Part shown: piece after piece, positions 1 to 56,397 of the stretch
How the letters are laid out: every line of letters starts with the position of its first letter
Position numbering within the stretch: position 1 is the stretch's first letter
Assembly: GCF_012911005.2 (NCBI RefSeq)
Contig: NZ_WTVS01000036.1
Coordinates: 1-56,397, forward strand
Direction of reading: 5' to 3'
Length of the DNA: 56,397 nt
Source: Aromatoleum toluolicum
Lineage (GTDB): Bacteria; Pseudomonadota; Gammaproteobacteria; Burkholderiales; Rhodocyclaceae
The notes under the pieces: model-generated
The model's input: only the letters and a program-made list of their open reading frames with translations
Told to the model about the DNA's origin: nothing
The model's database searches: none
Made by a program: the position numbers and the translations under genes

Positions 1-19
1 GGGGCGGGGAGGTTCTTCG

Positions 20-784
20 ATGGAGTCTGTCCAGGCACTGCGCGTGGTGATCGTCGACGACGAGGCGCCGGCGCGCGCGCGCCTGCGCGACCTGCTCGGC
101 GACATCGCTCAGGAGCAGCCGACCGCCGTCGTCGGTGTCGCGGCCAATGGAGTCGAGGCGCTGCGTCTGCTCGAGAGCGAGCCGGCCGACGTCGTGCTGG
201 CGGACATCCGCATGCCGGTGATGGACGGCGTCGAACTCGCCCGCCACCTCGGTCGCCTGGTGAAGCCCCCCGTGGTGATCTTCACGACGGCTTACGACGA
301 GTACGCGGTGCAGGCCTTCGAGCTGTCGGCGGTCGATTACCTGCTCAAGCCGGTGCGGGCGCAGCGCCTCGCCGACGCGCTGGCGAAGGTGCGCAGCCGC
401 CACCCGCTGCCGGATGCGGCGCTTGCCGCGCTGGCGCCCGGAGCGCGGCAGCATTTCAGCGTCAGCGAGCGCGGTCGCATCCTGCTGGTGCCGGTCGCGG
501 ACGTGCTGTTCCTGCGTGCGGAGCTGAAATACGTGACCGCGCGCACCACCGAGCGCGAATTCCTGCTCGACGAGTCGCTGGTGCAACTGGAGCAGGAGTT
601 CGCCGGCCGCTTCCTGCGCATCCACCGCAACTGCCTCGTCGCGCGCGCGGCCGTGGTCGGCGTGGAGCGTGCGGGCGAGCACGACGGGGAGCCGCACTGG
701 GACATCTTGCTGGGCGGCTTGCCCGAAGGCCTGCCGGTGAGCCGCCGGCAATGGCCGGCGGTGAAGCAGACGCTGGGGATCTGA
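20..784 (+). CDS. algR: AlgR-type LytTR response regulator
   Basis: A 254-residue two-component response regulator. An N-terminal receiver domain (about residues 7-118) shows the acidic pocket DDE near residue 13, the likely phospho-acceptor Asp62 in ADIRMP, a Thr at about 89-90 and Lys110 in the LLKP motif. A C-terminal LytTR DNA-binding domain (about 150-250) has the typical features of this family (LRAELKYV, FLRIHRNCLV). The ATG follows a GGGGAGG ribosome site. In Pseudomonas, algR lies just upstream of hemC-hemD; here the same neighbours are present but ppc is inserted in the opposite direction. The partner kinase (AlgZ-like) would lie left of the window. Family assignment is firm; the AlgR name rests on context. 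Confidence 0.88.
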   Translation: MESVQALRVVIVDDEAPARARLRDLLGDIAQEQPTAVVGVAANGVEALRLLESEPADVVLADIRMPVMDGVELARHLGRLVKPPVVIFTTAYDEYAVQAFELSAVDYLLKPVRAQRLADALAKVRSRHPLPDAALAALAPGARQHFSVSERGRILLVPVADVLFLRAELKYVTARTTEREFLLDESLVQLEQEFAGRFLRIHRNCLVARAAVVGVERAGEHDGEPHWDILLGGLPEGLPVSRRQWPAVKQTLGI

Positions 785-800
785 AGGTCCGTTTCCCTCC

Positions 801-3548
<2,748 letters not shown>

Positions 3549-3604
3549 GATGTTTCCGTTGCAGTGTTGGGGTTCGGGGGGCGAGAGGTGCGCTCGGACG
3601 TCCA

Positions 3605-3613
3605 TGCTAGAAT
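3605..3613 (+). promoter_or_regulatory. probable extended -10 promoter for hemC
   Basis: TGCTAGAAT matches an extended -10 element (TGnTAnAAT) in the ppc-hemC divergent spacer, about 100 bp before the hemC start. No good -35 box is seen, as is common for extended -10 promoters. Prediction only. Confidence 0.4.
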
Positions 3614-3715
3614 GCTGTTTTGCTGCGGCGCCATTGGCGCGAACCCTGATGTTGCAACGCGGTATGTGCCGCGCCTGTCAGGATCCTAAATCATCTGTCG
3701 ACGAGTCCGTTTACC

Positions 3716-4663
3716 GTGAGCGCAACTTCCGCCGAATTCAACCCGCCCGAACGTATCGTAATCGCCACCCGCGAAAGCCGGCTCGCGCTGTGGCAGGCCG
3801 AGCACGTCAAGGCCCGCCTCGAGGCGCTGTACCCCGGCTGCCGCGTCGAGCTGCTGGGCATGACGACCCGCGGCGACCAGATCCTCGATCGCCCGCTGGC
3901 CAAGGTCGGGGGCAAGGGCCTGTTCGTGAAGGAACTCGAGGCAGCGTTGCTCGAGGGGCGCGCCGATATCGCCGTGCATTCGATGAAGGACGTGCCGATG
4001 CAGCTCGCCGAGCCCTTCGCACTGCCGTGCATCTCGGAACGCGAGGTGCCGCTCGACGCCTTCGTGTCGCCGCGCTACGCGAGCCTTGACGAACTGCCGC
4101 CGGGGGCCGTCGTGGGGACGTCCTCGCTGCGGCGCGAATCGCAGCTGCACGCGATGTATCCGATGCTCGCGGTGACCAGCCTGCGCGGCAACCTCGACAC
4201 CCGCCTGCGCAAGCTCGACGAGGGCCAATACGACGCGATCATCCTCGCCGCGGCCGGCCTCAAGCGCCTCGGCCTGGCCGACCGCATCCGCAGCGAGCTG
4301 CCGTCTGAAGTGTCGCTGCCGGCGGCCGGGCAGGGCGCGCTGGGCATCGAATGCCTCGCGAGCCGCAAGGACGTCGCCGCCTGGCTGGCGCCGCTCAACG
4401 ACGCCGACACCTCGGCGTGCGTGCGCGCCGAACGTGCCGTGTCGCGCGCGCTCGCCGGCAGCTGCGAAGTGCCGCTGGGGGCCTACGCGGAGATCCGTGC
4501 CGGCAAGCTGTGGCTGCGCGGTTTCGTCGCGCTGCCCGACGGCAGCCGCATCGTGCGCGCCGAGCTCGAAGGCAATCCCGCCGACTGCGAGACGCTGGGG
4601 CTGGCGCTGGCCGCCGACCTGCGCGAGCAGGGGGCCGAGGAAATCCTCGCCCAGATCGGCTGA
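3716..4663 (+). CDS. hemC: hydroxymethylbilane synthase (porphobilinogen deaminase)
   Basis: Joins four porphobilinogen units into hydroxymethylbilane for haem and other tetrapyrroles; cytoplasmic. The 315 residues include the substrate-binding stretch [11 protein letters not shown], the catalytic Asp92 in HSMKDVP, and Cys250 in [11 protein letters not shown], which carries the dipyrromethane cofactor. GTG is the start; the homologous part begins near residue 13 (RIVIATRES). It is the first gene of a hemC-hemD-hemX-hemY run, with 23 bp to hemD. Confidence 0.96.
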
Positions 4664-4686
4664 GGCCGGTCGCAACGGTCCAGGCG

Positions 4687-5484
4687 ATGAACGCGGCAAC
4701 CCTGTCCGGGCGCCACATCGTGGTGACCCGGCCGTCCGCGCAGGCCGACAGCCTGTGCGCGGCGATCGCAGCGCGCGGCGGCATCGCGCTGCGCTTTCCG
4801 GTGCTCGCGATCGGCGAACCCGAGGATCGCCGCGCCCTCGATGACGTCATCGCCCGGCTGGATGGGTTCGATCTCGCGTTCTTCGTCAGCCCGAATGCCG
4901 TGAGCCACGCCCTCGGACCCATCCTCGCGCGTCGCGCGTGGCCCGCCGGCCTGCGCGTCGCCACCGTCGGCAAGGGCAGCGAGCGGGCGTTGGCGGGCTA
5001 CGGCTTCAAGGATGTCATCGCCCCGCAGAGCGGCTTCGACAGCGAGTCCGTGCTGGCTCTGCCGGAGTTCGCCGCGGGCGCGGTCGCTGGCCGGCGCGTC
5101 GTGATCTTCCGTGGCGACGGCGGGCGCGACCTCCTCGGCGAGACGCTGCGCGAACGGGGCGCGACGGTCGAATACGTCACGTGTTACCGCCGCTACCGCC
5201 CCGCGATCGATCCCGCGCCCTTGCTGCGTCTGGCTGCCGACGGGCGCGTCGACGCGATCACGCTCACGAGCAGCGAAGGCGTCGGCAACCTGCGTACCAT
5301 GGTCGGTGACGACGGCTGGCCGGCGCTGCGCACGGTCGCCGTCTTCGCACCCCATCCGCGCATCGTTGCGCACGCACGCGCGGCCGGTTTCGAGCTCGTC
5401 CTCGAGACGCCGGCGGGCGATGAGGGGCTCCTCGGCGCCCTCGAGTCTCATTTTCGGCACGCCTCGGTTACACTCAGGCCATGA
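4687..5484 (+). CDS. hemD: uroporphyrinogen-III synthase
   Basis: Cyclises hydroxymethylbilane with inversion of ring D to give uroporphyrinogen III. The protein of 265 residues has the loosely conserved two-lobe HemD pattern: VVTRPSAQADSL at the N-terminus, FVSPNAVSHAL, VGKGSERAL, and the late ITLTSSEGVGNL motif. The frame is open further upstream into hemC, but ATG 4687 is the sensible start. Its TGA overlaps the hemX ATG as ATGA, which implies translational coupling. Confidence 0.93.
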   Translation: MNAATLSGRHIVVTRPSAQADSLCAAIAARGGIALRFPVLAIGEPEDRRALDDVIARLDGFDLAFFVSPNAVSHALGPILARRAWPAGLRVATVGKGSERALAGYGFKDVIAPQSGFDSESVLALPEFAAGAVAGRRVVIFRGDGGRDLLGETLRERGATVEYVTCYRRYRPAIDPAPLLRLAADGRVDAITLTSSEGVGNLRTMVGDDGWPALRTVAVFAPHPRIVAHARAAGFELVLETPAGDEGLLGALESHFRHASVTLRP

Positions 5485-6701
5485 ACCAAGAACAATCCGC
5501 GCTCACCCAAAACAGTCCGTCCGAAACCGCCTCGGCTTCGAATCGTGAAGCGGCCGCGCGGCCGTCCGCCTCCGCTCGAAGTTCCGGAGGCGGCCTCGCC
5601 GCCGGGATCTCGGTGCTTGCACTCGTCGCGACCGGGGTGCTCGGCTGGTACGTCTACGACATGCGTGGCAGCGTTGCTGCCGTGCGCGAGGAAGTCGCCC
5701 AGCGCCTCACCGCGGGCGAATCGGCCGTGACCGAGTATCGCGCGCTTGGTCGCCAGCAGCAGGAGACGATTGCCGCGCTGCAGGGCAAGCTCGGTGCGCT
5801 GGAGGCCCAGGTGGCGGCCACCGAGGGTCAGGCGGCGGCGCTCGAGACCCTGTATCAGCAGTTCTCGCGCACGCGCGAGGATCGTGTCATCGCCGAGGCG
5901 GAATACGCCGTCGCGATGGCGGTGCAGCAGCTGCAGCTCGCCGGCAACGCCGAGGCCGCGCTGATCGCCCTGCAGGGGGCCGAGGCGCGCGTCGCCGCGC
6001 AGGATGCCGGCCAGCTGCTGCCGCTGCGGCGCGCGCTGGCACGCGATATCGAAATGCTGAAAGCCGCGCCGCAGGTGGATGTGCCGGGCATCGCGCTGCG
6101 TCTCGAAGGCCTGCTGGAACGTACCGATACCTTGCCGTTGGCGTTCGCCGGCGAGCTCGCTGCGCAGCCGTCCGTCGATACCGGCGACGGCGCTGCCGCT
6201 GCACCGGCCGCGGCCACGCCGTCGCCGATGGATTTCATCCAGCGCATCGCGCACGAGGTTTGGCACGAGATCCTCGCGCTGGTGCGCATCGAGCGTCTCG
6301 ACCAGCCCGAGCCGGTTCTGCTTGCGCCGGCGCAGAGTACCTACCTGCGCGAGAACCTCAAGATCCGGCTGCTGACCGCCCGCCTGGCGCTACTGGCGCG
6401 CGACGGGCGCACTTTCTCGGCGGATCTCGCCCAGGCGCAGACTTGGGTCGGACGCTACTTCGACAAGCGTGACGCCAAGGTGCAGGAGACCCTGTCCGAG
6501 CTGGCGGCCCTCGCCGCAATGCCGGTCAAGGTCGAGCAGCCCGCGCCGGTCGAGAGCGTCGCCGCGCTGCGCCTGCTGCAGGCGCGCGCAGGCGAGGCGA
6601 GCCGGAACGCTCCGCCTCTCGCCATCCCGCCTGCCGCACCGCCCGCCGAAGTGCCGGCGAAGGGGAGTGCCGCGCAACAGCCTGCCGGCGCCACGCGCTG
6701 A
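5481..6701 (+). CDS. hemX: HemX-like membrane protein of the haem operon
   Basis: A 406-residue protein with a disordered Ser/Ala-rich N-terminus (1-35), one transmembrane helix (about 37-56, AAGISVLALVATGVLGWYVY) and a long Ala/Gln-rich, partly coiled-coil periplasmic region followed by a helical domain. This matches the HemX family (PF04375), often labelled uroporphyrinogen-III C-methyltransferase. No SAM-binding methyltransferase motif is visible, so that enzymatic label is probably wrong. It starts inside the hemD stop codon and is followed after 10 bp by hemY. Its exact role in haem synthesis is not settled. Confidence 0.88.
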   Translation: MNQEQSALTQNSPSETASASNREAAARPSASARSSGGGLAAGISVLALVATGVLGWYVYDMRGSVAAVREEVAQRLTAGESAVTEYRALGRQQQETIAALQGKLGALEAQVAATEGQAAALETLYQQFSRTREDRVIAEAEYAVAMAVQQLQLAGNAEAALIALQGAEARVAAQDAGQLLPLRRALARDIEMLKAAPQVDVPGIALRLEGLLERTDTLPLAFAGELAAQPSVDTGDGAAAAPAAATPSPMDFIQRIAHEVWHEILALVRIERLDQPEPVLLAPAQSTYLRENLKIRLLTARLALLARDGRTFSADLAQAQTWVGRYFDKRDAKVQETLSELAALAAMPVKVEQPAPVESVAALRLLQARAGEASRNAPPLAIPPAAPPAEVPAKGSAAQQPAGATR

Positions 6702-6711
6702 GGAGCCGGTC

Positions 6712-7887
6712 ATGCGTGCCTTGATCTGGCTCATCGGAATCTTCGCGCTCGCGGCCGGCGTCGCGATGCTCGCGAGCGTCAATGACGGCTATGTGCTGGT
6801 CGTCGTCCCGCCGTGGCGCGTCCAGCTTTCGCTCAACCTGCTCATCGTCGGGCTGATCATCGCGTTCGTCAGTGCCTACGCCGTGTTGCGGGTCATTCGC
6901 CGGACGATGGCGCTGCCCGGGCGTGTCGTCCAGTACCGCGAGCGGCGCCGCAAGGAAAAGGCCGGCCGCGCGTTGCGCGATGCGCTGCGCGCGCTGTTCG
7001 AGGGGCGTTTCGCGCAGGCGGTGAAGTTCGCCGGCGCGGCGTTTTCCGATGGCGACAACCGCTCGATGGCGGCGCTCGTCGCCGCCCGGGCCGCACACGC
7101 GATGCGCGACGACACCCGTTATCGCATCTGGCTGGGCAAGTCGGCCGAGCAGGAAGATGAATCGCGCGTTGCACGCCTGATGACCGAGGCGGAACTGGCG
7201 GTGGAGGGGCGTCGTTTCGAGGAGGCTGCCGAGCACTTGGAAAACCTCCGGCTCGCCGGGCATCGCCATATCGCCGCGCTGCGCCTGTCGCTGCGGGTCG
7301 CGTCGGCGCTCGCGCGCTGGGACGAGGTGCTGCGCACCGCGCGCCAGTTGCACAAGCACAAGGCCATGTCCGAAGACCAGGTGCGTTCCGTGCTGCGGCG
7401 CGCGCATCTCGAGCGGATGCGCGAGTTGGCCGGCGACGCCGAGGGGCTGGCCGCGTACTGGCGCGAGATCCCCGCGGACGAATTGAACGACCGGCGTCTG
7501 GTCGAGCGTGCCGTGCCCTACCTCGCCGAAACCGGCCAGGGGGCGCTCGCGCGCCGGACGCTCGAGCGCCTGCTCGATGCGGAATGGGACAGCGGCCTTG
7601 CCCGGCTGTACGGTTATTGCTGCGAAGGCGACGCCGTCGATTGCCTCGCCCGCGGCGAGAAGTGGCTGCGCATGTATCCCAAGGATGCCGGCCTGTTGTT
7701 CGCGCTCGGTCGCCTGTGCCTGAACGCGCAGCTGTGGGGCAAGGCGCAGAGCTATCTCGAGGCGTCGCTCAACCTTGCACCGTCGATCGAGACGCATCTC
7801 GCGCTCGCCGGCCTGCTCGAACGTCTGGAGCGTGGTGACGAGGCGCAGGGGCACTACCGCGCCGCGGCTCAACGTTCCGCCGCCTGA
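6712..7887 (+). CDS. hemY: HemY-type TPR membrane protein (haem operon)
   Basis: 391 residues. Two N-terminal transmembrane helices (about 1-21 and 40-62) are followed by a cytoplasmic or peripheral region of helical TPR-like repeats (about 100-385), ending with a clear TPR near the C-terminus (YLEASLNLAPSIETHLALAGLLERLERGDEA). This is the proteobacterial HemY_N/TPR protein, not the protoporphyrinogen oxidase that shares the name HemY. AGGAG at 6701-6705 sits 6 bp before ATG 6712; the frame open upstream is read-through of another frame of hemX. It is the last gene before the terminator at 7895. Confidence 0.92.
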   Translation: MRALIWLIGIFALAAGVAMLASVNDGYVLVVVPPWRVQLSLNLLIVGLIIAFVSAYAVLRVIRRTMALPGRVVQYRERRRKEKAGRALRDALRALFEGRFAQAVKFAGAAFSDGDNRSMAALVAARAAHAMRDDTRYRIWLGKSAEQEDESRVARLMTEAELAVEGRRFEEAAEHLENLRLAGHRHIAALRLSLRVASALARWDEVLRTARQLHKHKAMSEDQVRSVLRRAHLERMRELAGDAEGLAAYWREIPADELNDRRLVERAVPYLAETGQGALARRTLERLLDAEWDSGLARLYGYCCEGDAVDCLARGEKWLRMYPKDAGLLFALGRLCLNAQLWGKAQSYLEASLNLAPSIETHLALAGLLERLERGDEAQGHYRAAAQRSAA

Positions 7888-7894
7888 AAACGAA

Positions 7895-7920
7895 ACGGCC
7901 GCCCCGAGCGGAGCGGCCGT
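7895..7920. terminator. bidirectional hairpin between hemY and hemF
   Basis: The perfect 8-bp arms ACGGCCGC (7895-7902) and GCGGCCGT (7913-7920) enclose a 10-base loop between two convergent genes. The flanks have only short A/T runs, so strength is uncertain. Confidence 0.6.
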
Positions 7921-7949
7921 CGTTCATCCCTGCCGGCGGTCGCCGGTAC

Positions 7950-8879
7950 TCAGCACCAGTCGCGCGGCTTGAGGAACTCGTCGTAGAGCTTCGCTTCCGC
8001 GCTCCCTGCTTCGGGATGCCAGTCGTAGCGCCATTTCACGATGGGTGGCAACGACATCAGGATGGATTCCGTGCGCCCGCCCGACTGCAGCCCGAACAGC
8101 GTGCCGCGGTCGAACACTAGGTTGAATTCGACGTAACGACCGCGGCGGTAGGCCTGGAAGTCGCGCTCGCGCTCGCCGTAGGCGATGTCCTTCCTGCGCT
8201 CGAGAAGCGGCAGGTAGGCCGGCACGAAAGCGTCGCCGACGCTCTTCACGAGGCCGAAGCCGTCATCGAACGCGATCCTGCCGTCCGCGCCGAGGTCGTC
8301 GAAGAACAGGCCGCCGACGCCGCGCGGCTCGTTGCGGTGCTTGAGGAAGAAGTACGTGTCGCACCATTCCTTCAGCCGCCGATACTCGGCCTCGCCGCCG
8401 AAGGGCAGCACCGCTGCCTTGCAGGTGCGGTGGAAGTGGCGGACATCCTCTTCGAATGGATAGTAGGGCGTGAGGTCCATGCCGCCGCCGAACCACCAGA
8501 TCGGCGCTGCGTCGGGTTCGTTCGCCGGCGGCAGCGCGATGAAGAAGCGCACGTTCATGTGCGCGGTGGGGCAGTACGGGTTGCGCGGGTGCAGGACCAG
8601 CGACACGCCCATCGCCTCGAAGGAGCGGCCGGCGAGTTCGGGGCGGTGCGCCGTCGCCGAGGCCGGCATGCCGGCGCCCATCACGTGCGAGAAGTTCACG
8701 CCGCCGCGTTCGAAGAAACGGCCATCCTCGATGACGCGGGTGATGCCTCCGCCGCCGCCCGGGCGATCCCAGGCGTCGGTGCGGAAGGCCTCACCGTCGA
8801 ATGCTTCCAGCGCCGCGACGATGCGTTGCTGCAGGCCGAGGAGGTAGTCCTTGACGAGGGAACGGTCGGGCGCGCTCAT
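7950..8879 (-). CDS. hemF: oxygen-dependent coproporphyrinogen III oxidase
   Basis: Converts coproporphyrinogen III to protoporphyrinogen IX using molecular oxygen. The 309 residues contain the family hallmarks [63 protein letters not shown] and a C-terminal ESILMSLPP. The ATG at 8879 ([13 protein letters not shown]) is chosen; the open frame upstream runs through purD antisense. It is 13 bp downstream of purD, so it is probably the last cistron of purH-purD-hemF. An anaerobic HemN may exist elsewhere. Confidence 0.96.
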
Positions 8880-8892
8880 CGTGCTGGTGACC

Positions 8893-10170
8893 TCAGCTCT
8901 TGCGCGCGACGGCGCGATGACCGATGTCGCGGCGGTACTGCCTCCCTTCGAAGACGATCCCGTCGGCGACCTCGTAGGCGCGCTTCTGCGCGTTACGGAC
9001 GTTGTCGCCGAGCGCGGTGACGCACAGCACGCGGCCGCCGGCGGTGACGACCTTGCCGTCCTGCTCGGCGGTGCCGGCGTGGAAGACGTGCACGTCCTCG
9101 GTTTCGGTCGTCGGCAGGCCGTCGATGACATCGCCCTTGCGCGGCGATTCGGGATAGCCCGCGGCCGCGAGGACGACGCCGAGCGCGACGCGGCGATCCC
9201 ATTCGGCTTCGATCTGATCGAGGCGGCAGCCGATGGCGGCGTCGATCAGGTCGGAGAGATCGGTCTTCAGCCGCATCATGATCGGCTGGGTTTCCGGATC
9301 GCCCATGCGGCAGTTGAACTCGACCACGCGCGGCTGGCCGGCGTCGTCGATCATCAGGCCGGCGTAGAGAAAACCGGTGTAGGGCAGGCCGTCGGCCGCC
9401 ATGCCGGCGAGCGTGGGCATGATGATCTCGCGCATCACGCGGGCATGCACTTCGGGCGTGACGACCGGGGCGGGCGAGTAGGCGCCCATGCCGCCGGTGT
9501 TGGGGCCTTCGTCGTTGTCCTTGAGGCGCTTGTGGTCCTGGCTGGTGGCGAGGGCGAGGGCGTGCTTGCCGTCGGCGAGCACGATGAAGCTCGCTTCCTC
9601 GCCGCGCATGAACTCCTCGATCACGACGCGGGCGCCAGCATCGCCCATTCGGTTGTCGGTGAGCATCATGTCGATTGCGGCGTGCGCCTCGTCCAGGGTC
9701 ATCGCGACGACGACGCCCTTGCCGGCCGCGAGTCCGTCGGCCTTGATGACGATCGGGGCGCCCTGGGCGTTCACATAGTCGTGCGCCGCCGCCGCGTCGG
9801 AGAAGGTCTGGTATTTCGCGGTCGGGATGTTGTGGCGGATCAGGAAGCGCTTGGCGAAGTCCTTGGAGCTTTCGAGCTGCGCGGCGGCCTTGGTCGGGCC
9901 GAAGATCGGCAGGCCGGCGGCGCGGAAGGCGTCGACGACGCCGGCCGCGAGCGGCGCTTCCGGACCGACGACGGTGAACTGCACCTGCTCGCGCTTCGCC
10001 AGTTCGACGAGCTCGGGGATCGCCGTGACGGCGACGTTCTCGAGCAGCGGCTCGCGTGCCGTGCCCGGGTTGCCCGGCGCGACCAGCACGCGCGTGACCT
10101 TGGGCGACTGCGCGAGTTTCCAGGCCAGCGCGTGTTCGCGGCCTCCGGAGCCGATGACGAGAACTTTCAT
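8893..10170 (-). CDS. purD: phosphoribosylamine-glycine ligase (GAR synthetase)
   Basis: ATP-dependent ligation of glycine to phosphoribosylamine, the second step of purine synthesis. The 425 residues carry the N-terminal [13 protein letters not shown] motif, the ATP-grasp core ([16 protein letters not shown]), [11 protein letters not shown], and the GARS signature [10 protein letters not shown]. It lies 20 bp after purH and before hemF, giving a compact purine-plus-haem unit. Confidence 0.97.
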
Positions 10171-10190
10171 GCTGTTTCCTGCGCTGCGGA

Positions 10191-11780
10191 TCAGTGACGG
10201 AAGTGGCGGAAGCCGGTGAACACCATCGCGACGCCCTGTTCGTCTGCCGCGGCGATCACTTCGGCGTCGCGCATCGAGCCGCCTGGCTGGATGACGGCGG
10301 TCGCGCCGGCCTGGGCGAGCACGTCGAGGCCGTCGCGGAACGGGAAGAAGGCGTCGGAGGCGACGACCGTGCCCTTGACCGCAAGGCCGGCGTTCTCGGC
10401 CTTGATTGCGGCGATGCGGGCGGAGTCGACACGGCTCATCTGGCCGGCGCCGACGCCGACGGTCATGCCGTCACGGCAGTAGACGATGGCGTTCGACTTG
10501 ACGTACTTGGCGACGCGCCACGCGAAGAGGAGGTCGCCCAGTTCCTGCTCGGTCGGGGCGCGCTTGGTGACGACCTTGAGGTCGGCGACCTGGATGCGGG
10601 CCTCGTCGGCGCTCTGCACCAGCAGGCCGCCGCCGACGCGCTTGTAGTCCAGTGCGCCGGCGGGCTTGCCGAGCGGGCAAGTGAGGACGCGCACGTTCTG
10701 CTTCGCGGTCAGCAGCGCCAGCGCGTCGGCGGTGTAGGCCGGGGCGATCAGCACTTCGAGAAACTGCGCCGAGACGGCTTCGGCCGCGGCGCGGTCGACT
10801 TCGCAGTTGAAGGCGATGATGCCGCCGAAGGCCGAGGTCGGGTCGGTCGAGAAGGCCTTGCGGTAGGCGGCGGTCGGCGACTCGGCGATGGCGACGCCGC
10901 AGGGGTTGGCGTGCTTGACGATGACGCAGGCGGGCGTCGTGCCTTCGAAGGCCTTGACGCATTCCCACGCGGCGTCGGCGTCGGCGATGTTGTTGTACGA
11001 CAGTTCCTTGCCCTGCAACTGCTGGTACGCGGCGATCGAGCCCTCGGGGGCGTTCGGCTCGCGGTAGAAGGCCGCCGACTGGTGCGGATTCTCGCCGTAG
11101 CGCAGATCCTGCACCTTGTCGAAGGCGACCTGGTAGCGCTCCGGATAGGCCTGCTTGGCCACTTCGCCGTTGTCGCCGAAAGTGAGCGCGGTGAGGTGGT
11201 TGGAGATCGCGCTGTCGTAGCGGGCGGTGTGGGTGAAGGCCTTCACCGCGAGGGCGAAGCGGGTCTTGTAGCTCAGTTCTCCGCCGTTCGCTTTCAGTTC
11301 GTCGACGATCGCAGCGTAGTCTTCGGGGTTGGTGACGATGCCGACGCCGCCCTTCGCGTCGCCGTGGTTCTTCGCCGCGGCGCGCACCATGGTCGGGCCG
11401 CCGATGTCGATGTTCTCGATGGCGTCCTCGAGCGTGCAGTCGGGCTTGGCGACGGTCTGCGCGAACGGGTAGAGGTTCACGACCACGAGGTCGATGCGCG
11501 AGATGCCGTGCGCGGCGATGGTCTCCATGTGCTCGGGCAGGTCGCGGCGCGCGAGGATGCCGCCGTGCACCGTCGGATGCAGGGTCTTGACGCGGCCGTC
11601 GAGCATCTCGGGGAAGCCGGTGTGCTCAGACACGTCGGTGACCGGCAGGCCGGCCTCGCGCAGCATCGAGGCGGTGCCGCCGGTCGACAGGATCTTCACG
11701 CCGAGGCCGTGCAGGGCCTGGGCGAATTCGAGGACGCCGCGCTTGTCGGAGACGCTGATCAGGGCTTGGGAGACTTTCAT
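10191..11780 (-). CDS. purH: bifunctional AICAR transformylase / IMP cyclohydrolase
   Basis: Carries out the last two steps of IMP synthesis. The 529 residues split into an N-terminal MGS-like IMP cyclohydrolase domain (about 1-150: [40 protein letters not shown]) and the AICAR transformylase domain (about 150-529: [45 protein letters not shown]). It lies 72 bp after fis on the same strand. Confidence 0.97.
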
Positions 11781-11852
11781 CGTTCGGATCGCAGGAAGGA
11801 GTCGGAAGGCGGGAAGCCGTGCGCAAGCGACGGCACGCGGCGGAATTCGGGC

Positions 11853-12089
11853 TTACAGGAGTTCGTATTCGGTGAGCTTGCGCCGCAGCGTGTTGCGGTT
11901 GATGCCGAGCATCTCCGCGGCCACGGTCTGGTTGCCGTTGGCCTGGCGGAGGACAAACTCGAGCATCGGGCGTTCGACGTTGCGGATCACCATCTCGTAG
12001 ATCGCGGCGGGTTTTTCGCCGTCGAGGTCACGGAAATACTGATCGAGGGTGCGCTGCACCGAATCGGCAATCTCGTTGGGGCGGCTCAT
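11853..12089 (-). CDS. fis: Fis-family nucleoid DNA-binding protein
   Basis: A 78-residue protein. The C-terminal helix-turn-helix (about 45-78, with QTVAAEMLGINRNTLRRKL) is the Fis/NtrC-type DNA-binding helix set, and the N-terminal half fits the Fis dimer region. Its ATG overlaps the dusB stop as ATGA, which reproduces the well-known dusB-fis operon. Expected role: growth-phase regulation, DNA bending and control of stable-RNA promoters. Confidence 0.93.
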   Translation of the reverse strand: MSRPNEIADSVQRTLDQYFRDLDGEKPAAIYEMVIRNVERPMLEFVLRQANGNQTVAAEMLGINRNTLRRKLTEYELL

Positions 12090-13108
12090 GCGGCAAGTTC
12101 CTGCGGGAGGTCTTCTTCGTAGCGCAGGCGGGCGTCCTGCAGGGCCAGTTGGCCGAAAAAGTCCTCGACGGCCGCCATTTGCGAGCGGACGTCGGGGAGT
12201 TGGTTCATCGCACGACGGAAGGCGGCCGAACCGACCAGGCCCTTCGTGTACCAGGAGATGTGCTTGCGGGCGACCTTCACGCCGGTATCTTCGCCGTAGA
12301 AGGCGTACAGGTCGGACAGGTGTTCGCGGCACACCTGGAGGATCTCGCTGACGAGCGGCGAAGGCATCAGCTCGCCGGTCGCCAGGAAGTGTTCGGTCTC
12401 GCGGAAGATCCACGGCCGGCCCTGGGCGGCGCGGCCGATCATGACGCCGTCGGCGCCGGTGTAGTCGAGCACGTACTTCGCCTTCTGGGGCGAGGTGATG
12501 TCGCCGTTGGCAATGACCGGGATCTTCACCAGGGTCTTCACGTGCGCGATGGTGTCGTATTCGGCCTCGCCCATGTACTGGTCGGCGCGGGTGCGGCCGT
12601 GGATCGCGATGGCGCAGATGCCGGATTCCTCGGCGATGCGGGCGATCATCGGCGCGTTGCGGTTCTGGCGGTTCCAGCCGGTGCGGAACTTGAGCGTGAC
12701 CGGGGTGTTCGGCACTGCGGCGACGACGGCTTCGAGGATGCGGGCGACGAGAGGCTCGTCCTGCATCAGCGCGGAGCCCGCCATCACGTTGCACACCTTC
12801 TTGGCCGGGCAGCCCATGTTGATGTCGATGATCTGTGCGCCGTTGTCCGCGTTGTAGCGGGCGGCCTCGGCCATCATGTGGGGGTCGGCGCCGGCGATCT
12901 GCACCGAAATCGGATCGACCTCGCCCTCGTGGTTGGCGCGCCGGCGCGTCTTCGCGCTGCCGTAGAGCAGCGAGTTGGAGGTGACCATCTCGCTCACGGC
13001 GACGCCCGCGCCGAGCTTCTTGCACAGCTGGCGGAAGGGGCGGTCGGTGACGCCGGCCATCGGGGCGACGAACAGGTTGTTGCGCAGGGTGAAACCGGCG
13101 TACTGCAT
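12086..13108 (-). CDS. dusB: tRNA-dihydrouridine synthase B
   Basis: FMN-dependent reduction of uridine to dihydrouridine in tRNA. The 340 residues form a TIM barrel with LFVAPMAGVTDRPFR, the catalytic-Cys motif INMGCPAKKV, KFRTGWN, AIHGRTRADQYMG, ANGDI and DGVMIGRAAQGRPW. Upstream of fis in a coupled pair. The start codon is the first Met of the family match. Confidence 0.96.
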   Translation of the reverse strand: MQYAGFTLRNNLFVAPMAGVTDRPFRQLCKKLGAGVAVSEMVTSNSLLYGSAKTRRRANHEGEVDPISVQIAGADPHMMAEAARYNADNGAQIIDINMGCPAKKVCNVMAGSALMQDEPLVARILEAVVAAVPNTPVTLKFRTGWNRQNRNAPMIARIAEESGICAIAIHGRTRADQYMGEAEYDTIAHVKTLVKIPVIANGDITSPQKAKYVLDYTGADGVMIGRAAQGRPWIFRETEHFLATGELMPSPLVSEILQVCREHLSDLYAFYGEDTGVKVARKHISWYTKGLVGSAAFRRAMNQLPDVRSQMAAVEDFFGQLALQDARLRYEEDLPQELAA

Positions 13109-13198
13109 GGGCGGGGCGTGTTGCGGGGGAAAGGTCGGGATTTTACCCCATGCGGCGCCGGGCGAGCAGGGGAATGCTCGCCACGGGCAGCGACTGCG

Positions 13199-14920
13199 TC
13201 ACACCGGTGTGGTATCCGCGCCCGTCGCTGCGGGCGTGCTCGGCTCGGGAGGAAGCGCGCGCGTGCTGCGGTTGCGTCCGCCCTCCTTCGAGCGGTAGAG
13301 CGCCGCATCGGCGGCCTCGATCAGGCCCTCCGGGGTCGCGACGGAAAGCTCGGGGAAAGCGGCGACGCCGACGCTGATGGTGACCTTGAGGCCGTCGACT
13401 TCCGCGGCTTCGATTTCCACCCGTAGCCGCTCGGCGACGCAGAATGCGCCCTCGAGCGTGGTGTTGGGCAGGATGCCGACGAATTCCTCGCCGCCGTAGC
13501 GGCATGCGAGGTCGTACTTGCGCAGTGCGTCGTGGAAGTTCCGCGCCACCGACTGCAGCACGCGGTCGCCCTGATCGTGGCCGTAGGTGTCGTTGAATTT
13601 CTTGAAATGGTCAATATCGAACATCAGCACCGCGAGCGAGGTGCCGGTGCGCTGTGCGCGGTTGTATTCGGTGTCCAGCGTGGCGTCGAGGTGGCGGCGG
13701 TTGAACAGGCCGGTGAGGCCGTCGGTGGTCGAGAGCCGGCGCAATTCATCCTCGAGGCGCTTTTCCTCGGTGATGTCGCGCAGCAGCGCAGCGGATCCGA
13801 CGACGTTGTGGTCGCTGCCGAAAATCGTCGAGGCGAAGATCTGCAGGACCCGCCCCTTGTAGGCGGTGGTGATCGCGCCGCCCTGTTCGGGATCGGACAG
13901 CCACAGGCGCATCTGCTCCTCGTCGTCGAGGAGTGCGTAGAAGCCTTCCCGGACGAGCTGGCTTGCCGGCTTTTCGAGCAGGCGTTCGGCGGCGGGGTTG
14001 ACCAGCACGATCTCGCCGGTGCTGTCGGTGACGACAATGCCTTCGCCGGCGCCGTGGATGATGGTCGTGAGCTTGTCCTGTTCCCGCCGCAGGCCGTCGT
14101 ACGTCGTTCTCAGCTCCGAGGTCATGCGGTTGAAGCTGTTGGCCATGGTGCCGATTTCGTCGCGGCTGTGGATCGGCACCTGGTGATTGAGGTCGCCGTC
14201 GGAAACACGGGACATCGCGTGCGTGACCCTCTCGAGCGGCTCGACGACGGTGCGTCCGAGCATGTAGCCGGTGAGCAGCATGGTCGCCATCAGCGCCAGG
14301 GCGAGGCCGCCGATCGCGTACTGGCGCACCTCGTAGATGTCTCGTTCGACGGCGGCGAGCGAGGTCGTCAGCTTGATCACGCCGCGCACCTTGTGCGCGG
14401 TGCCGTGACACTTGCTGCAGGCCTCGGTGTACTTGATCGGGGCGAGAAAGGTCAGGTTGCGGTGGCCGTCCGGGCCGGGTTCGTAGATGGCAAGCGTGCG
14501 GCCTTCGCTCACCGCCGCGAGCAGGTTGGCGTCGTCGGCCGGCAGCACGGGGATCTGCTGTTCGTGATCGCGCGGCGTGAAGGTTTCCTCGCCGCGGCGG
14601 CGGTTCACGTCGTGGATGGTCTTGTTGTCGCGGAAGGCTTCGTCGCCGTTGGTGCGCAGGATGCGGAAGTCGAGGATGTCGGTGACCTTCTTCAGACGGT
14701 CCGCATAGGATTCGGCGATGTCCGCGGAACCCGCCAGCATCACCGCCTGCAGGCCCTGGGCCACGCTTTCGGTGAGCTTTTCCATCGTGCGTTCGTTCTG
14801 GCTCAGGACCGATTGCTCCTGGAAGTGCGTGTAGAAGAACGCCATCGCCACGAGCACGACCGTGACTGCAACGCCGACCGCGAGAGTGATTTTGTAGCGA
14901 ATCCGCATGTTCTTGTTCAT
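13199..14920 (-). CDS. membrane diguanylate cyclase with periplasmic CxxCH haem motif, HAMP and PAS
   Basis: 573 residues. In order: transmembrane helix (about 10-30); periplasmic sensor region (31-200) resembling the DUF3365/Tll0287 type, ending with C168-S-K-C171-H172, a c-type haem attachment motif; a second transmembrane helix (201-222); HAMP (about 222-275); PAS (about 282-385); GGDEF (about 395-555). The cyclase active site is GGEEF at 476-480, and an RxxD inhibitory site (R467, D470) lies exactly five residues before it, so it should make c-di-GMP and be product-inhibited. ATG 14920 is used; the open frame further upstream is ubiH antisense. It follows ubiH by 83 bp. Haem binding is inferred from the motif. 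Confidence 0.9.
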   Translation of the reverse strand: MNKNMRIRYKITLAVGVAVTVVLVAMAFFYTHFQEQSVLSQNERTMEKLTESVAQGLQAVMLAGSADIAESYADRLKKVTDILDFRILRTNGDEAFRDNKTIHDVNRRRGEETFTPRDHEQQIPVLPADDANLLAAVSEGRTLAIYEPGPDGHRNLTFLAPIKYTEACSKCHGTAHKVRGVIKLTTSLAAVERDIYEVRQYAIGGLALALMATMLLTGYMLGRTVVEPLERVTHAMSRVSDGDLNHQVPIHSRDEIGTMANSFNRMTSELRTTYDGLRREQDKLTTIIHGAGEGIVVTDSTGEIVLVNPAAERLLEKPASQLVREGFYALLDDEEQMRLWLSDPEQGGAITTAYKGRVLQIFASTIFGSDHNVVGSAALLRDITEEKRLEDELRRLSTTDGLTGLFNRRHLDATLDTEYNRAQRTGTSLAVLMFDIDHFKKFNDTYGHDQGDRVLQSVARNFHDALRKYDLACRYGGEEFVGILPNTTLEGAFCVAERLRVEIEAAEVDGLKVTISVGVAAFPELSVATPEGLIEAADAALYRSKEGGRNRSTRALPPEPSTPAATGADTTPV

Positions 14921-15003
14921 GTGATGGAACGTTGGCGCCAGGATTGTCCGGCCGCAATCATATAACGAACGGCGGGTTGCCGGCGGGGCCGGCGCCGTGC
15001 GTG

Positions 15004-16155
15004 CTACGGCCAGGCGCGGGCGCCGAACATCATGCGGCGGGCGAGGAAGTGGCGTAGCGGCGGCAGCATGTCGAGGGCGAACAGGGCGGCGCCGCGCGCG
15101 TGGTGCAGGGGGGCGAAGTCGTTGCTGAAGATGCGCGCGAGTCCATCGGTGAAGTTGATCGCGCCGAAGCGGTCGAGCCGGCGGGCGTCGCGCCACGCTG
15201 CGAGCGTGCCGGCGAGGCCGGGGTCGCCGCCATGCTCGAGCAGGGTGCGGGCGAGCGCCCACACGTCGCGCAGTGCGAGATTGAAGCCCTGGCCGGCGAC
15301 CGGGTGCAGGGTCTGGGCGGCATTGCCGAGCCACACGGTGCGCTGGCCGACGGGGTCGGTCCGGTAGCGCAGCACCAGCGGGTAGCGCAGTCGCCCGGTG
15401 ACGCGCACGAACTGCACGCGGCTGCCGAAGCGGCGCTGGAGCTGTTCGAGGTAGGCGGCGTCGGGCAGGGCCAGGAGTTCGGTGGCACGCTGGGGTGAGG
15501 CGACATGCACCAGGGCATACTCGTCGCCATGGGGCAGCAATGCGATCGGCCCTTCGCTGGTGAAGCGCTCGAAGGCGGTATTGCGGTGGCTGCCGGCGAT
15601 GCCTACGTTGGCGATGAGTGCGTGCTGGCCGTAGTCGCGCTCGACGATGTCCGGCGTGCCGGCCTGCAGGCCGCCTTCGGCACAGGCGACGAGGCGGGCG
15701 CGAGCGGCGCTGCCATGGATGGCGGTGCCGGCGAGGCTGGCCGTCACCGCGTCGGCGCCCGCGGCCAGGCCGGTCACCTCGGTCTGGTCCATGACCGTGA
15801 TGCCGGCGCGGTCGACGGCGTCGCGCAGGGCCCCGGCCAGGGCGCCTGCCTGGACGACGTAGCCGAGCGCAGGCAGACCGTAGTCGTCGGCCTCGAGCCG
15901 GGTGCGGCCGAAGCCGCCCTGCTGCGACACGTGGATGTGGCGGATCGACGTCGTCGGCAGGTCGCGCCACACGCCCAGGCGTTCGAGCGTGAGGCGCGAG
16001 CCATGGGCCAGCGCGAGCGCGCGCGGGTCGGCGGCGACGGCGTCGCGCGGACGCGTGTCGGCCAGCGCGATCGCGAGGCCGCTGTCCTTGAGGGCGAGGG
16101 CCAGCGACAGGCCGACCGGCCCGGCGCCGACGATCAGCAGGTCATGCTGCCCCAT
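15004..16155 (-). CDS. ubiH: UbiH-family FAD-dependent hydroxylase (ubiquinone synthesis)
   Basis: A 383-residue flavoprotein monooxygenase. The N-terminal Rossmann motif GAGPVG (9-14) binds FAD ADP; the second FAD motif appears as GNAAQTLHPVAGQGFNLALRDVW near residue 285. The sequence belongs to the UbiH/UbiF/VisC group that hydroxylates the aromatic ring of ubiquinone precursors. It overlaps the end of pepP by 14 bp; pepP-ubiH is a conserved pair in E. coli, which supports the UbiH name. Which ring position it hydroxylates cannot be read from sequence. Confidence 0.85.
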   Translation of the reverse strand: MGQHDLLIVGAGPVGLSLALALKDSGLAIALADTRPRDAVAADPRALALAHGSRLTLERLGVWRDLPTTSIRHIHVSQQGGFGRTRLEADDYGLPALGYVVQAGALAGALRDAVDRAGITVMDQTEVTGLAAGADAVTASLAGTAIHGSAARARLVACAEGGLQAGTPDIVERDYGQHALIANVGIAGSHRNTAFERFTSEGPIALLPHGDEYALVHVASPQRATELLALPDAAYLEQLQRRFGSRVQFVRVTGRLRYPLVLRYRTDPVGQRTVWLGNAAQTLHPVAGQGFNLALRDVWALARTLLEHGGDPGLAGTLAAWRDARRLDRFGAINFTDGLARIFSNDFAPLHHARGAALFALDMLPPLRHFLARRMMFGARAWP

Positions 16156-17506
16156 CGGCGGCCTCGCGCATGACGTCCTCGATGTCGGCGACCGAGCGCG
16201 GTGCCGCTTCGGTGATGTATTCGCAGCCGTCCTCGGTGACCAGTGCGTCGTCCTCGATGCGCACGCCGATGTTCCAGAACGCTTCCGGCACGCCTTCGGC
16301 GGGGCGGATGTAGCACCCCGGCTCGACCGTCAGCACCATGCCCGGCGCCAGCGGCCGCCACTCGCCATCGAGCTTGTATTCGCCCGCGTCATGCACGTCG
16401 CGCCCGAGCCAGTGGCCGGTGCGGTGCATGTAGAAGCGGCGGTAGTGGCCCTGTTCGAGCACTTCGGCGAGGCTGCCGGACAGGAGCTTGAGGTCGAGCA
16501 TGCCCTGGGCGAGCACCTCGACGGCGGCGTCGTGCGGCATGTTCCAGTGTGCGCCGGGACGGATCGCGGCCTTCGCGGCCGTCTGGGCGGCGAGCACGAG
16601 TTCGTAGATGTCGCGCTGCGGGCCGCTGAAGCGGCCGTTAACGGGGAATGTGCGGGTGATGTCCGAGGCGTAGCCGTCGAGTTCGCAGCCGGCGTCGATC
16701 AGCAGCAGCTCGCCGTCGCGCATCTGGCGCTCGTTTTCGACGTAGTGCAGCACGCAGGCGTTGGCGCCGCTGGCGACGATGGAGGGGTAGGCGGGAGCCT
16801 GGCTGCCGGCGCGGCGGAAGGCGTGGATCAGCTCGGCCTCGATCTCGTATTCGAAGCGGCCGGGGCGGGTCGCGGCCATCGCGCGGCGGTGGGCTTCGCC
16901 GGAGATGTCGCCGGCCCGGCGCATGATCGCGATCTCGGCGGCGTCCTTGAGGATGCGCATCTCGTCGAGCTCGGCGCGCACGTCGCGGATCGCATGCGGC
17001 GGGATCGCGCCGGCGCGGGCATTCGCGCGCACGGTGTTGAGGGCGCGCATCACGCGTGCGTCCCAGTCGCTGTCGTGGCCGAGGCTGCACCACAGCGCGG
17101 GCTGTCCGGACATCAGGTCGGGCAGGCGCTGGTCGAGCTCGCCGATGGTCCAGGCTTCGTCGAAGCCGAAGCGCTCGCGCGCGGCGTCCGGGCCGTAGCG
17201 GTAGCCGTCCCAGATCTCGCGCTCCTCGTTCTTCTCGCGGCAGAACAGGATCGATTTCGGCGTGTCGCCGGCGATCAGCACGACCACCGCCTCGGGTTCG
17301 CCGAAGCCGGTGAGGTAGTGGAAATAGCTGTCGTAGCGGAAGGGGTAGTGCGTGTCGCGGTTGCGTGCGTATTCGGGCGCGGTCGGTACGACGGCGACGC
17401 CCCCGCCGAGTGCGTTCATGCGCGCGAGCAGGCGCTCGCGGCGGGCGCGGAAGGGAGCGATATCGAGCGTGAGGGGGGCGAACTGCGGGTCGAGGTGCGT
17501 GTTCAT
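16142..17506 (-). CDS. pepP: Xaa-Pro aminopeptidase P
   Basis: Releases N-terminal residues that precede proline. The 454 residues (E. coli PepP 441) have an N-terminal AMP_N domain (about 15-150) and a C-terminal pita-bread metallopeptidase domain. Metal-binding motifs are visible: DAGCELDGYASDITRTF, HRTGHWLGRDVHDAG, LTVEPGCY and GVRIEDDALVTEDG. It starts 57 bp after murU and its tail overlaps ubiH. Confidence 0.95.
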   Translation of the reverse strand: MNTHLDPQFAPLTLDIAPFRARRERLLARMNALGGGVAVVPTAPEYARNRDTHYPFRYDSYFHYLTGFGEPEAVVVLIAGDTPKSILFCREKNEEREIWDGYRYGPDAARERFGFDEAWTIGELDQRLPDLMSGQPALWCSLGHDSDWDARVMRALNTVRANARAGAIPPHAIRDVRAELDEMRILKDAAEIAIMRRAGDISGEAHRRAMAATRPGRFEYEIEAELIHAFRRAGSQAPAYPSIVASGANACVLHYVENERQMRDGELLLIDAGCELDGYASDITRTFPVNGRFSGPQRDIYELVLAAQTAAKAAIRPGAHWNMPHDAAVEVLAQGMLDLKLLSGSLAEVLEQGHYRRFYMHRTGHWLGRDVHDAGEYKLDGEWRPLAPGMVLTVEPGCYIRPAEGVPEAFWNIGVRIEDDALVTEDGCEYITEAAPRSVADIEDVMREAADGAA

Positions 17507-17563
17507 CGGCTGATTATGGCATGTGCGCGGGTGTCGGATTCGACCGGACCGGCTGCTGCGCGT

Positions 17564-18253
17564 TCAGGTGCCGGTCCGTCGCAGTCGTGTGTCGAGTTCG
17601 GCGAGCCGCGCCGGGGTGCCGACGTCGAGCCAGTAGCCGTCATGCGTCGTGCCGCCGACGCGCCCTGCGTCCATCGCGTCGCGCAGCAGCGGCCCGAGGG
17701 CGGCGCGCGCGCCCGCCGCGATTCCGGCGAAGAGTGCGGGGTGGTACACGCCGATGCCGGAAAAGGTCAGGCGCGGCTCGCCGTCGCGGTGCAGGCGCCC
17801 GCCGGCGAGATGGAAGTCGCCGCCGGGATGGTGTTCGGGATTGGGCACCAGCAGCAGGTGGGCGAGGTCGCCGTTGGCCGCGAGCGCGGCGCCGCGGGTG
17901 CGCAGGGCCGCGAGGTCGGCGTCGCAGAACACGTCGCCATTCACCACCACGAAGGGCGCGTCGCCCAGCAGCGGCAGCGCCTGGCGGATGCCGCCGGCGG
18001 TCTCCAGCGCCTCGGCCTCGGGCGAGTAGCGGATGCGCACGCCGAAGGCGCTGCCGTCACCGAGGGCGGCCTCGATCATCGCGCCGAGATGGGCGTGGTT
18101 GATCGCGATGTCGCTGAAGCCGGCGTCGCGCAGGCGCTCGATGTGCCACACGATCAGCGCCTTGCCGCCTGCCTGCAGCAGCGGCTTGGGGCAGGCGTCC
18201 GTCAGCGGGCGCATGCGTTCGCCGCGTCCGGCGGCGAGGATCATCGCGCGCAT
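17564..18253 (-). CDS. murU: N-acetylmuramate 1-phosphate uridylyltransferase
   Basis: A 229-residue sugar nucleotidyltransferase with the GT-A pyrophosphorylase motif [15 protein letters not shown] at the N-terminus, [11 protein letters not shown], and [10 protein letters not shown] as the metal-binding Asp site. The start codon overlaps the amgK stop (TGATG). The amgK-murU pair in Pseudomonas salvages MurNAc directly to UDP-MurNAc, bypassing de novo synthesis and contributing to intrinsic fosfomycin tolerance. The name depends on this pairing; generic nucleotidyltransferases look similar. Confidence 0.87.
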
Positions 18254-19257
18254 CAGAAGGTGTAGCCGACTTCGACCGGCTCGGGGTCGAGACGGTCGAG
18301 CAGCTTCAGCAGCGGGCCGAGGTCGCGGTAGCGCTTGCACGCGCGGCGCAGGTAGTCCATCACCAGCGGCATGTCGGCGAGGTAGCCGTCCTTGCCGTCG
18401 CGGTGATACAGGCGTGCAAAGATGCCCAGCACCTTGATGTGGCGCTGCACGCCCATCCATTCGTAGTCGCGGTGGAAGTCCGAGAAGTCGTCCCGCACCG
18501 GCAGGCCCAGCTTGCGCGCCGCTTCCCAGTAGCGCGCGAGCATGTCGAGGGTGAAGTCCTCTTCCCAGTGGACATAGGCGTCCTTGAACAGCGAGGCGAG
18601 GTCGTAGGTGAGCGGGCCGTACACCGCGTCCTGGAAGTCGATGATGCCGGGGTTGGCCTGGCCCGGGAGGTACATCAGGTTGCGCGAGTGGTAGTCGCGG
18701 TGCACGAAGACCTGCGGTTCGGCGAGGTTTACCGCGAGGATGCGGTCGAAGGTGTCCATCAGCGTGACGCGCTGGCGGTCGTCGAGGGTGACGCCCTTGT
18801 GGCGCTCGATGTACCAATCGGGGAACAGCATCAGCTCGCGCAGCAGCAGTTCGCGCGAGTATTCGGGCAGGACGTCGGGGCGGCTCGCGCGCTGGATCGC
18901 GATCAGCGAGCCGAGGGCGTCGGCGTAGAGGTGGGCGGCGTTGTCCTTGTTCAGCGCGGCGAGGTAGGTCGTGCTGCCGAGGTCGGAAAGCAGCAGGAAG
19001 CCCTGGTCGAGGTCCTGCGCGAGCACTTCCGGGACGTGTGCGCCGGCGGCGCGGAACAGTTCCTCCACCTTGAGCCAGGGGCGGCAGTCCTCGCGCTCGG
19101 GCGGGGCGTCCATGACGACCAGGCTGGGGCTGCCGTCGGCGAAGTTCACGCGGAAATAGCGACGGAAACTGGCGTCGGCCGATGCGGGCGTCAGCTCGAA
19201 GGTCTTTCCGGACATTCGGGTGGTCAGCCAGTCGTTCAGTTGGGCAAGTCTGTGCAC
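18253..19257 (-). CDS. amgK: anomeric MurNAc/GlcNAc kinase
   Basis: A 334-residue APH-type kinase-like fold. Kinase signs are the [14 protein letters not shown]-lobe start, the catalytic-loop [12 protein letters not shown], and the metal-binding [18 protein letters not shown]. Known family role: phosphorylates the anomeric carbon of MurNAc and GlcNAc for peptidoglycan recycling. A GTG start at 19257 is chosen because GGAG lies six bases before it and the protein then begins with the typical [11 protein letters not shown]; an ATG 24 codons later would lose that helix. It overlaps murU by one base and diverges from lptD. Confidence 0.88.
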
Positions 19258-19362
19258 CGGGTTCTCCGCAACGCTTCGTGTAAAATCCGCGAGTTTATCA
19301 AAAGGCCGGGACCGTGCCGGGCACGGGCCGCCGGCGATGAAACCAGGATTGGGGAAAGCGCT

Positions 19363-21804
19363 TTGCGCGATATGCGATTGAGAACGCAGCTGCGGGCGAT
19401 CCCGCTGCTGCTGCTTTGCTGTTTCTCGGGCTCGGCCCTGGCGGCCGGACTGCCGCCGCTGGTCGTGTCGCCGGACCTGCTCGGTGGCGGTAGCCCCCGC
19501 GCGCCAGCCAAGCCTGCGCCCGCTGCGGCTCCGGCGGAGGCCGCACAGCCTGCGGCCGATGGCCGCCCTGCAGCGAAGGCGCCTGCTCCGGCGCCCGCCG
19601 CCGCGACACCGACGCCGGCTGCGAAGCTGCCCGCGCAGGCGACTGCCGCATTGCCGCCGGGTGCGACCGAGGTGCGTGCCCAGCGCATTCGCGGCACGCG
19701 CTCGGTCGAGCTCGTGGCGGAAGGCGATGCCGAGCTGCAGCGCGACGATCTGCTGCTTTCCGCGGACAAGCTGAGCTACCGCGAGCTCGACGACGAGGCC
19801 CATGCCGAGGGCAATGTGCGGCTCAAGCGCGGCGAGGACAGCATGAGCGGACCGGAGGCGCGGCTCAAGCTCGAGGAGCGGCTGGGCTCGTTCGAGTCGC
19901 CGACCTACCGCATCAAGCGCCAGTCGACCGCGCCGGTGCAGCCGGGCGAGACGCCGCGCGAGGTCGCCGGGGGCGGTTCGGCCGATGTGCTGTATTTCGA
20001 GGGCGAGAACCAGTACCGCCTGAAGAACGCGACCTGGTCGACCTGCGAGGCGAGCGACCCCGACTGGTACCTGAAGGCGAGCGACCTGCACCTCGACTAC
20101 GACCGCGAACTCGGCACCGCGCAGGGCGCGAGCCTGGTGTTCCAGGACGTGCCGATGCTGTGGTGGCCGTGGGCGGAGTTTCCGCTCGTCGGCCAGCGCC
20201 AGTCGGGCTTCCTCGCGCCGACCTTCGGCATGTCGAACAAGGTCGGTCTCGACATCTCGGTGCCGTACTACTGGAACATCGCGCCGAACTACGACGCGAC
20301 GATTGCCCCGCGCGTCATGGGCCGCCGCGGCGTGCAGCTGGCGACCGAGTTCCGTTACCTGACACCGACGCAGGCCGGTGAGGCGCGTGTCGAATACCTG
20401 CCGCGCGACAACGTCACCGGCGAGGAGCGTGCGCTGGGCTCCTTCCAGCATACGCAGGTCATCACGCCCAGCCTGTTCGCGGCAATCGACTGGAACGGCG
20501 TCACCGACAAGGAGTATTTCGAGGACCTCAGTTCGCGCGTGTCGGTCGCCTCGCGTGCGAACCTCGTGCGCAAGGGCACGCTGAACTATGCCGGCGGCGA
20601 GTGGTGGAACGCCTCCGCGCTGGTGCAGAGCTACCAGACCCTGTCGGGCAGCGAGCCGTATCGCATGCTGCCGCAGCTGCTGCTGAACGCCAACCGCGGC
20701 GAGCTGATCGGCGGCTCGGCCTTTGCGTTCCGCGGCGAATACGTGCAGTTCGACCATCCGGACTCGAATCTTGCGGAGGGCAGCCGCTTCACCCTCCATC
20801 CGCAGGTGTCGCTGCCCTTCGAGCGCGCCGGCTATTACGTCACGCCCAAGGTCGGCCTGCATTACACGCAGTACGACCTCGACCGCGACCTGAGCGGCAA
20901 CAGCCGCTCGATCACGCGCTCGGTGCCGATCTTCTCCGTCGACAGCGGCCTGTTCTTCGAGCGCGACACCAGCCTGTTCGGCCGCGATTTCCTGCAGACG
21001 CTGGAGCCGCGCGTGTTCTACGTCAAGACGCCGTTCCGCGACCAGTCCGACATTCCGGTGTTCGATTCGTCGCGCTACGACTTCGGCCTCGCGCAGATCT
21101 TTTCCGAGAACCAGTACTCGGGCGGCGACCGCATCGCCGATGCGAACCAGGTGACCGCGGCGGTGACCTCGCGCCTGATCGACCCCGAATCCGGCGGCGA
21201 GCGCCTGCGCGCGACCGTCGGCCAGCGCTTCTACTTCGACGACCAGCGCGTGACGCTGCCCGGCGAGGAGCCGCGCACCGGCCGCCGTGCCGACGTCCTC
21301 GGCCTCTTCAGCGGCTACGTGATGCAGAAGACCTGGCTCGACTCGACCCTGCAGTACAACCCGCGCGACATGTGGACCGAACGCTTCAACGTCGGCGTGC
21401 GCTACCAGCCGGATTTCGCCAAGGCGCTGAACCTGTCCTACCGCTATTCGCGCGGCCGGCTCGCCGATGAGAGCGACAAGGTCCAGGATCTCGCGCTGTC
21501 CGGCCAGTGGCCGCTGGGCGGCGGATGGTACGGCGTCGGGCGCGTGACGCGCTCGCTGAAGGAAGACCGCATCACCGAGGCGATCGCGGGCATCGAGTAC
21601 GATGGCGGCTGCTGGGTCGTGCGTACCGCGGTGCACCGCTTCGCGACCGACCCCAATGACGTCACCCAGGCGGTGTTCGTGCAGCTCGAGCTCAACGACC
21701 TCGCGAGCGTAGGCACCAGCCCGGTCAATCTGCTCAAACGCAGCGTCGCCGGTTATGGGAAGATCAACGATCCCGTTTCCGATCGCGTTTTCGGCGCCGA
21801 ATGA
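19363..21804 (+). CDS. lptD: LPS-assembly protein LptD
   Basis: Outer-membrane beta-barrel that inserts lipopolysaccharide into the outer leaflet together with LptE. A signal peptide ends at about SGSALA; then comes a Pro/Ala-rich linker (about 45-95), the periplasmic OstA/LptA-like domain (VELVAEGDAELQRDD, AHAEGNVRLKRGED) and the barrel (LSYRYSRGR, final LELNDLASVG). The TTG at 19363 is favoured because GGGGA lies seven bases upstream; ATG 19372 is the alternative. The mature protein has only two cysteines (STCEAS and GGCW), while E. coli LptD uses four. First gene of lptD-surA-pdxA-rsmA. Confidence 0.94.
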   Translation: MRDMRLRTQLRAIPLLLLCCFSGSALAAGLPPLVVSPDLLGGGSPRAPAKPAPAAAPAEAAQPAADGRPAAKAPAPAPAAATPTPAAKLPAQATAALPPGATEVRAQRIRGTRSVELVAEGDAELQRDDLLLSADKLSYRELDDEAHAEGNVRLKRGEDSMSGPEARLKLEERLGSFESPTYRIKRQSTAPVQPGETPREVAGGGSADVLYFEGENQYRLKNATWSTCEASDPDWYLKASDLHLDYDRELGTAQGASLVFQDVPMLWWPWAEFPLVGQRQSGFLAPTFGMSNKVGLDISVPYYWNIAPNYDATIAPRVMGRRGVQLATEFRYLTPTQAGEARVEYLPRDNVTGEERALGSFQHTQVITPSLFAAIDWNGVTDKEYFEDLSSRVSVASRANLVRKGTLNYAGGEWWNASALVQSYQTLSGSEPYRMLPQLLLNANRGELIGGSAFAFRGEYVQFDHPDSNLAEGSRFTLHPQVSLPFERAGYYVTPKVGLHYTQYDLDRDLSGNSRSITRSVPIFSVDSGLFFERDTSLFGRDFLQTLEPRVFYVKTPFRDQSDIPVFDSSRYDFGLAQIFSENQYSGGDRIADANQVTAAVTSRLIDPESGGERLRATVGQRFYFDDQRVTLPGEEPRTGRRADVLGLFSGYVMQKTWLDSTLQYNPRDMWTERFNVGVRYQPDFAKALNLSYRYSRGRLADESDKVQDLALSGQWPLGGGWYGVGRVTRSLKEDRITEAIAGIEYDGGCWVVRTAVHRFATDPNDVTQAVFVQLELNDLASVGTSPVNLLKRSVAGYGKINDPVSDRVFGAE

Positions 21805-23153
21805 GCGCCCCAACATCCACACCACGACAGAACATGATCCGAATTCCCTCGCGCCTGTGCATCGCCCTGGTCCTCGGCCTGGCCGGCGCCCCCGCGCTGC
21901 TTCCCGCGCATGCGGCGCCTGCGCGCCCGGTCGCGGTCGACCGTATCGTCGCCGTCGTCAATAACGAAGTCATCACCACGCTGGAGCTGCGCGAGCGCGT
22001 CCAGCAGGCGCAGCGCCAGCTCGCCCGCCAGGGCACGGCGTTGCCGCCGGCCGAGGTGTTCGAACGCCAGGTGCTCGAGCGGCTGGTGCTCGAGCGCGCG
22101 CAACAGCAGCTGGCCGCGGAGACTTCGCTCAAGGTCGACGACGCGACGCTGGAGCGGGCGATCGGCCGCATCGCCGACAACAACCGCATGAGCATGACCG
22201 ACCTGCGCCTGGCGCTGGAGAAGGACGGCATCACGTGGAACCGCTTCCGCGACCAGATCCGCTCCGAGATCCTCCTCACACGGCTGCGCGAACGCGACGT
22301 CGACAGCCGCGTCGTCGTCACCGATGCGGAGATCGAGAACTTCCTCGCGAACAACGCCGATGCGCTGTCGGGCGAGGAGTTCCACGTCGCCCACATCCTC
22401 GTGCGCGTGCCCGAAGGCGCAACCATGCAGCTGCAGTCCGAGCGCCTTGCGCGCGCCGAGAGCGTCATCGAGCGCCTGCGCGCGGGCGAGGATTTCGGCC
22501 GCATCGCGGCGTCGTATTCCGACGCGCCGGACGGCCTGAGCGGCGGCGATCTCGGCTGGCGCGGGCGCGACCGTCTACCGGTGCTGTTCGCGGATGCCGT
22601 GCGCCAGATGCAGCCGGGCGAGGTGTCCAAGGTCATTCGCAGCCCGGCGGGCTTCCACATCGTCAAGCTCGTCGAGCGCCGCGGCGGGGCGGCGGCGGGA
22701 CTGCAGCAGATGCAGCAGACGCGTGCGCGCCACATCCTGATCCGCACCTCCGAGATCGTGACCGACGCGGACGCCGAGAGCCGCCTGAAAGGCCTGCGCG
22801 AACGCGTCGTCAACGGTGCGAACTTCGCGGAGCTGGCGAAGGTGAATTCGGCCGACCTGTCGGCAGCGAAGGGCGGCGACCTCGGCTGGGTCAACCCGGG
22901 CGACACGGTGCCCGAGTTCGAGCGTGCGATGGAGGGGCTGAAGCCGGGCGAGGTCAGCCCCCCGATCAAGTCACCCTTCGGCTGGCACCTGATCCTGGTC
23001 GAGGAGCGCCGCATGCAGGACGTCACCGACGAGCGCAAGCGCGCCGCCGCGCGCAACGCCCTGCGCGAGCGCAAGGCCGAAGAGGCCTACGAGGAATGGC
23101 TGCGCCAGCTGCGCGACCGCACCTACGTCGAGTACCGCATGGAGAAGGAGTAA
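21801..23153 (+). CDS. surA: periplasmic peptidyl-prolyl isomerase / chaperone SurA
   Basis: Chaperone for outer-membrane proteins, LptD among them. 450 residues: signal peptide (hydrophobic LCIALVLGLAGAPALLPAHA), SurA N-terminal domain beginning VDRIVAVVNNEVITTLEL, and two parvulin domains starting near residues 192 (EEFHVAHILVRVPEG) and 308 (RARHILIRTSEIV), each with the typical SGGDLGW or KGGDLGW. ATG 21801 overlaps the lptD stop (ATGA); an in-frame ATG at 21834 would give a tighter signal peptide and is possible. Confidence 0.96.
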   Translation: MSAPTSTPRQNMIRIPSRLCIALVLGLAGAPALLPAHAAPARPVAVDRIVAVVNNEVITTLELRERVQQAQRQLARQGTALPPAEVFERQVLERLVLERAQQQLAAETSLKVDDATLERAIGRIADNNRMSMTDLRLALEKDGITWNRFRDQIRSEILLTRLRERDVDSRVVVTDAEIENFLANNADALSGEEFHVAHILVRVPEGATMQLQSERLARAESVIERLRAGEDFGRIAASYSDAPDGLSGGDLGWRGRDRLPVLFADAVRQMQPGEVSKVIRSPAGFHIVKLVERRGGAAAGLQQMQQTRARHILIRTSEIVTDADAESRLKGLRERVVNGANFAELAKVNSADLSAAKGGDLGWVNPGDTVPEFERAMEGLKPGEVSPPIKSPFGWHLILVEERRMQDVTDERKRAAARNALRERKAEEAYEEWLRQLRDRTYVEYRMEKE

Positions 23154-23159
23154 GCCGGC

Positions 23160-24146
23160 GTGCCGGGGCTGCCCATGAGCTTGCCTGTCCTCGCCGTCAC
23201 GAGTGGCGAGCCGGCCGGCATCGGTCCCGAGCTGTGCGCGCATCTGGCCGGGCGCGACTGGCCGGTGCGCACCGTCGTCCTCGGCGACATCGGGCTGATC
23301 GGCGAGCGCGCCGCTGGCCGCGTCGCGGTCGTGCCCTTCGATTCCGCACGCGCTGCGGCGCCGGCGAACGCACTTGAAGTGCTGCATGTGCCGCTGGCCG
23401 TGCCGGCGCGTGCCGGCACGCTCGACGCGGCGAACGCCCCCTACGTGCTCGCGCTGCTCGATCGCGCGCTGGCGGGCTGCCGCAGCGGCGAGTTCGCCGG
23501 GATGGTGACCGCCCCGGTACACAAGGGCGTCATCAACGACGCCGGCGTGGCCTTCAGCGGGCATACCGAGTATCTCGCGGAGCATACCGGCACGCCGCTG
23601 GTGGTGATGATGCTGGTGGGCGGCGGCATGCGCGTTGCGCTCGCGACGACGCACCTGCCGCTCGCGGCGGTGCCGGCGGCGATCACGCGCGAGCTGCTGG
23701 AGGCGACGCTGCGCATCCTGCACGGCGACCTGGTGCGGCATTTCGGCCTGACGGCGCCGCGCATCCTCGTCGCCGGCCTGAATCCGCACGCGGGCGAGGG
23801 CGGCCACATGGGGCGCGAGGAGATCGAGGTGATCACGCCGGTGCTGGAGAAGCTGCGCGGCGAGGGCATGCAGCTCGCCGGGCCGCTGCCTGCCGACACG
23901 CTGTTCGTGCCGCACACGCTGGCGCAGGGCGACGCGGTGCTGGCGATGTACCACGACCAGGGCCTGCCGGTATTGAAGCACGCGAGTTTCGGCGGTGGCG
24001 TGAATGTGACGCTGGGCCTGCCGATCATCCGCACGTCGGTCGATCACGGCACCGCACTCGATCTCGCCGGAACGGGAAAGGCCGATCCGGGCAGCCTGTT
24101 CGCGGCGGTCGAGCTCGCGATCGCGATGGCGGGCGCACGCGGCTGA
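23160..24146 (+). CDS. pdxA: 4-hydroxythreonine-4-phosphate dehydrogenase
   Basis: NAD-dependent oxidation in pyridoxal 5'-phosphate synthesis. The 328 residues show the N-terminal VTSGEPAGIGPEL, the metal-site histidines in APVHKGVINDAG and YHDQGLPVLKH, FSGHTEYLAEHTG, and the C-terminal IRTSVDHGTALDLAGTG. GTG 23160 is preceded by AAGGAG nine bases away; ATG 23175 is the alternative. Conserved third gene in the lptD-surA-pdxA-rsmA order. Confidence 0.96.
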   Translation: MPGLPMSLPVLAVTSGEPAGIGPELCAHLAGRDWPVRTVVLGDIGLIGERAAGRVAVVPFDSARAAAPANALEVLHVPLAVPARAGTLDAANAPYVLALLDRALAGCRSGEFAGMVTAPVHKGVINDAGVAFSGHTEYLAEHTGTPLVVMMLVGGGMRVALATTHLPLAAVPAAITRELLEATLRILHGDLVRHFGLTAPRILVAGLNPHAGEGGHMGREEIEVITPVLEKLRGEGMQLAGPLPADTLFVPHTLAQGDAVLAMYHDQGLPVLKHASFGGGVNVTLGLPIIRTSVDHGTALDLAGTGKADPGSLFAAVELAIAMAGARG

Positions 24147-24183
24147 CAGCCGAATTCTTTCAACCTGAGTGCCGGTCGACCCG

Positions 24184-24257
24184 CCCGCGCGACGGCGGCT
24201 TCCGGTCCTCGTTGGCGCGGGGCGGACGCCTCGGCCCGAAAGCCGCCGTCGCGCGGG
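24184..24257. repeat. 18-bp perfect inverted repeat between pdxA and rsmA
   Basis: Left arm 24184-24201 (CCCGCGCGACGGCGGCTT) and right arm 24240-24257 are exact reverse complements, separated by 38 bases. It lies inside an otherwise unexplained 166-bp spacer in an operon. There is no T-tract after the right arm, so it is not a classical terminator. In RNA it would form a very stable 18-bp stem. Function unknown. Confidence 0.8.
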
Positions 24258-24312
24258 CTGCATCACGGAAGCACCGTCGCTTCGGCGTCGCCGACAACCT
24301 ATAGAGACATCG

Positions 24313-25098
24313 ATGACCGAGCATCACGCGCGCAAGCGCTTCGGGCAGAACTTCCTGTCCGACCCCAACATCATCCGCAAGATTGTCGATGCGATCCGCC
24401 CTGCCGTGGGGGACACCATCGTCGAGATCGGCCCGGGTCTCGCGGCCATGACCGATCCGCTGGTCGAGCGCCTCGGGCACATGCACGTGGTCGAGATCGA
24501 CCGCGACCTGATCGCACGCCTGAAGGAACGCTACACGCCGGAGCGCCTGACGATCCACGAGGGCGACGCGCTGAAGTTCGATTTCGGCACCCTGGGGGCG
24601 CCGCTGCGCGTGGTGGGCAACCTGCCGTACAACATCTCGACGCCGCTGCTGTTCCACCTCGCGTCCTTCGCCGAGAGCGTCACGGACATGACCTTCATGC
24701 TGCAGAAGGAGGTCGTGATGCGCATGGTGGCCGAGCCGGGGACCGAGGAATACGGGCGGCTGTCGGTGATGCTGCAGTACCGCTTCCGCATGGCACGCCT
24801 GTTCGACGTGCCGCCGGGGGCGTTCCGGCCCGCGCCGAAGGTGACCTCGAGCATCGTGCGCATGGTGCCGCTGCCGCCCGACCAGCTCGGTGCGCAGGAC
24901 GAGGCGCTGCTCGGCCGCATCGTCGCGGCGGCCTTCGGGCAGCGGCGCAAGACGCTGCGCAACACGCTGCGCGATTTCCTCGACGAGCAGGACTTTGCGG
25001 CCTTGGGCGTGGATCCGGGGCTGCGCGGCGAGCGGCTGAGCGTCACCGACTACGTCAATATCGCGAACCACGTCGCGAAGAAGGGCGTCTCGGCCTAG
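24313..25098 (+). CDS. rsmA: 16S rRNA dimethyladenosine transferase (KsgA)
   Basis: Dimethylates the two adjacent adenosines in helix 45 of 16S rRNA. The protein of 261 residues begins [18 protein letters not shown], contains the SAM motif [14 protein letters not shown] and the catalytic motif NLPYNIS, and ends with the family's C-terminal helical domain ([13 protein letters not shown]). The frame is open upstream but the match starts at ATG 24313. Last gene of the operon, followed by the terminator at 25126. Confidence 0.96.
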
Positions 25099-25125
25099 TT
25101 CGGGCGGATCGGGGCGGTAGACGAC

Positions 25126-25154
25126 AAAAAGCCGGGTCGCCCCGGCTTTTTTTT
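25126..25154. terminator. strong intrinsic terminator after rsmA
   Basis: GCCGGG (25131-25136), loop TCGC and CCCGGC (25141-25146), flanked by AAAAA before and eight T after. It therefore works for rsmA on the plus strand and, through the A-tract, for the convergent DUF2892 gene. Confidence 0.93.
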
Positions 25155-25173
25155 GCGATGTCGCGAAGGACGT

Positions 25174-25368
25174 TCAGGCCTTCTTCATCGGGCAGGTGTT
25201 CACGCCGAAGATCGAGTAGGCCGGGCACCAGCCCATCAGGCCGGTGGCGAGGGGGACGACGCCGATCCAGGTCCAGGGGGCGCCGATGCCCATGATCGCG
25301 AGACCGATCAGGATCAGGCCCGCGACGATGCGAAGGATCTTGTCGATGCCGCCGACGTTTGCATTCAT
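25174..25368 (-). CDS. DUF2892 small inner-membrane protein
   Basis: 64 residues with two hydrophobic helices (about 10-30 and 32-47) and the DUF2892 pattern: short N-terminus, DKILRIVAGLILIGLA, then GWCPAYSIFGVNTCP with Cys48 and Cys59. The same module is often fused to or encoded beside rhodaneses and sulfide-handling genes, so a role near sulfur or persulfide stress is possible but only inferred. ATG 25368 has CGGAGC seven bases upstream. A Crp/Fnr gene lies directly upstream on the same strand, with a palindrome between the two. Confidence 0.9.
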   Translation of the reverse strand: MNANVGGIDKILRIVAGLILIGLAIMGIGAPWTWIGVVPLATGLMGWCPAYSIFGVNTCPMKKA

Positions 25369-25430
25369 GATTTGCTCCGGGGGTTGTCTAGGTTTGCGAG
25401 CGTATTTCAACACTCGCCGGCCCGCCGGTC

Positions 25431-25446
25431 TGTAACCTCGGTTACA
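25431..25446. promoter_or_regulatory. palindromic operator, probable Crp/Fnr-type site
   Basis: TGTAACCTCGGTTACA: 7-bp arms TGTAACC and GGTTACA are exact reverse complements around a 2-base centre, giving a 16-bp dyad of the size bound by Crp/Fnr dimers. It lies 63 bp upstream of the DUF2892 start and 14 bp past the end of the Crp/Fnr gene. Assignment to that regulator is inferred from position. Confidence 0.65.
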
Positions 25447-25459
25447 CAGCAATGATCGT

Positions 25460-26137
25460 TCAGGTTTGCCGGCCGTCGCTCGCGATGCGGCGCAGGCCTG
25501 CGGGGTCGAGGATCTCGATCTGTTCGCGCGACAGCTTCACCAGGCCCTGCGCGGCGAAGCCCTTGAGCAGGCGGCTGACGAACTCGCGCACGCTGCCGAG
25601 CTCGTCGGCGAGCTGCTGGTGCGTGACGTGCAGCAGGCGCCCCTTGCCGAGGAGCTGGGCGGCGAGGCGCTGGTCGAGGCGGTGGAAGGCGACTTCCTCG
25701 ATGAGCTGCATCAGGTCGGCGATGCGCTCGGCGAAGAGGTGGAACACGAAGCTGCGGAAGGCCGGTTCGGCGAGCAGCGCGTCGAACTCGGGCTTGGGCA
25801 GCATCAGCAGCACGGTGTCGGTCTCGGCGATGCCGCGCGCGTTGTAGTCGTCGTGCCCGAGCAGGCAGGACGAGGAGATGATGCAGGTCTCGCCCGGCGT
25901 GACGCGGTACAGCGGCAGCTCGCGGCCGTTCGGCGCGCATTTGACGACGCGCACCGAGCCTTCGACGACGAAGGGAAATCCTTCGCAGGCTTGATGGTCG
26001 TCGAACAGCAGGGTGCCGGCCGGCACGCGCGCCCAGCGGCCTGCCGCGAGCAGGCGCAGGCGCGCGGCTTCGGGCAGCGCCTCGATTATCGGGTAGCGTG
26101 CGGCGGCGAGGGCGGTATCGTGAGTCGGCGTGCTCAT
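25460..26137 (-). CDS. Crp/Fnr-family transcription regulator
   Basis: 225 residues: cyclic-nucleotide-binding-like beta-roll (about 20-125), dimer helix (about 125-150) and a C-terminal winged helix (about 155-215) with recognition helix VREFVSRLLK, matching both the RExxxR and ExxSR patterns of the family. No N-terminal Fnr iron-sulfur cysteine cluster is present, so it is not a classical oxygen Fnr. Cys51, Cys67, Cys85 and Cys91 sit in the sensor domain; GETCIISSSCLLG could be a thiol-based sensor. It follows xth by 12 bp and precedes DUF2892, its likely target. Ligand unknown. Confidence 0.88.
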   Translation of the reverse strand: MSTPTHDTALAAARYPIIEALPEAARLRLLAAGRWARVPAGTLLFDDHQACEGFPFVVEGSVRVVKCAPNGRELPLYRVTPGETCIISSSCLLGHDDYNARGIAETDTVLLMLPKPEFDALLAEPAFRSFVFHLFAERIADLMQLIEEVAFHRLDQRLAAQLLGKGRLLHVTHQQLADELGSVREFVSRLLKGFAAQGLVKLSREQIEILDPAGLRRIASDGRQT

Positions 26138-26149
26138 GGCGGGTGGCGC

Positions 26150-26911
26150 CTACAGGGCGAGTTCAACGACCACCGGGGCATGGTCGGATGGGCGTTCGAG
26201 CTTGCGCGGCGTCTTGTCTATCGTGCACGCGCGGCAGTTTTCGCGCAGCGCCGGCGAGACGAGGATGTGGTCGATGCGCAGGCCGAAGTTGCGGCGGAAC
26301 GCACCCATGCGGTAATCCCACCACGAATAGCTCTTCTCGGGCTGGTCGAAGAGACGGTAGGCGTCGGCGAGGCCCAGTTCCGTCAGTGCGGCGAATGCGG
26401 CGCGTTCGGGCGGCGAGACGTGGATCTCTTCCTTCCAGTCGGGGTGGGCGTCGCGGTCTTCGGGGGCGATGTTGAAGTCGCCGGCGAGCACGAGGCGCTC
26501 GTGGGCCTTCATCTCGTCGCGCAGCCACTCGGTGAGGGCGGCGAGCCAGCGCAGCTTGTATTCGAACTTGTCGGAGCCGACGGCCTGGCCGTTGGGGAAG
26601 TAGGCACTGACGATGCGCACGCCGCCGATGGTCGCGGCGATGATGCGCTTCTGTTCGTCGGCGAAGCCTGGAATGTCGCGCGTCGTCTCACCCGACGCGT
26701 GCGGGCTGAGGATCGCGACACCGTTGTAGGTCTTCTGGCCGTTGTACACCGCGCGGTAGCCGGCCGCCTCGAGTTCGGCGGCGGGGAAGGCCTTGTCCTC
26801 CATCTTGAGCTCCTGCAGGCACAGGGCGTCGGGCCGGTTGGCGGCGAGCCAGTCGAGCACGTGGGGCAGGCGGACCTTGAGGGAGTTGACGTTCCAGGTG
26901 GCGATCTTCAT
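26150..26911 (-). CDS. xth: exodeoxyribonuclease III (AP endonuclease)
   Basis: Base-excision repair nuclease. The 253 residues contain the EEP-family active-site motifs: ATWNVNSL, LQELKMED (metal Glu), VSAYFPNG, LAGDFNIAPEDRD, SWWDYR, LRIDHILVS and the final SDHAPVVVEL (catalytic His). ATG 26911 (MKIATWN) is the family start; the frame is open 16 codons further. Directly upstream of the Crp/Fnr gene, probably co-transcribed. Confidence 0.95.
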   Translation of the reverse strand: MKIATWNVNSLKVRLPHVLDWLAANRPDALCLQELKMEDKAFPAAELEAAGYRAVYNGQKTYNGVAILSPHASGETTRDIPGFADEQKRIIAATIGGVRIVSAYFPNGQAVGSDKFEYKLRWLAALTEWLRDEMKAHERLVLAGDFNIAPEDRDAHPDWKEEIHVSPPERAAFAALTELGLADAYRLFDQPEKSYSWWDYRMGAFRRNFGLRIDHILVSPALRENCRACTIDKTPRKLERPSDHAPVVVELAL

Positions 26912-27070
26912 GGGTGTGTTGGCAGTCGGATGGCGGTTTCCCGCGGGCCGGCGCGCCACGAGGGCGTGGTACCGACAATGCCGGCATTCTGCCCGACGTG
27001 GCCGATCCTGTGGCGATATGCGTCGCCTGGCTGAGTCGCCACCTCGGCGCGGCGCTGGCGAAGCAGAGCG

Positions 27071-27613
27071 CTAGCCTTCGCGCCGCGCGCCGCAGTCGGC
27101 TCCGAGCCAGCGTGCGTCGGTGTCCATCTGCATGTCTCCGCGCTGGGAATTCATATGCACCCGCGTCGTGAAGTGTTCGGGTGTGTGGACGTTTGCTTCG
27201 AAGTTGCCCGTGGCGGTGGGGTGCGTGCACGTGAGGTGGCCGCGTACGGTGCTGCCGGATTTCACGACCTTGTCGAGGGTGCAGTTGCCTTCGGTCTTGC
27301 CCGAGAAAATGGTGTCGGATTTCGCTTGTGCGGGGGTGATGCAGCTGCGCACGGTGCCGTCGTTGCCGAGGCTGACGCCGCGTGCGGCCATCTGCTGCTC
27401 GACCATGCGCCGCATGTCGGGGGGGAGGCCGCGGAGGTACTGCTGGGCCTGTGCCATCTGCGCGGACATGTCGGGCAGGCCGGCGATGTTGAGCCGGGTC
27501 GAGCGGAATTCCCACAGGCCGGGGCGGATGTCCGTCGGCTGTGCGGCGCCGGCGATGCCGGTCGCGGCCAGGCCGGCGATGAGGAGGAGGGGGCGGTAGC
27601 GGGCAGGGGTCAT
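27071..27613 (-). CDS. DUF3617 secreted protein
   Basis: 180 residues with a signal peptide (LLLIAGLAATGIAGAA) followed by DIRPGLWEFRS, the typical DUF3617 start, and two cysteines (SCITPAQAK, GNCTLDKV) plus later CTH and DCG. DUF3617 proteins are periplasmic and of unknown function. A weak hairpin (27010-27042) lies downstream. Its start is divergent, by 24 bp, from the small ORF at 27638. Confidence 0.87.
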   Translation of the reverse strand: MTPARYRPLLLIAGLAATGIAGAAQPTDIRPGLWEFRSTRLNIAGLPDMSAQMAQAQQYLRGLPPDMRRMVEQQMAARGVSLGNDGTVRSCITPAQAKSDTIFSGKTEGNCTLDKVVKSGSTVRGHLTCTHPTATGNFEANVHTPEHFTTRVHMNSQRGDMQMDTDARWLGADCGARREG

Positions 27614-27637
27614 GGTCGGGATTCGTGAAACAGCGGT

Positions 27638-27826
27638 TTGACGGCGCGCGGCGCGGTTGGTTTCGCGTTCGTCGTCGCGGGCCTGTCGCTCGGCGCGCTG
27701 TGGCAGGTGCGCAACGCCTCGCGCACGCCGATGCCCGACTTCTCGCGCCGAGAATTGAGCGACGCCGGCGAGCGCCATCACCGCACCTACATCGCCGCGC
27801 TGCGCGGCGAGCCGGTCGGGGACTGA
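27638..27826 (+). CDS. small one-helix membrane ORF next to flippase remnant (doubtful)
   Basis: 62 residues from a TTG start, with one hydrophobic helix (GAVGFAFVVAGLSLGALW) and a basic-acidic tail. No family is recognised and no clear ribosome site is present. Its TGA abuts the ATG of the decayed flippase gene. It may be the tail of a larger polysaccharide-cluster gene lost by deletion rather than a working gene. Confidence 0.3.
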   Translation: MTARGAVGFAFVVAGLSLGALWQVRNASRTPMPDFSRRELSDAGERHHRTYIAALRGEPVGD

Positions 27827-28423
27827 ATGCGCACCGGCAACGTCTCCGCGGCCACGCCCGCATCTGCCGCCGTCACCCCGCGCCTGGGCCGTCTCGCGGC
27901 ATGTGGCGCGCTGCTCGCGATGGGCGAGCAGGCGTGCAAGATCCTGCTGCAGTTCGGCGGCATCGTCGTCCTCGCGCACCTGCTGTCGCCGGGCGACTAT
28001 GGCCTGCTCGCGATGGTCACGGCGATCGTCGGCATCGGCGAAGTGCTCGCGCGCCTTCGGCCTGTCGGCAGCCGCCATGCAGGCACGCAGCGTCTCGCCC
28101 CAGCAGCGCAGCAACCTCTTCTGGATCAACAGCGCGATCGGCCTGCTGCTCGCGCTCACCGTGTTCGCGGCGGCGCCCGCGATCGGGGCCTTCTACGCAC
28201 AGCCCGCGCTACAACCGATTGTGCAGGCGCTCGCCCCGAGCTCAACCGCGACATGCGCTTCGGCCGCCTGGCTTCCGCCGACGTCGGCGGCCAGGCGCTG
28301 GGCCTCGCCGCCGGGGTCACGCTCGCGCTGCGCGGCCACGGCCACGGGGCGCTCGCCGCCCAGCAGCTCGGCCAGGCGCTCGGGAACGAGGGCATCGAGT
28401 ATTTCGGCATCGGGCGCGCCTGA
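27827..28423 (+). pseudogene. frameshifted, truncated polysaccharide flippase (Wzx-like) remnant
   Basis: Three stretches of one O-antigen/exopolysaccharide flippase can be read across two frames. Frame A gives ILLQFGGIVVLAHLLSPGDYGLLAMVTAIVGIGEVLAR; near 28050 the match jumps to another frame (FGLSAAAMQARSVSPQQ.., NLFWINSAIGLLLALT); near 28240 it returns to frame A (ELNRDMRFGRLASADVGGQALG.., AAQQLGQAL). The intact family is about 450-500 residues with 12-14 helices; here only the first 180 or so remain and material is missing around the second jump. It is therefore inactivated. It may mark a former polysaccharide locus that included the downstream nucleotidyltransferase. Confidence 0.78.
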
Positions 28424-28507
28424 GCCGTTCCCGTTTCAATCCCCGCGACCGTGCGGCCGTGCGCCGCGCGGCGGGGCTTCCTTTTCATCCATGAGAGAGG
28501 TGTCGCT

Positions 28508-29611
28508 ATGGCAAAAGCAATGATTCTGGCCGCGGGGCAGGGCACGCGGGTGCGTCCGCTGACAAAGAACGTGCCCAAGCCGATGGTGCCGATTCTCGGC
28601 AAGCCGGTGCTGGAATACCTGATCGAACATCTCGCGCGCTTCGGCGTGAAGGAGATCATGATCAACGTCGCCTTCAACCATCACAAGATCGAGGACTACT
28701 TCCGCGACGGCCACCGCTGGGGCGTCGAGATCGGCTACTCCTACGAGGGCGTGCGCGACCACGGCGAGATCGTGCCCAAGGCGCTCGGCTCGGCCGGCGG
28801 CATGCGCCGCATCCAGGACTTCGGCGGCTTCTTCGACCAGACCACGCTGGTGATCTGCGGCGACGCGCTGATCGACCTCGACATCCGCGCCGCCCTCGAC
28901 GAACACCGCCACAAGAAGGCGCTCGCGAGCGTCGTCACGCTCGAAGTGCCGCGCGAGCAGGTGCAGAACTACGGCGTCGTCGTCACCGATGCGAACGGGC
29001 GCGTGAAGTCCTTCCAAGAGAAACCCAGCCCCGCAGCCGCGAAGTCCACCCTCGCGAGCACCGGCATCTACATCTTCGAGCCGGAAGCCATCGACCTGAT
29101 CCCGCCGGGGCGCGAATTCGACATCGGCAGCGAGCTCTTCCCGCTGCTCGTCGCCGAGGAGCGCCCCTTCTACGCCCAGACCCGCTTCTTCAACTGGATC
29201 GACATCGGCCGCCTCACCGACTACTGGGCCGTGCTGCAGCGCGTGCTGCGCGGCGAGATCGCGCAGATGGACATGCCCGGCACCGAGATCCGGCCCGGCG
29301 TGTGGGTCGGCCTCAACACCTCGATCGAATGGGACAGCGTGCAGGTCGTCGGCCCCGTCTACATCGGCTCCGGCGTGCGCATCGACCCCGGCGTATCGGT
29401 CATCGGCCCGACCTGGATCGGCCACGGCAGCCATCTGCGCGCCGGGTCGCGGGTCGAGCGCAGCATCCTGTTCGAATACACGCGGGTCGGCGAAGGGCAG
29501 CGCTTCAGCGAGAAGATCCTCTCGCCGCAGTACTGCGTGGACCGCTCGGGCGAAACGCTCTACGTCGGCGACGACCGCACCGAACTGCGCTGGGGCGACG
29601 CGCGGGCCTGA
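28508..29611 (+). CDS. sugar-1-phosphate nucleotidyltransferase with C-terminal left-handed beta-helix
   Basis: 367 residues. N-terminal GT-A pyrophosphorylase domain (1-235) with MILAAGQGTRVRPLT, KPMVPILGKPVLEYL, LVICGDALIDLD (metal Asp) and FQEKPSP. C-terminal hexapeptide-repeat beta-helix (about 255-335: GVWVGLNTSI, GPVYIGSGVRI, GPTWIGHGSHL). This architecture is that of GDP-mannose or glucose-1-phosphate nucleotidyltransferases (COG1208); the exact sugar cannot be read. ATG 28508 follows an AGAGAGG site. Beside a flippase remnant, so probably for surface polysaccharide. Confidence 0.88.
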   Translation: MAKAMILAAGQGTRVRPLTKNVPKPMVPILGKPVLEYLIEHLARFGVKEIMINVAFNHHKIEDYFRDGHRWGVEIGYSYEGVRDHGEIVPKALGSAGGMRRIQDFGGFFDQTTLVICGDALIDLDIRAALDEHRHKKALASVVTLEVPREQVQNYGVVVTDANGRVKSFQEKPSPAAAKSTLASTGIYIFEPEAIDLIPPGREFDIGSELFPLLVAEERPFYAQTRFFNWIDIGRLTDYWAVLQRVLRGEIAQMDMPGTEIRPGVWVGLNTSIEWDSVQVVGPVYIGSGVRIDPGVSVIGPTWIGHGSHLRAGSRVERSILFEYTRVGEGQRFSEKILSPQYCVDRSGETLYVGDDRTELRWGDARA

Positions 29612-29861
29612 GCCTCTAGCGCGCGGATCGGCCGGGTACGACATGCGGCTGCCCGGCCGGCGGCGATGCCGCGATCTCCCCACGGCGGGCCGCTGCCGCG
29701 TCGGCCGTCTTTACATCTTATTTCACATTTGTCGCGGGAACTGCAGCATGCGACCGTATGTCTTTGTAAATATGACTGGTTCGCGTGCGTGGCGTGAATC
29801 GTGCTTTCCAACTTATCAGGGGGGACTGGTCATCAGTCCTTGAACAGTTCCGGCGTCCCGC

Positions 29862-30056
29862 ATGGAGATCGCGATCGTGGAATACCATGGAACCGAGATG
29901 CGCGTGGATTGGGTGATGCGCCAATACGTCGAAACCATCATCCAGTATCTGGCCCGCGGTGGGAGTCTGGCGAACGCGCGAATGAACATGACCGAGCGCG
30001 GCGTTCCCGTCCACGTGCAGGACCGCGTGTTCGAAGGTCACGCTGCGCTGCAGTGA
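29862..30056 (+). CDS. hypothetical small protein
   Basis: 64 residues, MEIAIVEYHGTEMRVDW..., no signal peptide, no membrane helix, no cysteine. It reads like a small soluble alpha/beta protein. No family recognised and no strong ribosome site before ATG 29862. It is preceded by the most AT-rich stretch in the window (about 29710-29790), which may hold its promoter. Coding character (high GC3, sensible composition) supports a real gene. Confidence 0.55.
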   Translation: MEIAIVEYHGTEMRVDWVMRQYVETIIQYLARGGSLANARMNMTERGVPVHVQDRVFEGHAALQ

Positions 30057-30086
30057 CCCAGCGGGAGCGGGAGCGCTGTAGCGCAG

Positions 30087-30102
30087 CGCCCCCGTCGGGG
30101 CG
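30087..30102 (-). terminator. hairpin just past prlC
   Basis: CGCCCC / GGGGCG arms with loop CGTC lie immediately after the prlC stop. No T-tract follows, so terminator function is tentative. Confidence 0.35.
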
Positions 30103-32160
30103 TTACGCCTCCACCATGCCGTTGTGGCGCAGCAGCGCATCGACGCGCGGTTCGCGCCCGCGGAAGGCCTTGAACGAATCCAGCGCCGGGCGGCTGCCGC
30201 CCACCGCGAGAATCTCGCGCCAGAAGCGCTCGCCGGTGTTGCGATCGAGCAGCGTGCCCTTGCCGGCGCCGGCCTCCTCGAAGGCCGCGAACGCGTCGGC
30301 CGACAACACCTCCGCCCACTTGTAGCTGTAATAGCCCGCCGCGTAGCCGCCCGCGAAGATGTGCGAGAAGCTGTGCGGGAAGCGGTGCCAGGCCGGCGGG
30401 AACATCACCGCGACCTCGCGCCGCACCTCGTCGAGCAGCGCCATCACCTGCTCGACCGGCACCGGGCCGGTCGATGCATCCGGCTCGCTGTGCAGGCGCA
30501 GATCGAACATCGAGAACTCGAGCTGGCGCACCATCTGCATGCCGCCCTGGAAGTTCTTCGCCGCGATCATCTTGTCGAAGAGTTCGCGCGGCAGCGGTGC
30601 ACCGGTGTCCACGTGCGCCGTCATGCCCGACAGCACGTCCCACTCCCAGCAGAAGTTCTCCATGAACTGACTCGGCAGCTCCACCGCATCCCATTCCACG
30701 CCGTGGATGCCCGACACCGCCAGGTCATCGACGCGCGTCAGCAGGTGGTGCAGGCCGTGGCCGCATTCGTGGAACAGGGTCAGCACGTCGTCGTGGGTGA
30801 AGGTCGCCGGCTTGCCGCCCACCGGGCCGGGGAAATTGCACACCAGGTAGGCGACCGGTGTCTGCACGCCGCGCATGTTCGAATAGCGGCTGCGTGCCGA
30901 ATCCATCCACGCGCCGCCGCGCTTGGTCTCGCGCGCATGCATGTCGAGGTAGAAATGGCCGACCGTCTCGCCCGCCTTCTCGATGCGGAAGAAATGTGCG
31001 CTCGGATCCCATTTCGGCGCCTCCTCGGCGACGATGTCGACGCCGTACAGGCTGCGGATCACGCCGAACAGGCCTTCGAGCACCTTCGGCTCGGGGAAAT
31101 ACTGCTTCACCTCCTGCTCGGAGAACGCATATCGCGCCTGGCGCAGCTTCTCCGACGCGTAGGCGACGTCCCACGGCTGCAGCGGGTCCAGGCCCAGCCC
31201 GGTGCGCGCGAAATCCTTCAGCGCGGCGAGATCCCGTTGCGCAAAGGGCTTCGCCTTGGCCGCGAGCTCGCGCAGGAAGTCGAGCACCTGTGCGGGCGAC
31301 TCCGCCATCTTCGCGACCAGCGACACCTCGGCGTAGTTCGAGTAGCCCAGCATCTTCGCCTCTTCGGCGCGCAGCGCGAGGATGCGCCCGATCAGCGGGC
31401 CGTTGTCGAGCTCGGGCTTGCCCTGCTCGGACGCACGCGTCGCATAGGCACGGTACATGCGCTCACGCAGCGCCTGGCTGTCGGCGTACTGCAGCACCGG
31501 CAGGTAGGAGGGCATCTGCAGCGTGAACTTCCAGCCCGGCTGGCCATCGCGCTCGGCCGCGGCACGCGCGGCGTCGATCGCGTCGTCGGGCAGGCCGGCG
31601 AGCTCGGCCTCGTCGGTGATCCACTCGGCGTGGGCGTTGGTCGCGTCGAGCAGGTTCTCGGAGAACTTCGCCGCGAGCGCCGACATCTCCTCCTGGATCG
31701 CCTTGAAGCGCGGCTTGTCGGTGTCGGGCAGCTCCGCGCCGGACAGGCGGAAGTCGCGCAGCTCGTGGTCGATGATGCGCCGGCGTACCGGCGGCAGCTG
31801 GTCGTACTCGGCGCTGTTGAAGAGTTGGCGGAATTTCTCGAACAGCTCCAGGTTCTGGCCGACGTCGGCGTAGAAGCTGGAAACCTCCGGCAGCAGGGCG
31901 TTGTACGCCTCGCGCCACTCGGGCACGTCCATCACGCTGTGCAGATGGCCGACCACGCCCCACGCGCGGCCGAGGCGTTCGCCTTCCTCGGTGAGCGGCG
32001 TGACGAAGTTGGCCCACGTGGGCGGCGCCGGGTCGGCGATGAGGTCCGCGATCAGCGCGCGGTTCTCGTCGATGAGCTGGCGGATCGCGGGGGCGACATG
32101 CTCAGGACGGATTTCGTCGAAGCGCGGCAGGCTGGTGAAATCGAGCAGGGGATTGGGCAT
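30103..32160 (-). CDS. prlC: oligopeptidase A (M3 metallopeptidase)
   Basis: Cytoplasmic zinc oligopeptidase that degrades short peptides, including cleaved signal peptides. The 685 residues match E. coli PrlC (680). The gluzincin site is visible as LFHECGHGLHHLL (HExGH form), with downstream GVEWDAVELPSQFMENFCWE giving the third zinc ligand. Ends FRGREPRVDALLRHNGM as in the family. Stands alone; followed by a hairpin. Confidence 0.95.
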   Translation of the reverse strand: MPNPLLDFTSLPRFDEIRPEHVAPAIRQLIDENRALIADLIADPAPPTWANFVTPLTEEGERLGRAWGVVGHLHSVMDVPEWREAYNALLPEVSSFYADVGQNLELFEKFRQLFNSAEYDQLPPVRRRIIDHELRDFRLSGAELPDTDKPRFKAIQEEMSALAAKFSENLLDATNAHAEWITDEAELAGLPDDAIDAARAAAERDGQPGWKFTLQMPSYLPVLQYADSQALRERMYRAYATRASEQGKPELDNGPLIGRILALRAEEAKMLGYSNYAEVSLVAKMAESPAQVLDFLRELAAKAKPFAQRDLAALKDFARTGLGLDPLQPWDVAYASEKLRQARYAFSEQEVKQYFPEPKVLEGLFGVIRSLYGVDIVAEEAPKWDPSAHFFRIEKAGETVGHFYLDMHARETKRGGAWMDSARSRYSNMRGVQTPVAYLVCNFPGPVGGKPATFTHDDVLTLFHECGHGLHHLLTRVDDLAVSGIHGVEWDAVELPSQFMENFCWEWDVLSGMTAHVDTGAPLPRELFDKMIAAKNFQGGMQMVRQLEFSMFDLRLHSEPDASTGPVPVEQVMALLDEVRREVAVMFPPAWHRFPHSFSHIFAGGYAAGYYSYKWAEVLSADAFAAFEEAGAGKGTLLDRNTGERFWREILAVGGSRPALDSFKAFRGREPRVDALLRHNGMVEA

Positions 32161-32296
32161 GCGTTTCTCGGCTGGCGCAATGATCGTTCTGGAATGGACG
32201 GGAGCGCGCAGCGAGTCAGGCGCGCGCAGTTCCGGCCGGTCATTCTAACCGCATGGGCTGCGCCGGGAAGCGTGCGCGCGACCCGATGCCGGGATT

Positions 32297-32399
32297 GGCG
32301 GGATGCGCTTCGCTCCTCCCACCCTATGAAGTCCTTGGTCCATTACGCATGTCACAGGCCAGGAATGTAGGGCGGGAGGAGCCGCAGGCGTATCCCGCC
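32297..32399. repeat. imperfect inverted repeat, REP-like extragenic element
   Basis: A 30-base arm (32297-32326, beginning GGCGGGATGCGCTTCG and ending CCCACCCTA) and a 32-base arm (32368-32399, beginning TAGGGCGGGAGGAG and ending ATCCCGCC) are near reverse complements with a 41-base middle. The wording resembles dispersed extragenic repeats seen in many proteobacterial genomes. It occupies the gap between prlC and the DUF2189 gene, which shows no other feature. Confidence 0.7.
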
Positions 32400-32428
32400 A
32401 CGCGGCGTTCGGGCGGCATCCTGCCCGC

Positions 32429-33202
32429 TTACTCGACCAGATCCTTGTAGGCATGCCACGTGGCATGGCCGACGAGCGGCAGCAGCACCACCATCCCGAT
32501 CATCATCGTCGCGAAGCCGAGCCCGATCAGCACCACGATCAGCGCCGCCCATACCGCCATCGCGCCGAGGTTGAAGCCGACCGCACGGGCGCTGGTCATC
32601 ATCGCCGTCACCATGTCGCTGCTGCGGTCCATGAGCATCGGCACGGACACCACGGACAGCGCGAACACGAGGCCGGCGAGCGTACCGCCGACAACGAGGT
32701 AGGAGACGACGAAATGCACGTAGTTGCCGGACAGGAATACATCCTGGAAGAAGTTCGCCATGTCCGGCGGAACGCCGTGGTAGAAGAGCGCGAACAGGAT
32801 CGCCGACAGGCGCTCCCAGCCGAGCAGCACGAAGGCGAGAAAGGCCCCGTAGTACAGCAGGTGGTCGCCGTGCTGTGCCAGCCCCTTGATGGAGTCGACG
32901 AAGCCGGCGTCTTCGCCGCGCTCGTGGCGGCGTGAAATCTCGTACAGACCTGCCGCTGCCAGCGGTCCGACGAGGAAGAAGCCGGAGATCGCCGCCGTGA
33001 ACAGGTAAGGCATGTCCGTCGCGTAGGCGAGGATCAGGTAGCCGAGCACGGCGAAGATCAGTCCGTAGCTCAGGCTCGCGCCCATGTTCGCGCGCATGTC
33101 GTCCCAGCCCATGCGCAGCCACTGCAGCGGTCGCGAGGCTTCGACCTGCCTGACGTGGGGCAGGGTGAAATGACGGTCGAGGGTATTGTAGGACTTGTCC
33201 AT
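32429..33202 (-). CDS. DUF2189 integral membrane protein
   Basis: 257 residues with about six transmembrane helices (around 43-65, 66-88, 113-137, 150-180, 195-215 and 218-245). The N-terminal VRQVEASRPLQWLRMGWDDMRANMGASLSYG is typical of DUF2189, a family some tools label cytochrome c oxidase subunit I-like. No haem or copper ligands of an oxidase are evident. Function unknown. Isolated by spacers on both sides. Confidence 0.88.
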   Translation of the reverse strand: MDKSYNTLDRHFTLPHVRQVEASRPLQWLRMGWDDMRANMGASLSYGLIFAVLGYLILAYATDMPYLFTAAISGFFLVGPLAAAGLYEISRRHERGEDAGFVDSIKGLAQHGDHLLYYGAFLAFVLLGWERLSAILFALFYHGVPPDMANFFQDVFLSGNYVHFVVSYLVVGGTLAGLVFALSVVSVPMLMDRSSDMVTAMMTSARAVGFNLGAMAVWAALIVVLIGLGFATMMIGMVVLLPLVGHATWHAYKDLVE

Positions 33203-33370
33203 GGCAGCCTCCGTGGAGTTGGAAGTACCAGAGGGCGGCTCCGCGCAGCGTGGTCGCGATGGGGATAGCCCCCGGGTGGAGTATTAGAGCGGCCGGGTTC
33301 GGGCAAGTTCACCCACTTCGCAGCAGGCCTGCGATTTCGTCTCCGTGGTCGGCGGGCGGCGGGCACGGAA

Positions 33371-33411
33371 AGGCCCGCCGTCCCCGGCAGGGAGCCGGGA
33401 AGGGCGGGCCT
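33371..33411 (-). terminator. nested hairpin terminator after purC
   Basis: Outer arms AGGCCCGCC (33371-33379) and GGCGGGCCT (33403-33411) enclose an inner stem CCCGGC/GCCGGG (33383-33388, 33394-33399). On the minus strand the outer stem is followed by a short T run (TTTCC). It lies 20 bp past the purC stop. Confidence 0.7.
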
Positions 33412-33430
33412 CGGACGGGACGCTACGAGC

Positions 33431-34366
33431 TCAGGCCAGGGTCTGGCCGGTCAGGCGCTCGTAGGCCTCGCGGTACTTTGCGGCGGTGCGCGCGATCACT
33501 TCCGCGGGCAGCGACGGTCCGGGCGCCTTCTTGTTCCACGTCAGCGTCTCGAGGTAGTCGCGCACGTACTGCTTGTCATAGCTCGGCGGGCTGATGCCTT
33601 CGCGGTAGCTGTCGGCGGGCCAGAAGCGCGAGGAGTCGGGCGTCAGGGCTTCGTCGATGAGGTGCAGCGTGCCGGCGGCGTCGACGCCGAACTCGAATTT
33701 CGTGTCGGCGATGATGATGCCGCGCCCCGCAGCGTAGTTGGCCGCTTCGGTGTACAGCGCGATTGCCGCATCGCGCGCCTGCGCGGCGAGCTCGGCGCCG
33801 TTCTTGCCGGTGCCCGCGAGCTCGCTGACGAGCGCGGCGGCGCAACGCGTCTGCGCTTCGGCGAAGGAGATGTTTTCGTCGTGGTCGCCGACCTCGGCCT
33901 TGGAGGCCGGGGTGAAGATCGGCGCGGGCAGCTTCGCCGCCTGCTGGAGCCCCGCCGGCAGCTTGATGCCGCAGATCGCGCCGGTGTCCTGGTAGTCCTT
34001 CCAGCCCGAGCCGATCACGTAGCCGCGCACCACGGCCTCGATCGGCAGCGGCTTCAGGCGCTTCACCACCAGCGCGCGGCCGCGCACCTGCTCGCGCTCG
34101 TCGGCGGCCACCACCGACTCCGGATCGATGCCCGTGAGCTGGTTCGGCACGATGTGGCCCAGGCGCGAGAACCAGAAGTTCGCCATCGCGGTCAGCACGC
34201 GGCCCTTGTCCGGAATCGGGTCCGGCAGGATCACGTCGAAGGCGGAGAGCCGGTCGCTGGTGACGATCAGCAGCTTGTCGGCATCGACGGCGTAGATGTC
34301 GCGCACCTTGCCGCGCCCGAGCAGCTGCAGGCTCTTGATGGAGGATTCGAACAGGGGAGTGGCCAC
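33431..34366 (-). CDS. purC: SAICAR synthetase (phosphoribosylaminoimidazole-succinocarboxamide synthase)
   Basis: ATP-dependent addition of aspartate to CAIR in purine synthesis. The 311 residues are of the longer proteobacterial and yeast-like type: [77 protein letters not shown] and [12 protein letters not shown]. The start is GTG at 34366 ([13 protein letters not shown]), since the next upstream V is GTT; AAGAG lies about eight bases before it. A TATAAT box precedes it. Confidence 0.96.
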
Positions 34367-34394
34367 GATGGAAACTCTTTCAGGGCAAAGCGCA

Positions 34395-34400
34395 ATTATA
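34395..34400 (-). promoter_or_regulatory. -10 box of purC promoter
   Basis: A perfect TATAAT on the minus strand about 29 bases before the purC GTG. The -35 region is poor. The predicted leader is very short (about 20 bases). Confidence 0.45.
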
Positions 34401-34425
34401 GGACAGCTTGGGCTCCGGCCACCCC

Positions 34426-35715
34426 TCAATGGCCACCTTCCTCGGCGGTGAGCTGGCGGCGCATGCGGCGCAGTCCCAGGGCGACCAGGCCGGCGATGAC
34501 CGGGATCGACACCGCCGTGACGACCTCGGGTGTGGCCGGATGGATATAGTCCTTCATGCCCTTCGAGAGGTACTGCACGAGCTGCGAGCCGTAATACGTG
34601 ATCGCGACGACCGACAGGCCTTCCACGGTCTCCTGCAGGCGCAGTTGCAGCTTCGCGCGTTGGTTCATCTGGCCGAGCAGCTCCTGGTTCTGGCGCTCGA
34701 GCTCGATCTCCACGCGCGTGCGCAGCAGCTGCGAATTGCGCACGATGCGGCTCGACAGGTCATCCTGCCGCCGCGCGACCGTCGCACAGGTGTCGATCGC
34801 CGGCGTCAGGCGCCGCTCCATGAATTCGCGCACCGGCGGGTAGCCCTTGACGCGGACCTCGCGCAAGTCGTCGATGCGCTGGCGCACCAGCCGGTAATAG
34901 GCGGCCGCTGCGCCGAAGCGGTAGGTCGTGCGCGCGACCGAACGTTCGACGTGCGCGGCCAGTCGCGTCAGTCGGCCCAGTACGTGGCGCTCGTCCTCGG
35001 GGGTGGCCGCCGCCCCCATCGCGTCCATCAGGTCGGCCAGCTCGTCCTCGGCGAGCGCCAGCAAGCGGCCGACCTCCTTCGCGACCGGGAAGGCGAGCAG
35101 CGCCATCACGCGGTAGGTCTCGATCTCGAGCAGGCGCTGCACCGTGCGCCCCGCCTGGCGCGGGGTCAGCGAGGCGTCGAGGACGAGGAAGCGCGAGAAG
35201 CCGTCCGCGATCTGGAAGTCCGTGAAGACCCAGCCCGCACCGTCGGCGATCTGCGATGCGACCGAGGTCGTGCCGGTCGGCGAGAGCTGCGCGAGCACCG
35301 TCTCGGGGGCGACCTCATCGACGCCGCGCAACTCGATGTGCGTGGCGACCAGCAGCTGGCCGGGGATCTCGCGCCGCCACGCGGCCGGCACGTCGAGCAG
35401 CGGGTTGTCGTCGCTCGTGCCGCTGAAGTCGATGCGGCGCACGAAAGTGTAGCTGGTAAATTCGTTGTGGCGTTCCCACTTCAGGCGGAATCCGCCGGCA
35501 TCGAGGAAGACATGCCCGGACGAGGTGTCCGGCGGCGCCAGTTCGAACTGTTCGGCGAGCAGGCGCAGGTGGTCCGCCTCGCGTTCGGCGCTGCCGTCGA
35601 CGTGAAGGAAGGCGAGGTAGGTGACGAATTCCGGCGTGTCCAGCGTGACCGGGGGGCGTGCGTGGACTTCGTCGTTCAGTTTGTGGCGGAGTGGATATTC
35701 GTCGAACAGGGGCAT
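34426..35715 (-). CDS. DUF3422 membrane-anchored protein
   Basis: 429 residues. The N-terminus [14 protein letters not shown] is the DUF3422 signature. A long soluble part is followed by a helical coiled-coil-like region (about 310-375) and two C-terminal transmembrane helices (about 380-398 and 405-422). Function unknown. Some members of the family are described as predicted membrane-anchored proteins with a CorA-like end; that likeness is only topological here. No clear partner gene. Confidence 0.88.
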
Positions 35716-35769
35716 GGCGCGGCAATCGGGTTGGACGCGCTAGGGTAGCGACCGCGGGGCGATAACGAA

Positions 35770-35814
35770 AGCCCCGCCGTGCCCGGGCATGGCTGCCGCG
35801 GGCAGGGCGGGGCT
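35770..35814 (-). terminator. hairpin terminator after OmpA-type lipoprotein gene
   Basis: Arms AGCCCCGCC (35770-35778) and GGCGGGGCT (35806-35814), 9 bp perfect, 17 bp after the stop of the minus-strand gene; TTTCG follows on that strand. Confidence 0.7.
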
Positions 35815-35831
35815 GCAGGAGGCCGGTGCGA

Positions 35832-36524
35832 TCAGTAGCGCGGGCCGGGCGCGGGCTGCATACCGGGCTGCTGGGCCTGTGTGGGCACGATCAGCACTTC
35901 GACGCGGCGGTTCTGCGCGCGTCCCTGCGGCGAGCCGTTGTCGGCGACCGGTCGCGACGCGCCGTAGCCGACGGCGATCAGCCGGTTCGATTCCACGCCG
36001 CGCTGGGTCATGTAGCTGCGCACGGCCTCGGCGCGGTTCTCGGACAGCGTCTGGTTGAAGCTCGCCGCGCCCGTCGAGTCGGTGTGGCCCTCGACCTGCA
36101 CGATGGTGTCGGGGTACTGCTGGATGCTCTGCGACAGGCGCGTCAACACCGGCTGGAACTGCGGCTTCACGTCGGCACGGCCGGTGTCGAAGGTGATGTT
36201 CTCGGGCGCCTGCAGGCGGATCGTGTCGCCCTGGCGCTGTACCTGAACGCCGGTGCCGGCCATCTGCTGGCGCAGCTCGGCTTCCTGCTTGTCCATCTGG
36301 CGGCCGACCAGGCCGCCGACGGTCGCGCCGATCGCAGCGCCCACCAGGCCACCCGTCGTGCGGTTGCCCGAACCGGCGACGACGTTACCGAGGATCGCGC
36401 CGGCGCCGGCGCCGATGGCCGCTCCGCGGGTGGTCTGAGCGTGTTCGCCGTAGAACGGATTCTGCGCACAGCCTGCGACCGTCAGGATCGACAGGGTCGT
36501 GACGATCAATGCAACTTTCATCAT
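35832..36524 (-). CDS. OmpA-family lipoprotein with glycine-zipper (YiaD-like)
   Basis: 230 residues. Signal peptide with lipobox VAGC, so Cys19 should be lipidated. A glycine-zipper segment (about 33-75, GAAIGAGAGAILGN and GGLVGAAIGATVGGLVG) precedes an OmpA C-terminal peptidoglycan-binding domain (about 105-215; QVEGHTDSTGAASFNQTLSENRAEAVRSYM, with the Asp and Arg that bind diaminopimelate). AGGAG lies three bases before the first ATG and six before the second, so 36521 may be the true start. Expected to tether the outer membrane to peptidoglycan. Confidence 0.92.
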   Translation of the reverse strand: MMKVALIVTTLSILTVAGCAQNPFYGEHAQTTRGAAIGAGAGAILGNVVAGSGNRTTGGLVGAAIGATVGGLVGRQMDKQEAELRQQMAGTGVQVQRQGDTIRLQAPENITFDTGRADVKPQFQPVLTRLSQSIQQYPDTIVQVEGHTDSTGAASFNQTLSENRAEAVRSYMTQRGVESNRLIAVGYGASRPVADNGSPQGRAQNRRVEVLIVPTQAQQPGMQPAPGPRY

Positions 36525-36619
36525 GGTCTCCTGGGTTGAAAAGAGCGAACTGCCCTATTTTGAGCGCGTCCGCCCGCCCGGGGTTCCGGGAAGCATAACG
36601 AATTGTAAATGCGCGGGGT

Positions 36620-39190
36620 TCAGGTGCCGATGCCGATGGCCTGCTCGATGGATGGCGTCGGGCGCTGGATGTGATAGCCCTGGGCGAGATCGATCGACTG
36701 GGCGACGACCTTGTCGAGCACCTCCGCATCCTCGACATACTCGGCCACGGTGCGGATGCCCAGCTCGCGCGCGAGCGCGACGATGCTGCGCACGAGCGCC
36801 CGATCCTTGTCGTTGTGCTTCATGCCGAGGATGAAGTCGCCCTCGATCTTCAGGAAATCGATCGGGAAGCGCTTCACGTAGTGGAAGGAGGAGAAGCCCG
36901 AGCCGAAGTCGTCGATCGCGAGACGGAAGCCTTCGCTCCGCAAGGTGTTGATGAAGCGTTCCAGCAGGGCCATGTTCTTGATCGTCTCGCGCTCGGTGAT
37001 CTCGAACACGATGCGCGACGGGTCGAAGCCCGACGCGCTGGCGATGCGCCGCGTCTCCTGCACGAAATCGTTGAGCACCAGCGCGCGCGGCGACATGTTG
37101 AGGAACAGCAGGCCCTGGTAATTGGCTGCGGTAGCGGCCTCGAGCGCGCGCTCCATCAGGATGTAATCGAGCTTGTGCATCAGGCCCATCTTCTCGGCGA
37201 TCGCGACAAAGGCGTCGGCGACCAGGATGGAGCCGTCGTCGAGACGGATGCGCGCGAGCACTTCGAGCGCCTCGACCTTGCCCGTCTTCGGGTCGATGAT
37301 GGGCTGGTAGTAGGGGATCACCCCGCGCGCCTCGACCGCCGCGAGGATCAGCATGCTCTTCTCGGACAGCGAGCGGAACACCTCGACGACGTCCTGTTCG
37401 GTGGGGATCGCCACCCGGCCTTTGCCATCGGCCTTGGCGCGATACATCATGCTGTCGGCGAACAGGAACAGGTCCTTGGTCTCGATGGCGTGGTCCGGAT
37501 AGACTGCCATGCCGACCGACAGCGAGCCGTTCACGCGCGTATTGTCCGGGGTCTCGATCGCCAGCGCGGTCACGGCTTCGATGATGCGCTGGGCGACCTC
37601 GATGGTGCCGGCGAGGTCGGTCTCGGGCAGGATCGCGACGAACTCGTCGCCGCCGTAGCGCGCGAGCAGGTCATCTTCGCGGATCGCACGACGGATCGTC
37701 GTCGCGACCTCCTGCAGGAACACGTCGCCGAAGCCGTGGCCGTACGTGTCATTCACCGACTTGAAGTTGTCGGCGTCGATCATCAGCAGCCCGAACTTGT
37801 AGCCGTGACGGCCCGAGCGCGTCGCCTCGCTGTCGAGCAGTTCCCAGAACACGCGCTGGTTGTAGAGGTTGGTCAGCGGGTCGCGCGTCGCGTAGTACTC
37901 GAGGTCTTTGGTGTACTTGTCGATCGCCTTCACCGAGCCGACCACGTTCAGCAGCGTCGACAGGATGCTCTCGACCACCAGCCAGCGTGTAGGGTCGGTG
38001 CCGGCCTGGGCCTGCATGCCGATGCCGACGATGCCGCCGATCTTGGGCGCCTCGACCAGCAGGGACTTCGTCTGCACCTCGATGTCGCAGCGCACCAGCT
38101 CCGGCGCGTTGCGCGAGCTGTCGGCGATGTTGTGCTCGATGCTCACGGCGTAGCCGTCGGCGAAGTACGGGTTGCGGCGCAGCGATTCGCGCACGGTCTC
38201 CTCGAACAGCTGCCGGCTCTCCGTCGACGGCGCGTAGCGCCAGAACACCTCGAGGTCGAAGACGTCCTCGCCGGTCTTGAAGATCGAGAACAGCGCGTAG
38301 GCCGGCATCACGCCATCGATGTCGATGAGCAGGCGATTCACATACTCGCGCCAGTCCTTGACGACATCGGAGGTGAGGATGAATTTCTCCAGCAGGCGGA
38401 TCTCGAACTCGAGCATGTCCTTGTCGACGGCCACGCTGCGCACGCGCTCGGTGAGCTGCCTGACCTCGCTCACGACCGGGCTGAATTCGCTGAAGCCGAA
38501 GTCGAGCGAAGCGTTTTCGAGTTGCTTCAGGTCGGACAGCCGGCTGATCGAGCGTATGTTCGTCGCAAAGCCCGCGATCGCCTTGTTCAGCCGGCGGCGG
38601 ATATACATCACCATCAGCAGCGTCGCCACGATCGCCACCGGCACCACCGGTGCGAAGGCGAACATGAACTGGCGATTGCCGGCCTCGAGCAGCGGTCGGA
38701 TGTCCTGGCGCACGTCGATGACGCCCAGCACTTCGCCGGGCTTCGCGTTCGTGTGGCATTGCCGGCATTCGGCCTCGGCGCGCAGGGCGTTGATGAAGCG
38801 CACTTCCGGGCCCTGATCGATGCGGCGGCTCTCGCCGCTCGCGATCACCTCGAGGATCGCCGCATCCATCTCGCGCTGCTTGATCTCGCCGAACAGTTCG
38901 GTGACGCGCGGCGCGCGGTAGATCGCGATCTGGTGCTTGGTCTTGTCCACCGAACGCTCGATCGCGCGGATGAACTCCTCGAGCTGCGTGCGGGTCCAGC
39001 CGGTACGCATCAGCTGGAACATCGACTGGAAAGTCATTTCCGCGAAAGTGTTCGCGTCGCGCATCGCCTCTTCGCGGATCGAGCGCTCGTGGAGATTGGA
39101 GACCACGTACTGGGTGGCGACCGCGAGCGCCGTCGAGAAGACGACGGCAGCAGTCAGCAGGAGTCCGCGGATGGTCTTGATCGGAGTCAT
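36620..39190 (-). CDS. membrane GGDEF-EAL protein with periplasmic CxxCH haem motif
   Basis: 856 residues: transmembrane helix (about 8-30); periplasmic region (31-172) ending with C142-R-Q-C145-H146 and GEVLGVIDVRQD; transmembrane helix (about 176-197); a cytosolic GAF-like region (about 260-425); GGDEF domain with intact GGDEF (513-517) and RxxD inhibitory site (R504, D507); EAL domain (about 605-850). EAL residues: E643-V-L, N698, E730, D760-D761, K781. Two changes from consensus are KIE for KID (781-783) and AEYVE for AEGVE (816-820). Could be bifunctional. It lies 113 bp downstream of an NnrU-like gene. ATG 39190 chosen. Confidence 0.9.
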   Translation of the reverse strand: MTPIKTIRGLLLTAAVVFSTALAVATQYVVSNLHERSIREEAMRDANTFAEMTFQSMFQLMRTGWTRTQLEEFIRAIERSVDKTKHQIAIYRAPRVTELFGEIKQREMDAAILEVIASGESRRIDQGPEVRFINALRAEAECRQCHTNAKPGEVLGVIDVRQDIRPLLEAGNRQFMFAFAPVVPVAIVATLLMVMYIRRRLNKAIAGFATNIRSISRLSDLKQLENASLDFGFSEFSPVVSEVRQLTERVRSVAVDKDMLEFEIRLLEKFILTSDVVKDWREYVNRLLIDIDGVMPAYALFSIFKTGEDVFDLEVFWRYAPSTESRQLFEETVRESLRRNPYFADGYAVSIEHNIADSSRNAPELVRCDIEVQTKSLLVEAPKIGGIVGIGMQAQAGTDPTRWLVVESILSTLLNVVGSVKAIDKYTKDLEYYATRDPLTNLYNQRVFWELLDSEATRSGRHGYKFGLLMIDADNFKSVNDTYGHGFGDVFLQEVATTIRRAIREDDLLARYGGDEFVAILPETDLAGTIEVAQRIIEAVTALAIETPDNTRVNGSLSVGMAVYPDHAIETKDLFLFADSMMYRAKADGKGRVAIPTEQDVVEVFRSLSEKSMLILAAVEARGVIPYYQPIIDPKTGKVEALEVLARIRLDDGSILVADAFVAIAEKMGLMHKLDYILMERALEAATAANYQGLLFLNMSPRALVLNDFVQETRRIASASGFDPSRIVFEITERETIKNMALLERFINTLRSEGFRLAIDDFGSGFSSFHYVKRFPIDFLKIEGDFILGMKHNDKDRALVRSIVALARELGIRTVAEYVEDAEVLDKVVAQSIDLAQGYHIQRPTPSIEQAIGIGT

Positions 39191-39303
39191 TGCGTGGGGC
39201 GATCCCGGTCCCGCGCAGGCGCCGCACGCGGTCACCGCCGGGGACCGGTCTGACGCCCGAGTCGAAGTGTAAGAACGCGTAACAAAAAGGAAATTTCCGC
39301 GGA

Positions 39304-40002
39304 CTATACTCCCACGTCCCCATTACGGAAAGCCTTGTCCCGGGCGGGGGAATCGCCTTCCGCGAGGAGCGCTTCGGCCTGCGCGCGCGTGAGGAACCGG
39401 CCCGGCAGGGGGATCAGCCCGGCGACGGCTGTCCGGTAGCGGGCGTAGCGGGCGCCGTGCAGCGCGAGGAGCTTGCGCTCCTCGAGCAGGGATCCGATCC
39501 AGAGGTAGGCGGTGATGCTCAGTGACGACGCGAGGCGCGCCGCATCCATGTCGCGCGTCCACAGGATCAGCAGGCCCAGGAAGTACCACGGGTGGCGCAC
39601 GATGCGGTGCAGCGGCGACAGTTGCAGGCGTCCTTCGTCGTGCCGCGGCGGATGGGTTCCCGCGCGCCACTGCGCGAGCCCCGAAAAGCCTCCCATGTCG
39701 TAATGGCGCGTCGTCCACGCGAAACCGGCCACGGCCGCGAGCGCCACGGCGTTGGCGATCCAGGCGCCGACGCCGGACCATTCCCACAGCAGCGGGCCGC
39801 GCAGCGCGAAGGTGAGCCACGCGGGCGGCACAAGCAGCAGCACCGCGAGGGCGTTGAAGGCCAGCCGGTAGCCGCGCGTCGCCGCGGGCCAGTGGCGTGC
39901 GACGAAGCCTTGCACCGCGAACGAGGCCAGCAGGGAATGGATCAGCCCGTACAGCGCCCACGCGGCGACGAGGGTGGCGAGCTGTGCGGCGGAAGGGTGC
40001 AT
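39304..40002 (-). CDS. NnrU/ICMT-like membrane methyltransferase family protein
   Basis: 232 residues with about six hydrophobic helices. The C-terminal half holds the isoprenylcysteine/phospholipid methyltransferase-like signature HRIVRHPWYFLGLL and the later EERKLLALHGARYARYR, where family members bind SAM. Related proteins are annotated NnrU, MddA or plain methyltransferase family protein. Substrate unknown. Upstream of the GGDEF-EAL gene on the same strand. Confidence 0.78.
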   Translation of the reverse strand: MHPSAAQLATLVAAWALYGLIHSLLASFAVQGFVARHWPAATRGYRLAFNALAVLLLVPPAWLTFALRGPLLWEWSGVGAWIANAVALAAVAGFAWTTRHYDMGGFSGLAQWRAGTHPPRHDEGRLQLSPLHRIVRHPWYFLGLLILWTRDMDAARLASSLSITAYLWIGSLLEERKLLALHGARYARYRTAVAGLIPLPGRFLTRAQAEALLAEGDSPARDKAFRNGDVGV

Positions 40003-40112
40003 GGGCGGCCTCGGCGCTATCGCATGCGGGCGGATCCCGCGGCGAGCGGGATGATGTCACGATTGTCCGCCCCGGTCATCGACGCGGGGCAGGGCGCCGC
40101 GGCGCTGCCTTC

Positions 40113-40661
40113 CTACAGCGCGCGTTCGATCGCCTCGCGAACTTCGCGGGAATCCGGCTCGACCCGGCTCGGGAACGACGCCACCACCTTGCCGTTGCGA
40201 TCCACCACGTACTTGTGGAAGTTCCAGCGCGGCGCGCCCGACTGCCGCGCGAGCTCGCGGAACACCGGGTGGGCGCCGTCCCCGCTGACGCCGATCGGCG
40301 AGAACATGTCGAAGCTCACCCCGTAATTTACGAAGCACACCTTTGCGGCCTCCGCCTCGTTCGCGGCTTCCTGGCGAAAGTCGTTCGACGCGAAGCCGAC
40401 GACCATCAGGCCGCGGTCCTTGTACTGCCGGTGCAGCGCTTCGAGCGCCTTGAACTGTCCCGTGTAGCCGCAGTGGCTGGCGGTGTTCACGATCAGCAGC
40501 GGCTTGCCGCCGTAACGCTGGCGAAGATTGACGACCTCTTCGGAATGCAGCCGGCGCAGGGAGTGATCCAGGTAGGTGAGACCGTCGGCAGGGCCGGCCG
40601 CGGACGCGCCTACGGGGAGCAGCAGGGCGGCACACGCCGCCGCGAGGAGTGCGCGGATCAT
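40113..40661 (-). CDS. periplasmic glutathione peroxidase-family protein
   Basis: 182 residues with a signal peptide ([18 protein letters not shown]) and a thioredoxin-fold peroxidase domain. The peroxidatic Cys64 sits in [13 protein letters not shown]; Trp146-Asn147 are in [12 protein letters not shown]. The usual catalytic Gln motif (FPCNQF) reads FASNDF here, so the tetrad Gln is replaced by Asp94. Likely reduces hydroperoxides with a thioredoxin-like donor. The ATG at 40661 begins the signal peptide; the frame is open upstream. Divergent from the cyclase gene at 40855. Confidence 0.87.
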
Positions 40662-40854
40662 TGGTTTTCTCGCTGTTGGGGGCTGGGGTGTCGCTGAGAC
40701 CCGGAAGTCCGGTTCGAGTTCGTCGCGGGCGCGCAGCGGTGATGCCAAGAGCAACGCGAATGCGCCCCATTGTGGGGTGTTACAAAGCTTTTCAGGGCAT
40801 AATTGCACCCCGGCGAAACAATCATGCGGGGAGGCGCGCACCCCCGGAGTCCGA

Positions 40855-42720
40855 ATGAATCTGAATCGAAAGATGACCCTGCTGTTCGGCGGCATCGCTG
40901 TGGGCACACTGGTGATGCTGATCCTGATCAGCCTTTATGCCTTCCGCAGCTATTCGATCGCCTCATCGACGGCGCACGTGCGAACGGCCGCGGAAATCGT
41001 GCGCGTACATCTGACCGAGTCGATGATTCAGGGGGTCATCGACAAGCGCGAACAATTCCTCAACCGCTTGATCGAGGTCCAGGGGCTGCGCACGGCGCGG
41101 GTCGTGCGCTCCACGCACGTGAACGAACAGTTCGGTGCCGGCATGAACCGCGAGATGAACGCGGACGAGATCGAGAAGCTCGTGCTCGCCGACGGCCAGC
41201 CCCGCTACGAGATCCGCGACGAAGCCGGCGATTCGGTGTTCCGCGGCACCATTCCGTTCGCCGCCTCGTCGCGCGGCACCCCGAACTGCCTGCAGTGCCA
41301 CAAGGTCAGCGAGGGTACGGTGCTCGGCGCCGTCACGATGGAGCTGTCACTGACCGAGCTCAAGGAGAAGGCGCTCACGACCGTGACCTGGATCAGCGTC
41401 ACGATGGCGATGTTTGCGGCGCTCTCGATCGTTCTCGCCCGGCGTCTGATCCTGCCGGTCGGCTCGACCGCGCAGGCGGTGGAGCGCGCGGTGCAGCGCG
41501 CGCTGAAAGGCGACTTCAAGGGGCGCGTGGAAAAGCGCACCGACGACGAGATCGGCCAGATCGCCAGCGAGACCAACAACCTGCTTACCTTCCTCGACGA
41601 CGGCCTCGCGCGCATCAGTCAGCGTGTCGTGCAGCTCACCGGCCGCACCCTGCGGCAGGACGACAACCAGCTCGAGGTCGCGATCGATATGGTCAACGGC
41701 CTGGCCGATGCGTCCAGCTTCAAGCAGGCGATCGAGGAGGACGAGACCAAGGCCGAGATCTTCGACCGCTTCGGCCGCGTGCTGACCGAGCAGTTCGGCG
41801 TGCGCGAATTCTCCATTTACGAGACCTCCGGGCCGAAGCAGCTGGAACCCTTCATGGTGGACGGCGTGCAGGGCAGCCCGTGCCGCTGGTGCGATCCGCA
41901 GATTCTCGTGCGCAGCGACATGTGCCGTGCCAAGCGCTCCGGCCACACCGTCGATGGCCTGACCCAGCCGGGCATCTGCTATGCGTTCAAGCAGCCCGAC
42001 GATACGGGGGAGACGCGGCGCCACTATTGCGTGCCGATCATGCAGTCCGGCGCGGTGGGCAGTATCGTCCAGCTCGTCGTGCGCGAATCGGAGGCGGCGC
42101 GCTTCCATGCCCAGGTGCCGTACGTGAACGTCTATGTGCGCGAGATGGCGCCGGTGCTGGAGGCCAAGCGCCTGACCGAGACGCTGCGCGAGTCCTCGCT
42201 GCGCGATGCGATGACGGGCCTGAACAACCGCCGCTTCCTCGAGGAATACGTCGACACCCTGGTCGCCACGGCGCGCCGGCGCAAGATCGAGCTGGCGATC
42301 ATGGTGCTGGACATCGACTACTTCAAGATGGTGAACGACACCTACGGCCACGATGCCGGCGACGCGGTGCTGAAATCGCTGGCTGCGGTGCTGCGCACCT
42401 CGGTGCGGGCGTCGGACATGGTCATCCGCTTCGGCGGGGAAGAGTTCCTCATCGTCCTGCAGGAAACCGAGGCGGAGAATGCGCTGCGTGTCGCAGAGAA
42501 CATCCGCGCGACCGTCGCGGACCTGAAGATCCAGGTCGGCGGCGCGGTGCTGCAGAAGACGATCTCGATCGGTCTGGCGATGTTCCCCGAGGACAGCGAA
42601 ACCTTCTGGCAGACCGTGAAGTTCGCGGACGTGGCCCTCTATCGCGCGAAGGATGACGGCCGCAATCGCGTCGTTCGCTTCAGGTCCGAGATGTGGGAAG
42701 GGCACGCCGACTCGTACTGA
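40855..42720 (+). CDS. membrane diguanylate cyclase with periplasmic CxxCH motif and cysteine-rich GAF-like domain
   Basis: 621 residues: transmembrane helix (about 8-30); periplasmic region (31-172) with C145-L-Q-C148-H149; transmembrane helix (about 174-196); HAMP (about 197-250); a GAF-like domain (about 280-435) with Cys343, Cys346, Cys357, Cys375 and Cys392; GGDEF domain (about 445-610) with GGEEF at 527-531 and RxxD inhibitory site (R518, D521). Should synthesise c-di-GMP under control of a haem domain and possibly a metal site. ATG 40855 has GGAG six bases upstream. It stands alone between divergent gpx and a convergent unknown gene. Confidence 0.9.
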
Positions 42721-42775
42721 GCGGCGGCGCTGGCGGAAGTGTTCCCGGGGATGGTCCGCTGCGCGGCGGGCCGGC

Positions 42776-43447
42776 TCAGCCGTTCTTTTGCCAGACGGCG
42801 ACGAGTGCGTCGCGGTGCGCGGCGAGTTCGCTGAGCGCCACCTCGATCACCGGGCCGCTCAGCGTGTGTCCGGCACAGGCGCCGCGCAGGCGCACGTCCG
42901 CGCCCTGGATGGCCACCACCAGCCCGTCCTGGTTGGCCTGCAAGCGGCTCTGGCGGTCCTGGTCGCTCACCAGCACGCTGCCGTTGGTGAGATTCAGCCG
43001 CGCGTTGAGCGTGGCGTCCTTGCCCGAGTTCAGGCGCGCCCCGACCACGCACGGCACCATGCGGAACTCGCCCGCGAGTGCGAGCGCATGCCGGCGCAGG
43101 AATCGCGCACGCTCGGCCTCGGCGAGGGGCACGCGCCCGGCCGAGCGGCGCGCGAGCTGGTCTAGCTCGTCGTCGGTGAGGTGCGGACCGGCGGCGACCA
43201 GTTCCTCGCGGGGAATGGCCGCAGCCGCGGTGTTCAGGACGTCGAGGTGATGGTGGTGGGAAACCACCGCGATGCCAGCCTTCCCGAGCTGCTTTGCGGT
43301 GACGGTCGGCATTCCCTGCAGCACCATCGCGCCGAGCAGTTCCTGCATGGCCTTGCATAACTTCTCGTGGCTGCCGTCGAGAAATGCGGCGGGCGCTTCG
43401 AGTTCGAACTCGAAGCCGACGGTGAGCTTCAGATTTGCCTTGGACAT
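42776..43447 (-). CDS. hypothetical protein downstream of fba
   Basis: 223 residues from ATG 43447 (MSKANLKLTVGFEFELEAP); an ATG four codons earlier (43459) is the alternative and neither has a strong ribosome site. No family recognised. Features seen: VVSHHHHLDVL near residue 65, EELVAAGPHLTDDELDQLARR, and a region with FRMVPCVVGARLNSGKDATLNARLNL that looks like a beta-rich domain. No signal peptide or membrane helix. It starts 48 bp after fba and is probably co-transcribed with it. Confidence 0.75.
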   Translation of the reverse strand: MSKANLKLTVGFEFELEAPAAFLDGSHEKLCKAMQELLGAMVLQGMPTVTAKQLGKAGIAVVSHHHHLDVLNTAAAAIPREELVAAGPHLTDDELDQLARRSAGRVPLAEAERARFLRRHALALAGEFRMVPCVVGARLNSGKDATLNARLNLTNGSVLVSDQDRQSRLQANQDGLVVAIQGADVRLRGACAGHTLSGPVIEVALSELAAHRDALVAVWQKNG

Positions 43448-43495
43448 GGGGCTGCGCATGGGCGCCGCGCCCGAAGGCGCGGGCCGGTAACGGTC

Positions 43496-44560
43496 TTAGC
43501 GGACGACCTGCGTGAGCTCGCCCGACTTGTAGCGCACGGCGATCTTTTCCAGCGACAGCGGCTTGATACGGCTCGCCTGCCCGGCGCAGCCGAAGGCCTC
43601 GAAGCGCGCCTTGCACACCAGCTTGGCGGCCTCGCGCGCCGGCTTGAGGAATTCGCGCGGATCGAACTTGGACGGGTTCTCGAACAGGAACTTGCGCACC
43701 GCGCCGGTCATCGCCAGGCGGATGTCGGTGTCGATGTTGATCTTGCGCACGCCGAACTTGATCGCGGTCTGGATCTCCTCGACCGGCACGCCGTAGGTTT
43801 CCTTCATGTCGCCGCCGTACTGGCGGATGATCTCGAGCAGCTCCTGCGGCACGCTCGACGAGCCGTGCATCACCAGGTGGGTGTTCGGCAGGCGTGCGTG
43901 GATCGCCTTCACGCGCTCGATCGCGAGGATGTCGCCGGTCGGCTTGCGCGTGAACTTGTAGGCGCCGTGGCTCGTGCCGATCGCGATCGCCAGCGCGTCG
44001 CAGTCGGTCTGCTTGACGAAGTCGGCAGCCTGGTCGGGGTCGGTGAGCAGCATCGAGTGGTCCAGCGTGCCCTCCGCGCCGACGCCGTCCTCCTCACCGG
44101 CCTGGCCGGTCTCGAGCGAGCCGAGGCAGCCCAGTTCGGCCTCCACGGTGACGCCGATGGAGTGCGAGAACTTCACGACCTCGCGGCTCACCGCGACGTT
44201 GTAGTCGTACGAGGACGGGGTCTTGCCGTCTTCCATCAGCGAGCCGTCCATCATCACGCTGGAGAAGCCAGAACGGATCGCGCCCATGCAGATGGCGGGC
44301 GACTGGCCGTGATCCTGGTGCATCACGACGGGGATCTGCGGATAGGCCTCGACGGCGGCGTCGATCAGGTGGCGCAGGAAGGCTTCGCCGGCGTACTTCC
44401 GGGCGCCGGCCGAGGCCTGCATGATCACCGGGCTGTCGCACTCGGCCGCGGCTTCCATGATCGCCTGGACCTGCTCGAGGTTGTTGACGTTGAACGCCGG
44501 CAAACCGTAGCCGTTTTCGGCGGCATGATCGAGCAGCTGGCGCATGGAAACGAGGGGCAT
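43496..44560 (-). CDS. fba: class II fructose-1,6-bisphosphate aldolase
   Basis: Zinc-dependent aldol cleavage and formation of fructose-1,6-bisphosphate; also acts on sedoheptulose bisphosphate in Calvin-cycle bacteria (CbbA type). The 354 residues show zinc and active-site motifs [31 protein letters not shown] and [10 protein letters not shown]. Part of the central carbon set in this region, although separated from pyk by bluB and a lipoprotein gene. Confidence 0.96.
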
Positions 44561-44676
44561 TGTCCTTCTCCGGTATCAAGTGCAGGCACGGGAAACGTGC
44601 CGGGTTGCGAATTGGCTCGCATTCTAGCGTTTGTTGGGCGGCGGTGGGCTGTCCCGGCGTCCCGCGACGACGCCGG

Positions 44677-44707
44677 TAACAAAATGGCCCGGACGAATCC
44701 GGGCCAT
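44677..44707 (-). terminator. strong intrinsic terminator after CsgG-like lipoprotein gene
   Basis: A perfect 10-bp stem ATGGCCCGGA / TCCGGGCCAT (44684-44693, 44698-44707) with a CGAA tetraloop; on the minus strand it is followed by TTTTGTT. It lies about 20 bp after the stop at 44727. Confidence 0.9.
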
Positions 44708-44726
44708 GACGGTCAGCATGCGGTGC

Positions 44727-45746
44727 CTATTTCAGCAGTTCGGCCTGTGTTGCCGTGTCGAGCCGGCCCGTGACCGGGATGTTGCGCTCAGTCTGGTATT
44801 GGCGCAGGGCACTCTGCGTCTTGCCGCCCATCTTGCCATCGGGTGTGCCCGCATCGAAACCGAGCTTGTTGAGCTTGAGTTGTGCGTCACGCAGGTTGAT
44901 CGTGCCCCCCGAATAGCCGGCCGGCTGGGTCGCGCCGTCGACGGTGAGCTTCCCGCCGGTACCCAGCCCGCGGTCGCCCATCGTCTGGCCGGTGTAGTTG
45001 CGCAGCGCCCTGACCATCTGGTTGAACGAGTCCATGAATGCGCCGGCGATCACTTTGCCCTGCGGCGTGTTCGTGTAGCCGCCCAGTGCCCCTGCCGCGC
45101 CGCCGCCGCCGAGCAGGCCGCCGAGCCCGAAATCAGTGTTCTTTGCGCTGCCCTCGGCGACCCCCACCTGAACGCCCGAGCGGTTATCGACGAGTGTCAG
45201 CATCGTCGATGCTTCGTTGGTCTTCATGCTGCCGACGATCGCGCCGACCACACCGCCGCCGACCGCCCCAGCCGCCGCGCCGAGACCACCGGTCCCGCGT
45301 TCGCTGAACAGAATTTCAGGCGATACCGAGTAGTCGGCACTGACCATCTGCCCTTTGCCGAAGTTGCTGCCGGCACGCAGTTCGCCGCTCTGCTGCAGCG
45401 CGCGTTCCTGCTGCATGTTGCTCATCGCGCGGCCGCGCTCGACGACGATGAAGCAGTTCGACTGCTGCATCAGCAGGCGCAGGACCGGTACGGTCGATGT
45501 GAGTTGGTACCGACCGGTCAGGATGCGATACCAGCCGGCGTTCTGGTCTTCGACCACGGCGGCGGTGCCAAAGGGTTTGTCACAGCGCTCGAGCTGACCG
45601 CTGGCATTTTCCGCCGTGGCGCCACCCGCCGCACCGGTGGCCGGAGTCTTGGCGCCCGCATCGCCCATCTTGATCGGCATCGAGTCACACCCGGAAAAGA
45701 TCAGGGCGGTCGCGATCAGGCCGAGAGTCTTGAGGCTTCCGTTCAT
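44727..45746 (-). CDS. CsgG-like lipoprotein with C-terminal peptidoglycan-binding domain
   Basis: 339 residues. Signal peptide with lipobox FSGC (Cys20). The middle part (about 55-250) resembles the CsgG curli-secretion family (VPVLRLLMQQSNCFIVVERGRAMSNMQQERAL, then GKGQMVSADYSVSPEILFSE), with a glycine-rich segment (GGLGAAAGAVGGGVVGAIVGS). The C-terminus (about 275-338, NLRDAQLKLNKLGFDAGTPDGKMGGKTQSALRQYQ) is a peptidoglycan-binding PG_binding_1 domain. The joining of the two is notable. No curli subunit genes are nearby. Its own strong terminator suggests a single-gene unit. Confidence 0.8.
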   Translation of the reverse strand: MNGSLKTLGLIATALIFSGCDSMPIKMGDAGAKTPATGAAGGATAENASGQLERCDKPFGTAAVVEDQNAGWYRILTGRYQLTSTVPVLRLLMQQSNCFIVVERGRAMSNMQQERALQQSGELRAGSNFGKGQMVSADYSVSPEILFSERGTGGLGAAAGAVGGGVVGAIVGSMKTNEASTMLTLVDNRSGVQVGVAEGSAKNTDFGLGGLLGGGGAAGALGGYTNTPQGKVIAGAFMDSFNQMVRALRNYTGQTMGDRGLGTGGKLTVDGATQPAGYSGGTINLRDAQLKLNKLGFDAGTPDGKMGGKTQSALRQYQTERNIPVTGRLDTATQAELLK

Positions 45747-45866
45747 GTTCTTGTCCTCCGCGCGTGGTCCGATACTGTTTTATAGTCGGACGTGGCGTGC
45801 AAACAAGCCGCGGATGAGCCGATCGTGGCAAGGCGGGGTGGGGCGCTTTCAGGGCGCACATCTGCC

Positions 45867-48124
<2,258 letters not shown>

Positions 48125-48243
48125 GTTGTCTCCATGTCGATATGCATCCGAGAACGCGATTCTACCTGCCCGCAGCCGGGCGACGGCGCCGACATGGCCG
48201 CGATGCGCGGCGTCTCGCCCTTGGCCAGGGCGCGTCCGCCCTC

Positions 48244-48270
48244 TCGACAGATGCTGAAGCTTCCTATAGT
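48244..48270 (+). promoter_or_regulatory. possible promoter for the Cache-domain gene
   Basis: TCGACA (48244-48249) and TATAGT (48265-48270) with a 15-base spacer, in an AT-richer patch about 40 bp before the start at 48310. The spacer is shorter than ideal. Weak prediction. Confidence 0.3.
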
Positions 48271-48309
48271 TTTATCTTCATCAATTCAATCACCGGACTT
48301 CCGAACGCC

Positions 48310-49185
48310 ATGAAACTTGCTCCCGTCGCTTCGTTGTGTGTGCTCGTCCTGATGACGCCGGCCGTGCTAGCAGCCGATCCCGTGCCCGCGTCGGGACAGG
48401 GCTCCCTCGTGCAGCGTGCCGACGAGAATCGCAGCCTGCGCCTGCTCGACAAGGCGGTGGCGCGTTTCCGCGAAATCGGCGATGCGGCGTTCGACGAGTT
48501 CAACCGCGCGCCGCAGTTCACCGACCGCGAGCTTTACGTATACGTTCTGGGCACGGATGGCACCATGCTCGCGAGCGGCGGCTCCTCGGTGGTCCTGGTA
48601 GGGCGCAACGTCGCGTCCATGCAGGATGCGGCGGGCAAGCCCTTCTTCCGCGAGATGCTCGACATCGCGGCGAAGAGCGAGGCAGGGCGCGTCGAGTATC
48701 GCTGGCTCAATCGCGTCGACAGCCGCGAGGAGCCGAAAGTGACGCTGTTCCGCAAGGTCGGCGAGCGCATCATCGCGGTCGGCTATTACGTGCCGCGGGC
48801 GACGCCGGCGCAGGCGAAGGAGCTGCTGAACCGCGCGGTTGCGGCGGTGAAGGAGAAGGGGGCGCCGGCGGCCGTCGCGGCCTTCAACGCGCTCGACGGC
48901 GGCTTCGTGCAGGACGACCTCTACGTGTTCGCGATCGACCTGAGTTCGCAGCGTTTCCTCGCGCATGGCGCGATGCCCAAGCTGGTCGGCAGCGACGGGC
49001 GTGCGGTGCGCGATCCCAAGGGCAAGGCGATCGTCGCCGACATGGTGAACATCGTCAGCCGCAAGGGCGAGGGGGAACTCGACTACGCGTGGCGCAACCC
49101 GGTCACCGACAAGCTGGAGACCAAGCATTCGTTCATCCGGCGCGTCGACGACATGCTGGTCGGCGTCGGCTACTACACGCGCTGA
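48310..49185 (+). CDS. periplasmic tandem Cache-domain protein
   Basis: 291 residues with a signal peptide (to about VLAA, residue 22) and two similar Cache-type sensor domains: about 40-158 (ELYVYVLGTDGTMLASGG..VGYYVP) and about 165-291 (DLYVFAIDLSSQRFLAHG..VGYYTR). Both end with the same VGYY motif, indicating internal duplication. No transmembrane or output domain, so it is a soluble periplasmic ligand-binding protein that must signal through a partner. It runs opposite to the flanking pyk and pgk. Confidence 0.87.
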   Translation: MKLAPVASLCVLVLMTPAVLAADPVPASGQGSLVQRADENRSLRLLDKAVARFREIGDAAFDEFNRAPQFTDRELYVYVLGTDGTMLASGGSSVVLVGRNVASMQDAAGKPFFREMLDIAAKSEAGRVEYRWLNRVDSREEPKVTLFRKVGERIIAVGYYVPRATPAQAKELLNRAVAAVKEKGAPAAVAAFNALDGGFVQDDLYVFAIDLSSQRFLAHGAMPKLVGSDGRAVRDPKGKAIVADMVNIVSRKGEGELDYAWRNPVTDKLETKHSFIRRVDDMLVGVGYYTR

Positions 49186-49297
49186 CGCATCCGGTTGACC
49201 TCCGACAATATCCCGCGGAGGCCGATCCGGGAGAATGCATCGCCGCCGGACGCCCTGTCGTCCGGCGAATGTTTACCCCCTGAAGGATGAAGCGCCC

Positions 49298-49546
49298 ATG
49301 ATCGACGACGTTACCCGCTCCCTGCTCGACAGCCTGCCGCGTGGCGGCAGCTACGACCTTTCGGTTGCTCACGATCCCGCGAGCGACATGCACGCGCTGA
49401 CCATCGTGATCGACGGCCAGACCTTCCAGCCAGGGATCGGTTACGAGAGCAGCGACGACTTCGAGTTCGACCGTGAGCAGATCGCGGCATATCTGGTCAC
49501 GCGCAAGCAGAAGTGCGGCGGTTGCGGGAGCTGCAGCTGCGGCTGA
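49298..49546 (+). CDS. small hypothetical protein with cysteine-rich tail
   Basis: 82 residues from ATG 49298, with AAGGA about eleven bases upstream. The body is acidic (MIDDVTRSLLDSLPRGGSYDLSVAHDP, then DGQTFQPGIGYESSDDFEFDREQI) and ends with a cysteine cluster KCGGCGSCSCG, four Cys in eleven residues, which could bind a metal. No family recognised. It follows the Cache-domain gene by 112 bp on the same strand and shares a terminator with pgk. Confidence 0.7.
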   Translation: MIDDVTRSLLDSLPRGGSYDLSVAHDPASDMHALTIVIDGQTFQPGIGYESSDDFEFDREQIAAYLVTRKQKCGGCGSCSCG

Positions 49547-49566
49547 GCGTGCGTTGCGGCGCAGGA

Positions 49567-49600
49567 ATGAAAACGGCCACCCGCGGGTGGCCGTTTTCAT
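49567..49600. terminator. 34-bp perfect palindrome, bidirectional terminator
   Basis: ATGAAAACGGCCACCCG at 49567-49583 is followed directly by its exact reverse complement to 49600. As RNA it forms a GC stem with U-rich end (GTTTTCAT) in either direction. Placed between the convergent 49298 gene and pgk. Confidence 0.9.
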
Positions 49601-49645
49601 GGCGGGCCCGCGCTGCTGCCGGGCTCGCATCGTGCGAGAGCGTCT

Positions 49646-50830
49646 TCAGTCGTTGAAGCGCGCTTCCAGCGCGGCGATCGCCGGCAGGGTCTTGCCTTCG
49701 AGGAACTCGAGGAAGGCGCCGCCGCCGGTCGAGATGTAGCCGACGTCCTGGGCGATGTGGAACTTGGCGATCGCCGCGAGCGTGTCGCCGCCGCCCGCGA
49801 TGCAGAAGGCGTCGGAGTGGGCGATGGCCGAGGCCATCATCTTCGTGCCGCCGGCGAACTGGTTGTGCTCGAACACGCCCACCGGGCCGTTCCACACGAT
49901 GGTGCCGGCGTGGGCGATGATGTCGGCGAGCTTCGCCGAGGTCTTCGGGCCGACGTCGAGGATGCGGTCGTGCGGGCCCACTTCCTCGACCGGGATGCGG
50001 TTCGCGCGCGCCAGCGCCGAGACCTCGTCGGCGACGACGACGTCGACCGGCAGCGGCACGTCAGCGTCGCGTGCCTTCATGATGTCCATGACGGCCTGCG
50101 CTTCCTTCACCAGCTCGGGCTCGGCGAGCGAGTCGCCGATGCGGTGACCCGAGGCGAGCAGGAAGGTGTTGGCGATGCCGCCGCCGACGATCAGCTGGTC
50201 GACCTTCTGCGCCAGGGTCTTCAGGATGGTCAGCTTGCTCGACACCTTGGCGCCGCCCACGATTGCGACCAGCGGACGGGCGGGGTTCTCGGTGGCCTTC
50301 GTGAGCGCGTCGATCTCCGCGCCCATCAGCATGCCGGCGCACGCGACCGGCGCGAAGCGCGCGATGCCGTGGGTCGTCGCCTCGGCGCGGTGCGCGGTGC
50401 CGAAGGCGTCATTCACGTAGATGTCGCACAGCGCGGCCATCTTCTTCGCCAGCTCGTCGTTGTCCTTCTTCTCGCCCTTGTTGCAGCGGCAGTTCTCGAG
50501 CAGGACGACTTCGCCCGGTTTCACCTCGAAGCCGCCCTCGACCCAGTCGCGGATCAGGCGCACCGGCTTGTGCAGCAGCTCGCCCAGGCGCACCGCGATC
50601 GGCGCGAGCGTGTCTTCGGCACGGCATTCGCCTTCGGTCGGGCGGCCGAGGTGCGAAGTGACCATGACGGCGGCGCCGTTGTCGAGGCAGTACTTGATCG
50701 ATGGCAGTGATGCGCGGACGCGGGTGTCCTCGACGATATTGCCGGCCTCGTCCTGCGGCACGTTGAGGTCGGCGCGGATGAAGACGCGCTTGCCGGCGAC
50801 GTTGAGGTCGGCGAGTTTCTTGACTTGCAT
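49646..50830 (-). CDS. pgk: phosphoglycerate kinase
   Basis: Interconverts 1,3-bisphosphoglycerate and 3-phosphoglycerate with ATP. The 394 residues include [20 protein letters not shown], the hinge and nucleotide motifs [21 protein letters not shown] and [12 protein letters not shown]. It follows gap by 78 bp, with a hairpin between them. Serves both glycolysis and, with prk nearby, the reductive pentose phosphate pathway. Confidence 0.97.
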
Positions 50831-50849
50831 GGAGTGATCTTCCCGATGG

Positions 50850-50874
50850 AAAAACGCCCCGCGGAGCAGGGCGT
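50850..50874 (-). terminator. hairpin with T-tract between gap and pgk
   Basis: Arms ACGCCC (50854-50859) and GGGCGT (50869-50874), 9-base loop; on the minus strand the stem runs into TTTTTCC. It may terminate or attenuate gap transcripts before pgk. Confidence 0.6.
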
Positions 50875-50908
50875 CGGATTGCTTGGCTGCGAGGGGCTTG
50901 CTTCGCGC

Positions 50909-51925
<1,017 letters not shown>

Positions 51926-52022
51926 CGAGGATTCTCCCGGAGCAATGATTCGAACAGCACAATCCGAAAGTCGGCGCCGCGGACTGCCGGCGCCCACTGC
52001 GCCGGGAGCGCGGCGACGACGC

Positions 52023-54068
52023 TTACTTCACGGCCTGCTTCACGGCCTCTACAACCGCGTCGGCAGTGATACCGAAATACTTGAACAGCTCGCCGGCGGG
52101 GGCGGACTCGCCGAAGCGGTCGATGCCGATCACTGCGCCTTCGAGGCCGACGTACTTGCGCCAACCGTCGGTGACGCCCGCTTCGACGGCCACGCGCGGC
52201 ACGCCCGCGGGCAGGACTTCACCCTGGTAGGCGCGGTCCTGGCGGTCGAACACGTTGGTCGACGGCATCGACACGACGCGCACGGCGATGCCGGCGTCGG
52301 CGAGCGACTTCTGCGCCGCGACCGCGAGGGCGACTTCCGAGCCGGTGGCGATGATCACCGCCTGCGGCTTGCCGCCGTTCAGGTTGGCAGGGGCGTCCGA
52401 CAACACGTAGCCGCCGCGGCGGATCGCCGCGATCTGCTCGGGCGAACGGGCCTGGAAGGGCAGGTTCTGGCGCGAGAACAGCAGCGACGAGGGGCCGTCC
52501 TTGCGCTCGATCGCGCAGGCCCAGGCCAGCGCCGATTCCGTCGTGTCGCACGGGCGCCACACGTCCATGTTCGGGATCAGGCGCAGCGTGGCGGTCTGCT
52601 CGACCGGCTGGTGTGTCGGGCCGTCCTCGCCGAGGCCGATCGAGTCGTGCGTGAACACGAAGATCTGGCGGATCCGCATCAGCGCGGCCATGCGCAGGGC
52701 GTTGCGCGCGTACTCGCTGAACATCAGGAAGGTGGCGGTGTAGGGGATCAGGCCGCCATGCAGGCTGATGCCGTTGGCGATCGCGGCCATGCCGAACTCG
52801 CGCACGCCGTAGTAGATGTAGTTGCCGCCGGCTTCCTTGGTGACGCCCTTGGCGCCGGACCACAGCGTGAGGTTCGAGCCGGCCAGGTCGGCCGAGCCGC
52901 CGACGAGCTCGGGCAGCTTGGGCGCGAAGGCCTCGATGCTGTTCTGGCTCGCCTTGCGTGTGGCGATGGTCTCGGCCTTGTCGACGATCTTCGCGATGAC
53001 GGCGTCGACGTGCGCCGACCAGTCGGCCGGCAGTTCGCCCTGCATGCGGCGCGTGAACTCGGCGGCTACCTGCGGGAAGGCCTTGGCGTAGGCGGCGAAG
53101 CGTTCGTTCCAGCCGGCTTCCAGCGCCGCACCCCGGTCGCGCGCGTTCCAGGCCGCGTAGACGTCGGCGGGGATTTCGAACGGGGCGTGCGTCCAGCCGA
53201 TGTGCTCGCGCGTCGCGGCGATTTCGGCGGCGCCCAGCGGCGCGCCGTGCACGTCGTGGCTGCCCTGCTTGTTCGGGGCGCCTGCGCCGATCACGGTCTT
53301 GCAGCAGATCAGCGTCGGCTGGGCGGTGTTGGCGTGCGCGGCGCGGATCGCCGCGTCGATTTCGGCCGCATCGTGGCCCTGCACGTTGGCGATGACCTGC
53401 CAGCCGTAGGCTTCGAAGCGCTTCGGCGTCTCGTCGGTGAACCAGCCGTCGACGTGGCCGTCGATCGAAATGTTGTTGTCGTCGTAGAAGGCGATCAGCT
53501 TGCCCAGGCCCAGCGTGCCGGCGAGCGAACAGGCTTCGTGCGAGATGCCTTCCATCAGGCAGCCGTCGCCGAGGAACACGTAGGTGTGGTGATCGACGAT
53601 GGCGTGGCCGGGGCGATTGAACTCCGCGGCGAGCATCTTCTCGGCCAGCGCCATGCCGACCGCGTTGGTGATGCCCTGGCCGAGCGGGCCGGTGGTGGTC
53701 TCGACGCCGGGGGTGTAGCCGTATTCCGGGTGGCCCGGGGTCTTGCTGTGCAGCTGGCGGAAGCGCTTGAGTTCCTCGATCGGCAGGTCGTAGCCGGTCA
53801 GGTGCAGCAGCGCGTAGACCAGCATCGAGCCGTGGCCGTTCGACAACACGAAGCGGTCGCGGTCGGCCCACTTCGGGTTCGCCGGGTTGTGACGCAGATG
53901 GTGACGCCACAGCACTTCGGCGATCTCGGCCATGCCCAGCGGAGCACCCGGGTGGCCCGAGTTGGCCTGCTGGACGGCATCCATCGCCAGGGCGCGGATT
54001 GCGCCGGTGACGGGGTTGAAGACCGGGGGCCGCACGTTGCGCGGGTTCTCGTTGCGGGCTGCCTGCAT
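52023..54068 (-). CDS. tkt: transketolase
   Basis: Thiamine-diphosphate enzyme of the pentose phosphate and Calvin pathways. The 681 residues show [13 protein letters not shown], the ThDP motif [18 protein letters not shown] followed by [29 protein letters not shown], and a C-terminal domain with [16 protein letters not shown] 54068 (MQAARNENP) is chosen; the long open frame upstream is prk antisense-type read-through in another frame. First gene after a terminator-like hairpin, followed by gap. Confidence 0.97.
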
Positions 54069-54107
54069 GGATCTCTCGGGCCTGGTGGCCGGCTGGGAAA
54101 AGCGCGG

Positions 54108-54113
54108 ATTATC
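54108..54113 (-). promoter_or_regulatory. possible -10 box for tkt
   Basis: GATAAT on the minus strand about 40 bases before the tkt ATG, just past the hairpin at 54126. No convincing -35 box. Suggests tkt-gap-pgk can be transcribed separately from prk. Confidence 0.35.
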
Positions 54114-54116
54114 GCC

Positions 54117-54142
54117 GAAAAAGGGGGCGCTTGGGTAGCGCC
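54117..54142 (-). terminator. hairpin terminator between prk and tkt
   Basis: GGCGCT (54126-54131) and AGCGCC (54137-54142), 5-base loop; on the minus strand the stem is followed by CCCCTTTTTCGG. Confidence 0.6.
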
Positions 54143-54217
54143 TGCTGCACTGCAAAATGCGCACAAACCCCTGTGCGCTCAGGTCAAATGTCGCGCTGTT
54201 GCCCGTCCTGCGGGGCT

Positions 54218-55093
54218 TCAGATCGCTTCCCGGCGGCGCTCCATCAGCTTCCAGATCAGCGGCGTGAGGATGAGTTGCATCGCGAGATCGAGCTTGCCGC
54301 CCGGAATCACGATGCTGTTCGCGCGCGACATGAAGGCATCGTGGATCATGCGCAGCAGGTAGGGGAAATCGACGCCGCGCGGATCCTTGAAGCGGATCAC
54401 CACCATCGATTCGTCGAGCGTGGGCACTTCGCGCGCGATGAAGGGATTGGACGTATCGACGACCGGCACGCGCTGGAAGTTGATGTGCGTGCGCGAGAAC
54501 TGCGGGACGATGTAATGCACGTAGTCGTACATGCGCCGCAGGATCGTGTCCTGCACCGCCTCGGGCGAGTAGCCGCGCTCGCGCGTGTCGCGGTGCAGCT
54601 TCTGGATCCATTCGAGGTTGATCGTCGGCGCGACGCCGATCAGCAGGTCGACGTGGCGGGCGACGTCGACCTTGTCGGTCACGAGCGCGCCGTGCAGGCC
54701 CTCGTAGAACAGGCAGTCGGTGCCGACGGGGAGATCCTCCCACTCCGCGAAGCTGCCGATCGGCAGGCCGGTGCGTGCCGCGCGTTCGGCGTCGTGGATG
54801 TAGCTGCGATGGCGCCCCGTAGCGGACTTGCCGTAGGCGCGGAACAGGGCCTCCAGCTCCTCGACGAGGTTCGCCTCGGGGCCGAAATGGCTGATCCCGC
54901 GCTGACCCGCCCGTTCGGCTGCCTCGATCAGCTTCGTCATCTCCTCGCGCGTGTAGCGGTGGAAGCTGTCGCCCTCGACGATGGCCGCATTCACGTTCTC
55001 GCGATGGAAGATCGCCTCGAAGGTGTGCTTGACCGTCGTGGTGCCGGCGCCCGACGAGCCGGTGACGGCGATGATGGGGTGTTTGGTCGACAT
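54218..55093 (-). CDS. prk: phosphoribulokinase
   Basis: Phosphorylates ribulose 5-phosphate to ribulose 1,5-bisphosphate, a reaction used almost only to feed RuBisCO. The 291 residues match the compact proteobacterial class I enzyme: P-loop GSSGAGTTT (12-20), [28 protein letters not shown], a YEGLHGALV catalytic region and [15 protein letters not shown]. It lies between a small unknown gene and tkt. No RuBisCO or cbbR gene is in the window. Confidence 0.95.
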
Positions 55094-55139
55094 GGTGGTT
55101 GCCGTTGCGGGGGGATCGTGGGCGCGCGCTGCGCGACCC

Positions 55140-55409
55140 TCATGAGTCGGTCAGGCGGGAGAGCCTGCCGCGGGCGGTATGGACACGGTGTGCTGCGACG
55201 ACCAGCACATGCACTTCCTCGAACGAGAGTTCGGGGTAATGGTCGCGCAGCACGCGGTAGGCAAGGTGGTCGAGCGTCGAATTGCCCCAGCGGTTCTCCC
55301 GGGCGAAGAAGGGCATGATCAGTTCGCATGCCTCGATGAAAATCTCGCGCACGCGCTGATGCGAGCGGCGCTCCTGCAAGCTGGATGGCGTGGGGGGGGA
55401 CGAAGTCAT
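55140..55409 (-). CDS. hypothetical protein upstream of prk
   Basis: 89 residues, [20 protein letters not shown]..., mostly helical, with IFIEACELIMPFFARENRWGNSTLDHLAYRVLRDHYPELSFEEVHVLVVAAHRVHTARGRL-like content read in short pieces as a compact soluble helical domain. No family recognised. It precedes prk by 46 bp on the same strand and follows the inositol-phosphatase gene by 79 bp, so it may belong to the same transcript. Confidence 0.65.
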   Translation of the reverse strand: MTSSPPTPSSLQERRSHQRVREIFIEACELIMPFFARENRWGNSTLDHLAYRVLRDHYPELSFEEVHVLVVAAHRVHTARGRLSRLTDS

Positions 55410-55488
55410 GACTCGGTTCCGGGGGCGTAGCGAGAAGGGATCATGGCGGGATTCGTGAGTGTTCGCCTTGCAGGCTCGAACCGGGTGG

Positions 55489-56298
55489 TCAGGAGTGGGC
55501 GCTTACCCAGTTGCGCCATTCCGTAAACAGGCAGGGGCTGGCGGCCGCGATCACGCCGCGCTTGATCGACGGTCCCGCGATCCCCGTGCTGCCGTCCAGT
55601 GCGGCTGCCTTGCCGCCGGCCTCATCCAGGATCAGCTTGCCGGCCGCGTAGTCCCACAGCATCTGTCCGCCATGCAGATACACGTCCAGTCGTCCCGCGG
55701 CGACGAAGCACCATTCGAGCGCGCTGGAGCCGAAATTGCGCTGCGAGAAATAGGGCGGCCGCACCGCGAGCTCGTCGCCGAGGTGGTGGCTGATGCGCTT
55801 GAAGTCGATGCCGGCCACCGCGTCCGACAGGTGTGCCGCAGCCACGCGCAGTGGCAGTTCGACGCCGTTCAGGAAGGCGCCGGCGCCTTTGGCAGCGTAG
55901 AAGGATTCGTCGGTGACCGGGTTGTAGACGACGCCGAAGCGCGGCTCGTGGTTCACCAGATAAGCGATCGAGACGGCGAAGAAGGGGATGCCGTTGGCGA
56001 AATTCGTCGTGCCGTCGATGGGATCGATGCACCACAGGCCGCGTCGTCCGTCGCTCCACAGATGTGCCTGCTCCGCCGCACCCATCTCTTCACCGAGCAC
56101 GCCGCCGGGCGCCAGCTTGGGCAGTTCCTCGGAAAAGCGGCGTTGCGATTCGAGGTCCGCCTCGGTGAACAGCGTGCCGTCCGGCTTGCGATTGCGCGCG
56201 GTCTTGAGGTAGCGCGGCAGGATCACCTCGCGGGCGATGTCGCGCACCAGCGATTCGAGCGCCCGCGCCTGCGCGAGCCGTTGGCTGGCTGTGGGCAT
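55489..56298 (-). CDS. inositol monophosphatase-family sugar phosphatase
   Basis: 269 residues of the lithium-sensitive phosphatase fold. Metal-site motifs: LGEEMG, CIDPIDGTTNFANG and the later LWDYAAGKLILDEAGG. In this family, relatives act on inositol phosphate, fructose-1,6-bisphosphate or PAP. Standing upstream of prk, a role as a fructose- or sedoheptulose-bisphosphatase is possible, but SuhB-type inositol phosphatase is equally likely. Its ATG overlaps a TGA in another frame (TGATG). Confidence 0.88.
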   Translation of the reverse strand: MPTASQRLAQARALESLVRDIAREVILPRYLKTARNRKPDGTLFTEADLESQRRFSEELPKLAPGGVLGEEMGAAEQAHLWSDGRRGLWCIDPIDGTTNFANGIPFFAVSIAYLVNHEPRFGVVYNPVTDESFYAAKGAGAFLNGVELPLRVAAAHLSDAVAGIDFKRISHHLGDELAVRPPYFSQRNFGSSALEWCFVAAGRLDVYLHGGQMLWDYAAGKLILDEAGGKAAALDGSTGIAGPSIKRGVIAAASPCLFTEWRNWVSAHS

Positions 56299-56397
56299 CA
56301 GCGGCGTCCCGCGCTCATGTGCGAAGCGATGACCGCGGACTTGCGCGTCCGCGCATTCCTGCGTGCCGTGTCGGCGGGCGGCGGGGAGGCGCAGGAG
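56298..56397 (-). CDS. possible 3' end of an upstream gene (partial)
   Basis: An open frame enters from the right edge and stops with a TGA overlapping the phosphatase start (TGATG). Only about 32 residues are visible (ending RKSAVIASHMSAGRR), high in GC3, no family recognised. It may be chance. Confidence 0.25.
   Translation of the reverse strand, partial: SCASPPPADTARRNARTRKSAVIASHMSAGRR

Follow-up and report, generated by a model that had tools for sequence, protein, structure and literature searches.

Three membrane c-di-GMP enzymes with predicted periplasmic c-haem Cache inputs on one Aromatoleum toluolicum contig, one of them with a conserved five-cysteine GAF domain

The window analyzed here, a stretch of 56,397 nucleotides, is one whole contig of the 6.16-Mb genome of Aromatoleum toluolicum and encodes three membrane-bound GGDEF proteins, which we call A, B and C. 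Protein A (573 aa; 13199..14920, minus strand) is arranged as a transmembrane helix, a putative periplasmic haem Cache domain, a second transmembrane helix, HAMP, PAS and a GGDEF (diguanylate cyclase) domain. In B (856 aa; 36620..39190, minus strand) the same membrane module is followed by a GAF-like region, GGDEF and EAL, and no HAMP match was found with the Pfam profiles, while in C (621 aa; 40855..42720, plus strand) it is followed by a HAMP-like region, a GAF domain with five cysteines and GGDEF. The initial annotation had located the three genes correctly and was silent on the minus strand of A and B. Its CxxCH motifs at residues 168-172, 142-146 and 145-149 correspond to CSKCH in A (14405..14419, minus strand), CRQCH in B (38753..38767, minus strand) and CLQCH in C (41287..41301, plus strand), and a simple hydropathy scan agrees with its two transmembrane helices around the periplasmic domain, ~150-170 residues apart. 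The GGDEF domains (A, 13268..13729, minus strand; B, 37418..37891, minus strand; C, 42199..42669, plus strand) score 160, 156 and 164 bits against a cut-off of 23.8, in line with the intact active sites described before, and in all three an RxxD I-site (RKYD, REDD and RASD, respectively) indeed lies five residues ahead of GG[DE]EF. With both motifs present, A, B and C are predicted to be active diguanylate cyclases. B contains in addition an EAL domain (36659..37342, minus strand; EVL form, 218 bits) that had been overlooked; all seven loose motif patterns of an EAL phosphodiesterase were found in it, and this activity is therefore predicted for B as well, while at least two of the seven are missing from the homologue rows L094 and L095.

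The periplasmic sequences had been described as dissimilar. Their identity is low (26-32%), yet the domains are homologous, with hhalign E-values of 9e-10 to 2e-16. Among proteins of known structure, they are kin to the c-haem sensors GSU0582/GSU0935 and Tll0287, and the link to GSU0935/GSU0582 is seen by sequence for A and B and by fold for C; no haem sensor was found by sequence among the PDB matches to the C profile, and the 5b82 match of B ties with ordinary Cache domains. The CxxCH is inserted ahead of the last strand of a Cache fold, the arrangement that marks sCache_heme, the folds of B and C being predicted models. In the profile comparison with Tll0287/DUF3365 that had been proposed, all three fall below the PF11845 cut-off of 24.1 (A 14.6, B 15.7, C no hit at E 1), with weak matches in 7/30 C rows (best E 0.004). 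A Pfam search of the three proteins matched A to the PF21563 Mcp40H-20 sensor (37.8 bits against a gathering score of 27, profile positions 53-111 of 112) and gave no such match for B or C. The haem inputs are in all probability genuine and belong to an already known type, the sCache_heme of a 2026 preprint. The CxxCH, expected from composition alone at ~6e-4 per 160 residues, is kept in 8/8 rows of A, 29/30 of B and 30/30 of C. These and all other conservation counts rest on rows picked as top matches, not drawn at random, from 150 sampled genomes of the bacterial family, and those for CxxCH and for the methionine of A, B and C below include the protein itself. Alignment A2 omits L096, A5 holds 28 of 30 rows, and A4 holds 17 of the 22 related rows, including the kinase row L069.

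A methionine in the first helix is invariant as well: Met61 of A (14738..14740, minus strand; 8/8 rows), Met61 of B (39008..39010, minus strand; 30/30 rows, with Met57 invariant too), Met57 of C (41023..41025, plus strand; 30/30 rows) and its counterpart in 22/22 related rows occupy a single alignment column. In the alignment to GSU0582 (3b47), Met61 of A falls opposite a pair of Met residues, where the match is weak (6.4 bits). For GSU0935, the accessible part of the report names Met60 as distal ligand to one of the haems in the crystal; it binds the reduced form and is displaced by oxidation, CO or NO (PMC8396549). From this precedent, the conservation of the residue and the lack of a Met in the genome's two Tll0287-like proteins, we count A, B and C among the Met-type sensors, in which the invariant Met would be the probable distal haem ligand. 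A GGDEF protein on contig 274 has a Tll0287-like match above the cut-off and lacks both Met and Cys at the column of the distal ligand. The stand-alone Tll0287-like protein L059 (~7414, G000 contig 112) has CLNCH and a Cys near the place of the distal ligand. The haem binding proposed in the initial annotation is strongly supported by the strict CxxCH, the invariant Met, a CcmE gene found in the genome and the homology to solved c-haem sensors, from which covalent c-type haem is very likely in all three periplasmic domains.

Ahead of its GGDEF domain, C carries a cytoplasmic GAF-fold domain (41695..42174, plus strand) with five cysteines, Cys343, 346, 357, 375 and 392, that are invariant in 30/30 rows. 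This domain is paired with the haem domain in 79/81 loci (L151 and the 80 loci retained out of 244 relatives). By the GAF domain, the nearest named relatives are Aromatoleum tolulyticum (99%) and Azoarcus sp. Aa7 (98%), and from record names C also occurs in Azonexus, Dechloromonas, Gallionella, Thiocystis and Magnetospirillum, among others. These lineages include denitrifiers, iron oxidizers, purple sulphur bacteria and magnetotactic bacteria, and C-bearing lineages must match electron acceptors to attachment. In the C homologue L254 (G183), the frame is interrupted and the CxxCH part and the GAF-GGDEF part lie in different frames. By sequence, the best PDB match of the five-Cys domain is a designed helical protein at E 0.04, no Pfam GAF match for C is among the matches listed (25 of 48 families, 30 rows), and a literature search on cysteine or Fe-S GAF domains in cyclases gave nothing on this domain among the titles listed. 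Fold rank and a loose resemblance in Cys spacing hinted at an origin from free methionine-R-sulfoxide reductase, and profile comparison lent this no support.

The cysteines probably form a metal, Fe-S or thiol site, and we read C as a two-input sensor, with haem outside and cysteines inside. Alternatively, the five cysteines might serve structure, as a zinc site or in a buried core, leaving haem as the only input, a reading that we consider credible though clearly short of an even chance. Zinc needs only four thiols and its sites often contain C-x2-C pairs, and the GAF folds matched by the predicted model show no cofactor. However, the invariant cysteines number five rather than four, and all five are kept in L234, whose frame starts at the GAF domain, and in the haem-less L151, as expected of an independent input, although a structural site would be kept too. 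Tentatively, and at somewhat less than even odds, C may be extended to a widespread class of two-compartment redox sensor, in which a periplasmic c-haem and a cytoplasmic Cys-ligated cofactor (Fe-S or redox thiols) jointly gate one cyclase. If so, C would sense redox state in both compartments and compare conditions across the membrane, and the C copy without the haem domain (L151) would be a cytoplasm-only reader. The five-Cys GAF domain is the part of the set worth testing.

Two natural variants lack the haem module. In B of the congener G137, residues ~62-175 including the CxxCH are missing, so that the first helix runs straight into the second membrane helix, and the GAF-like part, GGDEF and EAL are still in one open frame. 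In a second C copy (L151) of G023, a different genus, residues ~51-174 are missing while the HAMP-like part, all five Cys and GGDEF are retained. Two different proteins have thus lost the haem module alone, which makes the division of labour directly testable.

In the mechanism that we propose, the His of CxxCH would be the proximal haem ligand and the first-helix Met likely the distal one. Oxidation of the iron, or binding of NO or CO, would displace the Met and shift the first helix, a movement relayed by the membrane helices to HAMP (A, C) or a helix (B), and from there to PAS (A) or GAF (B, C), altering how the GGDEF domains pair. The product of A and C would be c-di-GMP, and B could make or break it. 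In C, the cytoplasmic five-Cys GAF would be the second input, and redox or nitrosative conditions in both periplasm and cytoplasm would therefore bear on the output. The identity of the signal and the direction of control are what we infer; a redox- or gas-responsive role, as first suggested, rests on analogy with the relatives. That c-di-GMP matters in a relative is known from Azoarcus sp. CIB, in which, in the portion of the study available, a foreign cyclase or phosphodiesterase lowered rice colonization (PMC7998248).

We compared gene presence among 149 relatives, of which 7 have A, 43 have B (including G137 with its excised domain and the partial G149) and 36 have C; the Fisher tests on these sets ignore kinship. 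The genome contains NirS-like frames as well as CcmE, so a supply of periplasmic NO and a means of assembling c-haem are likely present. The domains might thus be selective sensors of NirS-derived periplasmic NO and the set a sensor of denitrification, a possibility with real points in its favor that we nonetheless put clearly below an even chance. A signalling-type sCache_heme has NO-sensor properties (PMC12889525), and B goes with nirS (34/43 versus 54/106, p 0.0017; the nirS set was reduced from 94 to 88 by dropping six weak or partial matches). C, however, shows no association with nirS (21/36 versus 67/113), that of A is not significant (6/7, p 0.24), and the congeners G100 and G137 keep nirS without A, C or the haem form of B. 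Denitrification as a common cause of A, B and C therefore has a mixed record, being tied to B and not to C. The invariant Met ligand fits redox sensing equally well, and rather than NO by itself we favor redox state as the signal, NO being a second ligand.

In the whole genome we found 54 GGDEF matches (the reading frame of each picked by script; 53 frames complete at the N side), and a CxxCH lies in the same open frame in four of them. Three of these four are on this contig, and the probability that all its three GGDEF genes are of the haem type by chance, calculated after the fact, is 1.6e-4. The fourth haem-type GGDEF protein, L058, is a 702-residue open frame from 5852 onwards on G000 contig 274. 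A wider count of at least 4/369 includes the genome itself and is based on at most 10 scored candidates per genome. Such clustering could mean that the three genes are one co-selected functional cluster linked to haem supply, which we regard as unlikely. All three genes lie within 50 kb in the congener G044, B and C are side by side in 6/6 Aromatoleum/Azoarcus loci (L161-L166), and A is found only with B (7/7, p 1e-4 among the 149 relatives); B and C also co-occur (18 genomes, p 0.0017). Against this, A and C do not co-occur beyond chance (2/7, p 0.54), C is on another contig in G009, and of the three congeners sampled G044 has all three genes while G100 and G137 lack the haem form of any. The nearby genes do not help the cluster either. 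Of the "five haem-synthesis genes" noted earlier, hemC, hemD and hemF hold, and the other two encode HemX and HemY_N proteins, which to our knowledge are not established haem-pathway enzymes. The order hemX-hemY-hemF-purD-purH-dusB-A-ubiH-pepP-lptD-surA-pdxA recurs unchanged in G044 and in reverse in G009, an inherited housekeeping block, and A of L155 (G053) and L156 (G129) lies elsewhere, as one of a tandem pair, with no match to the window's hem genes nearby in either locus, so that proximity to haem genes carries no weight as a functional link. Tandem pairs of A occur in 5/7 relatives having A. B adjoins the ompA, DUF3422 and purC genes, and C lies near fba-pyk, with 16 fba matches over 80 loci. 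From these conserved neighbourhoods, we regard the cluster as a lineage-level arrangement within housekeeping genes. Directly downstream of B on the same strand is a YiaD-family OmpA lipoprotein (35832-36524, minus strand), and beside purC a DUF3422 protein (34426-35715, minus strand); in G044, G137 and G009 the lipoprotein is likewise found near B and the DUF3422 protein beside purC. A window protein at 48142-49185 (plus strand) has Cache-domain matches (dCache_2, sCache_2), and a Crp/Fnr-family regulator (25460-26137, minus strand) lies beside ksgA.

A recent local duplication was considered and ruled out: as had been surmised, A, B and C form three separate clades in the tree, which was built without L096, L114 and five related rows. 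C stands beside chemoreceptor sensors (support 91/81) and A beside L069, a histidine kinase with a related sensor, and L070 (94/83; the A clade only 91/66), long-branch joins being flagged as possibly false. Since the hem/pur block is conserved housekeeping and the three proteins are separate lineages, their action as one signalling set is weakly supported, the associations of A with B and of B with C notwithstanding, and their role as a group is unproven.

We conclude, with a probability of roughly 0.72, that the three membrane c-di-GMP enzymes A, B and C evolved separately and share a periplasmic c-haem single-Cache input of the GSU0582/GSU0935 type, C having a second input. That the CxxCH is instead a disulphide or vestigial, with no haem bound, has no specific point in its favor and is very improbable given that the motif His is invariant wherever the domain is present, as is the Met, in domains homologous to solved haem proteins.

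In DgcO/PdeO (DosC/DosP) and the globin-coupled cyclases, the haem sits in cytoplasmic globin or PAS domains, whereas that of A, B and C is predicted to be c-type and periplasmic. Haem input and c-di-GMP output are common to all of these, and in the available text of the 2022 census that covers them 'c-type' and 'CXXCH' occur 0 times (PMC8846402). No characterized c-di-GMP enzyme with periplasmic c-type haem was found in the literature searched, and such enzymes are predicted in the sCache_heme preprint, which gives fusions to GGDEF and EAL (PMC12889525). This family (DUF3365/Tll0287, PF11845) shares the Cache fold and the motif position with A, B and C, but its Tll0287 type has an axial Cys where ours, below the profile cut-off, have the invariant Met. 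The five-Cys GAF domain of C looks new, and 'GAF domain' occurs 0 times in the part of the preprint available. The CHASE4 diguanylate cyclase PA14_53310 is likewise a periplasmic haem-binding c-di-GMP enzyme, but there haem is a ligand that inhibits in excess, and the accessible portion of the report does not mention covalent haem (PMC13277305). Cysteine-based redox sensing in a GAF domain is described, in the part available, for the chloroplast sensor kinase with its [3Fe-4S] cluster (PMC6949291), which uses other cysteines and a kinase output, so that its likeness to C is one of idea only. The closest systems are the Geobacter chemoreceptors GSU0935/GSU0582 (PDB 3b42, 3b47), which have the CxxCH, the first-helix Met and the two flanking transmembrane helices in common with A, B and C, and C is near chemoreceptor sensors from its own bacterial family. 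The output of GSU0935/GSU0582 is chemotaxis, whereas that of A, B and C is c-di-GMP turnover, to which B adds a GAF-like region and EAL, and C the five-Cys GAF.
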